Positions 1 through 64,000 of a DNA stretch of 64,000 bases are shown one piece after another. The stretch comes from Phycisphaerales bacterium (lineage in GTDB: Bacteria > Planctomycetota > Phycisphaerae > Phycisphaerales > UBA5793). Position 1 is the stretch's first letter. Each line of letters opens with the position of its first letter. The stretch lies in the NCBI GenBank assembly GCA_020852515.1, contig JADZAS010000011.1, forward strand, positions 62,001 through 126,000. Reading direction: 5' to 3'. The notes beneath the pieces were generated by a model. It searched no databases. It was not told the origin of the DNA and was given only the letters and a program-made list of their open reading frames with translations. Made by a program: the position numbers and the translations under genes.

Positions 1-932
1 AGGCTGAGGATCGAGAGCACCTGGCGGTCGAGCCCCTGCGCGCGAAGCGCATCGGGGATGACGTAGATCGACTCGCGATCGTGCATCGAGAAGGTGCGGT
101 TGAGCGGCACGTTGCTGAACATCGCGATCTTCTGGCGCACGGTGTTGGTGACGGGGTTCTTGGCGCGGCAGGCGACGATGTGGGGCTGGATGCCGACTTC
201 GAGCAGGCGCTTGATGCCCAGCTGGGCGGCCTTGGATTTCTGCTCGCCGAGGATCTCGGGCTCGATGACGTAGGTGAGGGCGACGAAGCAGACGCTGCCG
301 GGGCCTTCTTCGAAGGCGAGTTCGCGCAGGGCTTCGATGTAGAAGCCGTTCTCGAAATCGCCCGCGGTTCCGCCGACCTCGACGAAGACGACGTCGGCCG
401 GTTCGCCGTTGCAGCCGGTCATGGCGAGCTGGCGGAGCATGCGCTTCACCTCGCCGGTGACGTGGGGGATCATCTGCACGTCGCGGCCGAGGTAGCCGCC
501 GCGGCGCTCGCGATCGAGGATGGTCGAGTAGATGCGGCCGGCGGTGGTGAAGTTGTCGTAGGAGAGGTTCTGGTCGAGGATGCGCTCGTAGGTGCCCAGG
601 TCCATGTCCGTCTCGGTGCCGTCGTCGAGGACGAAGACTTCGCCGTGGCGGTAGGGGTTGAGCGTGCCGGCGTCGATGTTGAGGTAGCCCTCGAGCTTGA
701 TGGGGGCCACCGAGAGGCCCTTGTCCTTGAGGAGCTTGGCGATGGAGGAGGAGAAGATGCCCTTGCCCAGGCCGGACATGACGGTGCCGAAGACGGCGAC
801 GTAGCGATGGCGCGAAGGCTGATAGCCCTTGGGGACGGGCGAGTAGTACTCGGTGGTCTCCTCGGGAGCGCCAAACTGGGCGAGGAGGGATGGGTTCGAA
901 TGCGGGCTCTGCGGGGCGGATCGGTCGGGCAT
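1..932 (-). CDS. pyrG: CTP synthase, N-terminal part (runs off left edge)
   Basis: CTP synthase makes CTP from UTP, ATP and glutamine in the cytoplasm. About 310 N-terminal residues, covering most of the synthase (amidoligase) domain, are in the window; the glutaminase domain lies beyond the left edge. Visible family motifs are the nucleotide-binding VFGTVMSGLGKGIFSSS near residue 45, HGEVFVLDDGTETDMDLG, FVEVGGTAGDFE and FSNVPLNRTFSMHDRESIY. The start is the ATG at 932-930, reading MPDRSAPQ; it adds a tail of roughly 40 residues before the conserved core, so a shorter start cannot be excluded, though no better ribosome site is evident. The motif KLEGYLNIDAGTLNPY differs from the more usual KLDPYINVDPGTMSPY, which looks like lineage divergence rather than decay. 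The gene is not linked to its neighbour, a secreted protein. Confidence 0.95.
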   Translation of the reverse strand, partial: MPDRSAPQSPHSNPSLLAQFGAPEETTEYYSPVPKGYQPSRHRYVAVFGTVMSGLGKGIFSSSIAKLLKDKGLSVAPIKLEGYLNIDAGTLNPYRHGEVFVLDDGTETDMDLGTYERILDQNLSYDNFTTAGRIYSTILDRERRGGYLGRDVQMIPHVTGEVKRMLRQLAMTGCNGEPADVVFVEVGGTAGDFENGFYIEALRELAFEEGPGSVCFVALTYVIEPEILGEQKSKAAQLGIKRLLEVGIQPHIVACRAKNPVTNTVRQKIAMFSNVPLNRTFSMHDRESIYVIPDALRAQGLDRQVLSILS

Positions 933-1085
933 GAGATAGTGTAACCGGGAATGCGGGGAGGGCGAGGGGTGGGCGGGGCGCGGGCGACGCACTCGAAATG
1001 CCGAGCGCCGTGCCAGAAGCAGCGATTTCGAGGGGCCAGTGTCCCGGCTTATGGTTTGATTTGCAGCAGGCGGTCGACTTCTTGA

Positions 1086-3536
1086 CTACTCGATGCGGGC
1101 CACGTTGCTCGTGCCGCAGGTGGTAAGGTCAATGAGTTGGAGGAACGAGCCGCACGCGGCGCCACCGACTGAGGAACTGAGAATCTTCGATCCATCTCCC
1201 TCGGAACGGCCGGTCCAGACTACTTGAATCTGATTGGCACAGAGCCCAAGCGACGTGCCGGGACAGGGCATCTGTTCCGGCACGACAAAGGCACCTTCGC
1301 ATCGGGCGAAGATCAGTGCCACCCGCGCGTCGGGTGTTGCTCCGTTCCACTCCACGCGAATAGGGCCACCGATTGGACAGGTCGCATTGACAGAAAGCGC
1401 GACACCGGTCCGATTACTTAACTTGACGAGCACCGCGTCTGTAAAACCGTGGAACGAGTTGCTGTGCCCTTCGAAATCCCCTGATTCGGTCGATCCAACT
1501 ATCAACGCATTGCCAAGCAAATCCAGCTCCACATCGCGACCCGAATCCACTTCACTACCCCCAAGGTAAGTCATCCATTGAATCTCACCGACCGCATCGA
1601 CCTGGAGTATGAACAGGTCGTTCACTCCGCCGTGGTGCTCGTTGTTCCTCCCCTCAAAGTCCGTCGATTGTGTCGTGCCCGCCACCAGCGCATTGCCGGC
1701 ACGATCAACTGCAACTCCAAACCCATCATCGTCACCGCTGCCGCCAAGGTAGGTCATCCACTGCAGTTGGCCGGCAGGGTCGACTTTGAATACGAAGCAC
1801 TCCCCCGAATCTCCGTGGCTCGAATTGTTCCGGCCTTCGAAGTCTATGGATTGCGAATACCCCGTCACAATTGCGTTGTCGGCCGGGTCGACAGCAATGT
1901 CTTTGCCACGGTCCCAGTCACTTCCTCCGTAGTATGTCATCCAGCGCACTTGACCGGTCGGGCTCACACTGGCAACAAAGGCGTCTCCTCCCCAAGTACC
2001 GCCGCCATGATATGTGTTGTTTCGGCCTTCGAAATCGACTGATTCTGTGTCCCCAGTTACCAGCAGGTTTCCGCCACTGTCCGCGGCGACACCATACCCA
2101 AGATCTTCACCCGTTCCCCCAAGAAAGTGCACCCAATCCAGTTCACCGGTCGGTGTGATCTTGAGCGCGAACGCTTCATTCTCCCATCTTGTACCATGAA
2201 AAGTGTTGTTCTGACCCTCGAAATCAGGTGACTCGGTAGTTCCCGCAATCAGTGCGTTGTCCGACTCGTCGATGGCGATGGCGTACGCATCGTCGGTATA
2301 AGTGCCTCCGAGATATAACATCCATATTAATTGCCCGTTCTGATTCAGTTTCAGCGCAAAGGCATCGTGCTCCAACGTGCCACCGTGATTTGAATTGGTC
2401 GCTCCCTCAAAATCGATCGACACCGTATGACCCACGATCAGCCCATTGCCGAGGCTGTCGACTGCGATACCTGAACCAACGTCTGTTCTTGTACCTCCCA
2501 GGTATGTCATCCACAGCAGCGTTCCGGCTGGGGACACCTTCAGTGCGAAGGCATCAAAGTAATCCGACCCCCCGTGGCGTGAGTTCCGTCTTCCTTCAAA
2601 ATTCCCGGACCTCGTATACCCAGTGACCCATGCATCGCCATCCGAATCGGCGACAACGTCGAGTCCATAGCTTTCATAGATTCCCCCCAAGAAAAGTGAC
2701 CATTCCAAGTCGGGATCAAGTACTAGGACATGGTTGGGATCAGGTGTATCCAGAACATCAATTGTGTATGTGCTACTGTCGATCGCTGCATACCTGGCTC
2801 GGAGCAACTGTCGGCGGCCGTCGATGTCCTGCCATACGACGGGCGCCGCATCGACCAGCGTACCGAGCGGTGTCTCGATCTTGAGATCACCGGTCTCATC
2901 GACACACACATTCTCGCTGCCGTCGTATGCAATTCGCAGGCGCGTGTAGTCCGCTCCCGGCGCCACATGGAACTCATACTTTAGGATGCTTGTTTCGCTC
3001 CCGGTCACATGGAGATCGATTCCGTCATAGAGGCCTTCGTATACAACGCTCGTGAACGAAGGAACGTTGCTCGTCGGCATTCGATCTTCACCACCGAGGA
3101 AGTAGTTGAACCGGGCCGCTTGCGGTTGCTCGCCGCGCGGCCAAACCTGGATCGCACCGGGAAAGCTTACGGCGAGCGCAATCTCGTCGTTCAACATCTC
3201 CTCGGACTCAGAAGTCTCCAGGATTGCGTCGACTACCCCACCCACTACCGTTTTTGCTCCGATTGCAGCGGAATTCTGTCGTTCGATTTCTCCCTGGAAC
3301 AGGTGCATGGTGAGCGAGGATTCGCGGAATGCAATGTCCATGCCTGCCGCGCGCAATCCGTAGCAAACCGTGGGATCAGACCACTGACCTTGATTCGGCA
3401 CGAAGTATGCGCCGCTCAGGCCGAGGCGCACCATCTCCCCTACGTCCTGACTCGCGAGAACCGGCGAGACACTGAAGAATGTACCGAGCACGACCGTTGC
3501 AAGGCGCGCAATTCGGAATAGTGGGAGGCTTGCCAC
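1086..3536 (-). CDS. Secreted SBBP-type beta-propeller repeat protein
   Basis: This 816-aa protein has a signal peptide (MASLPLFRIARLATVVLGTF... ending near VLASQ). It has an N-terminal globular region (about residues 30-270) like that found before SBBP repeats, and seven repeats of about 60 residues (about 275-705), each built as WMTYLGGS..D.G..IAVD..GNALV.G.T.S.DFEG.NN..HG. SBBP repeats are expected to fold as a beta-propeller outside the cytoplasm. The last ~110 residues are a separate domain with paired cysteines that resembles the C-terminus of the two beta-helix proteins at 28068-32443. The start is GTG at 3536 with AGGAAGG about eight bases upstream. No catalytic motif is visible; role in adhesion or the cell surface is a guess. 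Confidence 0.9.
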   Translation of the reverse strand: MASLPLFRIARLATVVLGTFFSVSPVLASQDVGEMVRLGLSGAYFVPNQGQWSDPTVCYGLRAAGMDIAFRESSLTMHLFQGEIERQNSAAIGAKTVVGGVVDAILETSESEEMLNDEIALAVSFPGAIQVWPRGEQPQAARFNYFLGGEDRMPTSNVPSFTSVVYEGLYDGIDLHVTGSETSILKYEFHVAPGADYTRLRIAYDGSENVCVDETGDLKIETPLGTLVDAAPVVWQDIDGRRQLLRARYAAIDSSTYTIDVLDTPDPNHVLVLDPDLEWSLFLGGIYESYGLDVVADSDGDAWVTGYTRSGNFEGRRNSRHGGSDYFDAFALKVSPAGTLLWMTYLGGTRTDVGSGIAVDSLGNGLIVGHTVSIDFEGATNSNHGGTLEHDAFALKLNQNGQLIWMLYLGGTYTDDAYAIAIDESDNALIAGTTESPDFEGQNNTFHGTRWENEAFALKITPTGELDWVHFLGGTGEDLGYGVAADSGGNLLVTGDTESVDFEGRNNTYHGGGTWGGDAFVASVSPTGQVRWMTYYGGSDWDRGKDIAVDPADNAIVTGYSQSIDFEGRNNSSHGDSGECFVFKVDPAGQLQWMTYLGGSGDDDGFGVAVDRAGNALVAGTTQSTDFEGRNNEHHGGVNDLFILQVDAVGEIQWMTYLGGSEVDSGRDVELDLLGNALIVGSTESGDFEGHSNSFHGFTDAVLVKLSNRTGVALSVNATCPIGGPIRVEWNGATPDARVALIFARCEGAFVVPEQMPCPGTSLGLCANQIQVVWTGRSEGDGSKILSSSVGGAACGSFLQLIDLTTCGTSNVARIE

Positions 3537-3815
3537 GGGGGTTTCCTTCCTGTAGGGCTGTCAGGGACCCTGCGCTAGATCCGACAGGCCCACTCCACAC
3601 CCCGGCGTTGCCGATGGAGTCGGGGCTAATGCAGATCCAGCCGTCTGGTCCGCAGTATAAGGGACACGGCGTCCATCCGCGCGCGTTTTATCCCGAAGCC
3701 TGAAAAACCATGCGATTTTCTTGCTCGCCATCGCAGGCTCATTCCACAAGCTCCTCCAGTCTGGAGTGGTTCAGCACGACGAGAATAGCGCGGTACCGCC
3801 TAGACTCAGCCCGCG

Positions 3816-5366
3816 ATGACGTTGCCGGATCGGGGGACATTTCGGGAACTGGCCGGGCGGGGCAATCTGGTGCCGCTGGTGCGGCGGGTGTTTTCTGATC
3901 AGCTCACGCCGGTGCTGGGGTATCGGCGGCTGGTGGCGGCCGACGAGCGGACGGCGCCGAGTTTCCTGCTCGAGTCGGTCGAGAATGGCGACAAGCAGGG
4001 GCGGTACTCGTTTTTCGGGGCCCAGCCGAGCGTGGAGGTCATCGCGCGGCAGCATGAGGTGACGATCGAGGATCATCTGACGGGGGCGGTGCGAACCGAG
4101 CGGCTTGACGATCCGCTGGATGTGCCGCGCGCGATCAGTGCGGGGCTGCGGCCGGTGATGCACGGCGATCTGCCGGGCGCGTTCTGCGGCGGGTGGGTCG
4201 GGTATGCGGGCTATGACAGCGTGCGCTACGTCGAGGAAGGCAAGTTGCCCTTTGATGGCGCGCCGGATGATGATCGCGGCCTGCCGGATCTGCACCTCGG
4301 GCTGTATGAGACGGTGGCGGTGTTTGATCACGCACGGAAGATGGTGTACGCAGTGCGCTGGGTGCGGGTGGGAGACCAAACGCGCGTGGATGCGGCGTAC
4401 GACGCGGGGGTGGCGGCGCTGGATCGGTTCGTCGAACGGTTGCAGACGCACAGTGTGCCGCTGCCGGCCGGGTCGATCGCGATGAATCTGGCGCAGCGCG
4501 GGGCGGCGGCGATCCAGTCGAACATGACGCAGGCGCAATTCGAGGCGGCAGTGGAGCGGGCCAGGGAGTACATCCTCGCCGGCGACATCTTCCAGGTCGT
4601 GCTCAGCCAGCGCTTCGAGCGGCAGACGGCGGCGGACCCGTTCGAGATCTACCGCGCCCTGCGCATCGTCAACCCCAGCCCGTACATGATCTACCTGCAG
4701 GCGCGCGGGGCGATCCTCGTCGCGTCGAGTCCGGAGATTCTGTGCCGCGTGCATGAGCGGTGCGTGGTGAATCGGCCACTGGCGGGGACGCGCAAGCGCG
4801 GGGCAACGGAGGAGGAAGATCTGGCGCTGGAGCGCGAGCTGCTTGCCGATGAGAAGGAACGTGCTGAGCACATCATGCTCGTCGATCTCGGGCGCAACGA
4901 CGTGGGCCGGGTGGCGAACAAGGGCAGTGTATCGATCGATCGGATGATGGAGATCGAGCGCTACAGCCACGTGATGCACATCTCTTCGACGGTGACGGGC
5001 ACGCTGGCGGATGGGCTCGACTCGTGGGCGGCGCTGCGGGCGGCTCTGCCGGTGGGCACCATCAGCGGCGCGCCCAAGGTGCGGGCGATGCAGATCATCG
5101 ATGAACTCGAGCCGACGCGGCGCGGGCCGTATGGCGGGGGCATCGGCGTGGTCTCATTCGACGACCAGATGGACATCGCTCTGGCGCTGCGGACGATGGT
5201 CGTGCCGGTGCAGGAGCATCACGGCGAAAGGTGGATGGTCCACCTGCAGGCCGGGGCGGGGATCGTGGCGGACTCGAACCCGAGCAGTGAGTACGAGGAA
5301 ACGGTGAGCAAGGCGGCGGCGCTGGCGCGGGCGATCGACCTGGCCGAAGCGGCGTTTGGGTCTTGA
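3816..5366 (+). CDS. trpE: Anthranilate synthase component I
   Basis: TrpE converts chorismate to anthranilate with ammonia supplied by TrpG, the first step of tryptophan synthesis. The 516-aa length is normal. The N-terminal LLES at residues 51-54 is the tryptophan feedback-site motif that separates TrpE from PabB. The chorismate-binding core shows PLAGTRKRGATEEED, LVDLGRNDVGRV, ALPVGTISGAPKVRAM and the C-terminal AGAGIVADSNPSSEYEET. The start is ATG 3816; no strong ribosome site precedes it. No trpG or other trp gene is visible here, so the partner is elsewhere. A long inverted repeat begins about ten bases after its stop. Confidence 0.96.
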   Translation: MTLPDRGTFRELAGRGNLVPLVRRVFSDQLTPVLGYRRLVAADERTAPSFLLESVENGDKQGRYSFFGAQPSVEVIARQHEVTIEDHLTGAVRTERLDDPLDVPRAISAGLRPVMHGDLPGAFCGGWVGYAGYDSVRYVEEGKLPFDGAPDDDRGLPDLHLGLYETVAVFDHARKMVYAVRWVRVGDQTRVDAAYDAGVAALDRFVERLQTHSVPLPAGSIAMNLAQRGAAAIQSNMTQAQFEAAVERAREYILAGDIFQVVLSQRFERQTAADPFEIYRALRIVNPSPYMIYLQARGAILVASSPEILCRVHERCVVNRPLAGTRKRGATEEEDLALERELLADEKERAEHIMLVDLGRNDVGRVANKGSVSIDRMMEIERYSHVMHISSTVTGTLADGLDSWAALRAALPVGTISGAPKVRAMQIIDELEPTRRGPYGGGIGVVSFDDQMDIALALRTMVVPVQEHHGERWMVHLQAGAGIVADSNPSSEYEETVSKAAALARAIDLAEAAFGS

Positions 5367-5375
5367 AGTAGGTTT

Positions 5376-5587
5376 ACCGCGGAGACCGCTGAGAGCGCAG
5401 AGAAGACACTTAGCCGCGAAGAGGCACAAGAGTCGCAAAATGGAGATGCAGAGAACAACGACTGAAAGCGCGGAGTTGAGTTCAGGACCTGATTCCGACC
5501 CATCTCGATTCCGTTTTGTGTCTCTTGTGCCTCTTTGCGGCCATACCGATTCTTGTTTCTCTCTACGCTCTCGGCGCTCTCTGCGGT
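5376..5587. repeat. Long imperfect inverted repeat, GCAGAG family, copy 1
   Basis: The outer left arm at 5376-5402 (accgcggagaccgctgagag and on) is nearly the reverse complement of 5558-5587. A second pair of arms at 5412-5440 (gccgcgaagaggcacaagag) matches the reverse complement of 5513-5542. The centre of about 70 bases is unpaired. The element starts ten bases after the trpE stop and ends 21 bases before the sulfotransferase start. A shorter relative lies at 32454-32533. It could act as a transcript-end hairpin or be a non-autonomous mobile repeat; no open reading frame inside it is credible. Confidence 0.8.
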
Positions 5588-5608
5588 GAAGAGGATCGGA
5601 AAGCAACG

Positions 5609-6970
5609 ATGAAGATCGCGCTGCTGGGGCGACATTTTTCGGGGACCGTCGGCAAAGCGCATCGCGTCGATCTCGATCACCCGTTCATCTGCGAGCGGCT
5701 GGCGCGCAGCGCGGCGGTGCGATTGTGGGTCGACGGCGCGGAAGTTTCGCAGCCCACCGGCTCGCTTGATGAGGTCGTTACACTCGGCGAGGGCCGGTGC
5801 TTCATCGACGGGGCCAAACTGTGGATCTCCATCCCCGGCGATCGCCAGCCGCGGCAGGAGTCGATCGATCTCGTCGTCGATGTGCCGCTCACGACTGATC
5901 GCGACATGCACAGCACGGCGAGGCCGCTGCTCATCCTCGGGCCGCAGCGCTGCGGCAGCACGGCTCTGCAATGGGCGCTCGATCACTGCACGCCCTACAA
6001 AGCCCCGCGCGACCTGCGCGGCTATCTCGACAACACGCTCGAAGGCTTCTACCTCACCCAACTGCTCAAGTCGTTTCTCAACCACCCCCACTACTCGCCC
6101 TTCGGCAGCGATGCGGCGGGGCACTTCTGGGGCACCGGGCTCTTTCAGGATTGCGGCTTGAGCGGCGAGATGCTCGCACGCCTCGCGCAGCACATCGACT
6201 GGGCGTACTCGACGACGAGCGGCACACTGGGGACCTGGACAGACAAGTGCCCGGGATGGGACAGCGTGGCGATCGCGCCGCTGTTTTCCATGCTCTTCCC
6301 GCACGGGCACGTGTTCTTCCTCAGCCGCGACCCGGTCGGCAATGTGCTCTCCATCATGCGGCTGCGCGGCGAGTTGCCGGATGACCTGCCCGAGGAGCGG
6401 CGGCCGGCGGCGGTGGCGCAGGCGTGCGCCGGCTGGACGGTGGCGCACTACCTCTGGCGGCGCTACGTGCGGCCGATCATGCCCCGCGGCGCAGCGACGG
6501 AGATTTCGTTCGCGAAGTTTCGCAGACGCGAACCCGAGGTGCTCGCGGCGATCCAGGCCGCGGCGAATCTGAGCGATGAAGAAATTGAAGCGGTGTCGGC
6601 CGATCTGAATGAGCCGCAGGTGCCCACGCACGCCGTCGAGCGGCAGCGGTTGGACGACTGGGTCGTTCCCGCAATCTGGCACCTCTGCGGCAGCGAAGCA
6701 AAGCGATGGGGATACGAGAAGCCGGAGTCGGCCGAGGTCGCGGCCGATGCGCCGTCGCCGTGGCGCCTGCCGGTGCGCAATGCGTTTCTGCCAACGGTGT
6801 TTCACGCACTCTCGTGGCTGGGATTGACAACTGACGCGGTGAATGCGGCGGCGATGCACTTCGTGCCCGACTGGAAGCCGGTCAGCGAGCCGCAGATGCA
6901 CGCCGAGGCCGGCGCGGGCTCGCTGCTTGCCATCTCGCTGCGAGAGAGAGAGAGTTCAAGACGAGAATGA
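5609..6970 (+). CDS. Sulfotransferase A with N-terminal cluster module
   Basis: This 453-aa protein is a PAPS-dependent sulfotransferase-like enzyme. The 5'-phosphosulfate loop is LILGPQRCGSTAL (about residues 108-120) and the 3'-phosphate motif is FFLSRDPVGNVLS near 235. Residues about 20-90 hold a diverged form of the cluster module (LWVDGAEV, GEGRCFI, LWISIPGDRQPRQ), seen better in the proteins at 8367, 10816, 12324 and 25545. The start chosen is ATG 5609 with GGATCGGA just upstream; a longer frame from 5516 would run through the inverted repeat and is not credible. Its stop overlaps the next gene's ATG (ATGA), so the two sulfotransferases are probably translated together. Likely substrate, by context, is an exported glycan; acceptor unknown. 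Confidence 0.83.
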   Translation: MKIALLGRHFSGTVGKAHRVDLDHPFICERLARSAAVRLWVDGAEVSQPTGSLDEVVTLGEGRCFIDGAKLWISIPGDRQPRQESIDLVVDVPLTTDRDMHSTARPLLILGPQRCGSTALQWALDHCTPYKAPRDLRGYLDNTLEGFYLTQLLKSFLNHPHYSPFGSDAAGHFWGTGLFQDCGLSGEMLARLAQHIDWAYSTTSGTLGTWTDKCPGWDSVAIAPLFSMLFPHGHVFFLSRDPVGNVLSIMRLRGELPDDLPEERRPAAVAQACAGWTVAHYLWRRYVRPIMPRGAATEISFAKFRRREPEVLAAIQAAANLSDEEIEAVSADLNEPQVPTHAVERQRLDDWVVPAIWHLCGSEAKRWGYEKPESAEVAADAPSPWRLPVRNAFLPTVFHALSWLGLTTDAVNAAAMHFVPDWKPVSEPQMHAEAGAGSLLAISLRERESSRRE

Positions 6971-8367
6971 ACGAGACCGGACCCATCCTGCTGACACTGA
7001 CGCCGCGGCACTTTCATAAGAGATTGGGTCACGGGCACGGGGTGCCCCTGCGACATTCGGCAGTGCTCGACCGCATCAATGGTCGATCGAAGATCACTCT
7101 CTGGCTCGATGGACGACCGCTCAACCGGTCTGGCGCCTCGGTTCAGGACGTTGCCGAGCACGGCGACGGCCGCTGCCACCTCAATCTTCCCTACGAAAAC
7201 GAAAGTATTCCGCGCGAGCAGTGGTGCGGCATGCTCTGGATATCGCTGCCGGGGAATTCGGAACCTCGCGAGTACGGCAGAGCGATCGTCGTGGAACTCG
7301 GCGAAGCGCCGCGCGAGTCAGTGTCGGCGGCGGCTGGAGGGCCGCTTCTTATCGCCGGAGCGCAGCGCACTGGAACGACGGCGCTCCTCACCGCGCTCGA
7401 CACGGCGACACCGCTGCGAGCCCCGCAGGACGCGTGCATGCATCGCTGGCACACTCTCGAGGGATTTTTCACGATTCAGAGCGCCCTTCACTGGTTGACA
7501 CATCCATTTGTCTCCGCGCTCGGCGGCGACGGCGAGCAGCGCCGCTTCCGCACGGGGATGTTTGACGACAGTTCGTTCGCCAGCGCCATGCTCGACTCAC
7601 TCGCAGAGCACATCGACCGAAGCGGTCGCATGCTCGCGGGGGGCGCTCCGCGGTGGGTCGAGAAGTGTCCGGGCTGGGAAACTTCGTCAATCGGACCGCT
7701 CTTCGCGGCCCTGTTTCCGCGCGGCCGCGTCATCTACATGACGCGCGATCCAGTGTCGTGCACGATGTCCATTGCACGCCTCGAGGGCTCGCTTCCGCGG
7801 GCGCTGGATAGCGAAGCGGCGTTGCGGTCGATCGTCCGAAACAGCAGCGTCTGGGTGGTGTCGCATCTCATCTGGCGCCGATACGGCCGACCGCGACTGG
7901 GATCGGACCGCATGCTCGAGGTGCCGTTCCATCTCTTCCAGCGCGAGCCGGCGGAAGTAGTGCCGTCGATTGCCCGGCTCCTTCAACTCGATGAGAAACA
8001 AGGCGATGCCCTGCTTGCGGCGCTGGGACACATTCCAACGCCAAGGCACCCGATCCGCGTCGAAGAAATCGATCCGGCTGTGCCGTCGCTTATCCGCCGA
8101 CTGTGCCGCAATGAGGCGGCGCGCTGGGGATACGAGATGGGCGAGTGCGAGCCGGTTAATGCGCCGATGCTCGAGCAGGTCTGCAGCCTCTACCGGGGCC
8201 AATTGTCGCGCATGCTCGATTGGTACCAGTTGCGATCCGATGTGGCGCAGGCATTCGTCGAAGCGAATGTGCAAGGCGCAGCAGATGGTCTTGCACCTTC
8301 CGATGAACCGCCACTGCCCGCGCCCGGGCCGCTGCTGGCGGCCCGGTTGGCTCGTGAGCCGGCGTGA
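6967..8367 (+). CDS. Sulfotransferase B with N-terminal cluster module
   Basis: Paralogue of the preceding gene, 466 aa, starting at the ATG that overlaps its stop. The PAPS loop is LLIAGAQRTGTTAL (about 127-140) and the second motif is VIYMTRDPVSCTMS. Both proteins share WVEKCPGWETSSIGPLF-like and RW.YE blocks. Residues about 25-110 are the module in weakened form: ITLWLDGRPL, HGDGRCHLNL, LWISLPGNSEPRE. Two paralogous enzymes side by side suggest sulfation at two positions or on two sugars of one glycan; this is inference. The next gene begins at or within four bases of its stop. Confidence 0.83.
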   Translation: MNETGPILLTLTPRHFHKRLGHGHGVPLRHSAVLDRINGRSKITLWLDGRPLNRSGASVQDVAEHGDGRCHLNLPYENESIPREQWCGMLWISLPGNSEPREYGRAIVVELGEAPRESVSAAAGGPLLIAGAQRTGTTALLTALDTATPLRAPQDACMHRWHTLEGFFTIQSALHWLTHPFVSALGGDGEQRRFRTGMFDDSSFASAMLDSLAEHIDRSGRMLAGGAPRWVEKCPGWETSSIGPLFAALFPRGRVIYMTRDPVSCTMSIARLEGSLPRALDSEAALRSIVRNSSVWVVSHLIWRRYGRPRLGSDRMLEVPFHLFQREPAEVVPSIARLLQLDEKQGDALLAALGHIPTPRHPIRVEEIDPAVPSLIRRLCRNEAARWGYEMGECEPVNAPMLEQVCSLYRGQLSRMLDWYQLRSDVAQAFVEANVQGAADGLAPSDEPPLPAPGPLLAARLAREPA

Positions 8368-9734
8368 TGCGGGGCCGGCGCGCGGCGGCCGCGACTACGA
8401 TGTTGGCGATGCAGAAACCCGGCCGGGTCATTGTGAACACACCTCTGGCGCGCCTCGTGGCGCTGCTGCTGGCCCTGCTGGCTGCGCGGCAAGGCGCGGC
8501 GCGCCAGGGCGATGCGCCGCCGGGGGCAAACGCCGTCATCATCGAGCCGGGCGACGTGCGGCCGCGCGCGGGGCTGGCGTACACCATCAACCTGCCGCTG
8601 AGCGCCAACGAAGGAGACTACAGCGACGCCCTGCGGCGATCGAGCTGGGTGCTGCTGGAAGATTCCACCGCGCTCGGGCCAGCGCACGGGACGCACAAAG
8701 ACGTCGAAACCCTCGGCCGAGGCCGCTACTCGCACTGGAAGAACGCCCTGATCTTCTCGAGCTCCGACGGCAGCGACCCGCGCACCAACGGCAGGCACTA
8801 CGTGCTCATCAAGACCGCCGACGAGACGGGCCGGCGCGTGCACTTCTGTGCCCCGGGCGCCATGCTCATGGTGCGCCAGGGCGACCGGCTCTGGTGGCCG
8901 GATGGCGAGGCCTATGAGATGTTCGTGCCGCGCTGGGGAGCGCGCCGGCCGGAGGTGAACCCGCAGCGACCTCGCATTGAGGGCTCGATGCTCGTGTTCG
9001 ACGCGCCGGGCGAATACGGCCTGCGTGCGGCGGGCCGGGTGGCGCGCGTGCTCGTGCTCGACGATGACGCCGCAGTGCGGCCCCGGCAGATCGTCGGCTT
9101 CATCGCCGCCAACACCACCGGCGGGCGCGAGGATGAACTCACGGCCGAGGAGAGCGAAGCCAACTGGCCGCTGGTGCTGCGCCACCACTTCGACCGGCTG
9201 TTTCAGAGCGATGCAAGTCTTGACGTCGCGTGCGGCCGTGCGGCGCTGCTGGCCGAACTGCTCTGCCGGGCCGCAGGATTCGAGACGCGCTACTGCGGCT
9301 GGATCGGCGATGACCCGCGCTACGCGGCCCACGTGGGGCTCGAGATCTACAACGCGCAGCGCGGCCAGTGGGAGTACTACGACCCGCACTTCGGCGTCGC
9401 CGCCCGCAACCGCGCTGATGGACTGGGCCTGGCGCTGAGTCTGCAGCGGCTCTACGCCGGACGCGAAGCGGATGCGGTTGCCGTGCTGGTGGACAAGATG
9501 ACACCCGAGGGCCTCGCCGAGCAGTGGGCGTCGTACGGGGCCGCCGTGCAACTGTGGGGCGACCGATCGCGGAGCACCTCGACGGTGCTGCTCATGAATG
9601 ATGCCGTGCCGCCGACGATCGAGCCGGATGCATTTGCCGAGACGGAGTTCCTCTCGGCGTCGCGCGACCTGGCGACGTTTCGCGCCCGGTTCTACGGCCC
9701 CGCGATCGCGGCCGGCGGAGAGGACCAGCGCTGA
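8367..9734 (+). CDS. Transglutaminase-like protein with cluster module, probably exported
   Basis: About 455 aa. A hydrophobic stretch LARLVALLLALLA near residues 27-39 looks like a signal peptide or anchor. Residues about 68-150 carry a full copy of the module (LGRGRYSHW, FSSSDGSDPRTNGRHY). The C-terminal half fits the transglutaminase-like cysteine fold: Cys in LDVACGRAALLAELLCRAAG (about 289), His in AAHVGLEIYN (about 322) and Asp in WEYYDPHFG (about 339) match the Cys-His-Asp triad. The start could be GTG 8364, ATG 8367 (overlapping the previous stop), ATG 8400 or ATG 8409; the last two give a more ordinary signal peptide. Function may be peptide or amide cleavage or cross-linking outside the cytoplasm; no substrate can be named. 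Confidence 0.8.
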   Translation: MRGRRAAAATTMLAMQKPGRVIVNTPLARLVALLLALLAARQGAARQGDAPPGANAVIIEPGDVRPRAGLAYTINLPLSANEGDYSDALRRSSWVLLEDSTALGPAHGTHKDVETLGRGRYSHWKNALIFSSSDGSDPRTNGRHYVLIKTADETGRRVHFCAPGAMLMVRQGDRLWWPDGEAYEMFVPRWGARRPEVNPQRPRIEGSMLVFDAPGEYGLRAAGRVARVLVLDDDAAVRPRQIVGFIAANTTGGREDELTAEESEANWPLVLRHHFDRLFQSDASLDVACGRAALLAELLCRAAGFETRYCGWIGDDPRYAAHVGLEIYNAQRGQWEYYDPHFGVAARNRADGLGLALSLQRLYAGREADAVAVLVDKMTPEGLAEQWASYGAAVQLWGDRSRSTSTVLLMNDAVPPTIEPDAFAETEFLSASRDLATFRARFYGPAIAAGGEDQR

Positions 9735-9772
9735 GCCGCCCCGACCCGGCCGCGGCTAGGATCAGGCCATCA

Positions 9773-10684
9773 ATGACCGCCACCGATGTTTCGAGCCATT
9801 CCGTGCTGTCGTATTGCTTTGACGTGCTCAAGTCGATCGTGCTGCTGCCGCTGACCATCGCGGCCGTATTGCGCGACATTGCGCGCGACGTGCGGCGCTA
9901 CCGGCGGCTGCTGCTGGAGATGACCTGGCGCGAACTGGCCGACCCCTTTGCCGGGTCGTTCCTCGGCGTGACGTGGTCGGTGCTGCATCCGCTGCTGATG
10001 ATGGCGGTGTACGCGACGGTGTTCGCGATTATCTTTCGTGGATCGCCGGAAGCGAATGCGCACGGGTTCGACTTCACCATCCAGATGATCTCGGCGTATC
10101 TGCCGTGGATGGCGATGACCAACGCCGTGCTGGCCGGGTGCAGCGCCGTGCGCAACAAGGCGAACCTGGTCAAGCAGGTGGTCTTTCCGCTCGAGGTGCT
10201 GCCGATCAAGACGGTGCTCGCCAACCTCGTGCCCCAGGTGATCGGCACGATCTTCCTGTTCATCTACAGCCTGATCCGCTTCCACGAGGTGCCGTGGACG
10301 TGGGCGCTGTGGCCGGTGATGTTCGGCCTGGAGGTGCTGCTGCTGTGCGGGCTGGTGATGATGGTCTCGTCGATCGGGGTGTACCTGCGCGACCTCAAGG
10401 ATGTGCTGCAGGTGGCGTTCATGGTGCTCTTCTACGCCACCCCCGTACTCTACACCGAGAAGACGCTGCACCCGGACAACCCGACGGTGCTCAAGGTGAT
10501 CGACGGCCTGCTGACGTACAACCCGATGAGCCTGATCGTCCGGCCGTTCCGCGACATCTGCTTCTTCGGAGAGATCAGATACGGCTGGACCTGGCTGCTC
10601 TATCCAATCGTGGCGGTGCTGCTGCTGGTGATCGGGTACCGCACCTTCCGCAAGCTCAAGCCGCACTTCGGCAACGCGCTGTGA
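9773..10684 (+). CDS. wzm: ABC-2 type polysaccharide export permease
   Basis: This 303-aa protein is the membrane part of an ABC exporter of the Wzm/TagG/KpsM group, which moves lipid-linked polysaccharide across the inner membrane. It has a cytoplasmic N-terminus, the family block LLLEMTWRELADPFAGSFLG leading into WSVLHPLLMMAVYATVFAIIF, and about six hydrophobic segments. The typical GVYLRDLKDVLQVAFMVLFY loop and a conserved YNPMS near the C-terminus are visible. The start is ATG 9773. The matching ATPase is the product of 22598-24145, some 12 kb downstream in the same direction; in most such loci the two genes are adjacent. Confidence 0.93.
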   Translation: MTATDVSSHSVLSYCFDVLKSIVLLPLTIAAVLRDIARDVRRYRRLLLEMTWRELADPFAGSFLGVTWSVLHPLLMMAVYATVFAIIFRGSPEANAHGFDFTIQMISAYLPWMAMTNAVLAGCSAVRNKANLVKQVVFPLEVLPIKTVLANLVPQVIGTIFLFIYSLIRFHEVPWTWALWPVMFGLEVLLLCGLVMMVSSIGVYLRDLKDVLQVAFMVLFYATPVLYTEKTLHPDNPTVLKVIDGLLTYNPMSLIVRPFRDICFFGEIRYGWTWLLYPIVAVLLLVIGYRTFRKLKPHFGNAL

Positions 10685-10815
10685 GGCCTCCTCGCGGGCA
10701 GAGAGGGCCCCGCGCGGCTGATCCCGGCGGAAGCGGCGCTAGTATTAGCTGAATCCTGCCATCGCGGCCGAGGCCGCGCCGGGCCCGCGGCCCAACGATC
10801 CCCGGAGCATTGAAA

Positions 10816-12327
10816 ATGGCCTTTGCCGTCTCCCTTCCTGTGTTCGGCACCAGACCGCAGCAGCCGCTGCGCGTCGAGGCGGCGCAGAAAGAGTCCGGCC
10901 CGGCGATCCGGTCGATGCCCATCGACGCCGCCATGATCCGCCACGCCGGCGGCCACTGCTACAACGTCGATCTGCCGCTCAGCGCATTCGGCCCGGGCGA
11001 GGTCCCGGCCGGGGAGGTGCCCGGCTCGGTCGTGGAAAATGGCCGGCTGCTCGGCCCACCGGCCCAGTTGCATGATCTCATCCGCCTGCGCGGCGGCGGC
11101 CGTTACAGCCTGTGGAACTCGCAGACCAACAACGCCGTCACGCTGTTCTTCTCGAGCAGCGACAACACCGACCCGCGCAGCAACGGCCGGACCTACGGCG
11201 TCATCAATCAGCCCCTCTCGTTCGCCAACGACTGGAACCACTGGATGGCGCGGGGCTGGAAGAACCACTCGCGCGGGGCGTACTTCCTGCGGCGCGGCGG
11301 CGATCGCATCGCCCCGCCGCTCTACGCCAGCCTCGGCATCACCGATATCTGCAATCTCAAGTGCGGCATCTGCGGCTCGCAGAACATGCTCACGCCCGTC
11401 AACCGGCGGCACATGGATATCGGCATCTTCCGCAAGGTCGCCGACACGCTCTTTCCGCTGCTCGTCACCGTCGAACTCAACAGTCGCGGCGAACCCATGA
11501 TCCACCCGCAGTTCACCGAGATGCAGGAGATCATGCTCGACTACGACATCTTCACCCGCTACCAGACCAACGGCACGCAGTTCGTCGCGCGCAAGTTGGC
11601 GCTGCTGGCCAAGACGCGCGGCGACGTGTCCATCTCCATCGACGCCACGGGTGACCTGTTCGAGTACGCCCGGACCGGCGCCAAGTGGGAGCAGGTGGAC
11701 CAGGGAACGCGCAACCTGATGAAGGTCCGCGACCCGCAGCGACTCGGAGTCGGGCTGTATCCAACCCTCACTGCCAAGACCATCGAAGGCGCTGCGGCAC
11801 TGGTCGACTGGGCCGTGGAAATCGGCGTCGATCGCATCGACTTCCATGTCTACGAACCGATCGAAGCGGGAGTCGAGCGGGCGCCGTCGCAGCAGCAGCT
11901 CGATGCGCTCAAGCAGTACGCTTCGCGCATCGATGGCAAACGCCCGATCCAGATCGCCGTCGAGTTCGAGATCGTCAAGCCGGGGCAGTTGCCGCCCGTC
12001 GATCGGCCGCTGCAGATGCGTTACGAGAACATTCCACGGCCGCTGGGCGCGGCGTCGGCGCATCCGGAGTACACGTGCATGGCGCCGATGCAGAACGTCG
12101 AGATCGACCTCGATGGCTGCGTGTGCGTCTGCTGCCGCACGCAGGATCGAAAACTGGGCAACGCGATGAGCGTGGAGGCGTTCGCCGACTGCTGGTTCGG
12201 CGGCGAGTACGAGGCGATCCGCGCTTCGCTGCGCCGCGACAGCCTCACGCCCCCGATCATCGACACCTGCCGCGGCTGCGTGAAGCACTACACGGCGGGC
12301 AGCGGGATTGTGGAGTTTGGATCGTGA
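10816..12327 (+). CDS. Radical SAM/SPASM enzyme fused to cluster module
   Basis: 503 aa. Residues about 46-130 are a clear copy of the module (GGGRYSLW, FFSSSDNTDPRSNGRTY). A radical SAM core follows, with the cluster-binding CNLKCGIC (C179, C183, C186 in a CxxxCxxC spacing), ELNSRGEPMIHP and SISIDATGDLFEY. The C-terminus has cysteine groups in EYTCMAPMQNVEIDLDG, VCVCCRTQDRKLGN and IDTCRGCVKHY, as in SPASM domains that hold extra iron-sulfur clusters. The start is ATG 10816, with GGAG eight bases upstream; an upstream TTG at 10810 is less likely. Its stop overlaps the next GTG. Reaction unknown; similar enzymes act on sugars or peptides. Confidence 0.86.
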   Translation: MAFAVSLPVFGTRPQQPLRVEAAQKESGPAIRSMPIDAAMIRHAGGHCYNVDLPLSAFGPGEVPAGEVPGSVVENGRLLGPPAQLHDLIRLRGGGRYSLWNSQTNNAVTLFFSSSDNTDPRSNGRTYGVINQPLSFANDWNHWMARGWKNHSRGAYFLRRGGDRIAPPLYASLGITDICNLKCGICGSQNMLTPVNRRHMDIGIFRKVADTLFPLLVTVELNSRGEPMIHPQFTEMQEIMLDYDIFTRYQTNGTQFVARKLALLAKTRGDVSISIDATGDLFEYARTGAKWEQVDQGTRNLMKVRDPQRLGVGLYPTLTAKTIEGAAALVDWAVEIGVDRIDFHVYEPIEAGVERAPSQQQLDALKQYASRIDGKRPIQIAVEFEIVKPGQLPPVDRPLQMRYENIPRPLGAASAHPEYTCMAPMQNVEIDLDGCVCVCCRTQDRKLGNAMSVEAFADCWFGGEYEAIRASLRRDSLTPPIIDTCRGCVKHYTAGSGIVEFGS

Positions 12328-12791
12328 GCAGCGCTTCGGCCACCATCTCAGAACCCGTCGACGGCGCGGCACAGCCCGTCGAGGCGGCGCGACCTGGGTT
12401 CGTGTATTACATCATCGCCGCGGCGGGATGCACGGCGTACAGCATCTGCCAGCTCGCCGCCGGACGCATGGATCCTCAGGTCAATGCCGGCAAGATGGTG
12501 CGCGGGATCTTCAGGCGGCATGTGCGCGGCCGGCTCGAACCGATCCATCATGAGACCGGGCACTGCTACACGTGTTCGGTCCCCAAGGGATTGGTGTCGG
12601 ATGCCGAAGCCGTGTCGCGACTGATCATCTACGAAGACGGCGTGCCCATCGGCCCGGCCCACGCTTCGCACAACGACGTTCGGGCGCACGGCGGCGGGCG
12701 GTATTCGCACTGGAGCGGCTGGCTGTACTTCTCGACGCCGGACAACAGCGATCCGCGAAGTAACGGGCGGCTGTACACATACAGAGACTGA
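12324..12791 (+). CDS. Small membrane-anchored protein consisting mainly of the cluster module
   Basis: 155 aa, starting at GTG 12324, which overlaps the stop of the radical SAM gene (GTGA). A short Pro/Ala-rich head is followed by one hydrophobic segment (FVYYIIAAAGCTAYSICQLA, about 26-45). Residues about 78-155 are the module and nothing else: HCYTC, IIYEDGVPIGPAH, GGGRYSHW, LYFSTPDNSDPRSNGRLY. The protein ends four residues after the last motif, so the module can stand alone. The anchored form suggests that the module works at the membrane, perhaps binding the glycan or docking the larger module-bearing enzymes; that is inference. The longer frame starting at 11685 overlaps the radical SAM gene and is not real upstream of 12324. 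Confidence 0.8.
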   Translation: MSSASATISEPVDGAAQPVEAARPGFVYYIIAAAGCTAYSICQLAAGRMDPQVNAGKMVRGIFRRHVRGRLEPIHHETGHCYTCSVPKGLVSDAEAVSRLIIYEDGVPIGPAHASHNDVRAHGGGRYSHWSGWLYFSTPDNSDPRSNGRLYTYRD

Positions 12792-12839
12792 AGCGGGCTG
12801 TCGCCGGCGACTCGCAAACTGTGGGGGTAAGACACTCGA

Positions 12840-14717
12840 ATGTGCGGCATCGCGGGATGTGTTGATTTGAACGGGCGCCTCGGACCGCAGCGCCTGCGAG
12901 CGCTGGTCGAGGCGATGAACCAGACGATGGTGCATCGCGGGCCCGACGACGCGGGGGTGTGGGTGGACCCGACCGGCCGCTGCGCGCTGGCCCAGCGGCG
13001 GCTGTCGATCGTCGATCTCTCCCCGCTCGGGCATCAGCCGATGGTCGATGACACCGGCCAGATCGGCCTGACGTTCAACGGCGAGATCTACAACTTCCGC
13101 GAACTGCGGCGGCGCCTGGAATCGCAGGGCCGCCGGTTCAGAAGCCAGTGCGATGCCGAGGTGCTTGTGCACCTGCTCGCCGAGCAGCATGAAGACCGGC
13201 TCGATGCGCTGCGCGGGATGTACGCACTCGCAATCTGGAACGCCCGGCAGCGTCGGCTCATGCTCGCGCGCGATCCCTTGGGCAAGAAGCCGCTCTACAT
13301 CGCGCGCGGCCGGGGGTGGTTCGCGTTCGCCTCAGAACTGCGCGCTCTGGAAGTCATAGACGATCTGGACCGGACCGTGAGCCCTGAAGCGCTCGCGGAC
13401 TACCTGCTGCTGCAGTACTTTCACGCCCCGCGCACCATCTATCGCGGCGTCGAGAAACTCGAGCCCGGCTGCTGGATGCTGCTCGATGATCAGGGGCGCG
13501 AGCGCTCCGGCCGGCACTTCTGCTTCGACGCCGGCTCCGGCGAACCCGGCGTGCAACTTGCCGGCCGCTATGAAGATCGCGTTGAGCAGCTCGATGCGCT
13601 GCTCACCCAGGCCGTGCAGCGCCGGCTCATGTCCGATGTGCCGCTGGGCGCATTTCTATCGGGCGGGATCGACTCGGCGCTGGTGGTGAGTCGCATGCGC
13701 CGCCTTGGCGTGCACACAAAGACCTACTCCGTCGGCTTTGCCGATTCGCCTGATTCCGAACACGTGCAGGCGCGCGAGATCGCCGCGCATCTCGGCTGCG
13801 AGCATCATGACATCGTGCTCAAGCCCGATGCGATCGAACTGGCGCCGATGATCGCGGCGAGTCTGGATGAACCCAACGGCGATTCGAGTTGCCTGCCGAC
13901 ATACTTGCTCAGCGAGTTCACCAGGCGCTATGTGACGGTCGCTCTTTCGGGAGACGGCGGCGATGAGATGTTCGGCGGCTACGGCCGGTACTTCGACACG
14001 CTCGCCGACGTCGCCGGGCGAGGCGGCGCGAAGGCATCCGATCTCTACCTCGGCCCGCGGCTGACGATCTTTCAGCCGCCCGATCTCGTGCGGTTTCTGG
14101 GCGAGGTTCCCGCCGCGACGCGGGCCGGCATCGACGCGTGGTCGGCAGACCTCGACCGGGCAGATCGGCCGCTGATCCACCGCATGCGCAATATGGATGT
14201 GCAAACGTACCTGCCCGGGGCGGTGCTGGCGAAGGTCGATCGGATGAGCATGCGGCACTCGCTGGAGGTGCGCTGCCCGCTTCTCGATTTCGACGTGGCC
14301 CGATTCGCGGCGGCGCTGGGTGAGGACGATCTGGTGACCGAGGCGCCGGGCGGCTGGAGCGGCAAGCGGATTCTCAAGGACCTGCTCACGCGCGAATTGC
14401 CGGCCGAGTGGGTGCACCGCCGCAAGAAAGGCTTCGGCCTGCCGTCGAACTTCTGGGATGGCCCGGCGCTGCGGACCTTTGCCCACGAGGTACTGGCCGG
14501 GCCGGATACGTGCCTGGCCGACTGGCTGGACCACGGCCAACTGAAGGCGTGGCTGATGGAGCAGGAGAATCCGCAGTGCTTCTCGATCTACCGCCTCTGG
14601 CCGGTTCTGATGCTTGAACTGTGGCTTCGGGGCGCGCGGGAGGGGCGAGGCCCGGCTCCTGAGCCGCTGGTGGCGGCGGGCGCGCGGCGCGGGGCCGCGA
14701 CGGCTGCGGGCTCCTGA
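12840..14717 (+). CDS. asnB: Asparagine synthase (glutamine-hydrolysing) family amidotransferase
   Basis: 625 aa. The N-terminus MCGIAGCVDL leaves Cys2 as the glutaminase nucleophile after removal of Met; HRGPDDAG and FNGEIYNF belong to the same domain. The synthase domain has the pyrophosphate loop AFLSGGIDSALV (about 268-279) and LSGDGGDEMFGGYGRY. Such enzymes either make asparagine or transfer amide nitrogen to other carboxylates. In a glycan cluster a role in amidating a uronic acid is possible, as for several asnB paralogues in O-antigen loci, but the sequence alone cannot decide. The 48-base gap to the previous gene and same strand place it in the cluster operon. Confidence 0.92.
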   Translation: MCGIAGCVDLNGRLGPQRLRALVEAMNQTMVHRGPDDAGVWVDPTGRCALAQRRLSIVDLSPLGHQPMVDDTGQIGLTFNGEIYNFRELRRRLESQGRRFRSQCDAEVLVHLLAEQHEDRLDALRGMYALAIWNARQRRLMLARDPLGKKPLYIARGRGWFAFASELRALEVIDDLDRTVSPEALADYLLLQYFHAPRTIYRGVEKLEPGCWMLLDDQGRERSGRHFCFDAGSGEPGVQLAGRYEDRVEQLDALLTQAVQRRLMSDVPLGAFLSGGIDSALVVSRMRRLGVHTKTYSVGFADSPDSEHVQAREIAAHLGCEHHDIVLKPDAIELAPMIAASLDEPNGDSSCLPTYLLSEFTRRYVTVALSGDGGDEMFGGYGRYFDTLADVAGRGGAKASDLYLGPRLTIFQPPDLVRFLGEVPAATRAGIDAWSADLDRADRPLIHRMRNMDVQTYLPGAVLAKVDRMSMRHSLEVRCPLLDFDVARFAAALGEDDLVTEAPGGWSGKRILKDLLTRELPAEWVHRRKKGFGLPSNFWDGPALRTFAHEVLAGPDTCLADWLDHGQLKAWLMEQENPQCFSIYRLWPVLMLELWLRGAREGRGPAPEPLVAAGARRGAATAAGS

Positions 14718-14819
14718 GAGCGCGGGCGGCCTGTTCCGGCGAAAGGGCTGTTGACTCATTGCTCGCCGAACCCTTCAATTCGGCGGGGAAACGCGGTTGC
14801 ATCCGCTAAGGAAGCCCAC

Positions 14820-16940
14820 ATGCCTGCTCGGCTAGACAATGCCGCAGCGGCTCGGAGCGTGATCAGTCGGGCGGAGCAATTCGTCGCGCGCTGGCCAGGC
14901 GGCTACGGGCGAACGCTGTGGCAACGTGTCGCCATCATCCAGGACGAACCGGCCGACCTCGCACTCGGCCTCTGGTTTGCCTGCGCGGGCGCCCAGGTGC
15001 AGTTGTGCTGCCCCGACGCCTCGCCCTGGGTGCGGGAGCGCGATGACGGCCTGATGCCGATCCTGCTCGACGAAATCGCCCGCCGCGAGCCGCGCCTGCT
15101 CACGCAGCCGCTCGAAGGCCTGCAGCACAACAATTACCACCGGCGCTGGGGATTTGCGTATCTGCAGGGACGCGACGCCGAACTCGCCGAGCAGTTGACC
15201 GGCCCGGTCGAGGTCGTGCTCTTTGACGGCCTGGATCGGCTGTCGGGCGACCCGCGGGAAATGTTGAAGCGAATCCATGAGCGGACGCAGTGGAGTTCAT
15301 CAATCGAGATCCTCCCGCGGACCGGCGAGAGCGATATTGACGCCAGACTCGACGCCATCCGGCAGGCGGCCCTTGAGGTCGGCTTCGGCTGCACGGGTGT
15401 GGATGGCGAGAGGGGTGCGGGACTGAGCCTGGTCCGCCTCGGCTCGCCGATGTCGGATCATCCGGTGCTGGACGATCCGACCATCATGGCCCACTGCTTT
15501 GCGCGCCTCGATGTCGCCGCGGCGCTGGCGAAGAACCGCACCATCCTCGACGCCGGCGGCTGGGCGGGCCTGGGAGCCGAGCGCTACCTGAAAGCCGGCG
15601 CCAAGCGCGTGGTCAATCTCGACATCTCCACCGAAGCGCTCGAACTCGGACGGCAGCGGCTGGGCGACGATGATCGCGTCGAATTCGTCCAGTGGGATTT
15701 GAACCAGTCGCCCCTGCCGTTCGAGGAAGCTTCGTTCGACCTCGTCGTCTGCCTCGAGGCGCTCGAGCACATTACGCAGCAGCGGCAGGCGGTGGCGGAG
15801 TTTGAGCGCGTGCTCAAACCCGGCGGGCTGCTGCTGGTGTCGGTGCCGGATCAGGATTGCGAAGAAACCTGGGCGCGACTGAACCAGCACGACAACGCTT
15901 TTCACCTGCACGTGCCGACGCGTGGCGAATTCGAGGCGTTGCTGGCGCGCTTCGAGTCCATCCGCTGGCTGCGGCAGGCCGATGTCACCGGTTCGATCGT
16001 GCTGGAAGATTCCGACGCCGCCCCGACGAACGGGCGCTTCGAGATCGTGCCGCAGTGGAGCGCTCGGCAGGCGCAGCCGCAGGTGATCATGGCGCTGTGC
16101 GCCAAGCAGGCCGGCGCATCGCGCAAGGCCCGGCGCGCGCCCAGGGTCCCCGCGTCGGACCTGCGCGTCTATGGGAGCCAGAGCGATCGCATTGTGCAGA
16201 TGCGCATCGACGAGGCAACGCTCGACGCCTCGGTCCGCAAAGAGCGACTGGAATGGTGGTCGAGGGCCAACGCGCTGGAGGCGAAACTCCGCGGCGTTAC
16301 CGCCGATCTGGAAGCGGCTCGCAGCGAGACGCGGCAGTGGCGCGATCGCGTGCAGACGGATGAGAAGGTCGCCGCCCTCGAGGCGCGATTCGACGCCACG
16401 CACAAGGCGATCGAGTCGATCGCCGCCGAACTGGCGCAGTCGCGGGCCCAGCGCGAGCAGGAGAGCCGGCGCTGGCAGAGCGAGATCCACCACCACGCCA
16501 ACGTGCTCAACGAAGCCCAGCGCCAGCGCTTTCAGGCGAGCACCGAACTCGAAAAAGTCCAGCGCCAGGCGAATGAACAGTCAGCGCAGGTGGCGCGGCT
16601 CACCAGCGAACTGGCCGCAGCCGCGGCGCGCAATGTGGAACTCGCGGCCCAACTGGAGGCAGCTCGCGAGTCGGCCCGCAAGGAGCTGGCCCAGGAGCGG
16701 GCGCGGCGCGAGGCCGATGCGGCGACGCATGCCGAACTGGCCGCCGCCGTCAAAGCGCTGACGACCCGGCTCGACGATGACCGGCGCACGCTGCTTCAAC
16801 GGGTCGAAGCGCTGCTGGCGCAATCGCTCGAAGTTGTGGACCGCCGGTGCCTCACCGTCGAAGGAAAGGTCTACGATCTGCAGGACGATCTGGATCGCCC
16901 TGCCGTGAGTCCCCACCGCAACGGGAGTCCCTCCTCGTGA
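14820..16940 (+). CDS. SAM methyltransferase with long C-terminal coiled coil
   Basis: 706 aa from ATG 14820 (AAGGA seven bases upstream; an in-frame start at 14751 lacks one). Residues 1-235 are an unrecognised N-terminal region. A class I methyltransferase domain occupies about 238-380: TILDAGGWAGLGAERYLKAG, VVNLDIS, FVQWDLNQSPLPFEEASFDL and CLEALEHI. Residues about 470-690 are strongly helical and rich in Glu, Arg, Gln and Ala, as in a coiled coil. A methyltransferase joined to a coiled coil beside an ABC exporter recalls WbdD, which caps and measures O-antigen chains in E. coli O9a; no kinase domain is evident here. The stop overlaps the next GTG. Confidence 0.85.
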   Translation: MPARLDNAAAARSVISRAEQFVARWPGGYGRTLWQRVAIIQDEPADLALGLWFACAGAQVQLCCPDASPWVRERDDGLMPILLDEIARREPRLLTQPLEGLQHNNYHRRWGFAYLQGRDAELAEQLTGPVEVVLFDGLDRLSGDPREMLKRIHERTQWSSSIEILPRTGESDIDARLDAIRQAALEVGFGCTGVDGERGAGLSLVRLGSPMSDHPVLDDPTIMAHCFARLDVAAALAKNRTILDAGGWAGLGAERYLKAGAKRVVNLDISTEALELGRQRLGDDDRVEFVQWDLNQSPLPFEEASFDLVVCLEALEHITQQRQAVAEFERVLKPGGLLLVSVPDQDCEETWARLNQHDNAFHLHVPTRGEFEALLARFESIRWLRQADVTGSIVLEDSDAAPTNGRFEIVPQWSARQAQPQVIMALCAKQAGASRKARRAPRVPASDLRVYGSQSDRIVQMRIDEATLDASVRKERLEWWSRANALEAKLRGVTADLEAARSETRQWRDRVQTDEKVAALEARFDATHKAIESIAAELAQSRAQREQESRRWQSEIHHHANVLNEAQRQRFQASTELEKVQRQANEQSAQVARLTSELAAAAARNVELAAQLEAARESARKELAQERARREADAATHAELAAAVKALTTRLDDDRRTLLQRVEALLAQSLEVVDRRCLTVEGKVYDLQDDLDRPAVSPHRNGSPSS

Positions 16941-18967
16941 AGTCCCCCACCTTGGCGACCGGCGCTGCCAGCCGGCTCGTTCAGAATGAGTCCATTCCCG
17001 CTGAGCCGGGCGCGACGATCGACCTCGATGCGCTGGCCGCATCGGTGCGGCAATGGCACGATGAAGGGGGCGTGGCGGTTGCCTGCGGTCCGCTCGACGC
17101 CGGACCGTGGCTCGACTTATTCAACGCATTCGTCCTGGCGCAGGTCGCCGCGTGCGGGGCGCGGCAGATCCGCCATGATGCGCCGCTGTGGGTCCTGCAC
17201 TCCGACGGACCGATCCCGCAACTGAATCGAGCAGTCGCCGTGCCGACGGGCGACTGTCTTGCGGTGATCCCCACATCGCGACAGAACATTACGGCTCGCG
17301 CGATGATGTGGCTCCGCCGCGCCGGCATCCGGCGGTTGTGGCTGCTCACCGATCGCGGCTGGTCTCTCGAAGATTCATCGGAGGTGCTCGCAGACCTTCT
17401 GGCGCGGCGGCGCATCAAGCCGCTGCTGCGGCGCCTTGCGCCGGGGTTGCTCGTGGACAGCGCCGCCATCGGCCGCGGGCTGGGCCGCTGGCTTTCGCAA
17501 CGGGCACACGGGGCCGAACCGCGCGAGGCGCAACTGATCCAGCCGCTGGCCACGTCGGCCGGCCGCGACGCGGAAGTGATCTGGCGCGAAGCGATTGACG
17601 CGGACAACGCGACGTTTGAACCGCCGCGGCGCTCCGGCGGGCCGCTGCGCGTCGTGCAATACACCGGCTGCCTCTATTCGGGCGGCGCCGAGCGGCAGTT
17701 GTGCAACACCGCCATCGGCCTGCACCAGCGCGGCCACGTCTGCACGGTGCGCACGCAGCATGATCTGGATGATGAACACGGCCACTATCTGCCGCTGCTG
17801 GCGCAGCACCGCATCGACGCCGGCCGGGCCGGGCGCGGGCGGCAGGTGAACTCCGAGGCGCTGGCCAAGGTGCGGTGGGATCTTGTGGCGGTTGCGCCGC
17901 AAGCCATCCGCTCGTACGTGGCGAATCTCGCGATGGAACTGGCGGCAGATCCGCCGGACGTGCTCCACGCGTGGCTCGATCATCCGAACGTGATCGCGGC
18001 CCTGGCGGGCGTTGCGGCAGGCGTGCCGTGTATCCTGCTCAGCACGCGCAATTACAACCCGACGCACTTTCCGCGCTTCTACCTGCCGTTTGTCGATTGG
18101 TACCGCGTGGTCGGGTCGAGCCGGCGCGTGCATTGGCTGGCCAACTCGCACCGCGGGGCGGCCAGTTACGCCGAGTATGTCGGCATCGAAGAGTCGCGCT
18201 TTCACATCGTCTTCAACGGCCTCTTTCGAGACCACTTCGACCGGCCGACGCCGGCGCAGCGGCGCCAGGCGCGGCAGCGGCTGGGCCTGCCGGCCGAGGC
18301 CCCGGTGGTCGCGGTGGTCAATCGACTCGACGAAGAAAAGCAGCCCGAACTCATGCTCAAAGTCATCACGCTCCTGCGCGAGCGGCTGCCCAACGTCCGC
18401 GTCATCGTCGCCGGGAGCGGCCCGCTGGAAGGGCGCGTGCGCGAGATCATCGCGCGGCGGAACCTCGAGCAGACCGTCACCCTGCTCGGGCGGGTGAGCG
18501 ATGTGGTCGGAATCATGAGCGCGGCCGATGTGCTGCTGCTCACCAGCCGCTATGAAGGATGCCCCAATGTCGCTCTTGAAGCGCAGCACGTCGGCGTGCC
18601 GGTCGTCGCGACGGATGCAGGCGGCACCTCCGACGCCGTCTCGCACGGCGTGACGGGCTACATCTGCGGTGTGGATGACGTGGCTGCGCTGGTCATCGGC
18701 CTGCAGCGCCTGCTCGCCAGCAGCGCGCTGCGCGAGCAGTTCGGCGTGGCGGCACAGGAATACGTGGATGCCTGCTTCAATCTCGATCTGATGGTGGATC
18801 TGACCTGCTGTGTCTACGAGCGAGCCTTGAGCGGCATGGAGCGCGGAGGCCGAGTCGAGACGCCGCGGCCGCGGCGCCAGGCGCCGGCCGCGACGCCCGC
18901 CGCATTCGAAGATGAGAAGTCGGCGCCGACGGTGCAGACCATCCGGCCGGCCGCCGTACGAACCTGA
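16937..18967 (+). CDS. GT4-family glycosyltransferase with extra N-terminal domain
   Basis: 676 aa, starting at GTG 16937, which overlaps the preceding TGA. The C-terminal two thirds are a GT-B fold retaining glycosyltransferase of family GT4. The N-lobe begins RVVQYTGCLYSGGAERQLCN near 238, and the donor lobe starts at APVVAVVNRLDEEKQPE near 455. ADVLLLTSRYEGCPNVALE near 532 holds the E-x7-E nucleotide-sugar motif, followed by GVPVVATDAGGTSDAV. The first ~230 residues are not recognised. It probably adds a sugar to the cluster's glycan at the cytoplasmic face. It is the only clear glycosyltransferase in the cluster, so other sugars must be added by enzymes encoded elsewhere. Confidence 0.88.
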   Translation: MKSPTLATGAASRLVQNESIPAEPGATIDLDALAASVRQWHDEGGVAVACGPLDAGPWLDLFNAFVLAQVAACGARQIRHDAPLWVLHSDGPIPQLNRAVAVPTGDCLAVIPTSRQNITARAMMWLRRAGIRRLWLLTDRGWSLEDSSEVLADLLARRRIKPLLRRLAPGLLVDSAAIGRGLGRWLSQRAHGAEPREAQLIQPLATSAGRDAEVIWREAIDADNATFEPPRRSGGPLRVVQYTGCLYSGGAERQLCNTAIGLHQRGHVCTVRTQHDLDDEHGHYLPLLAQHRIDAGRAGRGRQVNSEALAKVRWDLVAVAPQAIRSYVANLAMELAADPPDVLHAWLDHPNVIAALAGVAAGVPCILLSTRNYNPTHFPRFYLPFVDWYRVVGSSRRVHWLANSHRGAASYAEYVGIEESRFHIVFNGLFRDHFDRPTPAQRRQARQRLGLPAEAPVVAVVNRLDEEKQPELMLKVITLLRERLPNVRVIVAGSGPLEGRVREIIARRNLEQTVTLLGRVSDVVGIMSAADVLLLTSRYEGCPNVALEAQHVGVPVVATDAGGTSDAVSHGVTGYICGVDDVAALVIGLQRLLASSALREQFGVAAQEYVDACFNLDLMVDLTCCVYERALSGMERGGRVETPRPRRQAPAATPAAFEDEKSAPTVQTIRPAAVRT

Positions 18968-18988
18968 ATGCAATCGAAGGATGAGTTG

Positions 18989-21900
18989 ATGTCACAAACC
19001 GCCCCGCGCCTCTCTGGTCAACCTGTGCAGGTCGAAGCGCCGCTCAACGAAGCGGTGCTCGCCGAGGTGCGCTTCGCGCTGGACAACGGCTACGAGTACG
19101 CCAAGACCGTGGCGAACCACCTCGCGCGGCGGATGCATCCGCACCCTGACCTGACGAACCTGGCGATCGCGGAGCTGGGCACGCCGAATCGCTTTGGCCC
19201 GATGCTGGTGTGCCGCGCCTTTGGCGCCAGTGTCGCCGCGATCAACACGCACTTCGTGCCTTGGAACGATGAGGCGCCGGCGTTTCTGCAGGCGCTGGCG
19301 CAAACGGGCCGCGAAGAGTATCCCGAAGCTGACTGGTCCTGGATCGACGAAGTCATCGAAGCCGGTGCCTACGACGGCGCCGGCCTGAATCTGCACCAGG
19401 TTGCGAGCCTCTCCGGCCCGCTGGCGGTCGATGACGCTTCGTTCGACTGCATCGTCAGCAACGCGATTCTCAGCCAGGTCGATCTGCCGGCTCTGATGCG
19501 CGAGCTGGGCCGCATCACGCGGCCGAGCGGCTTTGGCATACACCAGGTCGATTTCCGAGACACCGCTGATTACAGCCGGCCGCTCGAGTTCCTCACCCTC
19601 AGCGAACAGGAGATCGATGCGCAGCGGCAGGCGGGGCGCTGGTCGCGCGGCAACCGGCTGCGGCCGGTCGAAATGCAGCAGGTCTTCCGCAGCATCGGCT
19701 TTCGCGTGGAGCATTTCGGACCCAACATGTTCGCCGACGAGGCGTATCTCAAGTCTCTGCGGCCGCGGCTTGCGCCGCGCTACGCACAACTGACCGACGA
19801 AGACCTCCGGCCCATCAGCGGCCGCTTCTACCTCCGCGCCATCACCGACGCCCAGGTGCGCGAAGACGTGGACTATGCGATTCGAATCGCGCTCGAGTAC
19901 GTCGAACTCATCAGCCGCGAACTTGGGCGCGACGCAGCGGCCATGCCGCTGGCGGATCTGACACTCCTTGAATTCGGTCCGGGGCGGCACTTCGGCACGC
20001 CACTGCTGCTGCACTGCTACGGTGCGAGAGTTGCCGTGCTCGACAAGTACCTCGCGGACTGGGATGAGGTCTACCATCCGCGCTTCTATCGGTTCCTCCG
20101 CGAAGCGCTCGACGAACGGCTGCCGCAGCGCGACTGGTCCGCGGTCGATCGCATCATCGCCGCGGCGGATCACCTCCCCGACATCATCGAACAGGACCGC
20201 ACCGACCTCGCGCACCCGCCCAGCGGCTTCCCTGACGCGTCCTTTGACGTGATCGTGTCCAACGCGGTACTCGAACACGTCGGCGACGTGCCGCAGACGG
20301 CGGCGGAGATGGCCCGGCTCACGAGGCCCGGCGGCATCAACATCCACCAGGTCGATTTCCGCGATCATCGCGATTTCACCCGGCCGCTCGAATTCCTGAC
20401 CATGCCCGACGCGGCTTACCAGAAGCTCTTCGACGAGACGATGAACGGCAACGGCAATCGCGTGCGGCCGCACGCCATGGGCGATGACTTCAGAGCCGTC
20501 GGTTTTGATGTGCTTCGCTTCGACGCCAACATCTGGGCCGAGCCCGGGCACATCGCGGCCGTGCGGCCGCGCCTCCAGTCGCAGTTTGCTGCGCTCAGCG
20601 ACGAGACGCTCGCGGTGGTGAGCGGCCGGTTCTTTCTCCGAAGGCAGGGCGCGCCCATGAATCGCAGCGCGCAGAAGAAGTACGCCGAAACGGATCTCCA
20701 AGAAGACCGCTGGGCCGTCCCCGGCGCCATCGACGAGCATGTGCGCTACGCCATCGTCAACGGCGTCTTCTACGCCTCGGCGATCGCGCGGCAGTTCGGG
20801 CGCGGCGTACTCGCGGGCGCACCGGCCGAGGCGCCAAAGCCCTACGGCGTGCTCTCCGATCTGGGCGGACTGAGTATCCTCGAACTCGGGCCGGGGCCGA
20901 ACTTCGGCTGCATGCTCATCTGCAAAGCGTGCGGCGCGGAGGTCGCGGTGTTCGACAAGTACCTCGCCCAGTGGGATGAGAAATACCACCCGAAGCTCTA
21001 CCGCGCGCTGCTCGAGGCCTGCGAGGCGAGCTTCCCCTATGCCGACTGGTCAGCGCTGCGGCGCATCATCGAACTCGGCCGGCATGACGAGGCAATCATC
21101 CGCAGCGCCTCGGGCGACCTCGCCGAGCCACCCAGCGCCTACGGCGACGGCGCCTTCGACGCGATCGTCTCCAACGCCGTGCTCGAACACATCGGCGATA
21201 CAAACAAGATGGCCGGTGAACTGTCGCGACTGACGCGCGATGGCGGCGTGGGCATTCACCAGGTCGACTTTCGCGACCACGAAAAGCAGAACGAGCCGCT
21301 GACCTTCCTCACCGTGCCTGAGGACGAGTTCGCACAGCGATTCATCAAGTCCCGCAACAGCCAGGGCAACCGCGTGCGGGCTCACGAACTGGCCGACGAC
21401 TTCCGCCAGGCGGGCTTCGCGGTGGAAGCAGTCGAGGCGAACCTGTTCGCCGCCTCCGAACACATCGCCGCGATGCGGCCGCAGCTCATCGAACGCTTCG
21501 CTGCGATGACCGATGAGCAGTTGATGGTGGTCAGCGCACGCCTGTTCGTGCGCAAGCCCGAGGCGGAGGTGGAAGAGCCGGACTCCATCGGCCGCGTTTT
21601 CGCCCAGCCCCGCGCCGATGACGTCGCCCACGCGCGCGATGACGAAGCCGAATTCACCGAGTGCATCAACGACCAGATCGGCTATTGCCTGCGAAATGCG
21701 ATCGACTACGCCTACTGCATCGGCGAGCACTTCGGCCGGTTGACCGGCGGCATCCCCGATTTCACGAAGGTGCGGGTGCTCGAGAACATTCCCGATCTCT
21801 CCGGCCTGAGCGTGCTCGAACTCGGCCCGGGACGCAACTTTGGCAGCATGCTTATCTGCCAGGCGCTGGGCGCGCGCGTCGCCGTGCTCGACAAGTACCT

Positions 21901-22570
21901 CGCGCAGTGGGAGCCGGAGTATCACCCCGCGTTTTACGCGAAACTGATGCAGGTCGGCCGGCAGCGGCTGCCGCGGGCGCGCTGGGACGGGATCGAAGAG
22001 ATTCTCGCGGCGGCACGTCACCCGCGGCGCATCATCTCGCAGCACGGCTGCGATCTGGCCACCCCGCCCAGCGACCTGCCCGACGCCTCGTTCGATGTCA
22101 TCGTCTCCAATGCCACGCTCGAGCACGTCGGCGACACCTATCTCACCGCCTGCGAACTGTCGCGGCTGACCCGGCCGGGCGGGCTCGGCGTCCACCAGGT
22201 GGATTACCGCGATCACCGCGACTTCGACCACCCCTTCGAGTTCCTCAAGTGCAGCGAGGACGAGTACCAGCGCCTGTTCCTCCAGTCGCGCAACGAGAAC
22301 GGCAATCGCGTGCGCTCTCACGAACTGGTCGAGGACTTCGTCAAGGCGGGCTTCGAAGTCGTGCGCGTCGACGAGAATCTCTTCGCCACACCCGCGCAAC
22401 TGGCCGCGGCCCGGCCGCACCTGAACGGTCGCTTTGCCGCGATGACCGATGCCCAGCTGCTCGTGCTCAGCAGCCGCATCTTTGTTCGACGGACCGACCG
22501 GCCAGTTCCGGCCGGGGTGTTGTCGAGGCGAAGTGCGATCGGCTCGTTTGTGAAGCGGTTCGTAAAATGA
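18989..22570 (+). CDS. Protein of four tandem methyltransferase-like modules
   Basis: 1193 aa from ATG 18989 (GAAGGA seven bases upstream; an ATG at 18968 is possible). It has four homologous modules of about 290 residues, starting near residues 15, 287, 574 and 887. Modules 2-4 each have LELGPGRNFG-type SAM loops (EFGPGRHFG, ELGPGPNFG, ELGPGRNFG), VFDKYLAQWDEKYHP, DVIVSNAVLEHVGD and GIHQVDFRDH. Module 1 has AELGTPNRFGPML and INTHFVPWND, so its cofactor loop is altered and it may be inactive. All end in a VSGRFFLRR-like strand. Four methyltransferase units in one chain are unusual; they may act in succession along a repeating glycan or be structural. Confident on fold, not on substrate. Confidence 0.86.
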   Translation: MSQTAPRLSGQPVQVEAPLNEAVLAEVRFALDNGYEYAKTVANHLARRMHPHPDLTNLAIAELGTPNRFGPMLVCRAFGASVAAINTHFVPWNDEAPAFLQALAQTGREEYPEADWSWIDEVIEAGAYDGAGLNLHQVASLSGPLAVDDASFDCIVSNAILSQVDLPALMRELGRITRPSGFGIHQVDFRDTADYSRPLEFLTLSEQEIDAQRQAGRWSRGNRLRPVEMQQVFRSIGFRVEHFGPNMFADEAYLKSLRPRLAPRYAQLTDEDLRPISGRFYLRAITDAQVREDVDYAIRIALEYVELISRELGRDAAAMPLADLTLLEFGPGRHFGTPLLLHCYGARVAVLDKYLADWDEVYHPRFYRFLREALDERLPQRDWSAVDRIIAAADHLPDIIEQDRTDLAHPPSGFPDASFDVIVSNAVLEHVGDVPQTAAEMARLTRPGGINIHQVDFRDHRDFTRPLEFLTMPDAAYQKLFDETMNGNGNRVRPHAMGDDFRAVGFDVLRFDANIWAEPGHIAAVRPRLQSQFAALSDETLAVVSGRFFLRRQGAPMNRSAQKKYAETDLQEDRWAVPGAIDEHVRYAIVNGVFYASAIARQFGRGVLAGAPAEAPKPYGVLSDLGGLSILELGPGPNFGCMLICKACGAEVAVFDKYLAQWDEKYHPKLYRALLEACEASFPYADWSALRRIIELGRHDEAIIRSASGDLAEPPSAYGDGAFDAIVSNAVLEHIGDTNKMAGELSRLTRDGGVGIHQVDFRDHEKQNEPLTFLTVPEDEFAQRFIKSRNSQGNRVRAHELADDFRQAGFAVEAVEANLFAASEHIAAMRPQLIERFAAMTDEQLMVVSARLFVRKPEAEVEEPDSIGRVFAQPRADDVAHARDDEAEFTECINDQIGYCLRNAIDYAYCIGEHFGRLTGGIPDFTKVRVLENIPDLSGLSVLELGPGRNFGSMLICQALGARVAVLDKYLAQWEPEYHPAFYAKLMQVGRQRLPRARWDGIEEILAAARHPRRIISQHGCDLATPPSDLPDASFDVIVSNATLEHVGDTYLTACELSRLTRPGGLGVHQVDYRDHRDFDHPFEFLKCSEDEYQRLFLQSRNENGNRVRSHELVEDFVKAGFEVVRVDENLFATPAQLAAARPHLNGRFAAMTDAQLLVLSSRIFVRRTDRPVPAGVLSRRSAIGSFVKRFVK

Positions 22571-22597
22571 TGAACCGGATCCCGGCACAAGGCCGCC

Positions 22598-24145
22598 ATG
22601 ACTGAACTGCTGACCACCACAACCTCGCGGCCCATTGAAGTGGCGCCTCCGACGACTGAAGGCCGGCCAGCCGAAGCCGTCGAGGCGGTGCGCGCCGCCG
22701 CCCGAGCCGTGGCGTCAAAGAGCGAGCCGGCGATCCGCGTCTCGAACCTTTCCAAGCTCTACAAGATCTACCGCAAGCCCTCCCTGATCCTCAAGGAGAT
22801 GCTGCTGCGCAAGCCCATGTATCAGCCGCGCTGGGCGCTGCGGGACGTGTCGTTCGAAGTCGGCCGGGGCGAACTCGTCGGCGTGGTCGGCGCCAATGGC
22901 GCCGGCAAGAGCACGCTGCTGCGCATCCTCGCCGGGACGCTCGATCACACGGAAGGCTCGTTTCACATCGCCGGGCAGTTGCGGGCCATTCTGCAACTGG
23001 GCACCGGCTTTCATGATGAGTACACGGGCCGCGAGAACATCTACATGGGCGGCTACTGCCTCGGCTACAGCAAGGCGGAAATCCGCGAAAGCGAAGAATG
23101 GATCATCGACTTCTCGGGACTGCGCCGCGTCATCGACCATCCGTTCCGCACGTATTCGAGCGGCATGAAGTCGCGCCTCACGTTCGCCGTCACCTTCTGC
23201 CGCAAGCCGGACATTCTCATCGTCGACGAAGCGCTGGCGACGGGCGATCTCGCGTTTCAGCAGAAGTGCACGAACCGGATCATCGACCTGTGCAGCGGCG
23301 GCGCCACGGCGCTGGTCGTTTCGCACAGCATGTTCTTCATCGAGACACTCTGCTCGCGCTCGCTGTACCTGCGCGAGGGCGAACTCGTGGCGGATGGGCC
23401 GAGCCGCGAGATCACCCAGATGTACGAGAAGCAGCTGCTCAGTGAATTCGCGCTCGAACAGGAGAGATCAAAGCGTCGCGAGCCAGCCTCGAGCGCTGCA
23501 AGCCGCCTCGAAGAACCCGCCTTCCCGCTCGACCGCCCGGCGCCGGATCGGGTTGTGCCCGCCGTCGGAGCGGAACTCGATTCTGAGAAGGACGACCCGA
23601 CCTATCCACCGCTGCCCGCTGACATCCAGCGACTGCTCGATGACCCGGAAGACGTCTGCCCCGCAATTGCGCACCTCGAACTGGTGCGGCTGGTGCGTCT
23701 GCGCCTGCTCGACGGCGACGGCCGGGAAAAGGACCGCTTCCGCACGGGCGAGCCGATGGCGGTGGAAATCACCGTGGACAGCCGCGTCCGCAAGGACGGC
23801 ATTGCGATCGGCGTTCAGATCTTCAACGAAGCGGACATCCACATCATCACCTCGACGAACCTGACGCAACTGAATGAACGGGGTAACCCGAGTCCGCAGC
23901 CGCTCAACATCCGCCGTGGCGTGCAGACCTTCCGCGTCGAGTTCCCGCGGCTGTTTCTGTGCGACGGCAAATACCACATCGGCGTGGGGATCGCGCCCAA
24001 GGCCAAGCACTTCACGCCGGCTGATCAGTTGCTTCGGCTGTGGCGCGTGAAATCATTCGGCTTCTACCGTGAAGACCTTCCGTTCAAGCAGATCTATGAC
24101 CCGCCGTCGCGATGGCAGCGCCTGTGCAATGATCGCCGCGGCTGA
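22598..24145 (+). CDS. wzt: Polysaccharide ABC exporter ATPase with C-terminal substrate domain
   Basis: 515 aa. The ATPase domain has Walker A GANGAGKSTLLRILAG (about 97-112), the signature YSSGMKSRLTFA and Walker B ILIVDEAL. The order and the AILQLGTGFHDEYTGRENIY block are typical of Wzt/TagH-type exporters. Residues about 360-515 form a second beta-rich domain (LRLLDGDGREKDRFRTGEPM... FGFYREDLPF) matching the Wzt C-terminal domain, which in characterised systems binds the modified end of the glycan chain. It pairs with the permease at 9773-10684. A chain-end recognition domain fits the methyltransferases around it, which could supply a terminal cap. Confidence 0.94.
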   Translation: MTELLTTTTSRPIEVAPPTTEGRPAEAVEAVRAAARAVASKSEPAIRVSNLSKLYKIYRKPSLILKEMLLRKPMYQPRWALRDVSFEVGRGELVGVVGANGAGKSTLLRILAGTLDHTEGSFHIAGQLRAILQLGTGFHDEYTGRENIYMGGYCLGYSKAEIRESEEWIIDFSGLRRVIDHPFRTYSSGMKSRLTFAVTFCRKPDILIVDEALATGDLAFQQKCTNRIIDLCSGGATALVVSHSMFFIETLCSRSLYLREGELVADGPSREITQMYEKQLLSEFALEQERSKRREPASSAASRLEEPAFPLDRPAPDRVVPAVGAELDSEKDDPTYPPLPADIQRLLDDPEDVCPAIAHLELVRLVRLRLLDGDGREKDRFRTGEPMAVEITVDSRVRKDGIAIGVQIFNEADIHIITSTNLTQLNERGNPSPQPLNIRRGVQTFRVEFPRLFLCDGKYHIGVGIAPKAKHFTPADQLLRLWRVKSFGFYREDLPFKQIYDPPSRWQRLCNDRRG

Positions 24146-24187
24146 TGCGCCGCCGCGGACGCGCCGCGGAATGCGGGAGAGTCGCTG

Positions 24188-25561
24188 ATGGGCCTGCCAC
24201 TGCCGGTCGTGCGCCTTCTCGTGGAACACTGCCGCGCCCGGCCGGCGGGCGGCGCCGTGCTCACGCTGGGCGTCCAGGACATCGACGCCACCCCGGCCGA
24301 AGTCGATTCGCTCCTCGCGGGCGCGCCCCTTGCCGATGCGCCGGCGCCGCTTCGACCCGGCGAAGCGATCAAGCCTGATCGCTTCTTCAAGTCCCTTGGC
24401 TTCGGCGAATACCAGTCGCTCGACCTGCTGGGCTCGGAAGGAGCTTCGATCATCCACGACCTGTCGCAGCCGGTGCCGCACCGCTGGCGCAACCACTTCG
24501 AACTGGTCATCGACGGCGGCACGCTCGAGCACGTCTTCGACATCGCGGCCGCGCTGCGGCACATCGTCAGCCTGCTCAAGGTCGGCGGGGCGGCTTTCCA
24601 CGTTTCGCCGCTCTCGGGCTGGGAGAACCACGGGTTCTATTCGATCAATCCGAAACTGCTCGCGCGGTTCTATCGCGCCAACGGATTCGAAGTCGGAAGT
24701 GCGCACGTGGTGCGGCTGACCAAAACCGGTTCGCTCCGCGCGGCGCGCATCGACAATCTCAACGACCTCGATGCGCCGCTTCAGGCCGACTCGCTGCGCG
24801 AATACGCGCTGCTCGTGCTCGCCGCGCGAAAGGCCACCGAGCCGGCGGCTATCATCGCGCCGATCGACACCCACCAGAAGGCCACGCCGGAGGCCGCCGG
24901 CCGGCTGCGCGACGATCTGCTCTACTGGCAGCAGGAGCAGGAATTCACGCGCGTCTGTGAGCAGGGCGAGGCGCTGTGCGGACCGGGGCCGCGCGACCGG
25001 TACTACGTGATCAAGGAGTACCTGACCTCACTGGGCCGGCTCGATGCAGACACCGCCGAGTGCGGCATCTATCGCGGGCTGGGCTCGTGGATCATTCGTC
25101 ATTACGCCCAGCAGTTGCCGCGCTGCGCCGGCTATCGCCATCATCTCTTCGATTCGTTTGAAGGGCTCTCCACGCCCTCATCCGCCGACGCGCCGGCCGC
25201 CGGCGTGCGGCCGTGGCGCGCGGGTGATATGGCGTGGAGTCTCGAGGACGTGAAGCAGACGCTGGGGCGCTGGGATGATCTGACGTTCCATCGAGGCTGG
25301 ATTCCGGAGTGCTTCGACGCCGCGCGCGACGCGAAGTTTTCGTTCGTGCACATCGACGTCGATCTCTACGAGCCGACGCGCGCGGCGCTGGCGTATTTTC
25401 ATCCCCGCCTCGTCACCGGCGGCATCATCGTGATCGATGACGACGGCTTCCTGACATGCCCGGGCGCGCGGCGGGCGGTGGATGAGTTCAGCGCTGCGAC
25501 GGGCCAGCGCCTGGTGCGCTTGCCGACGGGCCAGGCGGTGCTCATCAAGGCTGGGACGTAG
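24188..25561 (+). CDS. Two-domain methyltransferase: class I-like plus TylF/macrocin type
   Basis: 457 aa, ATG 24188 with GGGAGAG upstream. Residues about 60-215 resemble a class I methyltransferase: FELVIDGGTLEHVFDIAAAL, LLKVGGAAFHVSPLSGWENH. The SAM-binding glycine loop is hard to see, so this half may be inactive. Residues about 250-457 match TylF-type O-methyltransferases: TAECGIYRGLGSW, HHLFDSFEGLS, FSFVHIDVDLYEPTRAALAY and GGIIVIDDDG, with acidic residues placed to bind a metal. TylF enzymes methylate sugar hydroxyls. The last 17 bases overlap the convergent gene on the minus strand. Confidence 0.83.
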   Translation: MGLPLPVVRLLVEHCRARPAGGAVLTLGVQDIDATPAEVDSLLAGAPLADAPAPLRPGEAIKPDRFFKSLGFGEYQSLDLLGSEGASIIHDLSQPVPHRWRNHFELVIDGGTLEHVFDIAAALRHIVSLLKVGGAAFHVSPLSGWENHGFYSINPKLLARFYRANGFEVGSAHVVRLTKTGSLRAARIDNLNDLDAPLQADSLREYALLVLAARKATEPAAIIAPIDTHQKATPEAAGRLRDDLLYWQQEQEFTRVCEQGEALCGPGPRDRYYVIKEYLTSLGRLDADTAECGIYRGLGSWIIRHYAQQLPRCAGYRHHLFDSFEGLSTPSSADAPAAGVRPWRAGDMAWSLEDVKQTLGRWDDLTFHRGWIPECFDAARDAKFSFVHIDVDLYEPTRAALAYFHPRLVTGGIIVIDDDGFLTCPGARRAVDEFSAATGQRLVRLPTGQAVLIKAGT

Positions 25562-27497
25562 TGGATTCGTCCTGCTCGGGCCAGCCGGGCAGAAGGCCGC
25601 AGTCTTCCCAATGCGCGTCGAGCGACTGGTGCGGCGCTTCGAAGCGGGCGCGCAGCAGGTGCAGTTCATCGAACCACTTGACGGGAATCCCGTGCGAAGC
25701 GCCGAGCACGTGCGTCGGGCACGAGAGCACGCCGAGGCGCTGCGAACTGCGATGCGGCCGCAGCGCGCGGGCATACTGGAGCAGGCGCGCCAGCGCCGCG
25801 CGCTGTTGCTGCTCGGACTCTGCATTGAGATAGAGATCCACCTCGCGGCCGGCGAGGGTGACGCCCCAGCAATCCATGAAGCCGCTGTAGTTCGGTGGGA
25901 TGGGCTGGAATTGTCCGGTAGCCCGATCGCGATAGCCGAGGCGGTAGGCAACGGTCGGCTCAAAAAGCGTCGAGTGGTTCCAGTTGAAGTGCTGGTAGTT
26001 CGAGAATGGAAAGAAATCGGCGCTGTGCATGGCTGGTGCGACGGCGAGCATCGCGACGAGCCCCGCCGGCCAGGCCATCCACGCGCGCAGCGGCAACTCG
26101 GCGGGCGCTGGCTCAGGCGCCCGGCCCGGCATGAGACGCCGCCATGGAACCAGCACGCTCAAACCGGCAAGCGCCAAAGGCAGAAACAGAATGCCGCTGG
26201 TGAAAAAAATCACCGCGTGGGCGGCGATCATCATGCCCGGCACGATCCAGCGCGCCAGGCGCGACAGCAGCGCCAGCGGCCAGGCCAGTTCGAGTACCAT
26301 GGTCAGCAGCGCTGAGGCTTCACCCAGCCAGGGCCAGCGCAGGAAGAGGTCGCGCAGGCCGCGTGCGATGCCGTCGAGCCAGTCGGGCGGACTCGATCCC
26401 ATCCAGACGATCATCGCCGCGTAGAGCAGTTCAAGGTGCACGACTTTCCACCATGGTCCGTCGGTGATGACCTTCGACCAGCCGCAGATGAAGTACACGG
26501 CCGCGATGTACGCAGCCAGGGCGAATCCCAGTGCCGTGGCGGACGCTGAGACCGATCGGCCCCCGCGGGTGACAGCGCGCCAGGACGCCGGCCAGAGCGC
26601 CGCGATGACCAGCAGCGCTAGCATCGGATCGACGTCGGGAAGCTGACCCCGAAAGCGGTACGCCGTCCATTCGACGAGCAGCGTGACGGCCAGCGCGAGC
26701 CACAGGAGCCACCGGCGCAGGAGCGCCGCGGCCAGGAGTAGCAGCGCCACGGCCGCCGCCTGAACGACGGCGAGTTTCAGGGGGGTACTGAGCAGCGCCG
26801 AGCCGAGCCACTGGACACAGCGATCGAGCGCGCTCGGCGAGAGCGTGTGCAGCGCCGGGCCAATGAGGAGACGGGGAATGGCGGCATAGTCGGCGCTGGC
26901 CTCGCGCCATGCAATGTACACCAGCGCCACGCGCAAGATGCAGCGAAGATCGAATGGAGAGAACTGGATGGCGCCGGCGCTCAGCCGGGACGCGAGGCGC
27001 GGCCGCAGAGAAGCCACCGCGCCGCAAACGAGGTAAACGCCCGCGATCGCCAGAAACGCGGCGAGGTAGTTCGACCACGGCGCATCGCGCATCACGCGCT
27101 GAAGCAGCGAGCGGCGGAGGATAAGAAGGTACGCGCGGCCATTGGCGCGCGGATCGGAATTGTCGGTTGCGGAAAAGTAGAGCGTCGAGCCCCAAGGCGA
27201 GTACCGACCGCCGCCGGCGCTGCGGATGGCGCTGTGCATGTGGTCGATGGTGAGCGGCCGGCCGTCTTCAGTCAGGCTCACGCCGCGGCCGGGAAGCGGG
27301 CGACTGAAACCAAGGTCGGCGGCGCGAGCCGTGTAGCCGTAGCCGCCGTTGGAGCGGATGAGCGTCGGTTCAATCGGTCCCAGACGCAGCGCCGGCGCCG
27401 GCAGCAGGGGCGCGATGATCAGCAGCAGCCCGAGCAGCGCGACCATCCACGCGCGTCGGCGCCCCGGGTGAGTTGATGAGTCAGGTGCGTGGACCAT
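25545..27497 (-). CDS. HTTM-like polytopic membrane protein with cluster module
   Basis: 650 aa. A first transmembrane segment (WMVALLGLLLIIAPLL, about 17-32) is followed by a module copy outside the membrane (about 50-126: SLTEDGRPL, GGGRYSPW, LYFSATDNSDPRANGRAY). Many hydrophobic segments come next, and the YFICGWSKVITDGPWWKV block is typical of HTTM/DoxX-like proteins related to vitamin K-dependent carboxylase. The soluble C-terminal ~140 residues include SADFFPFSNYQHFNWN, seen in related proteins. ATG 27497 is the start. It converges on, and overlaps by 17 bases, the last cluster gene, but the shared module ties it functionally to that cluster. Enzymatic activity is unknown. Confidence 0.8.
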   Translation of the reverse strand: MVHAPDSSTHPGRRRAWMVALLGLLLIIAPLLPAPALRLGPIEPTLIRSNGGYGYTARAADLGFSRPLPGRGVSLTEDGRPLTIDHMHSAIRSAGGGRYSPWGSTLYFSATDNSDPRANGRAYLLILRRSLLQRVMRDAPWSNYLAAFLAIAGVYLVCGAVASLRPRLASRLSAGAIQFSPFDLRCILRVALVYIAWREASADYAAIPRLLIGPALHTLSPSALDRCVQWLGSALLSTPLKLAVVQAAAVALLLLAAALLRRWLLWLALAVTLLVEWTAYRFRGQLPDVDPMLALLVIAALWPASWRAVTRGGRSVSASATALGFALAAYIAAVYFICGWSKVITDGPWWKVVHLELLYAAMIVWMGSSPPDWLDGIARGLRDLFLRWPWLGEASALLTMVLELAWPLALLSRLARWIVPGMMIAAHAVIFFTSGILFLPLALAGLSVLVPWRRLMPGRAPEPAPAELPLRAWMAWPAGLVAMLAVAPAMHSADFFPFSNYQHFNWNHSTLFEPTVAYRLGYRDRATGQFQPIPPNYSGFMDCWGVTLAGREVDLYLNAESEQQQRAALARLLQYARALRPHRSSQRLGVLSCPTHVLGASHGIPVKWFDELHLLRARFEAPHQSLDAHWEDCGLLPGWPEQDESTTSQP

Positions 27498-27539
27498 ACC
27501 CGGCGTCAGTGTAGGGCTGCGCCGGCCGCGGCCGAACGC

Positions 27540-27830
27540 TCAACTCTGGCGCGGCAGGACGGTGACGTTGCGCCTCCCCTGGTTGCCGCGATCGTCCAGC
27601 GGGCCGCGGCGACCTGGAAACAGCCCCGTCAGCCGGTGCACGAGGCCGAGCACGCCAAAGACGAGGATCGCCAGCGTAAAGGCGATGAGCACGAGCAGCA
27701 CGATCGGCAGCAGGATAATCAGCACAAAGGTCATCAGGGCGGCGCGGACGACCCAGTTCGGCTGGGCGGCGATGCGCCGGTGCACCTGCCGAAATCGATC
27801 GGTGCCGAATGAAGAGTACTCAAACCGCAT
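27540..27830 (-). CDS. Small hypothetical membrane protein
   Basis: 96 aa with a charged N-terminus (MRFEYSSFGTDRF), a long hydrophobic stretch from about 28 to 60 (VRAALMTFVLIILLPIVLLV onward) that could be one or two membrane helices, and a basic tail. It lies 42 bases upstream of the HTTM-like gene on the same strand and may be co-transcribed. The ribosome site is weak. I do not recognise a family; absence of a better frame and the membrane pattern support it. Confidence 0.6.
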   Translation of the reverse strand: MRFEYSSFGTDRFRQVHRRIAAQPNWVVRAALMTFVLIILLPIVLLVLIAFTLAILVFGVLGLVHRLTGLFPGRRGPLDDRGNQGRRNVTVLPRQS

Positions 27831-27952
27831 GCCGGATCATAGGGAAACGCGGCGATCGGGTTCGGCCGAGTCCGGAAACGCCGCTTTGAATCCCGCTCAG
27901 CCGTGGCGTCAATGGTCGATTCCCTGTTTTCGAAGAGGTGCGGCGATTTCTG

Positions 27953-27981
27953 TTGACAAGTGCATCCGCATCCATCATTGT
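27953..27981 (+). promoter_or_regulatory. Candidate housekeeping promoter for the beta-helix gene
   Basis: A perfect TTGACA at 27953-27958 is followed after 17 bases by CATTGT, a weak -10 element, about 87 bases before the ATG at 28068. The -35 box is exact and the spacing is right, but the -10 matches only partly. Confidence 0.35.
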
Positions 27982-28067
27982 GTACGGATGGATTCTCGGT
28001 CCGGATAGCACATCCGGCGAGGCACACCGCAAGGCCGGGCACAGCGGCCACGACAGGAGGCACTCCA

Positions 28068-30260
28068 ATGTCGATTCGAACGACCTGCAGCATCGGTGCG
28101 CTCGCATTGGGCGCGGTTTTTTCATTCACCTCCATCGCCATCGCGCAGACCACGTACTACGTCAACGGCTCGTGCGGCGATGACTCGTGGACTGGACTTT
28201 CCCCAGTCTGCGAAGCGCCGAACGGACCAAAGGCCACGATCCAGGCGGGGATCAACGCGGCGGATCATTTCGACTCGGTCGAAGTCGCCGACGGCATCTA
28301 CACCGGACCCGGCAACAAGAACATCGAGTTCTTCCAGAAGGAGATGAGCATCCGATCTTCCGGCGGGCCGGAGCAGTGCATCATCGACTGTGAGAACGAC
28401 GGCCTTGGCTTCACCTTCTGCACGCTGCCCGATGATCGGCCGGTGACGATCGAGGGGTTCACGATCCGCAACGGGCGGCACGAATGGGCGGGAGGAATCT
28501 GCATCTCCTCAGCCGAGGTAACGATCGACAACTGCATCGTCGAGCAATGCGTCTCGGACGGCCGGAACGGGAACAGCACCGGCGGGATTCTCATTGCCGA
28601 TTCTCCTGTTCGCATCCTTCGGACGATCATCCGCTCAAATCGAGTCAGCGGGAATCCGGGATACAGCGACGGATTCAACGGAGGCGGTATCAGCATTGCA
28701 GGTTCACCATGGGAAGAAGTGCTGATCGAAGACTCGGTCATCGAAGGTAACGAAGTGGAGTCCACAAACCGTTTCCTCAGCGCCCGGGGCGGAGGAATTG
28801 CAGTTCGAGAGGCCGGCAGCCTTCACATGCGCCGGTGCACTGTGGCCGGCAATCGCGTCGTGGGCTATTCCGAGCTGTATCGCCCATCTGGCGGAGGCGG
28901 GATTTACATCGATGGTCGGTTTGGAGCCACGCTGATCGAAGACTCAACCATTCGAGACAACGTGGTCGTCGCACTGGAAGGCGAAGTCCTTTCACGGGGC
29001 GGCGGCGCCTGGCTCTTCGGCGACGTGTCGGTGCAAGGCTGCACCATCATCGAGAACGAGGCGTCTCTCGGAGGCGGCCTGTATCTGGGATCGGACTACT
29101 CACGCACTCTGTCGCTGGACGACGTGGAGGTCGCCAGGAACAACGCGCGCGCCGACGGCGGCGGAATCTACTACTCATCGTCCAACAGCAGCAATGCCAC
29201 TCTGCAGCGCGTTCGCCTCGTGAACAACCACGCGGAACGCGATGGCGGCGGGGCTTATGCAACCGCGGGCCAATGGGATTGGTGCACGATTCAAGGCAAT
29301 ACTGCCGCGCGCCACGGCGGCGGCGCCTACGTGGCCCCGGAGGCGTTTCTCACCTATCCGTGGCACTTCGCGCAGTCCACGATGAGCGGAAACCGGGCTG
29401 GCGCGGACGGCGGGGCTCTCTACTCCAACTCCGATCTCAGCTTGAGTGAATGCCTGATATTCGGCAATTCGTCGATTGGACGCGGGGGAGGAGCATTCGT
29501 CAAAGAGCTTGACGGTCTCTACCACACGAAGCGATCGACGATCGTGGACAATGCTGCTGGAAGCGGAGCAGGCGGTATCCACATCGAGTCCGCGGACGAA
29601 ATCAGGGAGAATCCGTTCAGCATGGTGATCTGGCGCAATTCACCGACGTCCGTCGTTGATCAGTCGGGCTTGCTGCAATTCGCGCGAAGCAATATCGAAG
29701 GTGGCTGGTTCGGGGTTGGGAACATCGATGCCGATCCTCGTTTTGTGGACCCGGGCGCCGGTGACTATCGCCTTTCAGGGGGTTCGCCCTGCATTGATGC
29801 AGGCGACAATCGCTCAATCTACACGGAAGTCGATCTCTCCGGCCAACCGCGGCGGGTGAACGATGCCGGCATGCCGGACGCCGGTTACGGACTTGGCGCC
29901 CTCGCGGACATGGGCTGCTACGAGTTCCAGGGGACGAGCAGCGGATTCATCGCCGTGCATCCGCGGCCTGGAGTCGCTGGGCGCGAGAACCAGTTGCAGG
30001 CCGCCGGAGCAACGCCGGGCAATGTCGTGTACTTCGTGTATGGGTTTGCAGCCGGCTCGACGGGCGTGCCGGGGTGTCCGGGCGTGAACGTCGAGATCGC
30101 CAATCCGCGCATCGCGGCGCAGGCCGCGGCCGATGGCAGCGGTTACGCGTCCGCGATCATCAGTATTTCGAGCGCGGCTGCGGGGCGCGGGATCGTGCTC
30201 CAGGCGGTCGATCAGGACGCGTGTGGCGTGAGCAACGTGGTGGGGTATCGGTTCCCATGA
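28068..30260 (+). CDS. Secreted right-handed beta-helix repeat protein
   Basis: 730 aa from ATG 28068 (AGGAGG nine bases upstream). A signal peptide ends at IAIAQ, followed by TTYYVNGSCGDDSWTG and KATIQAGINAA, the usual entry of surface beta-helix proteins. The middle has many short rungs such as VTIDNCIVEQC, GGGIYIDG and NNARADGGGIYY. These suggest a right-handed parallel beta-helix as in pectin-lyase-like and polymorphic outer-membrane proteins. The last ~105 residues (from about 625) form a distinct domain (GNVVYFVYGF, GCPGVNVEIANPRI, QDACGVSN) shared with the next gene and, more distantly, with the protein at 1086-3536. Lyase or adhesin function cannot be told from sequence. Confidence 0.88.
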   Translation: MSIRTTCSIGALALGAVFSFTSIAIAQTTYYVNGSCGDDSWTGLSPVCEAPNGPKATIQAGINAADHFDSVEVADGIYTGPGNKNIEFFQKEMSIRSSGGPEQCIIDCENDGLGFTFCTLPDDRPVTIEGFTIRNGRHEWAGGICISSAEVTIDNCIVEQCVSDGRNGNSTGGILIADSPVRILRTIIRSNRVSGNPGYSDGFNGGGISIAGSPWEEVLIEDSVIEGNEVESTNRFLSARGGGIAVREAGSLHMRRCTVAGNRVVGYSELYRPSGGGGIYIDGRFGATLIEDSTIRDNVVVALEGEVLSRGGGAWLFGDVSVQGCTIIENEASLGGGLYLGSDYSRTLSLDDVEVARNNARADGGGIYYSSSNSSNATLQRVRLVNNHAERDGGGAYATAGQWDWCTIQGNTAARHGGGAYVAPEAFLTYPWHFAQSTMSGNRAGADGGALYSNSDLSLSECLIFGNSSIGRGGGAFVKELDGLYHTKRSTIVDNAAGSGAGGIHIESADEIRENPFSMVIWRNSPTSVVDQSGLLQFARSNIEGGWFGVGNIDADPRFVDPGAGDYRLSGGSPCIDAGDNRSIYTEVDLSGQPRRVNDAGMPDAGYGLGALADMGCYEFQGTSSGFIAVHPRPGVAGRENQLQAAGATPGNVVYFVYGFAAGSTGVPGCPGVNVEIANPRIAAQAAADGSGYASAIISISSAAAGRGIVLQAVDQDACGVSNVVGYRFP

Positions 30261-30331
30261 CGTGGATCGTCAACAGCTCAAGAGTGGTCTGAGGGCGGCC
30301 AGGCACAGCGGCCAGAATGGGAGTACGCATC

Positions 30332-32443
30332 ATGTTGTTCATCAGTCGATTCGCAGTCGGTGCGCTCGCATTGGGCGCGGTTCTTCCATTCACCTCCATC
30401 GCCATCGCGCAGACGACGTACTACGTCAACGGCTCGTGCGGGGACGACTCGTGGACGGGACTCAGCCCGGTCTGCGAAGCGCCAAACGGACCCAAAGCCA
30501 CCATCCAGGCGGGCATCAACGCCGCGGACCACTTCGACAGCGTCGAAGTCGCGGATGGCATTTACACCGGCCCCGGCAACAAGAACCTCGAGTTCTTCGA
30601 GAAGTAGATGAGCATTCGCTCCGCCGGCGGCCCGGCCAATTGCATCATCGACTGCGAAAACGATGGCCTCGGCTTCACGTTCTGCACGCTCCCCGACGAT
30701 CGGCCGGTCACCATCGAAGGCTTCACGATCCGCGATGGGCGCGGCGTCTTTGCCGGCGGCATCTGCATCGCGGCGGCGGAGGTCACCATCGACAACTGCG
30801 TCATTGAGCAGTGTGTAGGCACCGGCGACGGTATTACCCACTTCAGCGGAGGTCTGATGATCTTCCAATCGCCCGTGCTGATCACAAACACCATCATCCG
30901 AGGAAACTTCGCAGGATCGTACCGCGGCGCGACGGGCGCGGGAATCCATGCCTATGGATACTCTGACCTGACGATTGAGGACACCAGAATTGAAGACAAT
31001 GAAGCAGCTGGTCCTGCCGGGGGTGGTGCGTATATCGACCGGAATAGCCGTCTGGTCATGCGACGTTGCTCTGTCAGCGGAAACCATCTGGCCTCACCGG
31101 ATTACCGCGGCGTCGGCGGCGGCATTTACGCAGGCGCGTACGTCAAAGGCTCTTCTATTACTGAAACAGACATTTCAGCAAACTGGATTTCAACGGACGA
31201 TCCAGAGGACACATCGTTCGGAGGTGGCGCCTATCTCACCTACTACTGCGACATCAGCAATTGTTCCGTAACGGGGAATCGCGCAAATAATGGTGGTGGG
31301 ATCTTCTTCGACAGCGACAGGGTCAAATTGCGCGACATCCTGATTGCCGACAACTACGCCTCGTTGGACGGCGGCGGATGCTACTCGGAAGGTAATGGAT
31401 ACGAGACTATCGAACGAGTCCGGTTGCTGCGGAATTCGGCCGGCCGCGATGGTGGAGGCGCATTCTCGTATCAAACGCAACAGTGGTCCCACGGCGAAAT
31501 CGCAGGAAACACGGCGGAGCGAAATGGCGGTGGACTGTACGGCTTGGCCGTCGGAGTTAGGCAGTGCCGCATTCTTGATAATCGATCGGGTCAAGACGGG
31601 GCAGGCATCTACACAGAGTTCGGTGCCGTCGTGAGCAGTACGCTCATCGCCGGCAATCGCGCTGAAGGATCCGGCGGCGGAGTTTTCGAGAGAGACTCCG
31701 ATGGTTACAGCCGCAATGTGACCGTCGTGGCGAATTCAAGCCGTACAGGGGGCGGCGGAGTGCACATTGAGGGCGCCGGCCATAGCGACCCTGCGATGTT
31801 CGGCAGCATAGTTTTCGGCAATTCGCCGACCTCGATCGCCGACGCGTCAGGTATGCTCATCGTCGAGCATTGCAACGTCGAGGGCGGCTGGCCGGGCGTT
31901 GGCAATCTCGATGTTGATCCAAGATTCATCGATCCCGCCAATGACGATTACCGCCTCGGTCCAGCCTCGCCCTGCATCGACTCTGGCGACAATCGTCAGG
32001 TCGACGAGGGCAAAGACCTCGCAGGATTGCCGCGGCGGATGGATGATCGAGGCATGCCCGACGCCGGCATCGGCTTGAATGCCATCGTTGACATGGGCTG
32101 CTACGAGTTCCAGGGAACAAGCACCGGCTTCATCGCCGTGCATCCGAGGCCGGGGGTGGCGGGGCGCGACAACCAGTTGCAGGCCGCCGGAGCAACGCCG
32201 GGGAATGTCGTGTACTTCGTGTATGGCTTTGCAACCGGCTCGACGGGCGTGCCCGGCTGTCCCGGCTTGACCATCGACATCGCCAACCCGCGCATCGCCG
32301 CGCAAAGCACCGCCGACGCCAACGGCTACGCGTCGAAGATCATCAACATCCCAAGCGCCGCCAGCGGCCGCGCGATCATCCTCCAGGCGGTCGATCGCGA
32401 TGCGTGCGCTGTGAGCAACGCCATCGGCTACCGGTTCCCGTAA
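30332..32443 (+). pseudogene. Tandem copy of the beta-helix gene interrupted by an in-frame TAG
   Basis: A paralogue of the preceding gene starting at ATG 30332 (signal peptide MLFISRFAVGALALGAVLPF). After 91 codons a TAG stands at 30605-30607 where the intact copy has GAG (28341-28343). The frame then stays open for 611 codons through the beta-rungs and the same C-terminal domain. The first ~60 mature residues are almost identical between the copies although many codons differ synonymously, so the protein was selected for long after duplication. The stop is therefore recent, or is read through, or is a base-calling error. The ATG right after TAG has no ribosome site and would give a protein without a signal peptide. 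Confidence 0.8.
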
Positions 32444-32453
32444 CGGAAGGCAA

Positions 32454-32533
32454 CCTCACGCAGAGTCGCAGAGATCGCAGAGGTATTCGAGTCAATGACT
32501 CGACTCTGCGCACTCCACGGCTCCCGCGTGAGG
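32454..32533. repeat. Imperfect inverted repeat, GCAGAG family, copy 2
   Basis: The left arm 32454-32482 (cctcacgcagagtcgcagag onward) pairs imperfectly with 32504-32533 (ending gcgtgagg). Inside it TCGAGTCA and TGACTCGA (32487-32503) are perfect complements. It starts ten bases after the stop of the upstream gene, just as copy 1 (5376-5587) does after trpE, and uses the same CGCAGAG units. It is the main feature of the 238-base gap before dnaE. Confidence 0.75.
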
Positions 32534-32681
32534 CCGGGCGTTCACTCTGGATAACCTGTCAGTTGCTTGCCTGCGGCCGCTGCACCTGCCATAGTGGTGC
32601 GCCGACATCGGTGCAGCGACATCTTGTGTCCTTGGCTGCCCTCGCTCTTCCCCCGGCCCCGAACCCGCTACGATCCTGACA

Positions 32682-35600
32682 ATGACCAAACAGAATCCCC
32701 CCCGCTTCGCTCACCTCCACCTGCACACCGAGTACAGCCTGCTCGATGGCGGCAATCGCATCGACAAACTGGTCCAGCGCGTCCGCGAGCTGGGCATGGA
32801 CACCGTCGCCATGACCGACCACGGCAACGTGTTCGGCGCGGTCGAGTTCTACACCCAGGCGAAGGAAGCGGGCATCAAGCCCATTCTCGGCATTGAAGCC
32901 TACGTCGCGCCGGGCGATCGGCGCGACCGGCAGTTTACGGGCGTGGCCGACGGCGGGTTTCACCTCGTGCTGCTCGCCGAGAACGAGCAGGGCTGGCGGA
33001 ACATTCTCAAACTGACGAGCGATTCGTTCCTCAACGGCTTCTACTTCAAGCCGCGCATGGACAAGACCACGCTCGAGCAGTGGGCCGATGGGCTCATCGC
33101 CATCAACGGCCACCTGGGCAGCAGCATCGCGCATCACCTGCTGCGCTTCGCCCAGAACCCCGAAACGGAGTCGCACTGGAATGCGGCGGTGGAAGAGGCG
33201 AAGTGGCACGCCCGCATCTTCAAGCCCGGCGAGAGTGGCGAGCCGCGCTTCTACATCGAACTCCAGCGCCACGGCGTGCCCGAGCAGGATGCGATCAACC
33301 CGCACCTGATTCGCCTTGCACGGGAACTCGAACTGCCTCTCGTATGCGACAACGACGCGCACTTCATGCGCGCCGAAGACTACGACGCCCACGACACGCT
33401 CTGCTGCATCTCGATGGCGAAGGTGAAGACGGAAGAGAACCGTCTGCGCTACCCGCGCGACCTCTACGTCAAGAGCCCGGAGCAAATGGCCGAACTCTTC
33501 CCCGACGTGCCCGAGGCGATGGAGAACACGCTGCGCATCGCCGAGCGCTGCAACGTGGACCTGCCTGCCGGGCAGAATCATGCTCCGGTGGTCAAGCCGG
33601 TCATTCCGAAGGACAAGTTCAAATACACGACCGGCGACCGGACGAAGTGGTACACCGAGTTCTGCGCCCGCTACGACCTCGAACCATTCGATGCGATGCG
33701 CGACAAGGAAACGCCCGACGAGTTGAAGCAGCGCTGCGACCGGGCGCTGCGCGAACTTTGCGACGCGGGCCTGATCTGGCGCTACGGGCCCGACGGAGTA
33801 ACGGAGGAGATCCGTGCGCGACTCGATCGCGAACTGCGCATCCTCGCCGACAAGTCGATCTCGGCGTACTTCCTCATCGTGTGGGATTTCGTCAACTGGG
33901 CGCGGCAGCGCGGCATCCCCGCCAACGCGCGCGGCTCGGGCGTGGGCACCATGGTCGGCTACGTGCTGGGCCTCTCCAACGCCTGCCCCGTGCGATACGG
34001 CCTGCTCTTTGAGCGCTTCACCGACCCCGATCGCAGCGAGTATCCCGATATCGACATCGACATCTGCCAGGATGGCCGCGGCGCGGTCATCGAGTACGTG
34101 CGCCAGAAGTACGGCCACGTGGCGCAGATCATCACCTTCGGCACGCTCAAGGCGCGGGCGGCCATCAAAGACGTCGGACGCGTGCTCGGCCTGCTGCCGG
34201 GCGAAACGCAGCGGCTCGCCAACATGGTCCCCGACGGGCTCAACGTCTCGATCGATGATGCGCTCGAGAAAGAGCCCGACCTCCGCAAGGAGTACGACTC
34301 GCGGCCGGAGATCCGGACGCTCATCGACACGGCCAAGGCGCTCGAGGGGCAGGTGCGGCACACCGGCGTGCACGCCGCGGGCGTGGTCATCGCCACCCAG
34401 CCGCTGGACAACATCATCCCGCTGGCCCGCCCGACAGGCGCCAAGGCGGGCGAAGGCGAAGCGATCACGCAGTGGGACGGACCGACGGTCGAGAAGTTCG
34501 GCCTCCTGAAGATGGACTTCCTCGGTCTGCGCACGCTTTCAATCATCGAGCGCGCCAAGCAACTCATCCGCGAGTCGCTCAGCGAACAGGCGATTCGCCA
34601 GGCGCTGGACATCGACGATCCGAATCGCGATCCGCTCGATCTCGATCGCCTGACGTACGACGACCCGCGCGTATTCGAACTCTTCCAGCGCGGCGACACC
34701 GCGGGCGTGTTCCAGTTCGAGTCCGGCGGCATGCGCAAACTGCTCATGGAGATGCGCCCGGACCGGCTCGAAGACCTCATCGCCGCCAACGCGCTCTATC
34801 GACCCGGTCCGATGGATCTCATTCCAGACTACAACCGCCGCAAGCACGGCGAGCAGCCCGTGCCGCAGGTGCACCCGATCGTCGATCGCTTCACCGCGGA
34901 AACGTATGGCGTGATGGTGTACCAGGAGCAGGTCATGCAGATCTGCCACGAACTGGGCGGCATTCCGCTGCGCGCCGCGTATACGCTCATCAAAGCCATC
35001 TCGAAGAAGAAAGAGAAGGTCATCAACGCCGAGCGACCGGTCTTCATCGCGGGAGCCGTGAAGCAGGGGCTCGAAGCGCGCAAGGCCGAGGAACTCTTCG
35101 ATCTCATCCTCAAGTTTGCCGGCTACGGCTTCAACAAGAGCCATTCGACCGGCTATGCGATCGTGGCCTACCAGACGGCCTACCTGAAGACCTACTTCCC
35201 GAACCAATACATGGCCGCCACGCTCACGTACGAGTCGCAGGCGCAGAAGGTCGCGGACTGGATTGCGTACCTCGAAGATTGCCGGCGGGCTGTGTTCCCC
35301 GACGGCCACGTGGGCATCGACGTGCAGCCGCCGGACATCAACCTTTCGGCTTCGGACTTCTCGGTGGTGTTCGATGCGGATGAGCCGCGCGACCACAACC
35401 ACGGGCACGTTCGTTTCGGATTGCGAGCGCTCAAGGGGGCCGGTGAGAAGGCCATCGCCGCGGTCGTCGAGGAGCGCGTCAGGCAGGGTCCGTACCGGTC
35501 TCTCTACCACTTCTGCGAGCGCGTACCGCTCACGATCGTAAACAAGGCGACGATCGAGGCGCTCATCAAGGCCGGGGCGTTTGACTCTGTGCACGGCATG

Positions 35601-36488
35601 GAGCAGCGGGCGGCGATGGTCGAAGCGATCGAGGCGGCAGTAAAGGCCGGGCAGGCGCTCGCGAGTGACCGGGCTTCGGGCCAGGGCTCGCTCTTCGGCT
35701 TCGGCGATGCACCGGCGGCGAGCGCCACGATCGAAGTGAAGACCGAAACCCCGCTGCCGCGAACGCAAGCGTGGGATCTGCAGCAGGCGCTGATGAACGA
35801 GAAAGAGGTGCTGGGCTTCTTCGTCTCCAGCCATCCGCTCGAGCGCTACAAGCAGCAGTTGGAGACGTTCGGCACCGTCACGTCCGTGACCGCCGCGGAA
35901 CTGCACGACGGCGCATCCGTGGTGCTCGGCGGGATGCTCACGCGCGTTCGGCCGGTGCTCGTGCGCAACGGACGCAGCGCCGGGCAGAAGATGGCGATGA
36001 TCACCATCGAAGACCTGCACGGCCAGATCGACGGCGTGCTCTTCTCCGACACCTTCGCCAAGTGCGGCGATGCGCTCGCGGATCACGCCATGCTGTTCCT
36101 GGTCGGACAGGTCGACAAGTCGCGCGGCACGCCGAGCATCAAGGTCGATCGGGTCATCCCCATGGCGCGGGCCGCATCGGAACTGGCCGGTTCGATCGAG
36201 ATCAGCCTCGAAGACGGCGAGCAGGCCGAGGCGACGCTGGCCATGCTCAACGGCGAGTTGCAGCGGCAGGCCCGACTCAATGGAAGCGCCGGCCGCCCGG
36301 TGCCGGTCCGGCTGCATCTCTACGCCGACAGCCACCATGTGGTGCTCGAGCCGACGCGGATCAAGGTCGCGGCCAGCGAATCCCTGCTGGCGTTCATTCG
36401 CGAGACCGTGGGGGCCGATTCGTGCAGCGTCACGGCGGGGGCGATCCCCGAACCGGCAGAGCGGCCCAGGCGCTGGGGCGCGAACTGA
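32682..36488 (+). CDS. dnaE: DNA polymerase III alpha subunit
   Basis: The replicative polymerase, 1268 aa, somewhat longer than the usual ~1160. The PHP domain opens with FAHLHLHTEYSLLDGG and MTDHGNVFGAVEFY. The catalytic acidic motif is YPDIDIDICQDGRGAVIEYV (about 450), with ARGSGVGTMVGYVLGL before it and GVHAAGVVIA, QWDGPTVEKFGLLKMDFLGL, YRPGPMDLIP and FNKSHSTGYAIVAYQTAYLK after. An OB-fold (GGMLTRVRPVLVRNGRSAGQ) lies near 1085-1160. Start is ATG 32682. The gene stands alone after a repeat-bearing gap; the aminotransferase gene follows in the same direction. Confidence 0.97.
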   Translation: MTKQNPPRFAHLHLHTEYSLLDGGNRIDKLVQRVRELGMDTVAMTDHGNVFGAVEFYTQAKEAGIKPILGIEAYVAPGDRRDRQFTGVADGGFHLVLLAENEQGWRNILKLTSDSFLNGFYFKPRMDKTTLEQWADGLIAINGHLGSSIAHHLLRFAQNPETESHWNAAVEEAKWHARIFKPGESGEPRFYIELQRHGVPEQDAINPHLIRLARELELPLVCDNDAHFMRAEDYDAHDTLCCISMAKVKTEENRLRYPRDLYVKSPEQMAELFPDVPEAMENTLRIAERCNVDLPAGQNHAPVVKPVIPKDKFKYTTGDRTKWYTEFCARYDLEPFDAMRDKETPDELKQRCDRALRELCDAGLIWRYGPDGVTEEIRARLDRELRILADKSISAYFLIVWDFVNWARQRGIPANARGSGVGTMVGYVLGLSNACPVRYGLLFERFTDPDRSEYPDIDIDICQDGRGAVIEYVRQKYGHVAQIITFGTLKARAAIKDVGRVLGLLPGETQRLANMVPDGLNVSIDDALEKEPDLRKEYDSRPEIRTLIDTAKALEGQVRHTGVHAAGVVIATQPLDNIIPLARPTGAKAGEGEAITQWDGPTVEKFGLLKMDFLGLRTLSIIERAKQLIRESLSEQAIRQALDIDDPNRDPLDLDRLTYDDPRVFELFQRGDTAGVFQFESGGMRKLLMEMRPDRLEDLIAANALYRPGPMDLIPDYNRRKHGEQPVPQVHPIVDRFTAETYGVMVYQEQVMQICHELGGIPLRAAYTLIKAISKKKEKVINAERPVFIAGAVKQGLEARKAEELFDLILKFAGYGFNKSHSTGYAIVAYQTAYLKTYFPNQYMAATLTYESQAQKVADWIAYLEDCRRAVFPDGHVGIDVQPPDINLSASDFSVVFDADEPRDHNHGHVRFGLRALKGAGEKAIAAVVEERVRQGPYRSLYHFCERVPLTIVNKATIEALIKAGAFDSVHGMEQRAAMVEAIEAAVKAGQALASDRASGQGSLFGFGDAPAASATIEVKTETPLPRTQAWDLQQALMNEKEVLGFFVSSHPLERYKQQLETFGTVTSVTAAELHDGASVVLGGMLTRVRPVLVRNGRSAGQKMAMITIEDLHGQIDGVLFSDTFAKCGDALADHAMLFLVGQVDKSRGTPSIKVDRVIPMARAASELAGSIEISLEDGEQAEATLAMLNGELQRQARLNGSAGRPVPVRLHLYADSHHVVLEPTRIKVAASESLLAFIRETVGADSCSVTAGAIPEPAERPRRWGAN

Positions 36489-36548
36489 GTCCTGCTGTTC
36501 GGGTGTCCCCCTCATTCAGAAGCGACCCAAGGGGTGATACAATTCCCC

Positions 36549-37766
36549 GTGAACCCGGTCGAGCCATCCAGCGCGCGCATCTATCTTGACAACTCGGCGA
36601 CGAGCCATCCCAAGCCGCCTGAGGTTTACCAGGCGATGATGCGCTTCGCCACGGAAATCGATGCTTCGCCCGGGCGCGGCGGGTATGCCGAGGCTCGCGA
36701 AGCGGGTCGCATCCAGCACGAGTGCCGCGAGCGCATCAACCGACTCATCAACGGCGAATCGCCCGAACACGTCATATTCACGCTCAACGGCTCGGATTCG
36801 CTCAACCTCGCCATCAAGGGGCTGATCAATCCCGGCACGCGCGACCACGCCGTGACCACGTGGATGGCGCACAATTCGGTGCTCCGCCCGCTCAATGCCC
36901 TTGCGGAGCGCGGCGACACCGAGCAGACGCGCATTCCCTGCGATCCGAGAACGGGCATGGTCGATCCGCAGGAGATCGCCCGGGCCATCACGCCGCACAC
37001 GCGGCTGGTGGCGATCGTGCACGGCTCGAACGTGACGGGTACGCTCCTGCCCATTGCCGAGATCGGCGCCATCTGCCGCGAGCGCGACGTGGTGTTCCTC
37101 GTTGACGCGGCGCAGACGGCCGGGCACGTGCCCATCGACGTGCGGGCCATGAACATCGACGTGCTGGCCTGCCCCGGCCACAAGGGGCTCATGGGGCCGC
37201 TGGGCACGGGATGTCTCTACATCAGGCCCGGGATCGAAGACCGCATCCACACCACGCGCGAAGGCGGGACCGGAAGTCTGTCTGAGAGCGACATTCACCC
37301 GTCCAACATGCCTGACAAATACGAGGCGGGCAGCCACAACGCCATCGGCATCGCTGGGCTGCACGCGGCGGTGGGCTGGATTCTCGAGCGCGGCGTCGAG
37401 CATCTCTGGGAGCACGAAGAAGAGATCATGAACCACATGCTCCAGCGCCTCGACGAGGACGACATGCCGGGCCTGCGGCTCATCGGCCCGCCGGACTTTC
37501 AGAACCGTTGTGGGGTGTTCTCGATCGTGATCGATGGCATCGAGCCCAACGAACTCGCGGCGATCCTCGAAGACGAATACAGACTGCTCACGCGGGCCGG
37601 CTTCCACTGCGCGCCCCTGGCCCACCGCACGCTGGGCACGGATCGCCTCGGGGGAACGACGCGCATCAGTTTTGGGGCGTTCAACACCGAAACCGACGTG
37701 GATGCTCTGTGCGATGCGCTGCAGGAAATCTGCCAGGAGTATGCGGCGACGTCTCCCAGCCGGTAA
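36549..37766 (+). CDS. Class V aminotransferase, cysteine desulfurase-like
   Basis: About 405 aa. A PLP enzyme of the SufS/NifS-like group: YLDNSATSHPKPPEVYQAM at the N-terminus, SNVTGTLLPI, FLVDAAQTAGHVPIDV with the cofactor-binding Asp, and CPGHKGLMGPLGTG with the Schiff-base Lys. In place of the usual active-site loop it has AGFHCAPLAHRTLG with a Cys near the position used by desulfurases. It resembles the cysteine-desulfurase-family branch whose substrate is not settled. The start is probably GTG 36549, about ten bases after AAGGGG; GTG 36534 lies on top of that site. No isc or suf genes adjoin it. Confidence 0.87.
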   Translation: MNPVEPSSARIYLDNSATSHPKPPEVYQAMMRFATEIDASPGRGGYAEAREAGRIQHECRERINRLINGESPEHVIFTLNGSDSLNLAIKGLINPGTRDHAVTTWMAHNSVLRPLNALAERGDTEQTRIPCDPRTGMVDPQEIARAITPHTRLVAIVHGSNVTGTLLPIAEIGAICRERDVVFLVDAAQTAGHVPIDVRAMNIDVLACPGHKGLMGPLGTGCLYIRPGIEDRIHTTREGGTGSLSESDIHPSNMPDKYEAGSHNAIGIAGLHAAVGWILERGVEHLWEHEEEIMNHMLQRLDEDDMPGLRLIGPPDFQNRCGVFSIVIDGIEPNELAAILEDEYRLLTRAGFHCAPLAHRTLGTDRLGGTTRISFGAFNTETDVDALCDALQEICQEYAATSPSR

Positions 37767-37821
37767 TCCATGAATCGCGGCGCCGGGCCGCATCGAACAC
37801 GCTCCGCGTACCATCACCAGA

Positions 37822-39339
37822 ATGTCCATCACCCGTATCGCCATTGTCGGCCGGCCCAACGTCGGCAAGAGCAGCCTGCTCAACATGATCGCCCGCCACC
37901 GGGTGTCGATCGTCGCGCCGACGCCCGGCGTGACGCGCGACCGCATTTCGGTGGTGGTGGAGGTGCCGCCGCCCACCGATCGTGAGGCCGATTTGCCGCC
38001 GAGGCAGGTCGAAGTCATCGACACCGGCGGCTACGGCATCTACTCGGGTGAGGAGGACGACGCGGACTCCAAGGCGCTGATCAAGGACGTCGAATTTCAG
38101 ATCGGCCAGGCGATCCAGAAGGCGGATTACATTTTCTTTCTGATCGACGCCCAGACCGGACTGACCCCGCTCGATCGCACCGTGGCGGAACTGCTGCGCC
38201 GGCAGGGCGGAACGCAGCGCGTGCGACTCATCGCCAACAAGGTCGATGCCGAATCGTGGGAGACGCACGCAGCCGAGGCGGCGGAACTGGGTTTCGGCGC
38301 GGCCATGCCGATCTCGGCTCTGAACGGCTACAACCGCAGGCGGTTTTTCGAGATGCTCTACGACCTGCTGCCCAGCGCGCCCATCGAGGCCGAGCCGGTC
38401 ATGAAACTCGCCATCGTCGGCAAGCGCAACGCGGGCAAGAGCACGCTCATCAACGCCCTGGCCGGTGAAGAGCGCGTCATCGTCTCCGAGATCGCCGGGA
38501 CGACGCGCGACTCGGTGGATGTGCGCTTCGAAATCGACGGGCAGGCGATGATCGCCATCGACACCGCCGGCGTGCGCAAGAGCAAAAGCCTGCAGAACGA
38601 CGTCGAGTTTTATTCGCAGCATCGCGCGCTGCGGTCGATCCGCAGGGCCGACGTGGTCGCGCTGCTCATCGATGCGACGGTGCCGGTGAGCCAGGTGGAC
38701 AAGCACCTGTCGCAGGAAATCCAGAACCACTACAAACCCTGCGTCATCGTCGTCAACAAGTGGGATTTGACGACCGGCCGCACGAACCGCAAGGGCGAGG
38801 CGATCACGCCGGACGACTTTCTCGACTACCTGACGAAGGAACTCGGCGGGCTCGATTACGCGCCGTGCGTGTTCATCTCGGCGAGCAAGGGCGAAGGCGT
38901 CCGCGACGTCGTGGCCATGGCGTTCAACCTCTACCAGCAGGCCGGTCACCGCGAATCGACGGGGGCGCTCAACGCGGTGTTCCAGCGGATTCTCGAGCAG
39001 CGCGGCCCCAGTTCGCAACTCGGCCGGCAGGCGAAGATCTACTACGTCAGCCAGGTCGCCGTGCACCCCCCCACCATCGCGCTGATGGTCAATCGCAGCG
39101 AACTGTTCGACGGCAACTACGAGCGCTACCTGCTCAATCGCCTGCGCGAGGAACTGCCCTTCAGCGAGGTGCCCATCCGACTGCTGTTCCGCGACCGCAA
39201 GCGCAAGTCGCTGCACGACCTCAAGCATGGTTCACGAGAGGCGCCGCCGGAGATGGATGAACTGGAGGCGCAGCTGGGGGCCGATGCGCCTGACGACTAC
39301 CAGGACGATGAAGCGCCGCTCGAAACCGAGCCTTCATGA
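37822..39339 (+). CDS. der: Double-domain GTPase Der (EngA), ribosome assembly
   Basis: 505 aa. Der helps mature the 50S subunit. Two GTPase domains are visible: the first with GRPNVGKSSLLN (about 9-20), TPGVTRD, DTGGYG and NKVD; the second with GKRNAGKSTLIN (about 199-210), AGTTRDSVD, DTAGVR and NKWDL. A C-terminal KH-like domain follows (from about 390; HPPTIALMVNRSELFDGNY). The first domain carries an acidic insertion (EVPPPTDREADLPPRQ) and the C-terminus an acidic tail of about 35 residues. The end overlaps the convergent bpt gene by 43 bases. Confidence 0.96.
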   Translation: MSITRIAIVGRPNVGKSSLLNMIARHRVSIVAPTPGVTRDRISVVVEVPPPTDREADLPPRQVEVIDTGGYGIYSGEEDDADSKALIKDVEFQIGQAIQKADYIFFLIDAQTGLTPLDRTVAELLRRQGGTQRVRLIANKVDAESWETHAAEAAELGFGAAMPISALNGYNRRRFFEMLYDLLPSAPIEAEPVMKLAIVGKRNAGKSTLINALAGEERVIVSEIAGTTRDSVDVRFEIDGQAMIAIDTAGVRKSKSLQNDVEFYSQHRALRSIRRADVVALLIDATVPVSQVDKHLSQEIQNHYKPCVIVVNKWDLTTGRTNRKGEAITPDDFLDYLTKELGGLDYAPCVFISASKGEGVRDVVAMAFNLYQQAGHRESTGALNAVFQRILEQRGPSSQLGRQAKIYYVSQVAVHPPTIALMVNRSELFDGNYERYLLNRLREELPFSEVPIRLLFRDRKRKSLHDLKHGSREAPPEMDELEAQLGADAPDDYQDDEAPLETEPS

Positions 39340-40133
39340 ATGCGAAGCGCGGGGCCGAGTTCGACCGTCGGCCGGCGGTCCCACGGCACATGCTGATCGA
39401 CGCGCCTCCAGCGCCCGGCTTCGAGCACTTCGTGGGGCCGGAAGCGCGCTTTGTACGCCATCGTCTTGGAACCGTCCACCCAGTATCCCAGGTACAGGCG
39501 CGACTCCGACCCGGCCGGGCAGTGTCGCGCGCAGAACTCGATCGACTTGAAGATGTTATACGTGCCGAGCGAACGTCGAGGCAGCTCGGGGTCGAAATAG
39601 CAGTAGACGCAGCTCCACGCGGCAGGCGTGCGGTCGATGGTGCCCACGCAGATGAGGCGCCCCTCAAGTCGCAATTCGAGTTCGCATGTATCCACAGGCG
39701 ACTGGCCGAGGAAGAGTTCGAATTCGCGGCGAGAGCCGGTCATCATCCCGTCGTGCCGCTGCCTGATGTAGCGGCGATAGAGGTCGTAGCGCTCGTCGTC
39801 GATCGTGACGGGCACGAGGCGCGCGGAGAGATCGCAGTTGAGCCGTGCCAGCCGGCGCATGGTGCGATCGGGCGCGAAGGCGCCGACGGGGATGCGCAGC
39901 GACTTGCACTGGCTGCAGAAAGGGCAGGCCGGCTCGTAGATCGTCATGCCCGAGCGGCGCCAGCCTGATTCGAGCATCGTCTGCCACGTGCCCGACTGCA
40001 TGCGATGCACGCCAAAGCCGCGATCGCGTGCAACCTGGCCGGGCAGGTAGGCGCAAGCGTGCGGCGGCGACTCGGGCAGCGTGTGCAGCACCTGCACGGC
40101 CGATTGTCGAACTTCCGACGACTGCTCCGTCAC
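39297..40133 (-). CDS. bpt: Bacterial aspartate/glutamate leucyl-tRNA-protein transferase
   Basis: About 278 aa. Bpt adds leucine from Leu-tRNA to N-terminal Asp or Glu and marks proteins for ClpAP through the N-end rule. Family signs are ACAYLPGQVARDRGFG, LESGWRRSGMTIYEPACPFC with SQCKSLRIPV, YRRYIRQRHDGMM, YCYFDPELPRRSLGTYNI and LYLGYWVDGSKTMAYKARF. The start is taken as GTG 40133, with GAGGA nine bases upstream and the lysA stop just before it; TTG 40142 would overlap that stop. It is downstream of lysA in the same operon and overlaps der tail to tail. Confidence 0.93.
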   Translation of the reverse strand: MTEQSSEVRQSAVQVLHTLPESPPHACAYLPGQVARDRGFGVHRMQSGTWQTMLESGWRRSGMTIYEPACPFCSQCKSLRIPVGAFAPDRTMRRLARLNCDLSARLVPVTIDDERYDLYRRYIRQRHDGMMTGSRREFELFLGQSPVDTCELELRLEGRLICVGTIDRTPAAWSCVYCYFDPELPRRSLGTYNIFKSIEFCARHCPAGSESRLYLGYWVDGSKTMAYKARFRPHEVLEAGRWRRVDQHVPWDRRPTVELGPALRIHEGSVSSGASSSW

Positions 40134-40138
40134 GACGT

Positions 40139-41485
40139 TCAATCCTCAAGGGGCGGTCCGAGCAGCGGCTCGGCCTGGCGCTCCCGCGCGACGAGATCAT
40201 CATACGTCTCGCGCGTGCGGATCACCGAGGCCCGCTCGCCGACGACGAGCACTTCGGCCGGCAGCGGGTGAGAATTGTAGTGGCTGGCCATCACCATGCC
40301 GTAGGCTCCCGCGGAGAACACCGCCAGCAGATCACCCCGCACCATGGGAGGCAGGCCGCGGTCCTTGGCCAGAAAGTCGCTGCTTTCGCAGATCGGGCCG
40401 ACCACGTCGCACAGTTCCAGGCCCGGCAGATCCATTTCCTGTTCGCGCTTCTGTGGCACATGCAGGCGCGAGACGCGGGCTGGCCAGATGAAGTGAAACG
40501 AGCCGTACAGCGCGGGACGGATCAGCGTGTGCATTCCGCCGTCGATGATCACAAAGTGCCGCTGACCCGACTTCTTGAGGTATTGCACGCGGCTGAGCAG
40601 GATGCCGGCGTTGGCGATGATCGACCGGCCCGGTTCGAGGATGATCTTCAGGCCGCGCTGCACGTGTTCCCTGACCAGCGGCACGATCGCCGAGGCGTAG
40701 TCGGCGGCGAGGGGCGACTGCGCGCTGGTGTAGTCAGCGCCGAATCCGCCGCCGAGATTGAGCGCGGTAATCCTGTGCCCCGCCGCAACGAGTTCGTCGA
40801 TGAGCGCCAGAGCGCGCTTCACGGCTTCGATGTAGGGCTCGACGGTGTAGACCGGCGAGCCGATGTGCAGGTGGATCGCCGTCAGGCGGCAGTGCTCGTT
40901 GCGGCCATACTTGCGGAAGAACGCCCGGGCCCGTTCGAGATCGACGCCAAACTTCGTTTCCTTCTTGCCCGTCGTCGTGTAGACGTGGGTCTTGGGATCG
41001 ACGTCAGGGTTGACGCGCAGCGTCGCTTCGCAACTGACGCCGCGGCTGCGCGCGATGGATGCGATGTTCTCAAACTCCGCCTCGGATTCGATGTTGAACA
41101 GCCGGATGCCGTGCCGCGTTGAACCTTCAGGGTTGTAGTCGAGCGCTTCGACGATTTCATCATCCGTCTTGCCCACGCCCGCGTATACGATGCGGCTGCC
41201 GGGAACTTTCGCCAGGCCTGCGCGGAAGAGTTCACCCCCGCTGACGACATCCATACCCGCGCCGAGATCGGCCAGGAGTTTGAGAATCGAAAGGTTTGAG
41301 CAACTCTTGATCGAGTAGCAGATGAGCGGCGAGACTTCTTTGAACGCGGCGACGAGCTTGCGGTAATGGTCGGTGATCGTGGCAGCGCTGTAGATGTAGA
41401 CGGGCGTGCCCGCGGCTGCAGCAATGTCTTCGACGGCGACATCCTCGCAGAAGAGGCGCCCGTCACGATAGTTGAACTGATCCAT
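40139..41485 (-). CDS. lysA: Diaminopimelate decarboxylase
   Basis: 448 aa, PLP-dependent alanine-racemase-fold enzyme making L-lysine from meso-diaminopimelate. The PLP lysine lies in CYSIKSCSNLSILKLLADLG (about 57-76). GAGMDVVSGGEL, HLHIGSPV, NLGGGFGADY and LEPGRSIIANAG bind cofactor, and GPICESSDFL supplies the active-site Cys of the partner subunit. ATG 41485 has AAGGA five bases upstream. The bpt gene follows almost directly. Confidence 0.96.
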   Translation of the reverse strand: MDQFNYRDGRLFCEDVAVEDIAAAAGTPVYIYSAATITDHYRKLVAAFKEVSPLICYSIKSCSNLSILKLLADLGAGMDVVSGGELFRAGLAKVPGSRIVYAGVGKTDDEIVEALDYNPEGSTRHGIRLFNIESEAEFENIASIARSRGVSCEATLRVNPDVDPKTHVYTTTGKKETKFGVDLERARAFFRKYGRNEHCRLTAIHLHIGSPVYTVEPYIEAVKRALALIDELVAAGHRITALNLGGGFGADYTSAQSPLAADYASAIVPLVREHVQRGLKIILEPGRSIIANAGILLSRVQYLKKSGQRHFVIIDGGMHTLIRPALYGSFHFIWPARVSRLHVPQKREQEMDLPGLELCDVVGPICESSDFLAKDRGLPPMVRGDLLAVFSAGAYGMVMASHYNSHPLPAEVLVVGERASVIRTRETYDDLVARERQAEPLLGPPLED

Positions 41486-41530
41486 GCGAATCCTTCGGTT
41501 GAGCGGCCGGCGCGCCGCGCTTGGCGGTGA

Positions 41531-44500
41531 TTATTGGCGCAGCGAACGGGCAAGGAATTCGAGGGGATGCAGCGCCGCCGCGCCGGCGCCGTCGTGCACC
41601 TGGTGCCGGCAACTCGTGCCGGGCGCCAGGACCACGTCGCCCGCGCTGAGCTGCCGGACCGCGGGAAAGAGCGCCAACTCGCCGATTTTCATGGAGAGGT
41701 CATAGCGGTGGGCGGCGTAGCCGAATGAGCCGGCCATGCCGCAGCAGCCCGTGTCGAGCACATGCAGGCGCGGCCCGAACAGCCGGCGGAGAATCGCAGC
41801 CGAAGTGTCCACCCCCCAGAGTGCCTTCTGGTGGCAGTGCCCGTGCAGGAGTATTCGGCCATCGTCGTGGCCACTCGCTCGCGGCGCCCACTGCGGCCGG
41901 CGCGGGTGCGCATCGTGGAACCGCTCGAGAAAGTCCTCCACGAGCCAGGCCCGCGGGGCGATGGACTGCGCGTGCACGCGCGCTGACGGGGCCAGGCGCA
42001 GCGTCTGCCATTCATCATGAATGCTGGCGAGGCAACTCGGCTCGCAGACCAGCACGGCCCGGGCCTGGTGCGCGCTGACGAGTGATGACAGGCGCCCGGC
42101 CGTGGCGGCGATGGTCCGGTGCGCCTGATCGAGCAGGCCCGTTGAAATCATCGCCCGGCCGCAGCAGCCGGCATCGGCCACGATCACGCGATAGCCAAAG
42201 GCGTCGAGCAGGCGCATGGCCGCGAGTCCGATGTGCGGCTCATTGAACGCGGTGAAGCAGTCGCCGTAGAGAATGACGGCCGGTGCGCTGCCGTCGGCCG
42301 TGGCGCGGAAGTCCAGAGCCTGGCGGAAGAGCGAATGGGCGAAGTGCGGCAGCGAGCGCTGCGGCGCCAGGCCCAGCAATCGATTGACGATGGCGCGAAT
42401 CGGCGGCGAATCGGCAAGCGTGTTGGCGAAGGCCGGCATCCACGAGCCAAGCCGGTTCAGCCGGTCCACGCGACCGAGCAGGCGCGCCGCCAGTGGAATA
42501 CGCCCTGCGTCGCGATACGACTGCGCGAGGTATTCCGCCTTGTACTTCGCGACATCGACGTTGCTCGGGCACTCGGTCTTGCAGGCCTTGCAGCTCAGGC
42601 ACAGATCAAGCGTTTCGAGCGTGCTCGCATCATTCCAGTCGGCCTTGCCGCGCTGCCCGAACTGTCCGGAGATGGCCAGGCGCAGCGCGTTGCCCCGGCC
42701 GCGCGTGCAGTGGCGCTCGTCGAGGCTGGCCATGTAGGAGGGGCACATCGTGCCGCCGGTCTTCTTGCGGCAGACGCCGGCGCCGTTGCACAGTTCGACG
42801 GCGTGGTCGAATCCTCCTTCGCGGCTGTAATCGAAAAACATCTCAGGCAGATGCGCGGCGCCGCCGGACTGCTCCTCGTGCTGCACGCGCGTGGATTCGT
42901 GAATCGAAGCGATGGGGCCGGGCGCCACGATGTTGCCGGGGTTGAACAGGTTGTGCGGATCAAAAACCTGCTTGATCTCGCGAAAGGCATTCATGAGTTC
43001 ACGGCCGTAGAAGCGCTCGAGCAGCGGGCCGCGAGCCCGGCCGTCGCCGTGCTCGCCCGACATGACGCCGCCGAGCGACTGCGCCAAGTCGGCCGTCTCG
43101 ATCGCGATCTCTTCCATGCGCTTCCGGTCAGCCGCATCGCGCAGGTCAAGCAGCGGGCGCACGTGCAGCACGCCGACCGAGGCGTGCGCGTAGAACGAGG
43201 CGATCGTGCCGCGCGACTCGACAATGCGCCGGAACTCGCGCACGAACTCACTGAGACGTTCGACTGGCACGGAATTGTCTTCGACGAAGCCGACGGGCTT
43301 GCGCCGGCCGGGAATGCCGTGCAGCAGCGGCTCGCCCGCCTTGCGTAGTTTGAGCGCCTGCATGATCGCGGCTCGATCGCTGTAGCAGGCGACGGATGCG
43401 CCCGGGAACTGCCTGGGGATCATCACATGCAATTCGGCAAACCGATCTTCGATCTCACCAGTCCCCTGCTCGGACTGAAACTCAACGTAGAGCACCGCTC
43501 TTAGAGCGGGCGCGTGAGTTGCATCGCTTGCGAGGGGCTGAGGCATGAGTTGGACGTACTGGCGGTACTCCGCATTCTCATTCGCAAGGTTGAGAATGAG
43601 ATCATCGAGCAGTTCGACTGCGGATGGGTTGAGAGTGAGCAGCGGCACCACCGCGTCGATGGCCTGTTCGAGCGAGGCAAAGCCGATCACCGCCAGGCCG
43701 GTCGATCTGGGAACCGGATGCAGCCAGAGGTTGGCGGCGGTCACAAAGGCGAGCGTGCCCTCGGAGCCGCAGATGAGTTTGGCGAGATCGACTTCATCAA
43801 GCGGGTCGCTCCCGCTGCACTGCGCTTCATCAAGATCGGCGAGAATCATGTCCAGCGCATAGCCGGCGTTGCGGCGGCGCGTCTTTGGATAGCGCTCGCG
43901 GATGAGCCGCTCGTGCCGGCGGACGACGTCGATGACCCCATCGGTCAGGCGGCGCGCGATGGCGCGATCGCGATCCATCCGCTCCTGCACAGGCGGAGGA
44001 ATCTCGATGCCCCGCAGGTTGCCGCAGCCCGCCGCGCCCCGGGCCAGGGTGATGCGCTCGCCCGTCGAGAGCACCACGTGCACGGCTTCGACGTTCTCGA
44101 CCGTGCGGCCGTACTTGATCGAGCGCGTGCCGGCGGCGTTGTTGCCGATGCATCCGCCGATGTTGGCCTGCCGGGCCGTGGCGGGGTCAGGTGCGAAGAA
44201 CAAGCCCTCCGGTCGCAACTCATCGTTGAGATCGTCGATGGTCATTCCGGCGCCGACCATGCAGCACTTCGTGGAGTGGCACACCCAGCCGAGGCTGCGG
44301 AGATTGACGGATGTGTCGATGACGATCGCGCTATTGACGCACTGACCCGCCAGGCTCGTCCCCCCGCCGCGCGGCAGCACCGGAAGGTCGTGCTCACGCG
44401 CGTAGCGGACGACCGTCTCGACATCTTCGTCATCTGCCGGCACAACGACGCCCAGCGGCTCGACCTGGTAGATGCTCGCGTCGGTGGAGTAGAGCATGCG

Positions 44501-44611
44501 ATCGTGCCGGTCGAAGCGCACCTGCCCGCGAATGAGATCGCGCAGAGCTGCGGCGTGGCGCATCATCGCCGAGGGTTCGTTCGAAATGACGGGAAGTGAG
44601 GTGGAGCCCAT
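41531..44611 (-). CDS. Large FAD/iron-sulfur 2-hydroxyacid dehydrogenase (YdiJ/GlcD-GlpC fusion type)
   Basis: 1026 aa, close to the length of E. coli YdiJ. The N-terminal PCMH-type FAD domain shows PRGGGTSLAGQCVNSA and ANIGGCIGNNAAGTRSIKYG, followed by an FAD-oxidase C domain (VLHVRPLLDLRDAADRKRM, GVMSGEHGDGRARG). Two [4Fe-4S] motifs follow: CNGAGVCRKKTGGTMCPSY and CLSCKACKTECPSNVDVAKY. The C-terminal region holds two CCG-type repeats, ADAGCCGRAMISTGLL and LDTGCCGMAGSFGY. Such proteins oxidise D-2-hydroxyacids such as D-2-hydroxyglutarate or D-lactate and pass electrons on through the iron-sulfur part. Substrate is not fixed by sequence. The start is ATG 44611, with only a weak ribosome site. 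Confidence 0.9.
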   Translation of the reverse strand: MGSTSLPVISNEPSAMMRHAAALRDLIRGQVRFDRHDRMLYSTDASIYQVEPLGVVVPADDEDVETVVRYAREHDLPVLPRGGGTSLAGQCVNSAIVIDTSVNLRSLGWVCHSTKCCMVGAGMTIDDLNDELRPEGLFFAPDPATARQANIGGCIGNNAAGTRSIKYGRTVENVEAVHVVLSTGERITLARGAAGCGNLRGIEIPPPVQERMDRDRAIARRLTDGVIDVVRRHERLIRERYPKTRRRNAGYALDMILADLDEAQCSGSDPLDEVDLAKLICGSEGTLAFVTAANLWLHPVPRSTGLAVIGFASLEQAIDAVVPLLTLNPSAVELLDDLILNLANENAEYRQYVQLMPQPLASDATHAPALRAVLYVEFQSEQGTGEIEDRFAELHVMIPRQFPGASVACYSDRAAIMQALKLRKAGEPLLHGIPGRRKPVGFVEDNSVPVERLSEFVREFRRIVESRGTIASFYAHASVGVLHVRPLLDLRDAADRKRMEEIAIETADLAQSLGGVMSGEHGDGRARGPLLERFYGRELMNAFREIKQVFDPHNLFNPGNIVAPGPIASIHESTRVQHEEQSGGAAHLPEMFFDYSREGGFDHAVELCNGAGVCRKKTGGTMCPSYMASLDERHCTRGRGNALRLAISGQFGQRGKADWNDASTLETLDLCLSCKACKTECPSNVDVAKYKAEYLAQSYRDAGRIPLAARLLGRVDRLNRLGSWMPAFANTLADSPPIRAIVNRLLGLAPQRSLPHFAHSLFRQALDFRATADGSAPAVILYGDCFTAFNEPHIGLAAMRLLDAFGYRVIVADAGCCGRAMISTGLLDQAHRTIAATAGRLSSLVSAHQARAVLVCEPSCLASIHDEWQTLRLAPSARVHAQSIAPRAWLVEDFLERFHDAHPRRPQWAPRASGHDDGRILLHGHCHQKALWGVDTSAAILRRLFGPRLHVLDTGCCGMAGSFGYAAHRYDLSMKIGELALFPAVRQLSAGDVVLAPGTSCRHQVHDGAGAAALHPLEFLARSLRQ

Positions 44612-44655
44612 CGAGGCTCATTAAAGCGTGGCCGCGCGTCCGGATCGGGCGCGGA

Positions 44656-45975
44656 TCACAGATCTTCATCGAGCGATTTGCGCACCGCATGGCGCACCCG
44701 CTCTGGAAAAGTGTCGCCGGGATCGGTGCCCACAAACGCCGCAACCACCTTGCCGGCGGGCGAGATAACGACGGTCGTCGGCCACTTGGGCGCGTAGAAC
44801 GCGGTGATCGAGGTGGCGCCTCTCTCGTCCTGCCAGCGGTCGATTTCGATCTTGCGTCCCTCGAGATAAAGCGCCAGATCTTCAACGGGATCGCCGCAGT
44901 TCACCGGCACGATCTGGGCCGCGAGTTGCTCTTCATCGATCCACTTCCGCAGTTCGATGACCGAGTCGAGCACGGGCGACTCGGCCTCGGAGGCGATCCA
45001 CCAGAACACGAGCACCGTCGCCTTGCCGGCACAGTCCTCGAGGCTGAGGGTATTGCCGGCCGGGTCAGTAAAGGTGAAGTCCGGCGACGGCGTATCGATG
45101 AGATCCGCCGTAGTGTGCTCAGCGATCAGCAGGCCGACCGACTGCACCATCTTGCGGTTATCCATATCGACGACCATTTCTTCGATAGGGAAGTCATCCA
45201 GCCGTTGCGGCTTCATCTCCGAGGTGATGAGCCACTTCGTGTCCGGATTCGCCATATCGCTGAGTTCGGATTCGAAGCGAAGAACCAGATTCGTGGCCGG
45301 GTCAATCGTCAGCACGCATGGCGCGCCTTCGGTGCTGGATTCAATGCGAACCTCCTCGACGGCCCCCAGCTTCGGATCTTCGATGGCGCGATGGCCCACA
45401 AGTCGGGCGTCGAACGTGAAATAGAAGAGTTCGTCGATGGGATTTTCGGAGAGGCACAAGCCGATCTGCGGAAACGGAAAGATCGAGTTCTGGATCGTGA
45501 AGAGATCGACGCTCAGCGGGCCCTCGAAATCTTCAACGAACAGACGCTGCGGCTTGGGGCCGTACTCGCCGTAGATCGTGCCGTCGAGGGCCGTGAAGGT
45601 CACTTCGTTGAGCGTGATGCGCACGCCCTGCCGGCTGATGATCAGGGGGACGGTGCTGGACTGCTCGCCTTCCTGGCCGCCGCCCGTGAAGCGCATGGTG
45701 ACCGTGACGTCATCGCGAATGGCCGGAGCGGTCCGGTAGGTCTCGACCACTTTGTCAAAGAGCGCCCGGGCGCGATTGACGCCTTCGAGGCTCCGATCAA
45801 ACTCGGGTTTGGCGGCCGGGGTCGCCTCGGCGGGGGGCGCGGGCTCGCCGACGGGCTGCGGCGGAGCGTCCTGCCGCGCCGGGCACAACCCCGCTGCTCC
45901 GAGAAGCACCATTGCTGCCGACAGGCAAAGCCGGAGGCGCGGCCGATCGCTTGCATTCGAAAGCCAATGTCGCAT
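44656..45975 (-). CDS. Exported LolA/DUF2092-like plus redoxin-like protein without CxxC
   Basis: 439 aa. The start is ATG 45975, giving a signal peptide (MRHWLSNASDRPRLRLCLSA and a hydrophobic run ending near GLCPARQ); the open frame continues upstream into the epimerase gene and is not used. Residues about 65-280 look like the LolA/DUF2092 fold seen in periplasmic proteins (TMRFTGG, PLIISRQGVRITLNEV). Residues about 300-439 are a thioredoxin/AhpC-like domain: PDFTFTDPAGNTLSLEDCAG, VLVFWWIASEAESP, WPTTVVISPAGKVVAAFVG. Where a WCxxC would be, the sequence reads WWIAS, so it cannot do ordinary dithiol exchange. Role unknown. Confidence 0.8.
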   Translation of the reverse strand: MRHWLSNASDRPRLRLCLSAAMVLLGAAGLCPARQDAPPQPVGEPAPPAEATPAAKPEFDRSLEGVNRARALFDKVVETYRTAPAIRDDVTVTMRFTGGGQEGEQSSTVPLIISRQGVRITLNEVTFTALDGTIYGEYGPKPQRLFVEDFEGPLSVDLFTIQNSIFPFPQIGLCLSENPIDELFYFTFDARLVGHRAIEDPKLGAVEEVRIESSTEGAPCVLTIDPATNLVLRFESELSDMANPDTKWLITSEMKPQRLDDFPIEEMVVDMDNRKMVQSVGLLIAEHTTADLIDTPSPDFTFTDPAGNTLSLEDCAGKATVLVFWWIASEAESPVLDSVIELRKWIDEEQLAAQIVPVNCGDPVEDLALYLEGRKIEIDRWQDERGATSITAFYAPKWPTTVVISPAGKVVAAFVGTDPGDTFPERVRHAVRKSLDEDL

Positions 45976-46027
45976 CACGGCTGATTGTACGCCCAGCAGC
46001 GGCGATCCGCGGAACGGTCTGTCGCGC

Positions 46028-47062
46028 TCAATCGAGTATCGAACGGTACCAGTCGAGTGTGGCCCTGAGGCCATCGCGCACGGAAACTCGCGGCTCATAG
46101 CCCAGCCACTTGCGGGCTCGCGAGATGTCCGCCTGGCTATGGAGCACATCGCCAAACCGAGGCGGCTTGAACTCGGGCGGAGCGTCAATGCCGACGATCT
46201 CAGCCATGAGTCGGGCGAGTTCGAGCACGGTCACACGATCGCCGCGCGCGATGTTCATGACGCCCCCGGCCAGCATCGGCTCGTCAGCGGGCCGGGCGTC
46301 GAGGCCGTGGATAGATCCGGCGAGAAGGTTGGCCTGCACGACGTCGTCAACGTAGGTGAAGTCGCGCGAGGCGCTGCCGTCGCCGAAGATGCTCGGGCGG
46401 CGGCCCTTGAGCAGCGCATTGGCAAATGCGGCGACGACCGCGGCGTAGGCCGAGTCCGCCCGCTGCCCGGGGCCGAAGATGTTGAAATAGCGCAGGCACA
46501 CGGTGCGCAGGCCGTAGCACAGCGCCCAGACGCGCATGAGATGCTCGCCAGTGAGCTTCTCCTGGGCGTAGGGGCTGAGTGGGTCGGGCATCTGGTTTTC
46601 CACCTTGGGCAGCACCGGCTGGTCGCCGTACACGCTGCTCGACGAGGCGAACACGACCCGCCGTACGCCGCACCTGACCGCAGTCTCGAGCAGTTGCTGC
46701 GTGCCGGTGATGTTGACATCCAGGTATCGGCGCGGCTGCTCGATGCTGGCCGGCACGCTCGCCAGCGCCGCCTCGTGGAAGACCAGCGCCACGCCACGGC
46801 AGCACTCTTCGAGTGCATCGCAGTCCAGAATGGAGGCTTGCACGAAGCGCAGTGGATGCGAAGGCTCAAGGGGCGAAGCGGCGCCGGGGAGGAGGTCGCT
46901 CAGGTTCTCTTCGCTGCCGCCGGAAAGGTCATCGATGACGGTGACGCGGGCGCCAAGCGACACGAGCGCCCGGGTGAGGTGTGAGCCGATGAAGCCGGCG
47001 CCGCCGGTGACGAGGACGGGAAGGTCTCGATAATGTGCGGCGAGGTCGGTTCGGGCGGGCAT
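46028..47062 (-). CDS. NAD-dependent sugar-nucleotide epimerase/dehydratase
   Basis: 344 aa, extended short-chain dehydrogenase. The NAD loop is VTGGAGFIGSHL (about 18-29) and the catalytic pattern is SSSSVYGD followed by YAQEKL (YxxxK). RYFNIFGPGQ, GDGSASRDFTYVDDV and a C-terminal RPRFGD-like PPRFGDVLHSQADISRARKWLGYEP are typical of UDP-glucose or UDP-N-acetylglucosamine 4-epimerases of the GalE/WbpP type. It could supply sugar nucleotides for the glycan cluster 20 kb away or for flagellin glycosylation next door, but nothing fixes the substrate. It lies downstream of a flagellin terminator, so it has its own promoter. Confidence 0.9.
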   Translation of the reverse strand: MPARTDLAAHYRDLPVLVTGGAGFIGSHLTRALVSLGARVTVIDDLSGGSEENLSDLLPGAASPLEPSHPLRFVQASILDCDALEECCRGVALVFHEAALASVPASIEQPRRYLDVNITGTQQLLETAVRCGVRRVVFASSSSVYGDQPVLPKVENQMPDPLSPYAQEKLTGEHLMRVWALCYGLRTVCLRYFNIFGPGQRADSAYAAVVAAFANALLKGRRPSIFGDGSASRDFTYVDDVVQANLLAGSIHGLDARPADEPMLAGGVMNIARGDRVTVLELARLMAEIVGIDAPPEFKPPRFGDVLHSQADISRARKWLGYEPRVSVRDGLRATLDWYRSILD

Positions 47063-47111
47063 GGCGGCTCGATTCTATGGTGCCGCTGCGCGCGGCGCAT
47101 CCGCGTGATTC

Positions 47112-47148
47112 AAAAGAACAAACGCGGCGACCTTTCGGCCGCCGCGCT
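47112..47148 (-). terminator. Rho-independent terminator of the first flagellin gene
   Basis: On the minus strand CGCGGCGGCC and GGTCGCCGCG (arms 47137-47146 and 47123-47132) pair around a GAAA loop and are followed at once by TTTGTTCTTTT (47122 down to 47112). It lies 40 bases after the flagellin stop. Confidence 0.9.
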
Positions 47149-47187
47149 TGAAGTCACGGAGGAAGGAGTCCTTGTCAGGATTCCTGT

Positions 47188-48657
47188 TTAGCCAAGGAGC
47201 GCCAGAACGCTCTGTGGCTGCTGGTTCGACAGTGAGAGCACCGTCGTGGCCGCCTGCACGAGGATCTGAGACCGCGTGAGGCCGGCGGTTTCCGCGGCGA
47301 AGTCGGTGTCGCGGATCTGGCTTTCGGCCGCTGCGGTGTTCTCGAAGGAGATGCCCAGCGAGCGGACCGACGCGCCGACGACGTTCGTCTGGAAGGCGCC
47401 CAGGCGGCCGCGAAGACCCGACACCTGCTTGATGGCGGCGTCGATGATGGTCTGAGCCTTATCGATGTCGCCCGTCTGGACGTTGCCCGTGCCGCCCGAC
47501 TTGAGGTCGGAGAGGTAACCCGTGATGGCGTTGCCGAGGTTACCGCTGGAGACGGACTGGATGCCCAGGCTGACCTTGCCGGCGAGGTTGACATCGGGGT
47601 TGAGGCTGAAGGTCGCGCCACCGCCGGTGACGTAGAACGAAGTCGTTCCATTGGTCATGTTCAGGGCGCTGGTGCCGTCGATGGTGACCGAGACGTCAAA
47701 GCCGTCGCTGGACACTCTCGCCTGCAGGCCGTTCGTAGTGGCCTGGATACCGTTGATCAGGAGTGTCGCGTCGCGACCCTCGTCGTTCACATCGTCGGTT
47801 CCCGAGCCTCCCGATGCACCCGTGAAGATCAGGTTCGAGGTGCTGCCGGTCAGTTCCTTCACACGCACGAACGCGTCGCTGCCGAAACCGGACGAGCGGA
47901 ACTCGATGCGGTCGGTGTTCGTGCTGTTCTGAGCAGCGGAGACGCCCGTCACATCCTTGAACTGGTTGATGGCGGTGATGATGTCCGCCTGGCTCGAGCC
48001 GGAGGAGATCGTGATCTGCTGCGTTCCGGTGTTGCCGGTGATCTCGATGCTGTACGAACCGCCGTTACCATCGAAGGTGGCGGCCGTCGAGAGGTACACT
48101 TCGGCCGTCTGGGCCGAGGTGAGCGTATCGACCGTGACGGTCAGGTACGCGCCGGCGGTCGAGGGCAGCTTCGCCGAATTGATGGTCACGTCTGACAGCA
48201 GGCTGCTGGTGACGGCCGATGTCGTGTAGTCGAAGTTGCCGTTGAGCAGCTTGCTGCCCTGGAACGACGTGGCGTTGGAGATGCGGTCGATCGTCTGCAG
48301 AATCGAGTCGATCTGCTGCTGATTCGCTTCCTTCTCCTCGTCACTCAGGCCGGCTTCGTTGGCGGACTGGCCGACGAGCCCCTGGAGTTCCTGGAGCAGG
48401 TTGCTGACTTCCTGCAGACCACCTTCGGCGACGTTGACGACCTGCTCAGCGCGCTCGCCATTCTTGATGGCGGCGGTGATGGCCTTCATCTCGGCGCGAA
48501 GGTTTTCGGATGCGATCAGACCGGCGGGATCGTCGCCGCCGCGGTTGATGCGCAGACCCGTGCTCAGCCGTTCAAGGCTGATGTTGAGCGAACGGTTCTG
48601 CAAACCGAGCGTTCGCTGCCCGATCAATGACGGAACATTTGTATTGATGCGACTCAT
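47188..48657 (-). CDS. fliC: Flagellin 1
   Basis: 489 aa filament protein. The conserved N-terminal D0/D1 helices read MSRINTNVPSLIGQRTLGLQ, LERLSTGLRINRGGDDPAGL and ITAAIKNGERAEQVVNVAEG. The C-terminal helix has AAAESQIRDTDFAAETAGLT, QILVQAATTVLSLSNQQ and the final VLALLG. The central ~200 residues are variable domains (D2/D3). The start is ATG 48657 with GGAGGA nine bases upstream. The leader of about 140 bases holds a sigma-28-like promoter and a hairpin with AAGGAG in its loop; a strong terminator follows. It is likely expressed late and controlled by CsrA/FliW. Confidence 0.95.
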   Translation of the reverse strand: MSRINTNVPSLIGQRTLGLQNRSLNISLERLSTGLRINRGGDDPAGLIASENLRAEMKAITAAIKNGERAEQVVNVAEGGLQEVSNLLQELQGLVGQSANEAGLSDEEKEANQQQIDSILQTIDRISNATSFQGSKLLNGNFDYTTSAVTSSLLSDVTINSAKLPSTAGAYLTVTVDTLTSAQTAEVYLSTAATFDGNGGSYSIEITGNTGTQQITISSGSSQADIITAINQFKDVTGVSAAQNSTNTDRIEFRSSGFGSDAFVRVKELTGSTSNLIFTGASGGSGTDDVNDEGRDATLLINGIQATTNGLQARVSSDGFDVSVTIDGTSALNMTNGTTSFYVTGGGATFSLNPDVNLAGKVSLGIQSVSSGNLGNAITGYLSDLKSGGTGNVQTGDIDKAQTIIDAAIKQVSGLRGRLGAFQTNVVGASVRSLGISFENTAAAESQIRDTDFAAETAGLTRSQILVQAATTVLSLSNQQPQSVLALLG

Positions 48658-48716
48658 GCCATCCTCCGTGACTGGAAGTGTGCCCTTTCGGGGGCTGCTT
48701 TTCGTTCGCTTCTAAT

Positions 48717-48738
48717 CGACCTCGCTCCTTCGAGACCG
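48717..48738 (-). promoter_or_regulatory. CsrA-type hairpin in flagellin 1 leader
   Basis: On the minus strand CGGTCTCG and CGAGGTCG pair over eight positions (two G-T pairs) around the six-base loop AAGGAG. High-affinity CsrA sites present ARGGAU-like sequence in a hexaloop. A second GGA site, GGAGGATGG at 48668-48660, overlaps the ribosome site. This two-site layout resembles the hag leader of Bacillus. Confidence 0.6.
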
Positions 48739-48799
48739 GTCAGACGCTCTGGCCGCATTGCATCCACAACGGACGCCCATCCACTACGACCACGCCTAC

Positions 48800-48826
48800 A
48801 TATCGTCCGCGATACTGCCCAGGTTA
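48800..48826 (-). promoter_or_regulatory. Candidate sigma-28 promoter of flagellin 1
   Basis: On the minus strand TAAC (48826-48823), a 15-base spacer and GACGATAT (48807-48800) resemble the flagellar sigma consensus TAAA-N15-GCCGATAA (3 of 4 and 6 of 8). It lies about 140 bases before the start codon. Confidence 0.45.
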
Positions 48827-48894
48827 AGCCGGCTTGCTTGGATCATGGATTTCTCTCAACTTCCGGCTCAGGGGCTTTCACGCGAATTGCCGCC

Positions 48895-48931
48895 AAAACG
48901 AATGGCGGCTCCCCGATTATCGGGAGCCGCC
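48895..48931 (-). terminator. Second terminator downstream of flagellin 2
   Basis: A perfect ten-base stem (48904-48913 with 48922-48931, ggcggctccc/gggagccgcc) and eight-base loop, followed on the minus strand by ATTCGTTTT. It backs up the terminator at 48982-49017 and insulates the flagellin 1 promoter. Confidence 0.75.
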
Positions 48932-48981
48932 CGGCTCGCCGCGTGAGCCGCGGGTTATCGGCCAGATTACCCGGACGTTCC

Positions 48982-49017
48982 AAAACGCCCGCGGGCCCGG
49001 ATCAACTCCGGGCCCGC
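48982..49017 (-). terminator. Rho-independent terminator of flagellin 2
   Basis: On the minus strand GCGGGCCCGGAG, TTGA and TCCGGGCCCGC form a GC-rich stem of about ten pairs, followed by GGGCGTTTT. It begins 31 bases after the flagellin 2 stop. Confidence 0.85.
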
Positions 49018-49047
49018 ATGCGCCTCCATCTCTATTAAGGTTCGCGG

Positions 49048-50517
49048 CTATCCGAGCAGCTGCAGAACGCTCTGGGCAGTCGAGTTTGCGGTCGCCAGCA
49101 CCGCCGTTCCCGCCTGCACGAGAATCTGGGCCCGCGTGAGCAGGCTGGTTTCGAGCGCGAAGTCCGCATCGCGGATCTTGGACTCGCTGGCGGTGATGTT
49201 CTCCAGCGCCACCTGCAGCGACCGCATGTTGGGCTGAATGGTGTTGCGTTCGATGGCGCCCAATTGGCCCCGCAGGACCGCCACCTCGTCGATGGACGAG
49301 TCGATCACCTTGGACGCCGCCAGGAAGTTGCCCGAGTCGAGCGAGTTGGTCCCGCCTGACTGCAGCGAGTTGAGGTACTGCAACTCGGCGTCGATCATCG
49401 TCGCCCCGAGGCGCGACGCGGCCACCGAGCGGACGCCAAAGTTGATCTGCTGGTTGACGTTGACGGTCGGCCCCAGCTGGAACTGCGCCCCGCCGCCGGT
49501 GATGTAGAACGTCTTGGTGTTGGCGGTGTCCTGGGCAAAGTCCTCGGTCAACAGCAGTTCGACGTTGAGCGCCGGCGTCTTGACGGCGATTTCCAGCCCC
49601 TTGCCCGTGGCGAGGATTCCATTGACCGCCGCAGTCACGTCCCGGCCGCTGTCGCGCTGGCTGCTGATGCGCGTGTCGAAGAACTCGCCGGCCTCGCCGA
49701 TCTTGCGGACGCTGACGAACGACTTGGAGCCGTACTCGATTGAGGTGAAGACCATGCCCGAACTGAGGTCGCCGGCGCTGACGAGGCTGGCCTCGACGCC
49801 GGTCGAGTCGCGCAGTTTATTGACCGCGCTGACGACGTCGGCGATGGACTGACCGGACACGAACTGAAGCACCTGCACGCCGTCGTTGCCGGAGATTTCG
49901 AGGGTGATGCTGCTGAGCAGCGTGCCGTCGTTGGTCGTGCCGGGATAGTCAGCCGTGAGCGTGATCGACGCCGTCTGGGCCGAGCCGAGGACCTGGACAT
50001 TGACGGGCACGTTGGACGCGTTGCCAAACGAGGCGCCGAGGATGTTCGCGTTGGCGATCGCCGAGGTGGGCACGCCAGAGGTGAGGTAGTCGAGCGTGCC
50101 GTTGAGCAGTTGCAACCCGGCGAAACTCGCGGTGTTGCTGATGCGCGTGATGGCGTCGATCGCCGAGTCGATCTGCAACTGGTTGGCTTCGAGTTCTTCC
50201 TGCGAGACGCCGCCGGTGTTGGCGGCCTCGATGATCAGACCCTTAATGGAGTTGAGCATTTCCGAGATCTCGCTCAGGGCGCCTTCCGTGGTGGCGATGA
50301 CGGAGCCGGCTCGCTCGGAATTGGACACGGCCTTGGTGATGCTGGCCATCTCGCTTCGCAGGCGCTCGGAGGTGATCAGGCCGGCCGGATCGTCGGCGCC
50401 GCGGTTGATGCGCAGGCCGGTGGACAGCCGCTCGAGCCTGATGTCGAGATCCTTGTAGGATCGATTGAGGCTCGACTGAGCAATCAGCGAAGAGATGTTG
50501 GTGTTGATCCTAGCCAT
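49048..50517 (-). CDS. fliC: Flagellin 2
   Basis: 489 aa, same length as flagellin 1 but clearly diverged. N-terminus MARINTNISSLIAQSSLNRS, LERLSTGLRINRGADDPAGL; C-terminus ENITASESKIRDADFALETS, QILVQAGTAVLATANS and VLQLLG. The middle domains differ most. The start is ATG 50517; the ribosome site AAGGAG sits in the loop of a small hairpin (50520-50535). It follows csrA by 117 bases on the same strand, so it may be read from the upstream flagellar transcript; no convincing sigma-28 site was found in that gap. Two terminators follow it. Confidence 0.95.
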   Translation of the reverse strand: MARINTNISSLIAQSSLNRSYKDLDIRLERLSTGLRINRGADDPAGLITSERLRSEMASITKAVSNSERAGSVIATTEGALSEISEMLNSIKGLIIEAANTGGVSQEELEANQLQIDSAIDAITRISNTASFAGLQLLNGTLDYLTSGVPTSAIANANILGASFGNASNVPVNVQVLGSAQTASITLTADYPGTTNDGTLLSSITLEISGNDGVQVLQFVSGQSIADVVSAVNKLRDSTGVEASLVSAGDLSSGMVFTSIEYGSKSFVSVRKIGEAGEFFDTRISSQRDSGRDVTAAVNGILATGKGLEIAVKTPALNVELLLTEDFAQDTANTKTFYITGGGAQFQLGPTVNVNQQINFGVRSVAASRLGATMIDAELQYLNSLQSGGTNSLDSGNFLAASKVIDSSIDEVAVLRGQLGAIERNTIQPNMRSLQVALENITASESKIRDADFALETSLLTRAQILVQAGTAVLATANSTAQSVLQLLG

Positions 50518-50519
50518 GG

Positions 50520-50535
50520 CAATCCTCCTTGATTG
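50520..50535 (-). promoter_or_regulatory. Hairpin holding the flagellin 2 ribosome site in its loop
   Basis: On the minus strand CAATC and GATTG pair around the hexaloop AAGGAG, which is itself the Shine-Dalgarno sequence three bases beyond the stem from ATG. The same loop occurs in the flagellin 1 leader. CsrA binding here would directly block translation. Confidence 0.55.
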
Positions 50536-50634
50536 AGGCTACTGGTCGTGTCGTCAGGCTCGACGGCGGTTAGACGCCAGGTTGGTCGAGCCGGTCTGGT
50601 GCGGCGAACTCCGGCCGCGCCGCGTGCTCCTGGT

Positions 50635-50937
50635 TCATGCCGTTCTACACTTGAGCGCATCAAGTCGGGGAGTGCGATCGGACGGCGTCCTGGCGCGGCC
50701 GGGCCGCAGCGGCGCACCGTCGGCGACCTTGACCCCGTCGAGCTGCCGCTGGTCAAAGCGGGCCGCCTGCTCGTTCTCCGACTTAATCGCGTCGTAAACT
50801 TCCTTGCGATGGACAGCGACACTCGTCGGGGCATTGATCCCGATGCGGACCTTATCGCCCCTGACATCGACGACGGTGACCTCGATGTGGTCTCCGATCA
50901 TGATCGTTTCATCGCGCTGACGTGAGAGCACAAGCAT
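50635..50937 (-). CDS. csrA: Carbon storage/flagellar regulator CsrA with long tail
   Basis: 100 aa. CsrA dimers bind GGA hairpins in mRNA leaders and block translation. The core is standard: MLVLSRQRDETIMIGDHIEV, VRGDKVRIGINAP and VAVHRKEVYDAI, with the RNA-binding L4, R6 and R44 in place. About 40 residues beyond the usual ~60 form a basic, Pro/Arg-rich tail (RPGRARTPSDRTPRLDAL). The start is ATG 50937, with GGAGCAACGGA upstream; a longer frame reaching 51504 overlaps fliW out of frame and is a shadow. fliW is 107 bases upstream and flagellin 2 is downstream. Confidence 0.94.
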   Translation of the reverse strand: MLVLSRQRDETIMIGDHIEVTVVDVRGDKVRIGINAPTSVAVHRKEVYDAIKSENEQAARFDQRQLDGVKVADGAPLRPGRARTPSDRTPRLDALKCRTA

Positions 50938-51044
50938 TCCGTTGCTCCATTCGATCAGGGCGCACTCCCTGCGCCGTATCGCCAGCCTTCCCACACCTGC
51001 GCCGGATCCGAAGACCGGGCGCCCGCGGCTTGCGTCGCCGTGGA

Positions 51045-51491
51045 TCAGGCCGAGGCCGCGTGCGCGGTCTGGCCGACTTCCACAAGCCGGTGACGGGTCG
51101 ACCACCGCTGGTCGGCGAGCACCAACTGCTCGCCGATGCGCTGCTCGACGTTGATCACCAACGGCCCCTGCAGGTTGCCCGTCAGGCTCTCGCCGTAGCG
51201 ATTGACGATGACAAGCACCTGGGCCTCTCCGAGCGACTTGAGCCCGAGACTCGCCGCCTGGTCGTCGCGGATCGGCACTTCGTACCCCGTGACGAACAGA
51301 CTCGGATCCGTCACCACAAAAGCCAGGTCCGGGGCGTCCACGGCCTGCAGCCAGTAGAACACGCCTTCCGGATTGGGCTGGAGCAGCGCGAACCGCGTCT
51401 GGTTCGAGAAGCCCAGTAGGCCGGTCTTGAAGGTGATGATCCGATCGGCATCGATCTCCACGGTGCCAAAACGACTCGTCTTCACGTTCAT
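51045..51491 (-). CDS. fliW: Flagellar assembly factor FliW
   Basis: 148 aa. FliW binds either flagellin or CsrA, and releases or restrains CsrA so that flagellin synthesis follows export. The start chosen, ATG 51491, gives the family's usual MNVKTSRFGTVEIDADRI with GGAG eight bases upstream; an ATG at 51521 lies within a putative CsrA site and adds ten residues without homology. Core blocks are FKTGLLGF, RFALLQPNPEGVFYWLQA, DPSLFVTGYEV and GNLQGPLVIN. It sits between flgL and csrA. Confidence 0.94.
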   Translation of the reverse strand: MNVKTSRFGTVEIDADRIITFKTGLLGFSNQTRFALLQPNPEGVFYWLQAVDAPDLAFVVTDPSLFVTGYEVPIRDDQAASLGLKSLGEAQVLVIVNRYGESLTGNLQGPLVINVEQRIGEQLVLADQRWSTRHRLVEVGQTAHAASA

Positions 51492-51517
51492 GAGAACGCT
51501 CCAATTGTTCGGCCGAA

Positions 51518-51552
51518 CCATCCTGGTCTCACCGGTCCACTCCTTGGACCGG
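51518..51552 (-). promoter_or_regulatory. Two CsrA-like sites in the fliW leader
   Basis: On the minus strand CCGGTCCA-AGGAG-TGGACCGG (51552-51532) is a perfect eight-base stem with GGA in the loop. Twenty bases further, GACCAGGATGG (51528-51518) matches most of the CsrA consensus RUACARGGAUGU. The ribosome site of fliW follows at 51503-51500. Confidence 0.6.
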
Positions 51553-51657
51553 CGTGCGGGGCACTTATTCGCGCTCCAACGCGATCGAGCGCCCCTCGTC
51601 CATGTTCGTTCCGCCGGCGCGGCCGAGGCGCCGGCGAAGATTTCTTTAGCTCACCTT

Positions 51658-53649
51658 TCACCCCAGGAATCGAATCAAACTCAGGCTCCCCAACTGCGAG
51701 GCCGTGATCATCGCGGCCTGTAACTGTGTCTGAAGCGTCGCAAAGCGAATGGACACCTCGTTGTAATCCGCGTCCTGAATCTGGCTGACCATGCTCCGGT
51801 CCAGCAACTGCCGGTCCTCTTCACGACTGCGGATCGCCTGAACCCGGTTGGCTCGCTGGCCGAGCACCGCCCGGGCCTGGGCCAGCCGATCGACGTCGGC
51901 AGTCAGTGCCTCTCCAGCAAACGTGATGCCGCGCGAATCGTCGTTCATCAACGCGTCTCTGAGGTTGATCAGGTGGGTAATGACGCTGTCCACCTCGATC
52001 ATCGCGCGATCTTCGCCGGCAATAGTTGCGCCTGAGGCGCTGACTTTGATGCCAAGGTCCTCGGCGGCGTGCGAGCCGTTGCGCTGCTCGACGACGAAAT
52101 TGCCCGCCCCGCCCGTGAGGTCGGTCAGCGTCAGGCCGTTGGATCCGTCGGTCAGCGTCATGGTGAACGTGCCGGGAAGCGCCGCCGCGTTTGTGATGTC
52201 GATCACATCCTGCACCGTCTCCGCGCCGGCGAGGTCCACGTCGAAGTAGGTACCGTCGCTGAGGTGGATCCGGAAATCGACGTCGAGCGCGGGATCTGGC
52301 AGCCCCGTTTCCGGATCGACCGACCCGCTGCGGATCTCCACGCCGAGGCCGTTGTTGAAATCCGAGAGTTGAGTCGAGGAGGTGAAGGACCGGACGCCCA
52401 GTTCAGTCGCCGTGGTTCCACCGACGGTTTCGGAGACGGACATCCGGCTGCCGGACAGCTCGTTGATGAGGTTGATGCGCTGGCCGTCCTCCGCAATCTC
52501 GAGCCGGGCGCCGATGTTGGTGCGGGCCACGGCGTTGGCGAGATCCTGGAGGGTCGTTACGCCGGTCAGATCGACCGTTCGCGTCTGGCCGGCATTGGTG
52601 ATCACGAAGTCGCTCAGCGGGCCCACGCCAGCGAGGTCTGAAACGCGCGTCAGCATGGTCAGGCGCGGATCGACGTCGGCCCCATCGGGTGCTGCATTCG
52701 TGAAGGCAGACTGCGACAGACCGAGGTCGGCTGCGGTGGTCGAACCCCCCACTTCCCCGATGGTGACCGTAAGCCCCGCAACCACGTCGAGAGCGAGGCC
52801 ATCGCCGGTCGAGTTGATGCCGACGCGGGATGGACCGAGAATCGGCGTGCCGCTGCTCGTTTCGAGCGCTGCGATCGCATCATCGATCAGATCGATGGCG
52901 TCCTGCACGGTGTCGGCGCCCGAGAGATCGACCTGCGTCGAACCCACTGCTCCGACGTCGATGCTGATGGTGGACAGGCTGACGCCCAGGCCGCGCGCTC
53001 CGTTCAGGTCGGCGATCTTCGTCGCCCCGACGAGAGCGGGGTCCAGATCGCGATCGCCCTGCACGCGCGCCGAGAGCGCACCGAAAGCGCGATCAAGCGG
53101 CAGCGTTACTTCGAGCGGCTGCCCGATGCCGAGATCGAGGTGCAGGCCGGACTTGGTGCCGGTGTACCGGTACCCGCCGAGGGTCGATTCGAGCGGGGTT
53201 CGCCCGATCTGGCTCCCGCCGAAGATGTAGTTGGAGGTGAACTGCGAGTTGGCCAGATCGACCATCTCGTTGATCATGGCGTTGATGACTTCGGCGCTGT
53301 TGCGGCGGGTTTCCGTGTCGCCTCCCAGGCCGATCATCTGCGACGCAATGTCGCGCGACTGGAGCACGATGTCGGTCGCCTCGCTCAGCGCGCCGTCAGC
53401 GATGTTCATGAACGATTCGGCCTGATTGAGATTGCGGAAGCGCTGTTCACGAATGTCCATTCCCCGCTGCAGCGTGAGGATGAGCGAGGCGCCGATGGGA
53501 TTGTCGCTGGGCTTGCCCACGGCCAGGCCGCTGGCCAGTTGCACCTGGGCCTCGAGCAGTTGCTGGCTCGTGCGCGTCAGGTTGCCGAGCATCGACTGGG
53601 TAGTGAGGCTGATGGGAACGCGAGCGAGATTGCTTGGTATGGCGCTCAT
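51658..53649 (-). CDS. flgL: Hook-filament junction protein FlgL, enlarged
   Basis: 663 aa, about twice the usual size. FlgL joins the hook-associated FlgK to the flagellin filament. The N-terminal helices (LTTQSMLGNLTRTSQQLLEA, LASGLAVGKPSDNPIGASL) and C-terminal helices (VNRL-type ARAVLGQRANRVQAI, DADYNEVSIRFATLQTQLQA) are typical. The middle contains at least three beta motifs of the flagellin hook-IN type (VDLSGADTVQDAIDLIDDA, VDLTGVTTLQDLANAV, VDLAGAETVQDVIDIT). It starts three bases after the flgK stop, so the two are one operon. Confidence 0.94.
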   Translation of the reverse strand: MSAIPSNLARVPISLTTQSMLGNLTRTSQQLLEAQVQLASGLAVGKPSDNPIGASLILTLQRGMDIREQRFRNLNQAESFMNIADGALSEATDIVLQSRDIASQMIGLGGDTETRRNSAEVINAMINEMVDLANSQFTSNYIFGGSQIGRTPLESTLGGYRYTGTKSGLHLDLGIGQPLEVTLPLDRAFGALSARVQGDRDLDPALVGATKIADLNGARGLGVSLSTISIDVGAVGSTQVDLSGADTVQDAIDLIDDAIAALETSSGTPILGPSRVGINSTGDGLALDVVAGLTVTIGEVGGSTTAADLGLSQSAFTNAAPDGADVDPRLTMLTRVSDLAGVGPLSDFVITNAGQTRTVDLTGVTTLQDLANAVARTNIGARLEIAEDGQRINLINELSGSRMSVSETVGGTTATELGVRSFTSSTQLSDFNNGLGVEIRSGSVDPETGLPDPALDVDFRIHLSDGTYFDVDLAGAETVQDVIDITNAAALPGTFTMTLTDGSNGLTLTDLTGGAGNFVVEQRNGSHAAEDLGIKVSASGATIAGEDRAMIEVDSVITHLINLRDALMNDDSRGITFAGEALTADVDRLAQARAVLGQRANRVQAIRSREEDRQLLDRSMVSQIQDADYNEVSIRFATLQTQLQAAMITASQLGSLSLIRFLG

Positions 53650-53652
53650 GGT

Positions 53653-55359
53653 TCAGATGATGGTCATGAGAGTCTGCATGAGTTCATCGACAACGCTGAT
53701 GTAGCGCGCCGCCGCTTCGTATTGGCGCTGGTAGTTGAGCAGGTTGACGGCTTCTTCATCGAGGCTGACGCCACTAACCGCCGCGCGCTGGGCCTGGAGG
53801 CTCTCCTTAACCAGCTGCGCCGACGCCGTCTCTCCGATGGCCGCCCGGCCGCGGATGGCCAGCGACTCGACACTCGCAGTCCACGACTGCGGCAGCGACA
53901 GTCCGCCGAGGGAATCGAGCGCCCGCGTGCTCAGCCCGGCGATTTCCAGCGCCGTGCCGTTCGAGCCGTCGATGTGATCACTGCCCGCGGCGACATAGGT
54001 TGCGTCGTTGAGCACCACATCGTTGACGGCGATGTCCAGAGCGCTCTCGCCCGTGAAGAACGTATTGACGCCCAGCCCCGCCAGCACGCCCGACGTGTCG
54101 TCGCTGAACGAGAGCGTGTAGCCGTCTGCAGCGGTGAGGCTCAGGCGGCCGTCGGCCGTAGCGGCGGCGGTGATGTTTCCCGCTCCGATCGTCGTGTTGA
54201 TGGCGTTGACCAGGTCGTTGAGACTCATGTCCGAGCCGACGCCGTCGAGATCGACATCGATCTGAAACGAGGTGCGCTCGCCGGTGCTCTCCTGCGTGAG
54301 ATGAATCTGCAGGCTGCCGTTGACGATGGTGAATGGCAGGCCGGCTGCGGTGCTGTTGAGCGCCGCCGCGGGGTCGTCAACGCGATAGGTCCCTTCCACA
54401 CTCTCAAAGCCGCGGCTGCCCTGGCCTTGCGAGTGGATGCGATTCACTTCGAAGATGAGCGTCGAAGCAAGGCTGTCCAGATCATCGATGACGCCCTCAA
54501 CAATGTCGGTGCGGGCGGACATGAGCGCGCCCAGCGAACCGCTGGTGAGTTCCAGATCGGCGCCGTCCTCGCGCGTTTCGACGACTGTTTCCGAGCCGGT
54601 GGAGGTGGTTACCGTACGCAGCGTCAGGCCGCGCGAGGTGCTGCCCAGCAGCAGCGGCGTGGAGCCGACGAAGATATCCACCGTGCCGGCGGGCTGCTCG
54701 ACGACGGAAATGTCCATGAAGCCCGCCAGTTCGTCGATGAGCTGATCCCGCTCGTCGCGCAGCGAAGAAGCAGTCCCCTGCCCCTGCTCCGCCTGCACAA
54801 TCGAAAGGTTCATCGCCGCGATCTGCGTCAGCAGTTCGTCGGCGCGATTGACCTGCAGCGCGGCATCGCGGTCGATCTGGTTGCGGACATCGACGTAATC
54901 GCGCCGGGTGTCCTGCAGGCGGCCCGCCAGGCTGACGCCTTCCTGCACGACCAGCGTGCGGACCGACAGATCGCCGGGATTGTTGGCCAGTTCGGACCAG
55001 GCGTTGAAGAAGCGCGTGAGCGCGCTGGACAGATCCGAGTCCGTCAGTTCGCTCTGGATGGATTCAATCTGGCTGAAGAGGTTCTGCCGCGTCAGGGCAC
55101 TCTGCTCTCGCCCTATGGCGCCGCGAATGCGCGCGTTGATGGCTTCATCGACATGGCGCTGAATGGTCGAAAGCAGGACGCCGCCACCCGTCGAGCCGAA
55201 TCGGCCGAGCCGGTCGCCGGGCAGGGGCGCGCCGATGGCGGTCTGGCGCGTGAAGCCCGGCGTCGTGGCGTTGGCCATGTTGTTGCCGGTGACCTGCAAC
55301 GCCGCCTGGGCATAGTTCAGGGCGGTGCGGCCGATCTGAAGCGCGCTGGTCAGACCCAT
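53653..55359 (-). CDS. flgK: Hook-associated protein FlgK
   Basis: 568 aa. FlgK forms the first hook-filament junction ring. The N-terminus has the rod/hook signature GRTALNYAQAALQVTGNNMA with NATTPGFTRQ. A helical stretch LTRFFNAWSELANNPGDLSV is typical of FlgK, and the C-terminus ends with SLDEEAVNLLNYQRQYEAAA and RYISVVDELMQTLMTII. The start is ATG 55359. It precedes flgL by three bases and follows flgN, its likely export chaperone gene, by nine. Confidence 0.95.
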   Translation of the reverse strand: MGLTSALQIGRTALNYAQAALQVTGNNMANATTPGFTRQTAIGAPLPGDRLGRFGSTGGGVLLSTIQRHVDEAINARIRGAIGREQSALTRQNLFSQIESIQSELTDSDLSSALTRFFNAWSELANNPGDLSVRTLVVQEGVSLAGRLQDTRRDYVDVRNQIDRDAALQVNRADELLTQIAAMNLSIVQAEQGQGTASSLRDERDQLIDELAGFMDISVVEQPAGTVDIFVGSTPLLLGSTSRGLTLRTVTTSTGSETVVETREDGADLELTSGSLGALMSARTDIVEGVIDDLDSLASTLIFEVNRIHSQGQGSRGFESVEGTYRVDDPAAALNSTAAGLPFTIVNGSLQIHLTQESTGERTSFQIDVDLDGVGSDMSLNDLVNAINTTIGAGNITAAATADGRLSLTAADGYTLSFSDDTSGVLAGLGVNTFFTGESALDIAVNDVVLNDATYVAAGSDHIDGSNGTALEIAGLSTRALDSLGGLSLPQSWTASVESLAIRGRAAIGETASAQLVKESLQAQRAAVSGVSLDEEAVNLLNYQRQYEAAARYISVVDELMQTLMTII

Positions 55360-55368
55360 GGTGGTTCC

Positions 55369-55899
55369 TTACGTCCTCAGGTCCAGTCCGCCGCACACGG
55401 CTTCGTTGACGCCGATGCGCCCGTCCCGCCCGTACAACTTAGTCTTGCTCAGCCCCGCCTGGATCGTCTGCATCAGCCCTGTCACATGCCCCAACAGCGA
55501 TTCGCAGCTGTCGCGCAGCACGCCGCCCGCTTCGCGCACTGCGGTGATGCTCGATCGCAGCGCCTCACCGAGTTCGACCAGCGTGCTCTGTGCCGGCTCG
55601 CCGAGCGCTTCAGCGAGATCGCCCAGGCGCACTTCCTGCTCACAGCTGATCTCGAGGGCGCTGGCCAGCGTGGCGGCGACGACCTTGCGCCGCTGCTCGA
55701 GCCGGTCGATCGCGTCCACCAGTTCGCGCTCCTTCTTGAGGCACAGCGCCAGCCGCGTCGTGTCCGCCGTGCGCAGACACTGCTGTGAGTCGGTGATGCA
55801 CGCGAGCAGTTCGCCGTTCAGTTCGGCCCCTTCGCGCAGAATCTGCTCGAGGCGCTGCACGCAGATGCCGATTCCGGTTCCACTGCGCAATTCAGGCAT
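55369..55899 (-). CDS. flgN: FlgN-like flagellar export chaperone
   Basis: 176 aa from ATG 55899, with AAGGGAG eight bases upstream; a start at 55923 would overlap the previous gene more. Mostly helical: LEQILREGAELNGELLACIT, LALCLKKERELVDAIDRLEQ, and a C-terminal AGLSKTKLYGRDG. FlgN chaperones FlgK and FlgL for export, and the gene directly precedes them. Identification rests on size, helical pattern and position, since the family is poorly conserved. Confidence 0.75.
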   Translation of the reverse strand: MPELRSGTGIGICVQRLEQILREGAELNGELLACITDSQQCLRTADTTRLALCLKKERELVDAIDRLEQRRKVVAATLASALEISCEQEVRLGDLAEALGEPAQSTLVELGEALRSSITAVREAGGVLRDSCESLLGHVTGLMQTIQAGLSKTKLYGRDGRIGVNEAVCGGLDLRT

Positions 55900-56380
55900 G
55901 TCGGGCACTCCCTTGCACTTCATTGACGCGCCTGCCGGAGGTCATCACCCCCGACCCCTGAGGATTGAGCAAACGGTGCGCCATCTGATCCACGAGCCCG
56001 CTGGGCATCCGCCGCACAATCGACTTGGCCACTTCGGCCTCGAGCAGCGGCCGCAGCGACTGCTCGGCATGCGTCTTCTTGAACAGCCCGCTGTCGAGCG
56101 GATCCTGCCGCAGGCGCTCGAGCACCGGCATGACCAGCGTCTGCGCCACGAGTTCCTCGACATTGCGACGCACCTTCTCGCGCCGCGGGAGCGGCGTCTC
56201 GTCGGATTTCATCATGCGGCTCATGAGATGCGAGAAGTCTGCAGCCTCGGGTGCGAGCGGCTTGTCGCCGTCCAGGGCCGCCGCCTGCGCTCCGAGCCGG
56301 TCGAAGTGCTGGACCCGCGCCGCGGCATCGGACATCGCGGGCGCAAGCGAACGAAACGGGCTGGATTCCACGGTGGTCAT
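55892..56380 (-). CDS. flgJ: Rod-binding protein, FlgJ N-terminal type
   Basis: 162 aa. The middle matches the rod-binding domain of FlgJ: VRRNVEELVAQTLVMPVLER, LFKKTHAEQSLRPLLEAEVA and KSIVRRMPSGLVDQMAHRLL. FlgJ caps rod growth in the periplasm. Only the rod-cap half is present; the peptidoglycan hydrolase half found in enterobacteria is missing, as in many phyla, so another enzyme must open the wall. Its ATG overlaps the flgI stop by four bases. Confidence 0.8.
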   Translation of the reverse strand: MTTVESSPFRSLAPAMSDAAARVQHFDRLGAQAAALDGDKPLAPEAADFSHLMSRMMKSDETPLPRREKVRRNVEELVAQTLVMPVLERLRQDPLDSGLFKKTHAEQSLRPLLEAEVAKSIVRRMPSGLVDQMAHRLLNPQGSGVMTSGRRVNEVQGSARHA

Positions 56381-57507
56381 TGCGGAGCGTCGATCAATTC
56401 GGCGTGCAGGGCGCCGAGCCGTTTGAGTTCATAGAGGACATCCACGCGGGTGTCGAAATCGACCTTGAGTGCATCAAGGGCCTCAAACAGGTCCGTCAAT
56501 CGCGCCTGCGTCGTGGGCAGGCCATCGTCTACCGTGCTCAGCTTGACCTGCGCCTCGGTGTTGAAGATCGGATCGGCCGCAGACGGCACCGGCGGCGGGT
56601 TGATTCGCGTGATCGAGAGCCCCTTGGCCGAAATCACCACGGGCGAGATCTGCACGTCGCCGTTGAGCGCGATGACTCCGGCGCGACGGTTGATCACCAC
56701 GCGAGCCGGCAGCTCAAGCAGGCTCGTGTCGATCTGCATGGTGAGCACGTAGTTCAGCGTCGCGGTGCGCCGCTCCCAGGCCCAATCGCTGATGGTCAGG
56801 ACGACCTCGTTGGGCGAGCGCACGACCGCGCGGCCCTCGCCGCCGCTGGTGCCGATCTGCAATTGCTGCGTGATCTGGTCCGCCAGCATGTTGGCGACCG
56901 GATAGCCCGCGTACTGCGGCCGAAGCACGAGCGTGACTTCTCTCGAACCTTCGACGAACGCATCGGCGCGGATGTCGGACAGCATCTGGAGGCCCTGGCG
57001 GATGATGCCCACGCGCGGGTTGGTCGGATCGACGTCAATCGGCCCGGAAACCCACGCGCCCACGTCGCCGTTCTTGGTGAATCGAACGAAGCTCTGCGTC
57101 AGCGTGCCGCCCTTGAGGCTCTTGGCGTTGCCCAGAACGGACACGGTCGCGTCGAGCCGGTCGCCCTCGCGCGCGCCAGTTGCCGGCACGAGGCAACTGA
57201 CGCTGACCACGGCCACACTGTCGGACCCCTGGAGATCAGCCGGGGAAGAGACGCCCATGCCGTTGTTGCGGTAGAACTCAGCGAGGAACTTGGCGGGGTA
57301 GTCGCTCCGCCGCGCCGAATCGCCCGTGCCGTTGAGGCCGACAACCAGTCCCATGCCCGTGAGCTGGTTGTTCTCGAGGCCCTTCACGCGCACGATCGTC
57401 TGCACATCCGTGGCCAGAGCGGCGGTGACGGCCAGTGTAAGCACGCCTGCGGCGATGCAGCCGGCGATCGGGTGGCGCTTCGTGGTTTGGGTGCTCTTCT
57501 GGGTCAT
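56377..57507 (-). CDS. flgI: Flagellar P-ring protein FlgI
   Basis: 376 aa with a signal peptide (AGVLTLAVTAALATDVQTIV). FlgI builds the ring around the rod in the peptidoglycan layer. Family blocks: VRVKGLENNQLTGMGLVVGL, NGTGDSA, LPATG-like LVPATGAREGDRLDATVSVL, GNAKSLKGGTLTQS, VVINRRAGVIALNGDVQISP and a C-terminal LTDLFEALDALKV. The start is ATG 57507 with GAGGAG upstream. It lies between flgH and flgJ in the usual ring order. Confidence 0.96.
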   Translation of the reverse strand: MTQKSTQTTKRHPIAGCIAAGVLTLAVTAALATDVQTIVRVKGLENNQLTGMGLVVGLNGTGDSARRSDYPAKFLAEFYRNNGMGVSSPADLQGSDSVAVVSVSCLVPATGAREGDRLDATVSVLGNAKSLKGGTLTQSFVRFTKNGDVGAWVSGPIDVDPTNPRVGIIRQGLQMLSDIRADAFVEGSREVTLVLRPQYAGYPVANMLADQITQQLQIGTSGGEGRAVVRSPNEVVLTISDWAWERRTATLNYVLTMQIDTSLLELPARVVINRRAGVIALNGDVQISPVVISAKGLSITRINPPPVPSAADPIFNTEAQVKLSTVDDGLPTTQARLTDLFEALDALKVDFDTRVDVLYELKRLGALHAELIDAPQ

Positions 57508-57550
57508 CTTGTACTCCTCGCGGCCGCGGCCGCGGGTCTGCTGAATCTGG

Positions 57551-58270
57551 TCAGAACGCGAAGATCGTCTCGAGCACGCGCGGGATCAGGCCCTTCTTGG
57601 TGGTCTTCTTGAGTTGACCTTCGTGCATCTTGATGACTCGGAGGTCGAAGAGCTGGTTGCTCAGGATCGTGCCTGCGGGCGTAACCAGCTGCGGGTCGCA
57701 CACGCCCGAGAGCAGGATCGTCGACGTTTCCTGGTCCGTCTGCACGTAGGTGCGCGCTTCGAGCACGAGATGCCCGTTGGGCCACACGTCGATGACTTCG
57801 GCTGTGACGCGGGCGGAGAAGTCGTCGGAGCGCAGGTACTTGCCGTCGGCCTTGAACTCGTTCTTGTAGGCGATGTCGAGTTTCGCCGGGTTCGCGTTCT
57901 CGCTTGCCTTGAGGATGCCTTCGAGCAGGTCGTTGATCGTGAGTTGCGGGAAGTCCTTGATCTCGGCCTGCAGGTCGTAGTCCTTGGAGGTGTCAAGCGC
58001 CTGCGAACTGCGCGCGGTGCTCGTCTCGCGGATGATGATCTGCACGTGATCGTGCTTGCGCCACACGACGGGCTGAGGCTGCGGCACGGTGAACCAGGCC
58101 ATCGCGTGAAGCGAGAGAGCCGGATCGACATCGGCCGGCGGGGGAGGCGTGGGATTCGCCTGCACCTGCGCGAGAATCGAACTTGTCTGGCCCGACGCCG
58201 CCGGACCCGCGGCCAGGAGGCACGTCAGCGACAGCGCTGCGCCTGAACGTTGAATGAGGCGGCTACTCAT
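57551..58270 (-). CDS. flgH: Flagellar L-ring protein FlgH without evident lipobox
   Basis: 239 aa. FlgH forms the outer-membrane ring. Matching blocks: HDHVQIIIRETSTARSSQAL, INDLLEGILKASENANPAKL, VTAEVIDVWPNGHLVLEART and LLSGVCDPQLVTPAGTILSN. The signal peptide (LIQRSGAALSLTCLLAAGPA) lacks a clean lipobox: the only early Cys follows SLT, and cleavage at ASGQ by ordinary signal peptidase looks likelier. Classical FlgH is a lipoprotein. The ATG overlaps the flgA stop by four bases, with AGGAG eight bases upstream inside flgA. Confidence 0.93.
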   Translation of the reverse strand: MSSRLIQRSGAALSLTCLLAAGPAASGQTSSILAQVQANPTPPPPADVDPALSLHAMAWFTVPQPQPVVWRKHDHVQIIIRETSTARSSQALDTSKDYDLQAEIKDFPQLTINDLLEGILKASENANPAKLDIAYKNEFKADGKYLRSDDFSARVTAEVIDVWPNGHLVLEARTYVQTDQETSTILLSGVCDPQLVTPAGTILSNQLFDLRVIKMHEGQLKKTTKKGLIPRVLETIFAF

Positions 58271-59361
58271 CGCAGGATCTCCTCTCGATCGATGAACCCG
58301 GTGTCCACGCTGATTTCACCGTCCTCACAGACGATGCCGGTGAGTTCAACGCGGTCAGTGATGCGCTGCACGCGCACAACGTCGCCCAGGCAGCCGTCCT
58401 GGAGCACGCGGCCGCGCATCCGAAGCACGAACATGCCGTGCCGCGCGCGAATGGTGACCTCGCTGTTGCGAGCGACGATGACCTGCGAGGCGGTGTCGCG
58501 CTCGCAGAGAATCTGGCCGGGCACGAGGCGCCCGCGGACTTCCTTGCCGATGGCGTCTTCAAGGCGCCGAAGGGGCGTGGAGGCCTGCGGCTCAAGGATC
58601 CGCTCTTCCACGACGAGATCAGCCGCGTCGAGAATGTCGCCCCGGGCTGCGTACCGCTGGACCACGAGCACATGCTGCCGCACCGCCACGTCAACCGTCA
58701 CGCGCGCGCTGCAGACGACGCCCGCGCCGCGGAAGAAGTTCACGAGAAGCGGCAGAGTGGGCGAGAGCCGCGACGCAAGCGGCCTGATCTCAAGTTCAAA
58801 CCCTCTGGTGCTTCTGGCCAGATCTTCCTGCTCTGACTCGCGAAAAGTCAGTTGAAGATCAGCCGGATCACAGCGGAACACCACGCCCGCCAGATACCCC
58901 GCGATCGCGCCGCGCACCGTCGGCTCCTGGACAAGTGCTGCGGCAAACGTGGGCGCCTCGGCCGTGCGAGCCTCGGCGGCGGGCCGTTGTGCCGGCGCCG
59001 GCTGGACGGGCTCGGCCGAACGCCAGCGGATCACGCAGTCCCGGCCGCTTAGGGCGAGCAATCCAAGATTGGCGCCGCGTTCGTCGAGCCGGCGGCGTAC
59101 GTCGGCCAGGCTGATCGTCACGGGCCGGGCCGGCGGCGCGCTGGCCTCGAAGACCACCGCTTCGCCCAGCGCCTCCGCCACCTCACCCTCAAGTTGGGCG
59201 ACATCCGCAAGCGAAACGGCCAGTTGATCGGCATCGACGCGCACCGAGCCGCGCAGCACGATCCGGTCCTGCGCCAGCGCAGTGGCGCCGCAGGCCAGAA
59301 GCGTGGCCACGACGGCCCAGCGGCGAGCGAACCCGGCGAGATATAACCTGACGTCGGTCAT
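58267..59361 (-). CDS. flgA: Flagellar P-ring chaperone FlgA
   Basis: 364 aa, signal peptide (AVVATLLACGATALAQ). FlgA helps assemble the P ring. The C-terminal half has the SAF-type domain, VVQRYAARGDILDAADLVVE, IGKEVRGRLVPGQILCERD, and a closing DRVELTGIVCEDGEISV. The N-terminal half is longer than in enterobacterial FlgA, with an Ala/Pro-rich link (PAPAQRPAAEARTAEAPT). It starts seven bases after flgG and overlaps flgH by four. Confidence 0.9.
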   Translation of the reverse strand: MTDVRLYLAGFARRWAVVATLLACGATALAQDRIVLRGSVRVDADQLAVSLADVAQLEGEVAEALGEAVVFEASAPPARPVTISLADVRRRLDERGANLGLLALSGRDCVIRWRSAEPVQPAPAQRPAAEARTAEAPTFAAALVQEPTVRGAIAGYLAGVVFRCDPADLQLTFRESEQEDLARSTRGFELEIRPLASRLSPTLPLLVNFFRGAGVVCSARVTVDVAVRQHVLVVQRYAARGDILDAADLVVEERILEPQASTPLRRLEDAIGKEVRGRLVPGQILCERDTASQVIVARNSEVTIRARHGMFVLRMRGRVLQDGCLGDVVRVQRITDRVELTGIVCEDGEISVDTGFIDREEILR

Positions 59362-59368
59362 GACTCAC

Positions 59369-60178
59369 TTACCTTCTGTGAAGCTGATTCACCTGCTGGA
59401 GCGCGTCATCTGCCGCTCGAATGACCTGCCCGTTGAGTTCGAAGGCGCGCTGGCTTTTGATGAGATGAACCAGTTCGCGGACGGGTTCGACGTTGGAACC
59501 TTCCAGGAACCCCTGGCGGATTCCGCCGCGGTTCTCCTCGGTCGGCGCGCCGGTGATCGGATCGCCCGAAGCATCGGTGGCGACGAACAGGTTCTCGCCG
59601 ATCTCTTCGAGCCCGGCCGGATTGACAAACGTGGCCGTCTCGATCTGCCCCACTTGCGTCTGCGTTCCGCCCGGCTCACCGACGGTCACAATGCCGTTGC
59701 TGCCGATGGAGATGCTCACGGCGTCCTCGGGAATGGTGATGGCCGGGTAGAGCACGCGGCCCTGGTCGGTCGCGAGCACGAGTTCGCCGCGGCTGTTGAG
59801 CGTGAGGTTGCCGGCGCGGGTGTAGCCGATGCCGTCGCGGCCTCGGTCGTCCTCGATCTTGACCTGAAAGAACCCGGCGCCCTCGATGAGCAGGTCGAGT
59901 TCGCGGCCGGTCTGTTCAGCGGGCCCCAGTTCGAAGTTCTTTTGCGTGCCCGACACCTGCGTGCCCAGGCCGACGTACAGGCCGATGGGGCGCTGATCGC
60001 CGTTGAGGTTTTCCACGCCCGCCTGCTTCTTCTCGATGTAGAGCAGGTCCTGGAAGTTGGCGCGACTGGCCTTGAAGCCGGTCGTGTTCAGGTTCGCCAG
60101 GTTGTTGGCGATGACGTCCAGTTCGGTGTTCAGGGCGGTGAGGCCAGTGGCGGCTGAATGAAGGGCAATGACAGACAT
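59369..60178 (-). CDS. flgG: Distal rod protein FlgG
   Basis: 269 aa. Rod/hook signatures at both ends: ALHSAATGLTALNTELDVIA with NNLANLNTTGFKASRANFQD, and GFLEGSNVEPVRELVHLIKS with QRAFELNGQVIRAADDALQQ. The middle has VGLGTQVSGTQKNFELGPAE and LDLLIEGAGFFQV, typical of FlgG. ATG 60178 follows flgF after 29 bases with AGGAGTGTGAGGA upstream. Confidence 0.95.
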   Translation of the reverse strand: MSVIALHSAATGLTALNTELDVIANNLANLNTTGFKASRANFQDLLYIEKKQAGVENLNGDQRPIGLYVGLGTQVSGTQKNFELGPAEQTGRELDLLIEGAGFFQVKIEDDRGRDGIGYTRAGNLTLNSRGELVLATDQGRVLYPAITIPEDAVSISIGSNGIVTVGEPGGTQTQVGQIETATFVNPAGLEEIGENLFVATDASGDPITGAPTEENRGGIRQGFLEGSNVEPVRELVHLIKSQRAFELNGQVIRAADDALQQVNQLHRR

Positions 60179-60207
60179 GGATCCTCACACTCCTGCGATC
60201 ACGCCGC

Positions 60208-60987
60208 TCAGGCCACGCGGCCGAGGCGATTGATCGCGTTGTTCATCAGTTCGTCGTTCATCTGGATCATGCGGCCGTTGGCGGCAATCGCGCCGTTGGC
60301 TGACGAGAGTTCCATCATCATGGCCATCGAGTCCACGGCGCTGCCTTCGAGCCAGCCGGCTTTCACGCTGGCGCCGGCGGGGAGCAGGCTCTCCTGCGAC
60401 ACATTGTCGAGAATGAACATGTTCTCGCCGGCCTTACGAAGCAGTTTGAAATCCGGCGGGACGACCACCCCCAGTTTTGCGACGCGCAGACCGGCCTGCT
60501 CGATCGTGCCGTCGGGCTGGATTCGGACCTCGCCCGTCGACTGCAGCTGGATCGGGTTGTCGCCCTCATCAAGCGCCCGCATGCCACTGCCGGCGTGGAC
60601 GAGATAGCCGTCTCTGCTGATGGTCATGCGGCCGTCGCGGCTGAAGCGCATGCGCTCGGCACCCTCGCCGCGCCCCGTCGCGTACTTGAAGAAACCCTTG
60701 CCCTGAAGCGCCAGGTCGAGCGGGTTGTTCGTCTCTTCAAGATCGCCGTCGTTGAAGAGCGTGATATTGGGCGCGACGTGCACCCCGCCGCCGAGCCGTT
60801 CGAGCATCGTGTGCGCAGGCACGTTGCCGACGCGGCCTTCGATGCGCTCAGCCTCGCGCCAGCGGAACGCGGTCACGTCGGGTTTGAATCCGGTCGTATT
60901 GACGTTGGCGAGGTTGTTGCCGATCACGTCGATGCGGTACATGTTGACGAGCATGCCCGAAGCAGCGGTGTACAGGCCGTAGTTCAT
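60208..60987 (-). CDS. flgF: Proximal rod protein FlgF
   Basis: 259 aa. N-terminus MNYGLYTAASGMLVNMYRID with GNNLANVNTTGFK; middle PLDLALQGKGFFKY and DGRMTISRDGYLVHA; C-terminus GWLEGSAVDSMAMMMELSSA. This set places it with FlgF rather than FlgG. Its ATG overlaps the stop of the upstream 86-aa gene (ATGA), so the two are translationally coupled. Confidence 0.93.
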   Translation of the reverse strand: MNYGLYTAASGMLVNMYRIDVIGNNLANVNTTGFKPDVTAFRWREAERIEGRVGNVPAHTMLERLGGGVHVAPNITLFNDGDLEETNNPLDLALQGKGFFKYATGRGEGAERMRFSRDGRMTISRDGYLVHAGSGMRALDEGDNPIQLQSTGEVRIQPDGTIEQAGLRVAKLGVVVPPDFKLLRKAGENMFILDNVSQESLLPAGASVKAGWLEGSAVDSMAMMMELSSANGAIAANGRMIQMNDELMNNAINRLGRVA

Positions 60988-61244
60988 GACCGCACCTCCG
61001 CGTCGTCCAAAGACGCCTCGCCGGCTTCGGCCTGCCGCTGCCGACTGACGGCCTCGGCCGCGTGCAGCACCGCCGCCATCGACGCCAGGCGTACGATGCG
61101 GCGGGCCAGCTCTTCTCCAGACCGCGCGCCTTTACCCAGCGCCGGCGCCGGGCCCAGTGCGAGCCGAGCGACCTCTGATGGGCGGCGAGTCTCACCGACT
61201 CGACTGCGCTCGTTGTCAATCGCCTCCATGCGATTCGCGAGCAT
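60984..61244 (-). CDS. Small unknown protein, first gene of the flagellar operon
   Basis: 86 aa, ATG 61244 with AAGGAG nine bases upstream. Not recognised. It is charged and helical, with no signal peptide or membrane segment: a polar, Arg-rich first half (MEAIDNERSRVGETRR) and a helical second half (ARRIVRLASMAAVLHAAEAV). It overlaps flgF by four bases and lies 32 bases below the predicted start of a sigma-54 transcript. Its position suggests an early flagellar role such as a rod export helper; that is inference. Confidence 0.7.
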   Translation of the reverse strand: MLANRMEAIDNERSRVGETRRPSEVARLALGPAPALGKGARSGEELARRIVRLASMAAVLHAAEAVSRQRQAEAGEASLDDAEVRS

Positions 61245-61249
61245 GATGC

Positions 61250-61262
61250 GGCACTCCTTGCC
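61250..61262 (-). promoter_or_regulatory. Short AGGAG-loop hairpin before the flagellar operon
   Basis: On the minus strand GGCA-AGGAG-TGCC forms a four-base stem with the ribosome site in the loop. It resembles the loops before fliW and both flagellins, but the stem is short and could be chance. Confidence 0.35.
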
Positions 61263-61287
61263 TGCTTCACCGTTGCCGGCGACTTAT

Positions 61288-61303
61288 TGCAACCAGCATG
61301 CCG
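61288..61303 (-). promoter_or_regulatory. Sigma-54 promoter of the flagellar operon
   Basis: On the minus strand CGGCATGCTGGTTGCA matches the -24/-12 consensus TGGCACGNNNNTTGCA at all but two fixed positions, with the essential GG and GC ten bases apart. Transcription would begin near 61276, about 32 bases before the ATG at 61244. This would place the locus under RpoN and an enhancer-binding protein, as in other sigma-54 flagellar systems. Confidence 0.7.
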
Positions 61304-61455
61304 CGAGAGCCCGACGCGCCGAAGATCAGCGCAATGGCTTTCACAGTACCAAGTTACGTTCAAGCCTCGCAGATAGCGCACAGGAGCGTGCGCGCGATGG
61401 ATGCGCAAGAAGTGCAGCCGCGATGAGCCTGGCGACGGTCGTCCGGTCGACTCGC

Positions 61456-63123
61456 TTACGAGGGATATTCGCGCAGAATTTGCGCGAGTTGACGGCGGGC
61501 TCGCTGCTCGGCGGCGACGATGCGATGCACCGGCCGGTCCCAGGCTGCGGCGATCGCGGCGTGGGTCAGGGGCGCCTGGCCCGTCCAGCCGAAGCGGGCG
61601 GCCAGAATCTCGCGGGAATCCGCGGAGAGCCGCGCAGCCCCCGGCAGCGCTCGCGCGTTCAGTTCGAGGACGCCCCGCCAGGGATAGATGGTCGCGCCGA
61701 GATCGGGCAGACGGATCCCGCCGTGCTCGTGCCTCGCTCTGGCCACGGATGAAGGCGGCGGCGCCCACCGACGGGCGAGGTCGCTGCGCAGCGCATGCAC
61801 CGCGACCTGCCCGAGCCGTCCCTGTCGCGAGGAATCGAACGTGTCGATCCCCCGGAGCCCGGCGGCGACGATGAGCCGGTACGCCGCTTCGATCTCCGTC
61901 GTCGTCGATTGGCGAAGTTTGCGGCCGAGGTGGATCTCCACGTGCGAGATGAGGCTGGATCGCAGTCCGGCGAGCAGTTTCAGCTTGAGTCGGGTTGCCC
62001 AGCGCAGTCGGGTCTCGGCAAGATCGATGTCAGCGGCGCGGCTCTGGTGGCGGTCAAGGCGCTCGATGATCCGCCGCGCCGACCACAGCAGGTAGTGCAA
62101 TGCCGCCACGCCCTGCGTCTCATCGACCTCCGCCTCAAGTTGAAGGTTTGGCGCCTCATCGATCCACGCCGTGAAGTCGCCACCGGTGTCCAGATCGACC
62201 GGCAGGCCGCGCGTCGCCACAGGGCTGGTCAGGATCACCTCATCGGCGCCCTTGAGGGTGAACGTCGGCAGTTCGACGGCTCGGATCGGCCACGATCGCA
62301 GGCGCTGGGCCCGCTGCTCCAGGGCCGTGCGATAGATCGTGTTGACGGATCTTCCCACGCGATGCGCCACTTCGGAAGCGGGCACAGCGCGGTCGTGCGC
62401 GCGCAGCACGAGACGGCGCTGCCGATCGGTCATCGGACCGTGGTCGGCAAAGATCGACTCAGCCGGATGCTGCCGATCGTGCTGCTGCAGCACGCGGCGG
62501 ATGCCTTCGTGGCTGCGGCCAAATCGCCTTGCGAGGCGGAGCGCGGATTCGTTGAGAGACAGGTCGAGCGTCTGAGCGTATCGGCGAGCGCGGCAGATGA
62601 TCCGCTGCCGCGTAGCGGCGTCGATGCGCGAGAATCGCGCGGCGTGCTCCACGCGGCCGGGCCTTGCCGAGACAAACCGCTCGACCGCATCGGCGAAGTA
62701 CACGAGCCGGGGCCGGCCGTTGCCCAGTCGCACCTGGTGAGCCACGAGACCTTCCTTGCGGTAGCGGTGCAGCGTGACCGCGCTCACACTCAGACGGCGG
62801 GCGACTTCATCGGGAGGCAGCGGCGTGCGCGGCGCATAATCACTGGCGCTCCAGGAGAGGGCCGCACTGAGCCTCTCGATGAACTTGGCCAGATCGCCGA
62901 CAAGCGCCGAGCCGACAAACAAGGCGCCCTCGCTGCGCTCGCCGCGAAAGCCGGTGATGCGAAATCGCACGTAGTCCTCCGGGTAGTTGCGCTGGGGCTC
63001 AATTTCGTTGAGCAGTTTTTCGGCCGCCTGCATCTGCCGCGACAGCGTCTCAGGCGGCGCGTAGCGGAGTTCGTGAAGCAGATCGGCGAGAGCCGAAATC
63101 GTAAAGCGGGGAGGTCGAGCCAT
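61456..63123 (-). CDS. Divergent sigma-factor-like helix-turn-helix protein
   Basis: 555 aa, not assigned to a named family. Residues about 105-150 look like a MerR/excisionase-type helix-turn-helix (PDEVARRLSVSAVTLHRYRK then GRPRLVYFADAVERF). Residues 180-275 contain two more helix-turn-helix-like stretches (LARRFGRSHEGIRRVL; SEVAHRVGRSVNTIYRTA). Residues about 366-450 resemble sigma-70 region 2 (LIVAAGLRGIDTFDSSRQGR, then GQVAVHALRSDLARR), and 495-552 resemble region 4 (LSADSREILAARFG, AAIAAAWDRPVHRI). ATG 63123 lies 29 bases after mqnA. A regulator of transcription is likely; whether it binds RNA polymerase is open. Confidence 0.75.
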   Translation of the reverse strand: MARPPRFTISALADLLHELRYAPPETLSRQMQAAEKLLNEIEPQRNYPEDYVRFRITGFRGERSEGALFVGSALVGDLAKFIERLSAALSWSASDYAPRTPLPPDEVARRLSVSAVTLHRYRKEGLVAHQVRLGNGRPRLVYFADAVERFVSARPGRVEHAARFSRIDAATRQRIICRARRYAQTLDLSLNESALRLARRFGRSHEGIRRVLQQHDRQHPAESIFADHGPMTDRQRRLVLRAHDRAVPASEVAHRVGRSVNTIYRTALEQRAQRLRSWPIRAVELPTFTLKGADEVILTSPVATRGLPVDLDTGGDFTAWIDEAPNLQLEAEVDETQGVAALHYLLWSARRIIERLDRHQSRAADIDLAETRLRWATRLKLKLLAGLRSSLISHVEIHLGRKLRQSTTTEIEAAYRLIVAAGLRGIDTFDSSRQGRLGQVAVHALRSDLARRWAPPPSSVARARHEHGGIRLPDLGATIYPWRGVLELNARALPGAARLSADSREILAARFGWTGQAPLTHAAIAAAWDRPVHRIVAAEQRARRQLAQILREYPS

Positions 63124-63152
63124 CGGGCACCGTCACCGGCTGTGGGCGGCAT

Positions 63153-63986
63153 TCACAGCCGCTCAAACTCGAGCGGGCGATTCTGGGAGATCAGACCCAT
63201 CGCGTGGGCCAGTGCGAAAAACCGCTCAACGCCGCAGATCATCTGGTCCGTCCAGTCGAAGCGCAGCATTTCGCAGACGTAGGCGCGGGCGAGATCGACC
63301 GGCCAGCCATGCTGCGGCGCCTGCCTGGCGAGCATCTGCTCGAGGCGCTCCTTGTTGTGCCGGCGCTGGCGGTCGAGCACTGCGCCCACGGCCGAAGCGT
63401 CGGTCTCGCGGCGGGCCAGCCAGGTGGCGAAGACAAACGGCAGGCCCGTGAGTTCCTTCCATTCGGCGCCCAGGTCGAGTTGATAGGGATAGCGGATCGC
63501 GGGGGTCGAATCGGTAACAACCTTGTCGCCGATGAGCAGCATGGCCTGCGGCCACTGCACATCTTCGCCGGCGCCGGTGCGGTGCCGACGGGCATCGAAT
63601 TCGACCAGTTCAGGCTGGATGCCGTGCCGCTCATGCAGCAGCACGCGCAGAAGCATTACTGAGGTGTGGCTGTCGGTATCGCAATGAACTTTTGTGATGC
63701 GCTCGAGCGGCGTCTGGCTGAACAGCCGCACCGTCATCGTCGAGCCATCGCAGCCGAGCAGCCCGGCAGGCACGATCTTCAGCGGCTCGGGCGCCAGTTG
63801 ATAGTCCACGATCGAACACAGCGCCACCTCGACCTGCCCGGAGAGGAGCAGGCGGATGAGATCGCTGGGCACGGCGGGCTTCAGCTGAAGATCGGCAAGC
63901 CCCTCGAGGCCGTCGATGAGCGGCAGCGTGTTGAGGAAACTCACGACGCCGACGCGGTGTCGGGGCGCAACCTGATTCGCAGTCAT
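63153..63986 (-). CDS. mqnA: Chorismate dehydratase, futalosine menaquinone pathway
   Basis: 277 aa. MqnA dehydrates chorismate to 3-[(1-carboxyvinyl)oxy]benzoate, the first step of the futalosine route to menaquinone. It has a periplasmic-binding-protein-like fold without a signal peptide: GVVSFLNTLPLIDGL, AVPSDLIRLLLSGQVEVALC, SHTSVMLLRVLLHERHGIQP, LLIGDKVV and DLGAEWKELTGLPFVFATW. ATG 63986 is the start. It and trpE both draw on chorismate but are not linked. The sigma-like gene follows after 29 bases. Confidence 0.94.
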   Translation of the reverse strand: MTANQVAPRHRVGVVSFLNTLPLIDGLEGLADLQLKPAVPSDLIRLLLSGQVEVALCSIVDYQLAPEPLKIVPAGLLGCDGSTMTVRLFSQTPLERITKVHCDTDSHTSVMLLRVLLHERHGIQPELVEFDARRHRTGAGEDVQWPQAMLLIGDKVVTDSTPAIRYPYQLDLGAEWKELTGLPFVFATWLARRETDASAVGAVLDRQRRHNKERLEQMLARQAPQHGWPVDLARAYVCEMLRFDWTDQMICGVERFFALAHAMGLISQNRPLEFERL

Positions 63987-64000
63987 GGACGAACTGTAGG

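Follow-up and report, generated by a model that had tools for sequence, protein, structure and literature searches.

We found that proteins of one glycan cluster in a Phycisphaerales bacterium share a single module, which has a conserved residue signature, a predicted fold and a wide distribution on diverse partner proteins across bacterial phyla. On balance, we consider it probable that this is a CBM-like substrate-recognition module that tethers enzymes to a surface glycan. The DNA analyzed was a stretch of 64,000 nucleotides, referred to here as the window.

The module in the window

One module of about 90 residues occurs in four window proteins, encoded at 8367, 10816, 12324 and 25545 (the last on the minus strand). 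The initial annotation had described six copies by adding diverged forms in two sulfotransferases, and all six segments lie where it had placed them. The four-copy profile, searched against the bacterium's own genome, matched the strong copies at E-values from 1.3e-45 to 1.2e-38. While the existence of the module was thereby upheld, its length had been given as about 75 residues; it is about 88–95 residues, because two N-terminal strands (..E.G..Y...L..) also belong to it, and the module profile comprises 90 positions. The genes and module copies of the cluster are as follows.

5609..6970, + strand: ST1, sulfotransferase-like (PF13469, E 8.7e-5, below cut-off)
5630-5887, + strand: diverged N-terminal module of ST1, about residues 8-93 (hhalign of sulfotransferase N-termini; fold model)
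6967..8367, + strand: ST2, sulfotransferase (PF13469, E 6.8e-13)
6997-7293, + strand: diverged N-terminal module of ST2 (extent of profile match, E 8.8e-4; hhalign)
8367..9734, + strand: transglutaminase-like protein, N-terminal hydrophobic signal or anchor (PF01841, E 0.0017, below cut-off; hydropathy)
8529-8813, + strand: module of the transglutaminase-like protein (E 1.3e-45)
9773..10684, + strand: Wzm-type ABC-2 permease, without module (PF01061, E 2.2e-10)
10816..12327, + strand: radical SAM/SPASM protein (PF04055, PF13186)
10906-11208, + strand: module of the radical SAM/SPASM protein (E 2.0e-40)
12324..12791, + strand: stand-alone module, 155 aa, with hydrophobic segment, basic linker and module (AF2 pLDDT 95.7; hydropathy of homologues)
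12525-12785, + strand: module part of the stand-alone protein (E 1.2e-41)
12840..14717, + strand: asparagine-synthase-like glutamine amidotransferase (PF00733, E 1.4e-76)
14751..16940, + strand: class I methyltransferase, long C-terminal extension, without module (PF08241, E 9.5e-22)
16847..18967, + strand: GT4 glycosyltransferase, without module (PF00534, E 1.8e-36)
18968..22570, + strand: four tandem methyltransferase domains, without module (PF13489, four stretches)
22598..24145, + strand: Wzt ATPase with Wzt_C, without module (PF00005, PF14524)
24188..25561, + strand: TylF-type methyltransferase, without module (PF05711, E 9.6e-17)
25545..27497, - strand: multi-pass membrane protein, HTTM-like only on visual inspection (no Pfam match; hydropathy)
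27120-27389, - strand: module of the multi-pass protein, between its first two hydrophobic segments (E 1.2e-38)

Some of the names first given to these proteins need adjustment. Pfam gives no support for calling the 25545 protein HTTM-like. The 8367 protein, to which a transglutaminase fold had been assigned, falls short of the Transglut_core cut-off (19.1 of 23 bits), which relatives that carry the module exceed. For the 155-aa copy, the segment proposed as a membrane anchor has weak hydrophobicity here; in other stand-alone copies it is clear. The GTG start codon of this stand-alone gene overlaps the stop codon of the preceding gene (GTGA).

The module had been called unnamed, and no described domain in Pfam, NCBIfam or the PDB sequences covers its region. 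In the window and partner proteins, the region had no Pfam match, including to any CBM family, and NCBIfam likewise gave none. PDB sequence searches with profiles of 4 or 113 sequences returned no match beyond an FHA protein at E 0.87. In the literature searched (module, Wzt, FkbM and pectin-binding contexts), neither the motif string nor a description of the module appeared. With the Pfam, NCBIfam and PDB sequence searches empty, we rejected an already known domain as its identity, and the module did not turn out to be a described domain with a known role.

The module is not confined to one cluster, as first thought: the bacterium's genome has two extra copies outside this locus, and many more occur in other phyla, so that regarding it as a speciality of a single Wzm/Wzt locus was wrong. 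Overall identity between copies is only about 37%, whatever the genome or partner. Because copies within one genome are as alike (37%) as copies in other phyla (37%), the cluster is not the product of recent copying, and we rejected recent local duplication as its origin.

Predicted fold and diverged sulfotransferase copies

A structure prediction of the 155-aa stand-alone copy, proposed in the initial annotation, gave an AF2 pLDDT of 95.7 and a pTM of 0.87 for the isolated domain. Together with the stand-alone copies in several lineages, this model predicts a discrete, independently folding domain, as CBMs are. The best fold matches of two separate models were the ancillary beta-sandwiches of BT1002 (GH141; 5mqp, Z 8.2 and 7.4) and XylC (GH120; 3vst, Z 8.2), spanning 81–94 residues, with other rows at about 5; the tool calls this level ambiguous, as such matches can reflect a common arrangement. 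BT1002 is a GH141 enzyme of pectin RG-II. Foldseek searches against the PDB with either model gave nothing below E 0.001. Despite the fold resemblance, membership in the GH141_M family was rejected by hhalign against four GH141_M sequences (probability 0.3%). A search of 40 genomes for the GH120 insert family found no member, but the controls were likewise without a match, which makes this search uninformative.

The diverged module in both sulfotransferases was confirmed by a profile–profile match and by the same predicted fold. Their N-termini aligned with the module at an hhalign probability of 95.5% (E 1.4e-8, 88 columns). The 6967 copy was found by the four-copy profile at E 8.8e-4, the 5609 copy only after the profile had been enlarged, at residues 47-114 of the 484-aa ORF. 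An AlphaFold2 model of the 5609 N-terminus, built from seven sulfotransferase sequences alone, reached a pLDDT of 86.9, and its elements have the same order and spacing as those of the stand-alone copy (E E E E H E E E). A common fold of the six segments, which had been set as a test of their unity, thus agrees as far as two models and the alignment extend.

The module carries a signature of eleven residues (alignment numbering: E39, H51, W65, S72, D75, D78, P79, N82, G83, R84 and Y86), which are 90–100% conserved whether the protein is a biosynthetic one predicted to be cytosolic or a secreted lyase or transglutaminase, with compartments assigned from hydropathy and family names. Both sulfotransferase copies have lost most of these residues while keeping the predicted fold, which suggests that the signature serves a function and is not a requirement of folding. 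With this loss, the sulfotransferases would probably bind the glycan differently or through the catalytic domain only, and their module copies offer a natural control for mapping the putative binding site. Calcium binding was considered as the cause of the D/N-rich loop and seems unlikely, since proteins predicted to be cytosolic retain the signature just as well.

Distribution and partner proteins

Across the bacterial genome collection, 171 stretches encode the module; they come from scattered genomes belonging to many phyla. In many of these genomes there is one copy only, frequently on a secreted lyase or a transglutaminase-like protein; in addition, there are single loci with several copies on different enzymes, and some proteins with 3–4 tandem copies. 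The module may be N-terminal, internal, C-terminal or tandem, and stand-alone copies occur in several bacterial lineages and in phage contigs. It was found in 13 IMG/VR contigs and in none of the phage record collection. Giant-virus proteins with the module comprise an amidotransferase, a methyltransferase, a radical SAM protein, a galacturonosyltransferase-like protein and one uncharacterized protein. Only one plasmid record encodes it, and spread by plasmids was dismissed.

Across the phyla, almost every partner whose family could be identified is a polysaccharide enzyme. The lyases among them are a PL1 pectate lyase, several PcRGLX rhamnogalacturonan lyases and a PL10-type pectic lyase. Other partners are a sulfatase, GT4 glycosyltransferases, methyltransferases of the FkbM and class I types, radical SAM/SPASM, PhyH, AlgX-like and Wzt proteins, a GDSL lipase, transglutaminase-like proteins and Acyl_transf_3. 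The transglutaminase-like domain, which is not itself a known glycan enzyme, is the most widespread secreted partner.

Several window genes without the module have homologues that bear it: the 16847 GT4 in L150, L161 and L162, and the 18968 methyltransferase as single-domain proteins of other phyla (L148, L149, L150 and L152). Homologues of the 12840 amidotransferase lie near module genes in six other lineages and are fused to modules in L162; all seven lineages with multi-copy loci have one nearby (the window clade, L014/L154, L150, L148-149, L152, L161 and L162). One fusion protein joins Asn_synthase, two modules and GT4. In a Thermoanaerobaculia Wzt homologue (L052:155-2122), the module (residues 374-460) lies between the ATPase and Wzt_C, just before the latter (508-646); the module has no Pfam match to Wzt_C (PF14524), and the two are separate, non-overlapping domains.

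Probable glycan recognition and its alternatives

The initial annotation had suggested that the re-used module recognizes a common partner, most simply the glycan, or else docks the enzymes into a complex. The first suggestion fits the wider partner census well. Also in its favor are the signature kept in both cytosolic and secreted proteins as predicted, the amidotransferase recurring near multi-copy loci, the Wzt in which the module precedes Wzt_C, the enzyme types among the giant-virus proteins, and the best fold matches, which belong to glycan enzymes; the ambiguous level of those matches and the widespread transglutaminase-like partner count against it. The module would be an independently folding, beta-rich, CBM-like recognition domain that holds enzymes onto a cell-surface polysaccharide during building, decoration, export or cutting. 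In the window, the glycan exported by Wzm/Wzt would be gripped by the cytosolic radical SAM protein and the small, probably membrane-anchored stand-alone copy, as well as by the envelope transglutaminase-like protein and the 25545 multi-pass protein.

The docking alternative, in which the module would attach to a shared scaffold protein and so assemble a locus's enzymes into a complex in the manner of dockerins, would account for the loci with several copies on different enzymes and for the tandem copies. We consider it unlikely because lone copies sit on secreted lyases in genomes without another copy; there, as in the other single-copy genomes, no partner set exists to be gathered. Hydropathy also places module copies of one locus on both sides of the membrane, and the signature is uniform across phyla, whereas docking pairs would be expected to drift together. 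No dockerin or cohesin was among the Pfam matches of the window and partner proteins.

The resemblance to the inserted sandwiches of XylC and BT1002 raises the possibility of a structural or regulatory appendage, whose conserved residues would stabilize a rigid cap that shapes the neighboring active site and has no ligand of its own; the ancillary domain of XylC does help to organize the active site (PMC6887791; PMC10154630). However, the stand-alone copies have no enzyme to cap, the position of the module varies, and its partners have unrelated folds, which makes this quite improbable. That the module is itself a target, which the radical SAM or transglutaminase-like enzymes would for instance modify or glycosylate, is very improbable: a peptide-modifying-type radical SAM/SPASM enzyme does adjoin the stand-alone copy in the same loci, but radical SAM enzymes themselves carry the module, as do many secreted enzymes of single-copy genomes, and no modified residue is known in it.

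Within the glycan-recognition reading, the weakest step concerns the ligand and draws only on partner names. The ligand is possibly, perhaps probably, an acidic, uronic-acid-rich stretch, given that pectin-type lyases make up the degradative partners and that the asparagine-synthase-like amidotransferase recurs beside the module. More tentatively, the module may recognize a single glycan feature that is chemically conserved and widely shared, and serve as a general address label for enzymes on both sides of the envelope. Giant viruses, and in part phages, would then have acquired the same set of module-bearing enzymes (amidotransferase, methyltransferase, radical SAM enzyme and glycosyltransferase) for making or altering surface glycans.

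If glycan binding holds, the module would provide one probe for an unrecognized class of surface polysaccharide in Planctomycetota, Armatimonadota, Proteobacteria, Bacteroidota, phages and giant viruses, and intracellular polymer-tailoring enzymes would use CBM-like tethers, usually known from secreted glycan-degrading enzymes. The profile alone allows many unnamed proteins to be annotated as glycan-related.

Among known systems, the dockerin/cohesin pair similarly has one small module common to many enzymes; the module here differs in having no duplicated calcium-binding loops, no internal duplication in sequence, and single-copy genomes. The insert sandwiches of GH141_M (PF21231) and GH120 are its best fold matches. 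In contrast to these, each inserted in one beta-helix chain, it is terminal, internal between domains or free-standing, appended to unrelated folds of mostly other families, and it has no profile-level sequence similarity to GH141_M. Wzt_C, the glycan-recognizing beta domain of O-antigen ABC transporters, acts on the exported glycan in the same kind of pathway and adjoins the module in the Thermoanaerobaculia protein. With the CBMs of CAZymes, such as pectin- or alginate-binding ones, the module shares, by prediction, the character of a small, autonomous, beta-rich domain at either enzyme end and sometimes in tandem. Like them, it is appended to carbohydrate-active enzymes (PL1, PcRGLX, PL10-type, GT4 and sulfatase), pectate and rhamnogalacturonan lyases among them; unlike CBMs, it is also joined to biosynthetic enzymes predicted to be cytosolic, to an ABC export ATPase and to membrane proteins.

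The glycan cluster and its shared module

The glycan cluster is compact, spanning about 5.6 to 27.5 kb of the window, and it encodes the following proteins (start coordinates in parentheses).

Two sulfotransferases (5609 and 6967), a transglutaminase-like protein (8367), a radical SAM/SPASM protein (10816), an asparagine-synthase-like amidotransferase and a GT4 glycosyltransferase
Several methyltransferases, one a chain with four tandem domains, and also a TylF-type methyltransferase
A Wzm permease, a Wzt ATPase with Wzt_C, and a 155-aa protein (12324), the stand-alone copy of the module
A multi-pass membrane protein (25545), on the strand opposite to the rest of the cluster

In several cases adjacent genes share a few bases, so the first part of the cluster is probably one operon. 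The four methyltransferase domains lie in a 1200-aa chain at 18968-22570; elsewhere, single-domain homologues bear the module instead. At 27960-32443, adjacent paralogous proteins are 52% identical, and their N-terminal part recurs at 87% in a 96-aa frame; they may represent a duplicated secreted repeat protein. The genes scanned downstream of the cluster are unremarkable (DNA polymerase III alpha, EngA, flagellins).

The initial annotation proposed that one module is shared by six of these cluster proteins, and this was borne out: a profile of four sequences recovered the four strong copies of this genome (E 1.3e-45 to 1.2e-38) and matched sulfotransferase 6967 (E 8.8e-4). The sulfotransferase N-termini of this and related genomes matched a 113-sequence module profile, built without any sulfotransferase copy, with 95.5% probability (E 1.4e-8, 88 columns). 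At full length the module has about 90 residues, with two short N-terminal strands (..E.G..Y...L) followed by S.L.L.EDG..LGPAH..H.DIR..G.GRYSHW...LYFS.SDNSDPR.NGR.Y. Two further copies were found by the four-sequence profile on other contigs of the genome. One, at C15:31426-31683 (loci L005, L158), is a stand-alone copy in a 156-aa frame with a hydrophobic N-terminus ahead; the other, at C25:159803-160063 (L006, L159), lies C-terminally in a 456-aa protein, which appears SGNH/AlgX-like by eye and has no Pfam match.

Conservation and predicted fold

Mean identity between copies was about 37%, whether compared within one genome, with the same partner across clades, or between different partners. 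The signature residues E39, H51, G58, G60, W65, S72, D75, S/T77, D78, P79, N82, G83, R84 and Y86 (alignment numbering) were 90-100% kept, and alike in every partner class, predicted cytosolic or secreted; H48 and H64 were less conserved in the cytosolic class. Sulfotransferase 6967 is without E39, H51, D75, D78, N82 and Y86, and the loss in 5609 looks similar in the alignment.

The AlphaFold2 model of the stand-alone copy (pLDDT 95.7, pTM 0.87) comprises strands at 7-9, 14-17, 20-24 and 40-43, a helix at 55-61, and strands at 66-69, 72-75 and 90-93. The 5609 N-domain model, made from seven sulfotransferase sequences only (pLDDT 86.9), shows the same succession of strands and helix at almost matching positions. 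Since the sulfotransferase copies retain the predicted fold despite lacking these residues, the lost signature residues are probably functional rather than structural.

Foldseek against PDB gave no match below E 0.001 for either model. With a second structural aligner, whose Z values here are in the ambiguous range, the module model best matched BT1002 (5mqp, GH141; Z 8.2, 81 residues, 2.9 A; next row 5.4), and the sulfotransferase model matched XylC (3vst, GH120; Z 8.2, 85 residues, 2.5 A) and BT1002 (Z 7.4; next row 5.1). The BT1002 stretch matched by the module model, 107-294, corresponds to the ancillary beta-sandwich, given as residues 109-295 (PMC10154630). In XylC, an Ig-like sandwich intervenes in the beta-helix and helps organise the active site (PMC6887791); the matched stretch, 75-201, fits this sandwich, though that text gives no residue numbers. 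It is suggestive that two models from separate alignments point to one kind of domain. Because the Z values are ambiguous and comparison of the module profile with a profile of four GH141_M sequences was negative, common ancestry with these sandwich domains is not established.

Distribution and partners

One motif-based scan of the genome collection, which favours copies retaining the DNSDPR-NG motif, found 171 stretches encoding the module. The best 80 of these came from Planctomycetota, Armatimonadota, Zipacnadia, Verrucomicrobiota and Lentisphaera relatives, Bacteroidota (Pedobacter, Arcticibacter), Alphaproteobacteria, Deltaproteobacteria and Myxococcales, Acidimicrobiales and others. Occurrence was patchy: the module was present in 13/294 sampled Planctomycetota genomes and in 3/200 from the phylum to which the Magnetospirillum genome belongs. 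One plasmid record carried it, and it was not found in the phage record collection. Thirteen IMG/VR contigs encode it (L177-L189), including fusions to a methyltransferase (L178-L182) and to Acyl_transf_3 (L189) and small stand-alone copies preceded by a hydrophobic segment; on the phage-like contigs checked, endolysin, tail or virion structural genes lie on the strand opposite to the module gene. A fold-based search among predicted viral proteins identified five giant-virus proteins (Hyperionvirus, Harvfovirus; BFVD A0A3G5AEI9, A0A3G5AAL9, A0A3G5A2W3, A0A3G5ADE5, A0A3G5A4X5; E 7.5e-10 to 3.5e-8, 32-48% identity). By database name, their partners are an amidotransferase, a methyltransferase, a radical SAM protein, a galacturonosyltransferase-like protein and one uncharacterised protein, the same kinds of enzymes as in the bacterial loci.

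Among the best 80 matches, Pfam partners included pectate lyase (a similarity cluster of 20 Pedobacter-type proteins, of which two were Pfam-scanned), PcRGLX rhamnogalacturonan lyase, PL10-type pectic lyase, sulfatase, BNR and CBM35/PKD, as well as GT4, class I and FkbM methyltransferases, radical SAM/SPASM, B12-radical SAM, PhyH, AlgX-like and Transglut_core. In one Wzt, the module lies between the ATPase and Wzt_C, and one fusion joins an amidotransferase, two modules and GT4. A GDSL lipase was also among the partners, together with additional members of the PcRGLX, sulfatase, radical SAM and transglutaminase groups. For several large multi-pass membrane proteins in which the module follows an N-terminal anchor, Pfam gave no match. 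In Asticcacaulis (L027:5368-7836), a radical SAM/SPASM protein carries four tandem modules, one degenerate.

Genomes were of two sorts: those with a single copy, typically on a secreted enzyme, and those with multi-copy loci on different enzymes. In seven multi-copy-locus lineages (the window clade and loci L014/L154, L150, L148-149, L152, L161 and L162), a homologue of the window amidotransferase lies near the module genes, and GT4, methyltransferase, radical SAM and transglutaminase homologues of window genes recur in varying mixes; the gene calls there come from a simple script and include some shadow frames.

Topology and probable glycan recognition

Hydropathy places the modules of 8367 and 25545 probably outside the cytoplasm, because a hydrophobic segment is N-terminal to the module in 8367, and in 25545 the module lies between the first two such segments, with arginines preceding the first. 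In L012 and L013, the hydrophobic segment of the stand-alone copy is followed by a strongly basic flank, which suggests a cytosolic module. The hydrophobic segment of the window stand-alone copy is weak.

Predicted glycan recognition would explain why the partners range over biosynthesis, export and degradation, and it would also fit the occurrence on both membrane sides, the single-copy genomes and the stand-alone copies. A docking domain would account for the multi-copy loci, but only for those, and a cap without ligand leaves the stand-alone copies unexplained. For a glycan-recognising module, our favoured guess at the ligand is an acidic, uronic-acid-rich glycan, because pectin-type chains are the substrates of the lyase partners. 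A literature search on uronic-acid amidation by asparagine-synthase-like amidotransferases found nothing. The second reason for this guess is that, in some O-antigen clusters, enzymes of this type are known to amidate uronic acids.

Follow-up and report, generated by a model that had tools for sequence, protein, structure and literature searches.

The locus described here raises the question of what a radical SAM enzyme may be doing among genes for a surface polysaccharide, and on what substrate it may act. The locus lies between 5.5 and 27.5 kb of the window, by which we mean the whole 64,000-nucleotide stretch of a Phycisphaerales contig that was analysed. A preliminary description of this DNA had claimed a radical SAM enzyme with a CxxxCxxC motif at 10816-12327, its fusion to a shared module, and a polysaccharide locus around it, and our analysis bore out all three claims. 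The answer that we favour, with confidence a little above even, is that the gene encodes a twitch-type radical SAM enzyme predicted to edit the surface polysaccharide that this locus makes and exports.

The radical SAM gene and its auxiliary cluster domain

The features of the enzyme are listed below, with residue numbers counted from the TTG at 10810:

10816..12327, +, predicted enzyme with module, radical SAM and twitch (SPASM-like) parts, in this order; could also start at TTG 10810
10951..11199, +, N-terminal module without a Pfam model (iterated profile; AlphaFold2 model)
11350..11373, +, CxxxCxxC (C181, C185, C188), predicted ligands of the SAM-binding cluster (motif and conservation)
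12076..12279, +, putative twitch/SPASM-like auxiliary cluster domain (Pfam; C423, C441, C487 and C490 in 10/10 orthologues)

According to the ORF listing, the reading frame is open from TTG 10810 or ATG 10816 through 12327, and ATG 10816 is the start common to the same-genus orthologues. The CxxxCxxC motif and the Radical_SAM Pfam model PF04055, which scores above its cut-off (4.2e-7, 30.7 bits, cut-off 29.5, residues 177-309), place the protein by sequence in the radical SAM superfamily; C181, C185 and C188 are kept in 10/10 orthologues and in 21/21 distant rows. Four further genomes of the genus have orthologues with 78-96% identity. Measured against these four, dN/dS is 0.07-0.20 over the full gene, with 0.03-0.13 in the catalytic core, values that indicate a real gene under purifying selection. 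The AlphaFold2 model of the full-length protein, built from 49 rows, has a mean pLDDT of 80.4; the module blocks lie at 80-97, and within the radical SAM part most blocks exceed 78.

We then considered the auxiliary domain, which the preliminary description had called SPASM, with further cluster cysteines. The SPASM model PF13186 matches residues 423-490 (2.2e-5, 25.1 bits, cut-off 21.5). Nine cysteines lie outside the CxxxCxxC motif, four of which (C423, C441, C487 and C490) are kept in 10/10 orthologues, while C50, C437, C439 and C461 are lineage-specific. C442 is kept in 9/10 orthologues, being absent from an unfused homologue (L165), and is also present in 20/21 distant relatives; it is therefore no special mark of the window enzyme. 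As defined in passages of PMC6231123, a SPASM domain has seven cysteines (CX9-15GX4C-gap-CX2CX5CX3C-gap-C), and a twitch domain is a truncated form with one cluster. The first half of the seven-cysteine motif is present in the protein, the full motif is not matched, and the second half, CX2CX5CX3C, is missing in 31/31 rows of orthologues and distant relatives combined. What the protein carries is the twitch pattern, four cysteines arranged as CX9-15GX4C followed by CX2C, in 10/10 orthologues. Because the four invariant cysteines are kept and CX2CX5CX3C is absent, the domain is by sequence a twitch with one auxiliary cluster expected, and a SPASM domain with two auxiliary clusters was set aside because of the cysteine pattern. 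The SPASM label of the preliminary description is a loose one, as the motif belongs to a twitch domain.

The best NCBIfam model for the enzyme is NF033640 (twitch domain-containing radical SAM), at 86 bits and below its cut-off of 170; its strongest match falls within the radical SAM part, and the window enzyme has its twitch at the C-terminus. Two other module-bearing radical SAM proteins (from loci L061 and L034), which have an N-terminal twitch-like stretch, likewise fall below this cut-off. Passages of the same source (PMC6231123) caution that sequence clustering is no guide to function in the SPASM/twitch subfamily.

The polysaccharide locus and its shared module

The remaining genes of the locus are the following:

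5612..6970, +, sulfotransferase-like protein (below the Pfam cut-off) with a diverged module (5651-5857); start uncertain, TTG 5516 possible
6967..8367, +, putative sulfotransferase with a diverged module (7027-7284) (Pfam, module profile)
8364..9734, +, probably exported transglutaminase-like protein with module (8571-8807); Transglut_core 19.1 bits (cut-off 23), export judged by eye
9773..10684, +, predicted ABC-2 permease of polysaccharide export (Wzm-like); PF01061 40.9 bits (cut-off 26.9)
12324..12791, +, short protein carrying the module (12555-12782) behind a hydrophobic N-terminal stretch; 4-base overlap with the radical SAM stop
12840..14717, +, AsnB-type glutamine amidotransferase; TIGR03108 440 bits (below its cut-off of 816.9), TIGR01536 427 bits (above its cut-off of 267.1)
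14823..16940, +, putative methyltransferase, its C-terminal part long and coiled-coil-like; start uncertain
16937..18967, +, GT4 glycosyltransferase (Pfam, above cut-off); start uncertain
18968..22570, +, four methyltransferase-like repeats in tandem, 1200 aa (Pfam)
22598..24145, +, predicted ABC ATPase with a Wzt_C domain (Wzt-like); PF00005, Wzt_C 34.4 bits (cut-off 30.4)
24188..25561, +, TylF-type methyltransferase (Pfam)
25545..27497, -, multi-TM protein with module (27126-27344); runs convergently to the operon and shares 17 bases with its last gene

With Wzm, Wzt and GT4 proteins all above their cut-offs, this region reads as an ABC-transporter-dependent polysaccharide locus, a reading with which the Wzt_C domain of the ATPase, two sulfotransferase-like proteins and a WbpS-like AsnB are consistent. 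Gaps within the operon measure at most 131 bases. Among the window ORFs scanned with Pfam, we found neither nucleotide-sugar genes nor a sulfatase. Two beta-helix proteins with Chlamydia PMP-type repeats are encoded at 27960-30260 and 30608-32443 (+). In the alphaproteobacterial loci described below, single-copy, module-bearing homologues are found in place of the four-repeat methyltransferase-like protein at 18968-22570.

An iterated profile places the module, about 80 residues long, at residues ~48-130 of the radical SAM enzyme (90.4 and 84.7 bits in two profile searches), with a consensus of the type E.G..Y...L......D......S.L.L.EDG..LGPAH..H.DIR..G.GRYSHW...LYFS.SDNSDPRTNGR.Y, in which H, W, D and N residues are nearly invariant. 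The same profile identifies it in five further window ORFs: the two sulfotransferase-like proteins (60.6 and 68.7 bits), the transglutaminase-like protein, the short membrane protein and the multi-TM protein. Its carriers in the window are both cytoplasmic-looking (the radical SAM enzyme and the two sulfotransferases) and exported-looking or membrane proteins. Modelled alone, the module is predicted at a pLDDT of 96.8 to be a small, mostly beta-strand fold with one short helix. Searches with 13 module copies gave a best Pfam match of only E 0.19, a profile search of the PDB a best E of 1.5, and Foldseek no match at E 0.001. By VIA structure comparison the best match was the glycoside hydrolase BT_1002 (Z 6.3, below 8; rmsd 3.0, 76 aligned), with Shr HID2 at Z 5.3 (rmsd 3.0, 74 aligned); these weak fold matches, which offer no clear solved structure, were not used. 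None of the four approaches (Pfam, PDB profile, Foldseek, VIA) gave the module a clear match to a known carbohydrate-binding family, and four short peptide strings typical of it did not occur in open-licence literature text.

A pattern scan over 84,980 species genomes yielded 190 confirmed module stretches, the best 80 of which correspond to 77 loci in records titled Planctomycetota, Armatimonadetes, Alphaproteobacteria, Pedobacter and related Bacteroidota, Verrucomicrobiota, Chloroflexi and others. There were 118 module ORFs, or 88 after removal of L062, L064, L065, near-duplicates and ORFs longer than 1300 aa; a residue cap removed 10 of the 88, and the remaining 78 were scanned with Pfam. 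Among the first 25 of the 46 partner families found on these 78 proteins, the sugar-related ones were glycosyltransferase (6), pectate lyase (6), PcRGLX-type lyase (5), sulfatase (2), sulfotransferase (2) and GtrII (2), alongside radical SAM (6), methyltransferase (5) and transglutaminase (5). Some partners, such as PKD, PhyH-like and B12-type radical SAM, are not glycan-active. By sequence, the module is unnamed in the libraries searched and recurs on predicted enzymes for the synthesis, decoration or cleavage of sugar polymers.

Radical SAM proteins carry the module in more than one layout. In L061 and L034 an N-terminal twitch-like stretch is followed by the module and then the radical SAM part. 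A third arrangement, recognised by eye in an uncultured Magnetospirillum (L119, 813-2453), has the module at the C-terminal end of a B12-type radical SAM protein. L061 itself, from Planctomycetota bacterium DHS20C15, encodes at 4471-10141 a sulfatase, a PhyH-like protein and the twitch-like/module/radical SAM protein, all three module-bearing, and this trio adjoins homologues of the window Wzm, Wzt, AsnB, GT4 and methyltransferase.

The enzyme clade and the genes that accompany it

To place the enzyme among its relatives we used a tree of 43 core-profile matches, from which duplicates and matches below 60 bits had been removed. Eight module-fused rows and the unfused L165 form one clade, with support of 100/100 and a long stem (1.72), that spans Planctomycetota and Alphaproteobacteria. 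The fused label changes twice on this tree, most simply by one gain and one loss. Core-profile scores are 568-629 bits for the full-length fused proteins, 387 for L165 and at most 127 for all others. Every sampled clade member except one has one to four module copies, with up to four in alphaproteobacterial members.

Clade members are rare. In the large genome searches, which scored no more than the top 3 or 5 candidates in each genome, they occurred in 3/392 sampled genomes of the phylum (by core-score gap) and in 5/61 relatives, in both cases within the window's own genus. Only 1/385 genomes of the class of the Azospirillum genome had one, namely that genome itself, as did 4/82 genomes of its family, one of them being L165. 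A search of plasmids for orthologues returned distant matches, none of which covered 80% of the query; a Solidesulfovibrio plasmid carries modules on an SGNH hydrolase, with an annotated radical SAM gene and asnB within 15 kb. One record titled Vicinamibacteraceae (L064, WYBR01000128.1) holds a radical SAM gene matching that of a member of the planctomycete genus (G393) and is probably a mislabelled bin. Nearly identical radical SAM loci (L085/L171 and L173) come from a genome titled Asticcacaulis and from G877 in the Azospirillum family sample, suggesting either transfer or a misbinned contig. Near four alphaproteobacterial radical SAM loci we noted by eye proteins with a DTDTGL-type, phage-fibre-like stretch in common (L166, 2-790; L169, 1291-2316; L171, 17533-18279; L174, 378-1400).

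Six clade loci from other genomes were compared with the window: two of the Azospirillum family (G422 and G828), that of Asticcacaulis, the nearly identical G877, that of Magnetospirillum, and G848. All six contain a homologue of the window GT4, and all six encode a module protein, including G848, whose radical SAM enzyme has no module. An AsnB homologue with 45-49% identity is present in five; the sixth is the Magnetospirillum locus, whose contig stops about 210 bases past the radical SAM ORF and which holds a homologue of the window ABC permease. In the Azospirillum loci, UDP-sugar dehydrogenase, nucleotide-sugar dehydratase-like and DegT-type genes lack the module, and a GT61 gene carries it. 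In the clade loci examined, four Pfam-identified nucleotide-sugar genes are without the module, whereas GT4, GT61, methyltransferases and the radical SAM enzyme bear it; this points to the polymer as the probable target.

The preliminary description also proposed that the fusion hints at the substrate class. Indirect support comes from the many glycan-active enzymes that carry the module elsewhere, and from the orthologues of two phyla, which retain both it and a neighbouring GT4, with AsnB in 5/6 other loci; that the enzyme acts on the exported glycan itself we infer.

We asked whether AsnB is a private partner of the enzyme. An AsnB homologue is found on 29 of the 77 module loci that represent the best 80 of 190 stretches. 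As PF00733 has 59 matches in ~82 Mb (17 genomes picked from AsnB-positive loci, a choice that biases the estimate upward if anything), about one among 77 loci would be expected by chance. AsnB occurs on 7/8 radical SAM clade loci against 22/69 other module loci with the window's own genus included (Fisher p 0.0038), and on 3/4 against 22/69 with it left out (Fisher p 0.11). AsnB accompanies the module in general, not the radical SAM enzyme in particular, and its presence on 22/69 other module loci weakens the idea of a private pair. In Pedobacter loci (L083, 7800-9176; L090; L131; others), module-bearing pectate-lyase-like proteins lie near an AsnB gene, and three Pedobacter genomes have PF00733 only once, at the module locus.

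In passages of PMC7468200, the AsnB-type protein WbpS is described as needed for a uronamide sugar in Porphyromonas gingivalis, with related AsnBs matching TIGR03108. The window resembles such loci in that TIGR03108 is the top-scoring NCBIfam family for its AsnB; it differs in that this score is below the cut-off, and those passages mention no radical SAM enzyme for WbpS.

Candidate substrates and rival explanations

By structure comparison, the catalytic part of the enzyme is nearest to the peptide modifiers SkfB (Z 23.8, rmsd 3.1, 280 aligned), SuiB (Z 23.5, 4.3, 307) and anSME (Z 22.4, rmsd 3.6, 288 aligned), with lower scores for the small-molecule enzymes BlsE (Z 20.5, rmsd 3.6, 272), DesII (Z 20.0, 3.7, 278) and BtrN (Z 17.0, 3.1, 222). 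As these named enzymes all fall within Z 17-24, a choice between peptide and sugar substrates from structure was dropped. SkfB, SuiB and CteB, which are RRE-containing RiPP maturases, share with the window enzyme an additional N-terminal domain, a radical SAM core and an auxiliary-cluster domain, and are its nearest folds; their N-terminal domain is an RRE, however, where the window enzyme has a strand-rich module and no precursor peptide was found in the operon. BtrN and HygY likewise combine a radical SAM core with a four-cysteine auxiliary domain and offer a precedent for sugar-like substrates, HygY reportedly acting on a sugar. BtrN is described in part of PMC9012708 as a twitch radical SAM dehydrogenase that oxidises a cyclitol, and HygY is a twitch epimerase according to a title cited in PMC10991966. 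Both differ from the window enzyme in that their substrates are small aminocyclitols or aminoglycosides, and the passages of these sources describe no such module for them.

A combination of radical SAM, transglutaminase-like and AsnB-like proteins with an ABC transporter bears a superficial likeness, in its gene kinds, to a lasso- or sactipeptide-like cluster, and SkfB, SuiB, anSME and CteB are the closest folds. Even so, we regard a RiPP or protein maturase as quite improbable. Pfam gave no RRE or PqqD domain at E up to 1, every RiPP-maturase model listed scored far under its cut-off, and the AsnB reached 166 bits on the lasso cyclase model (cut-off 525) against 427 on the general AsnB model (cut-off 267). 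The search for a precursor gene covered the operon, where gaps do not exceed 131 bases, and no small ORF in the gap upstream of the radical SAM gene is conserved across five genomes. The neighbours, moreover, are a glycosyltransferase, Wzm, Wzt and sulfotransferases. These tests found no peptide partner, and with no RRE, no conserved precursor-sized ORF and no maturase model above cut-off, a RiPP or lasso cluster was rejected as the main reading. Maturation of another pathway enzyme, as anSME performs for sulfatases, is suggested by the place of anSME among the closest folds and by the module-bearing sulfatase near the different module-radical SAM protein of L061. It is nevertheless highly improbable: the Pfam scan of the window ORFs detected no sulfatase, and anSME, a SPASM enzyme, has two auxiliary clusters (passages of PMC6231123), whereas the seven-cysteine motif of the window enzyme is incomplete.

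The window does contain two confirmed flagellin genes (47188-48657 and 49048-50517, both -), 44% identical to each other, which could direct attention to a glycoprotein glycan, for example on flagellin. We consider this the least credible of the readings, as the genes lie ~20 kb away, past DNA polymerase III, a GTPase and others, and the locus includes an ABC polysaccharide exporter of its own. More serious, though still rather unlikely, is an action on a nucleotide sugar, a lipid-linked sugar or another small glycan precursor, with the module merely docking the enzyme to the assembly machinery. Known twitch enzymes acting on sugars or cyclitols take small molecules (BtrN, in part of PMC9012708), and the GT4 of several clade loci is also module-bearing, such that a shared scaffold could be what the module binds. 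Against this, the module also occurs on probably exported proteins (the transglutaminase-like protein and 12324-12791) and on secreted-looking lyases, a better fit to polymer binding than to docking on cytoplasmic machinery, and the four nucleotide-sugar genes of the clade loci lack it.

We therefore return to the editing of the polysaccharide itself. As the module is found on enzymes of synthesis, decoration and degradation alike, binding to the polymer is the best explanation of its distribution. SAM and electron donors reside in the cytoplasm, where chains are also assembled in ABC-exporter systems, and the enzyme would for this reason be tethered to the chain before export. In the mechanism that we envisage, the N-terminal module would hold the enzyme to the glycan chain, or to its lipid-linked form, before the chain leaves the cytoplasm, and the 5'-deoxyadenosyl radical would abstract hydrogen from one of the carbons in a sugar residue. 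By analogy with known enzymes, the reaction may then be an oxidation, if the auxiliary cluster accepts the electron (as proposed for BtrN), or an inversion, if quenching of the radical takes place on the opposite face (as in the epimerases NeoN and HygY). Export of the modified chain would follow through Wzm/Wzt, and the exported-looking module proteins would handle the same polymer outside. Several observations weigh against this reading: the nearest folds are peptide modifiers, some module partners do not act on glycans, the module has no clear match among carbohydrate-binding families, AsnB accompanies module loci at large, the window ORFs scanned contain no nucleotide-sugar gene, and C442 is missing from L165.

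We advance tentatively, and with less confidence than the editing role as such, the idea that this amounts to a new principle in polysaccharide biosynthesis. Sugar polymers that are already assembled would be edited by radical chemistry in the cytoplasm, and an unnamed module, common to those proteins of the locus that handle the polymer, would recognise the glycan and guide the enzyme. Its role would correspond, for glycans, to that of the RRE in directing radical SAM enzymes to RiPP precursors. The passages of open-licence literature found on radical SAM enzymes and polysaccharides contained no report of such an enzyme acting on a polysaccharide. If the proposal is correct, radical chemistry reaches whole polysaccharide chains and permits late modifications beyond those of ordinary nucleotide-sugar enzymes, and the module becomes a label for finding the enzymes of one glycan system, from synthesis through export to degradation, across many phyla. 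It also provides a testable rule, namely that the carriers of the module tell which steps act on the polymer. As to the identity of that polymer, the WbpS-like AsnB and the fusion of the module to pectate and rhamnogalacturonan lyases hint, speculatively, at a uronic-acid or uronamide polymer.
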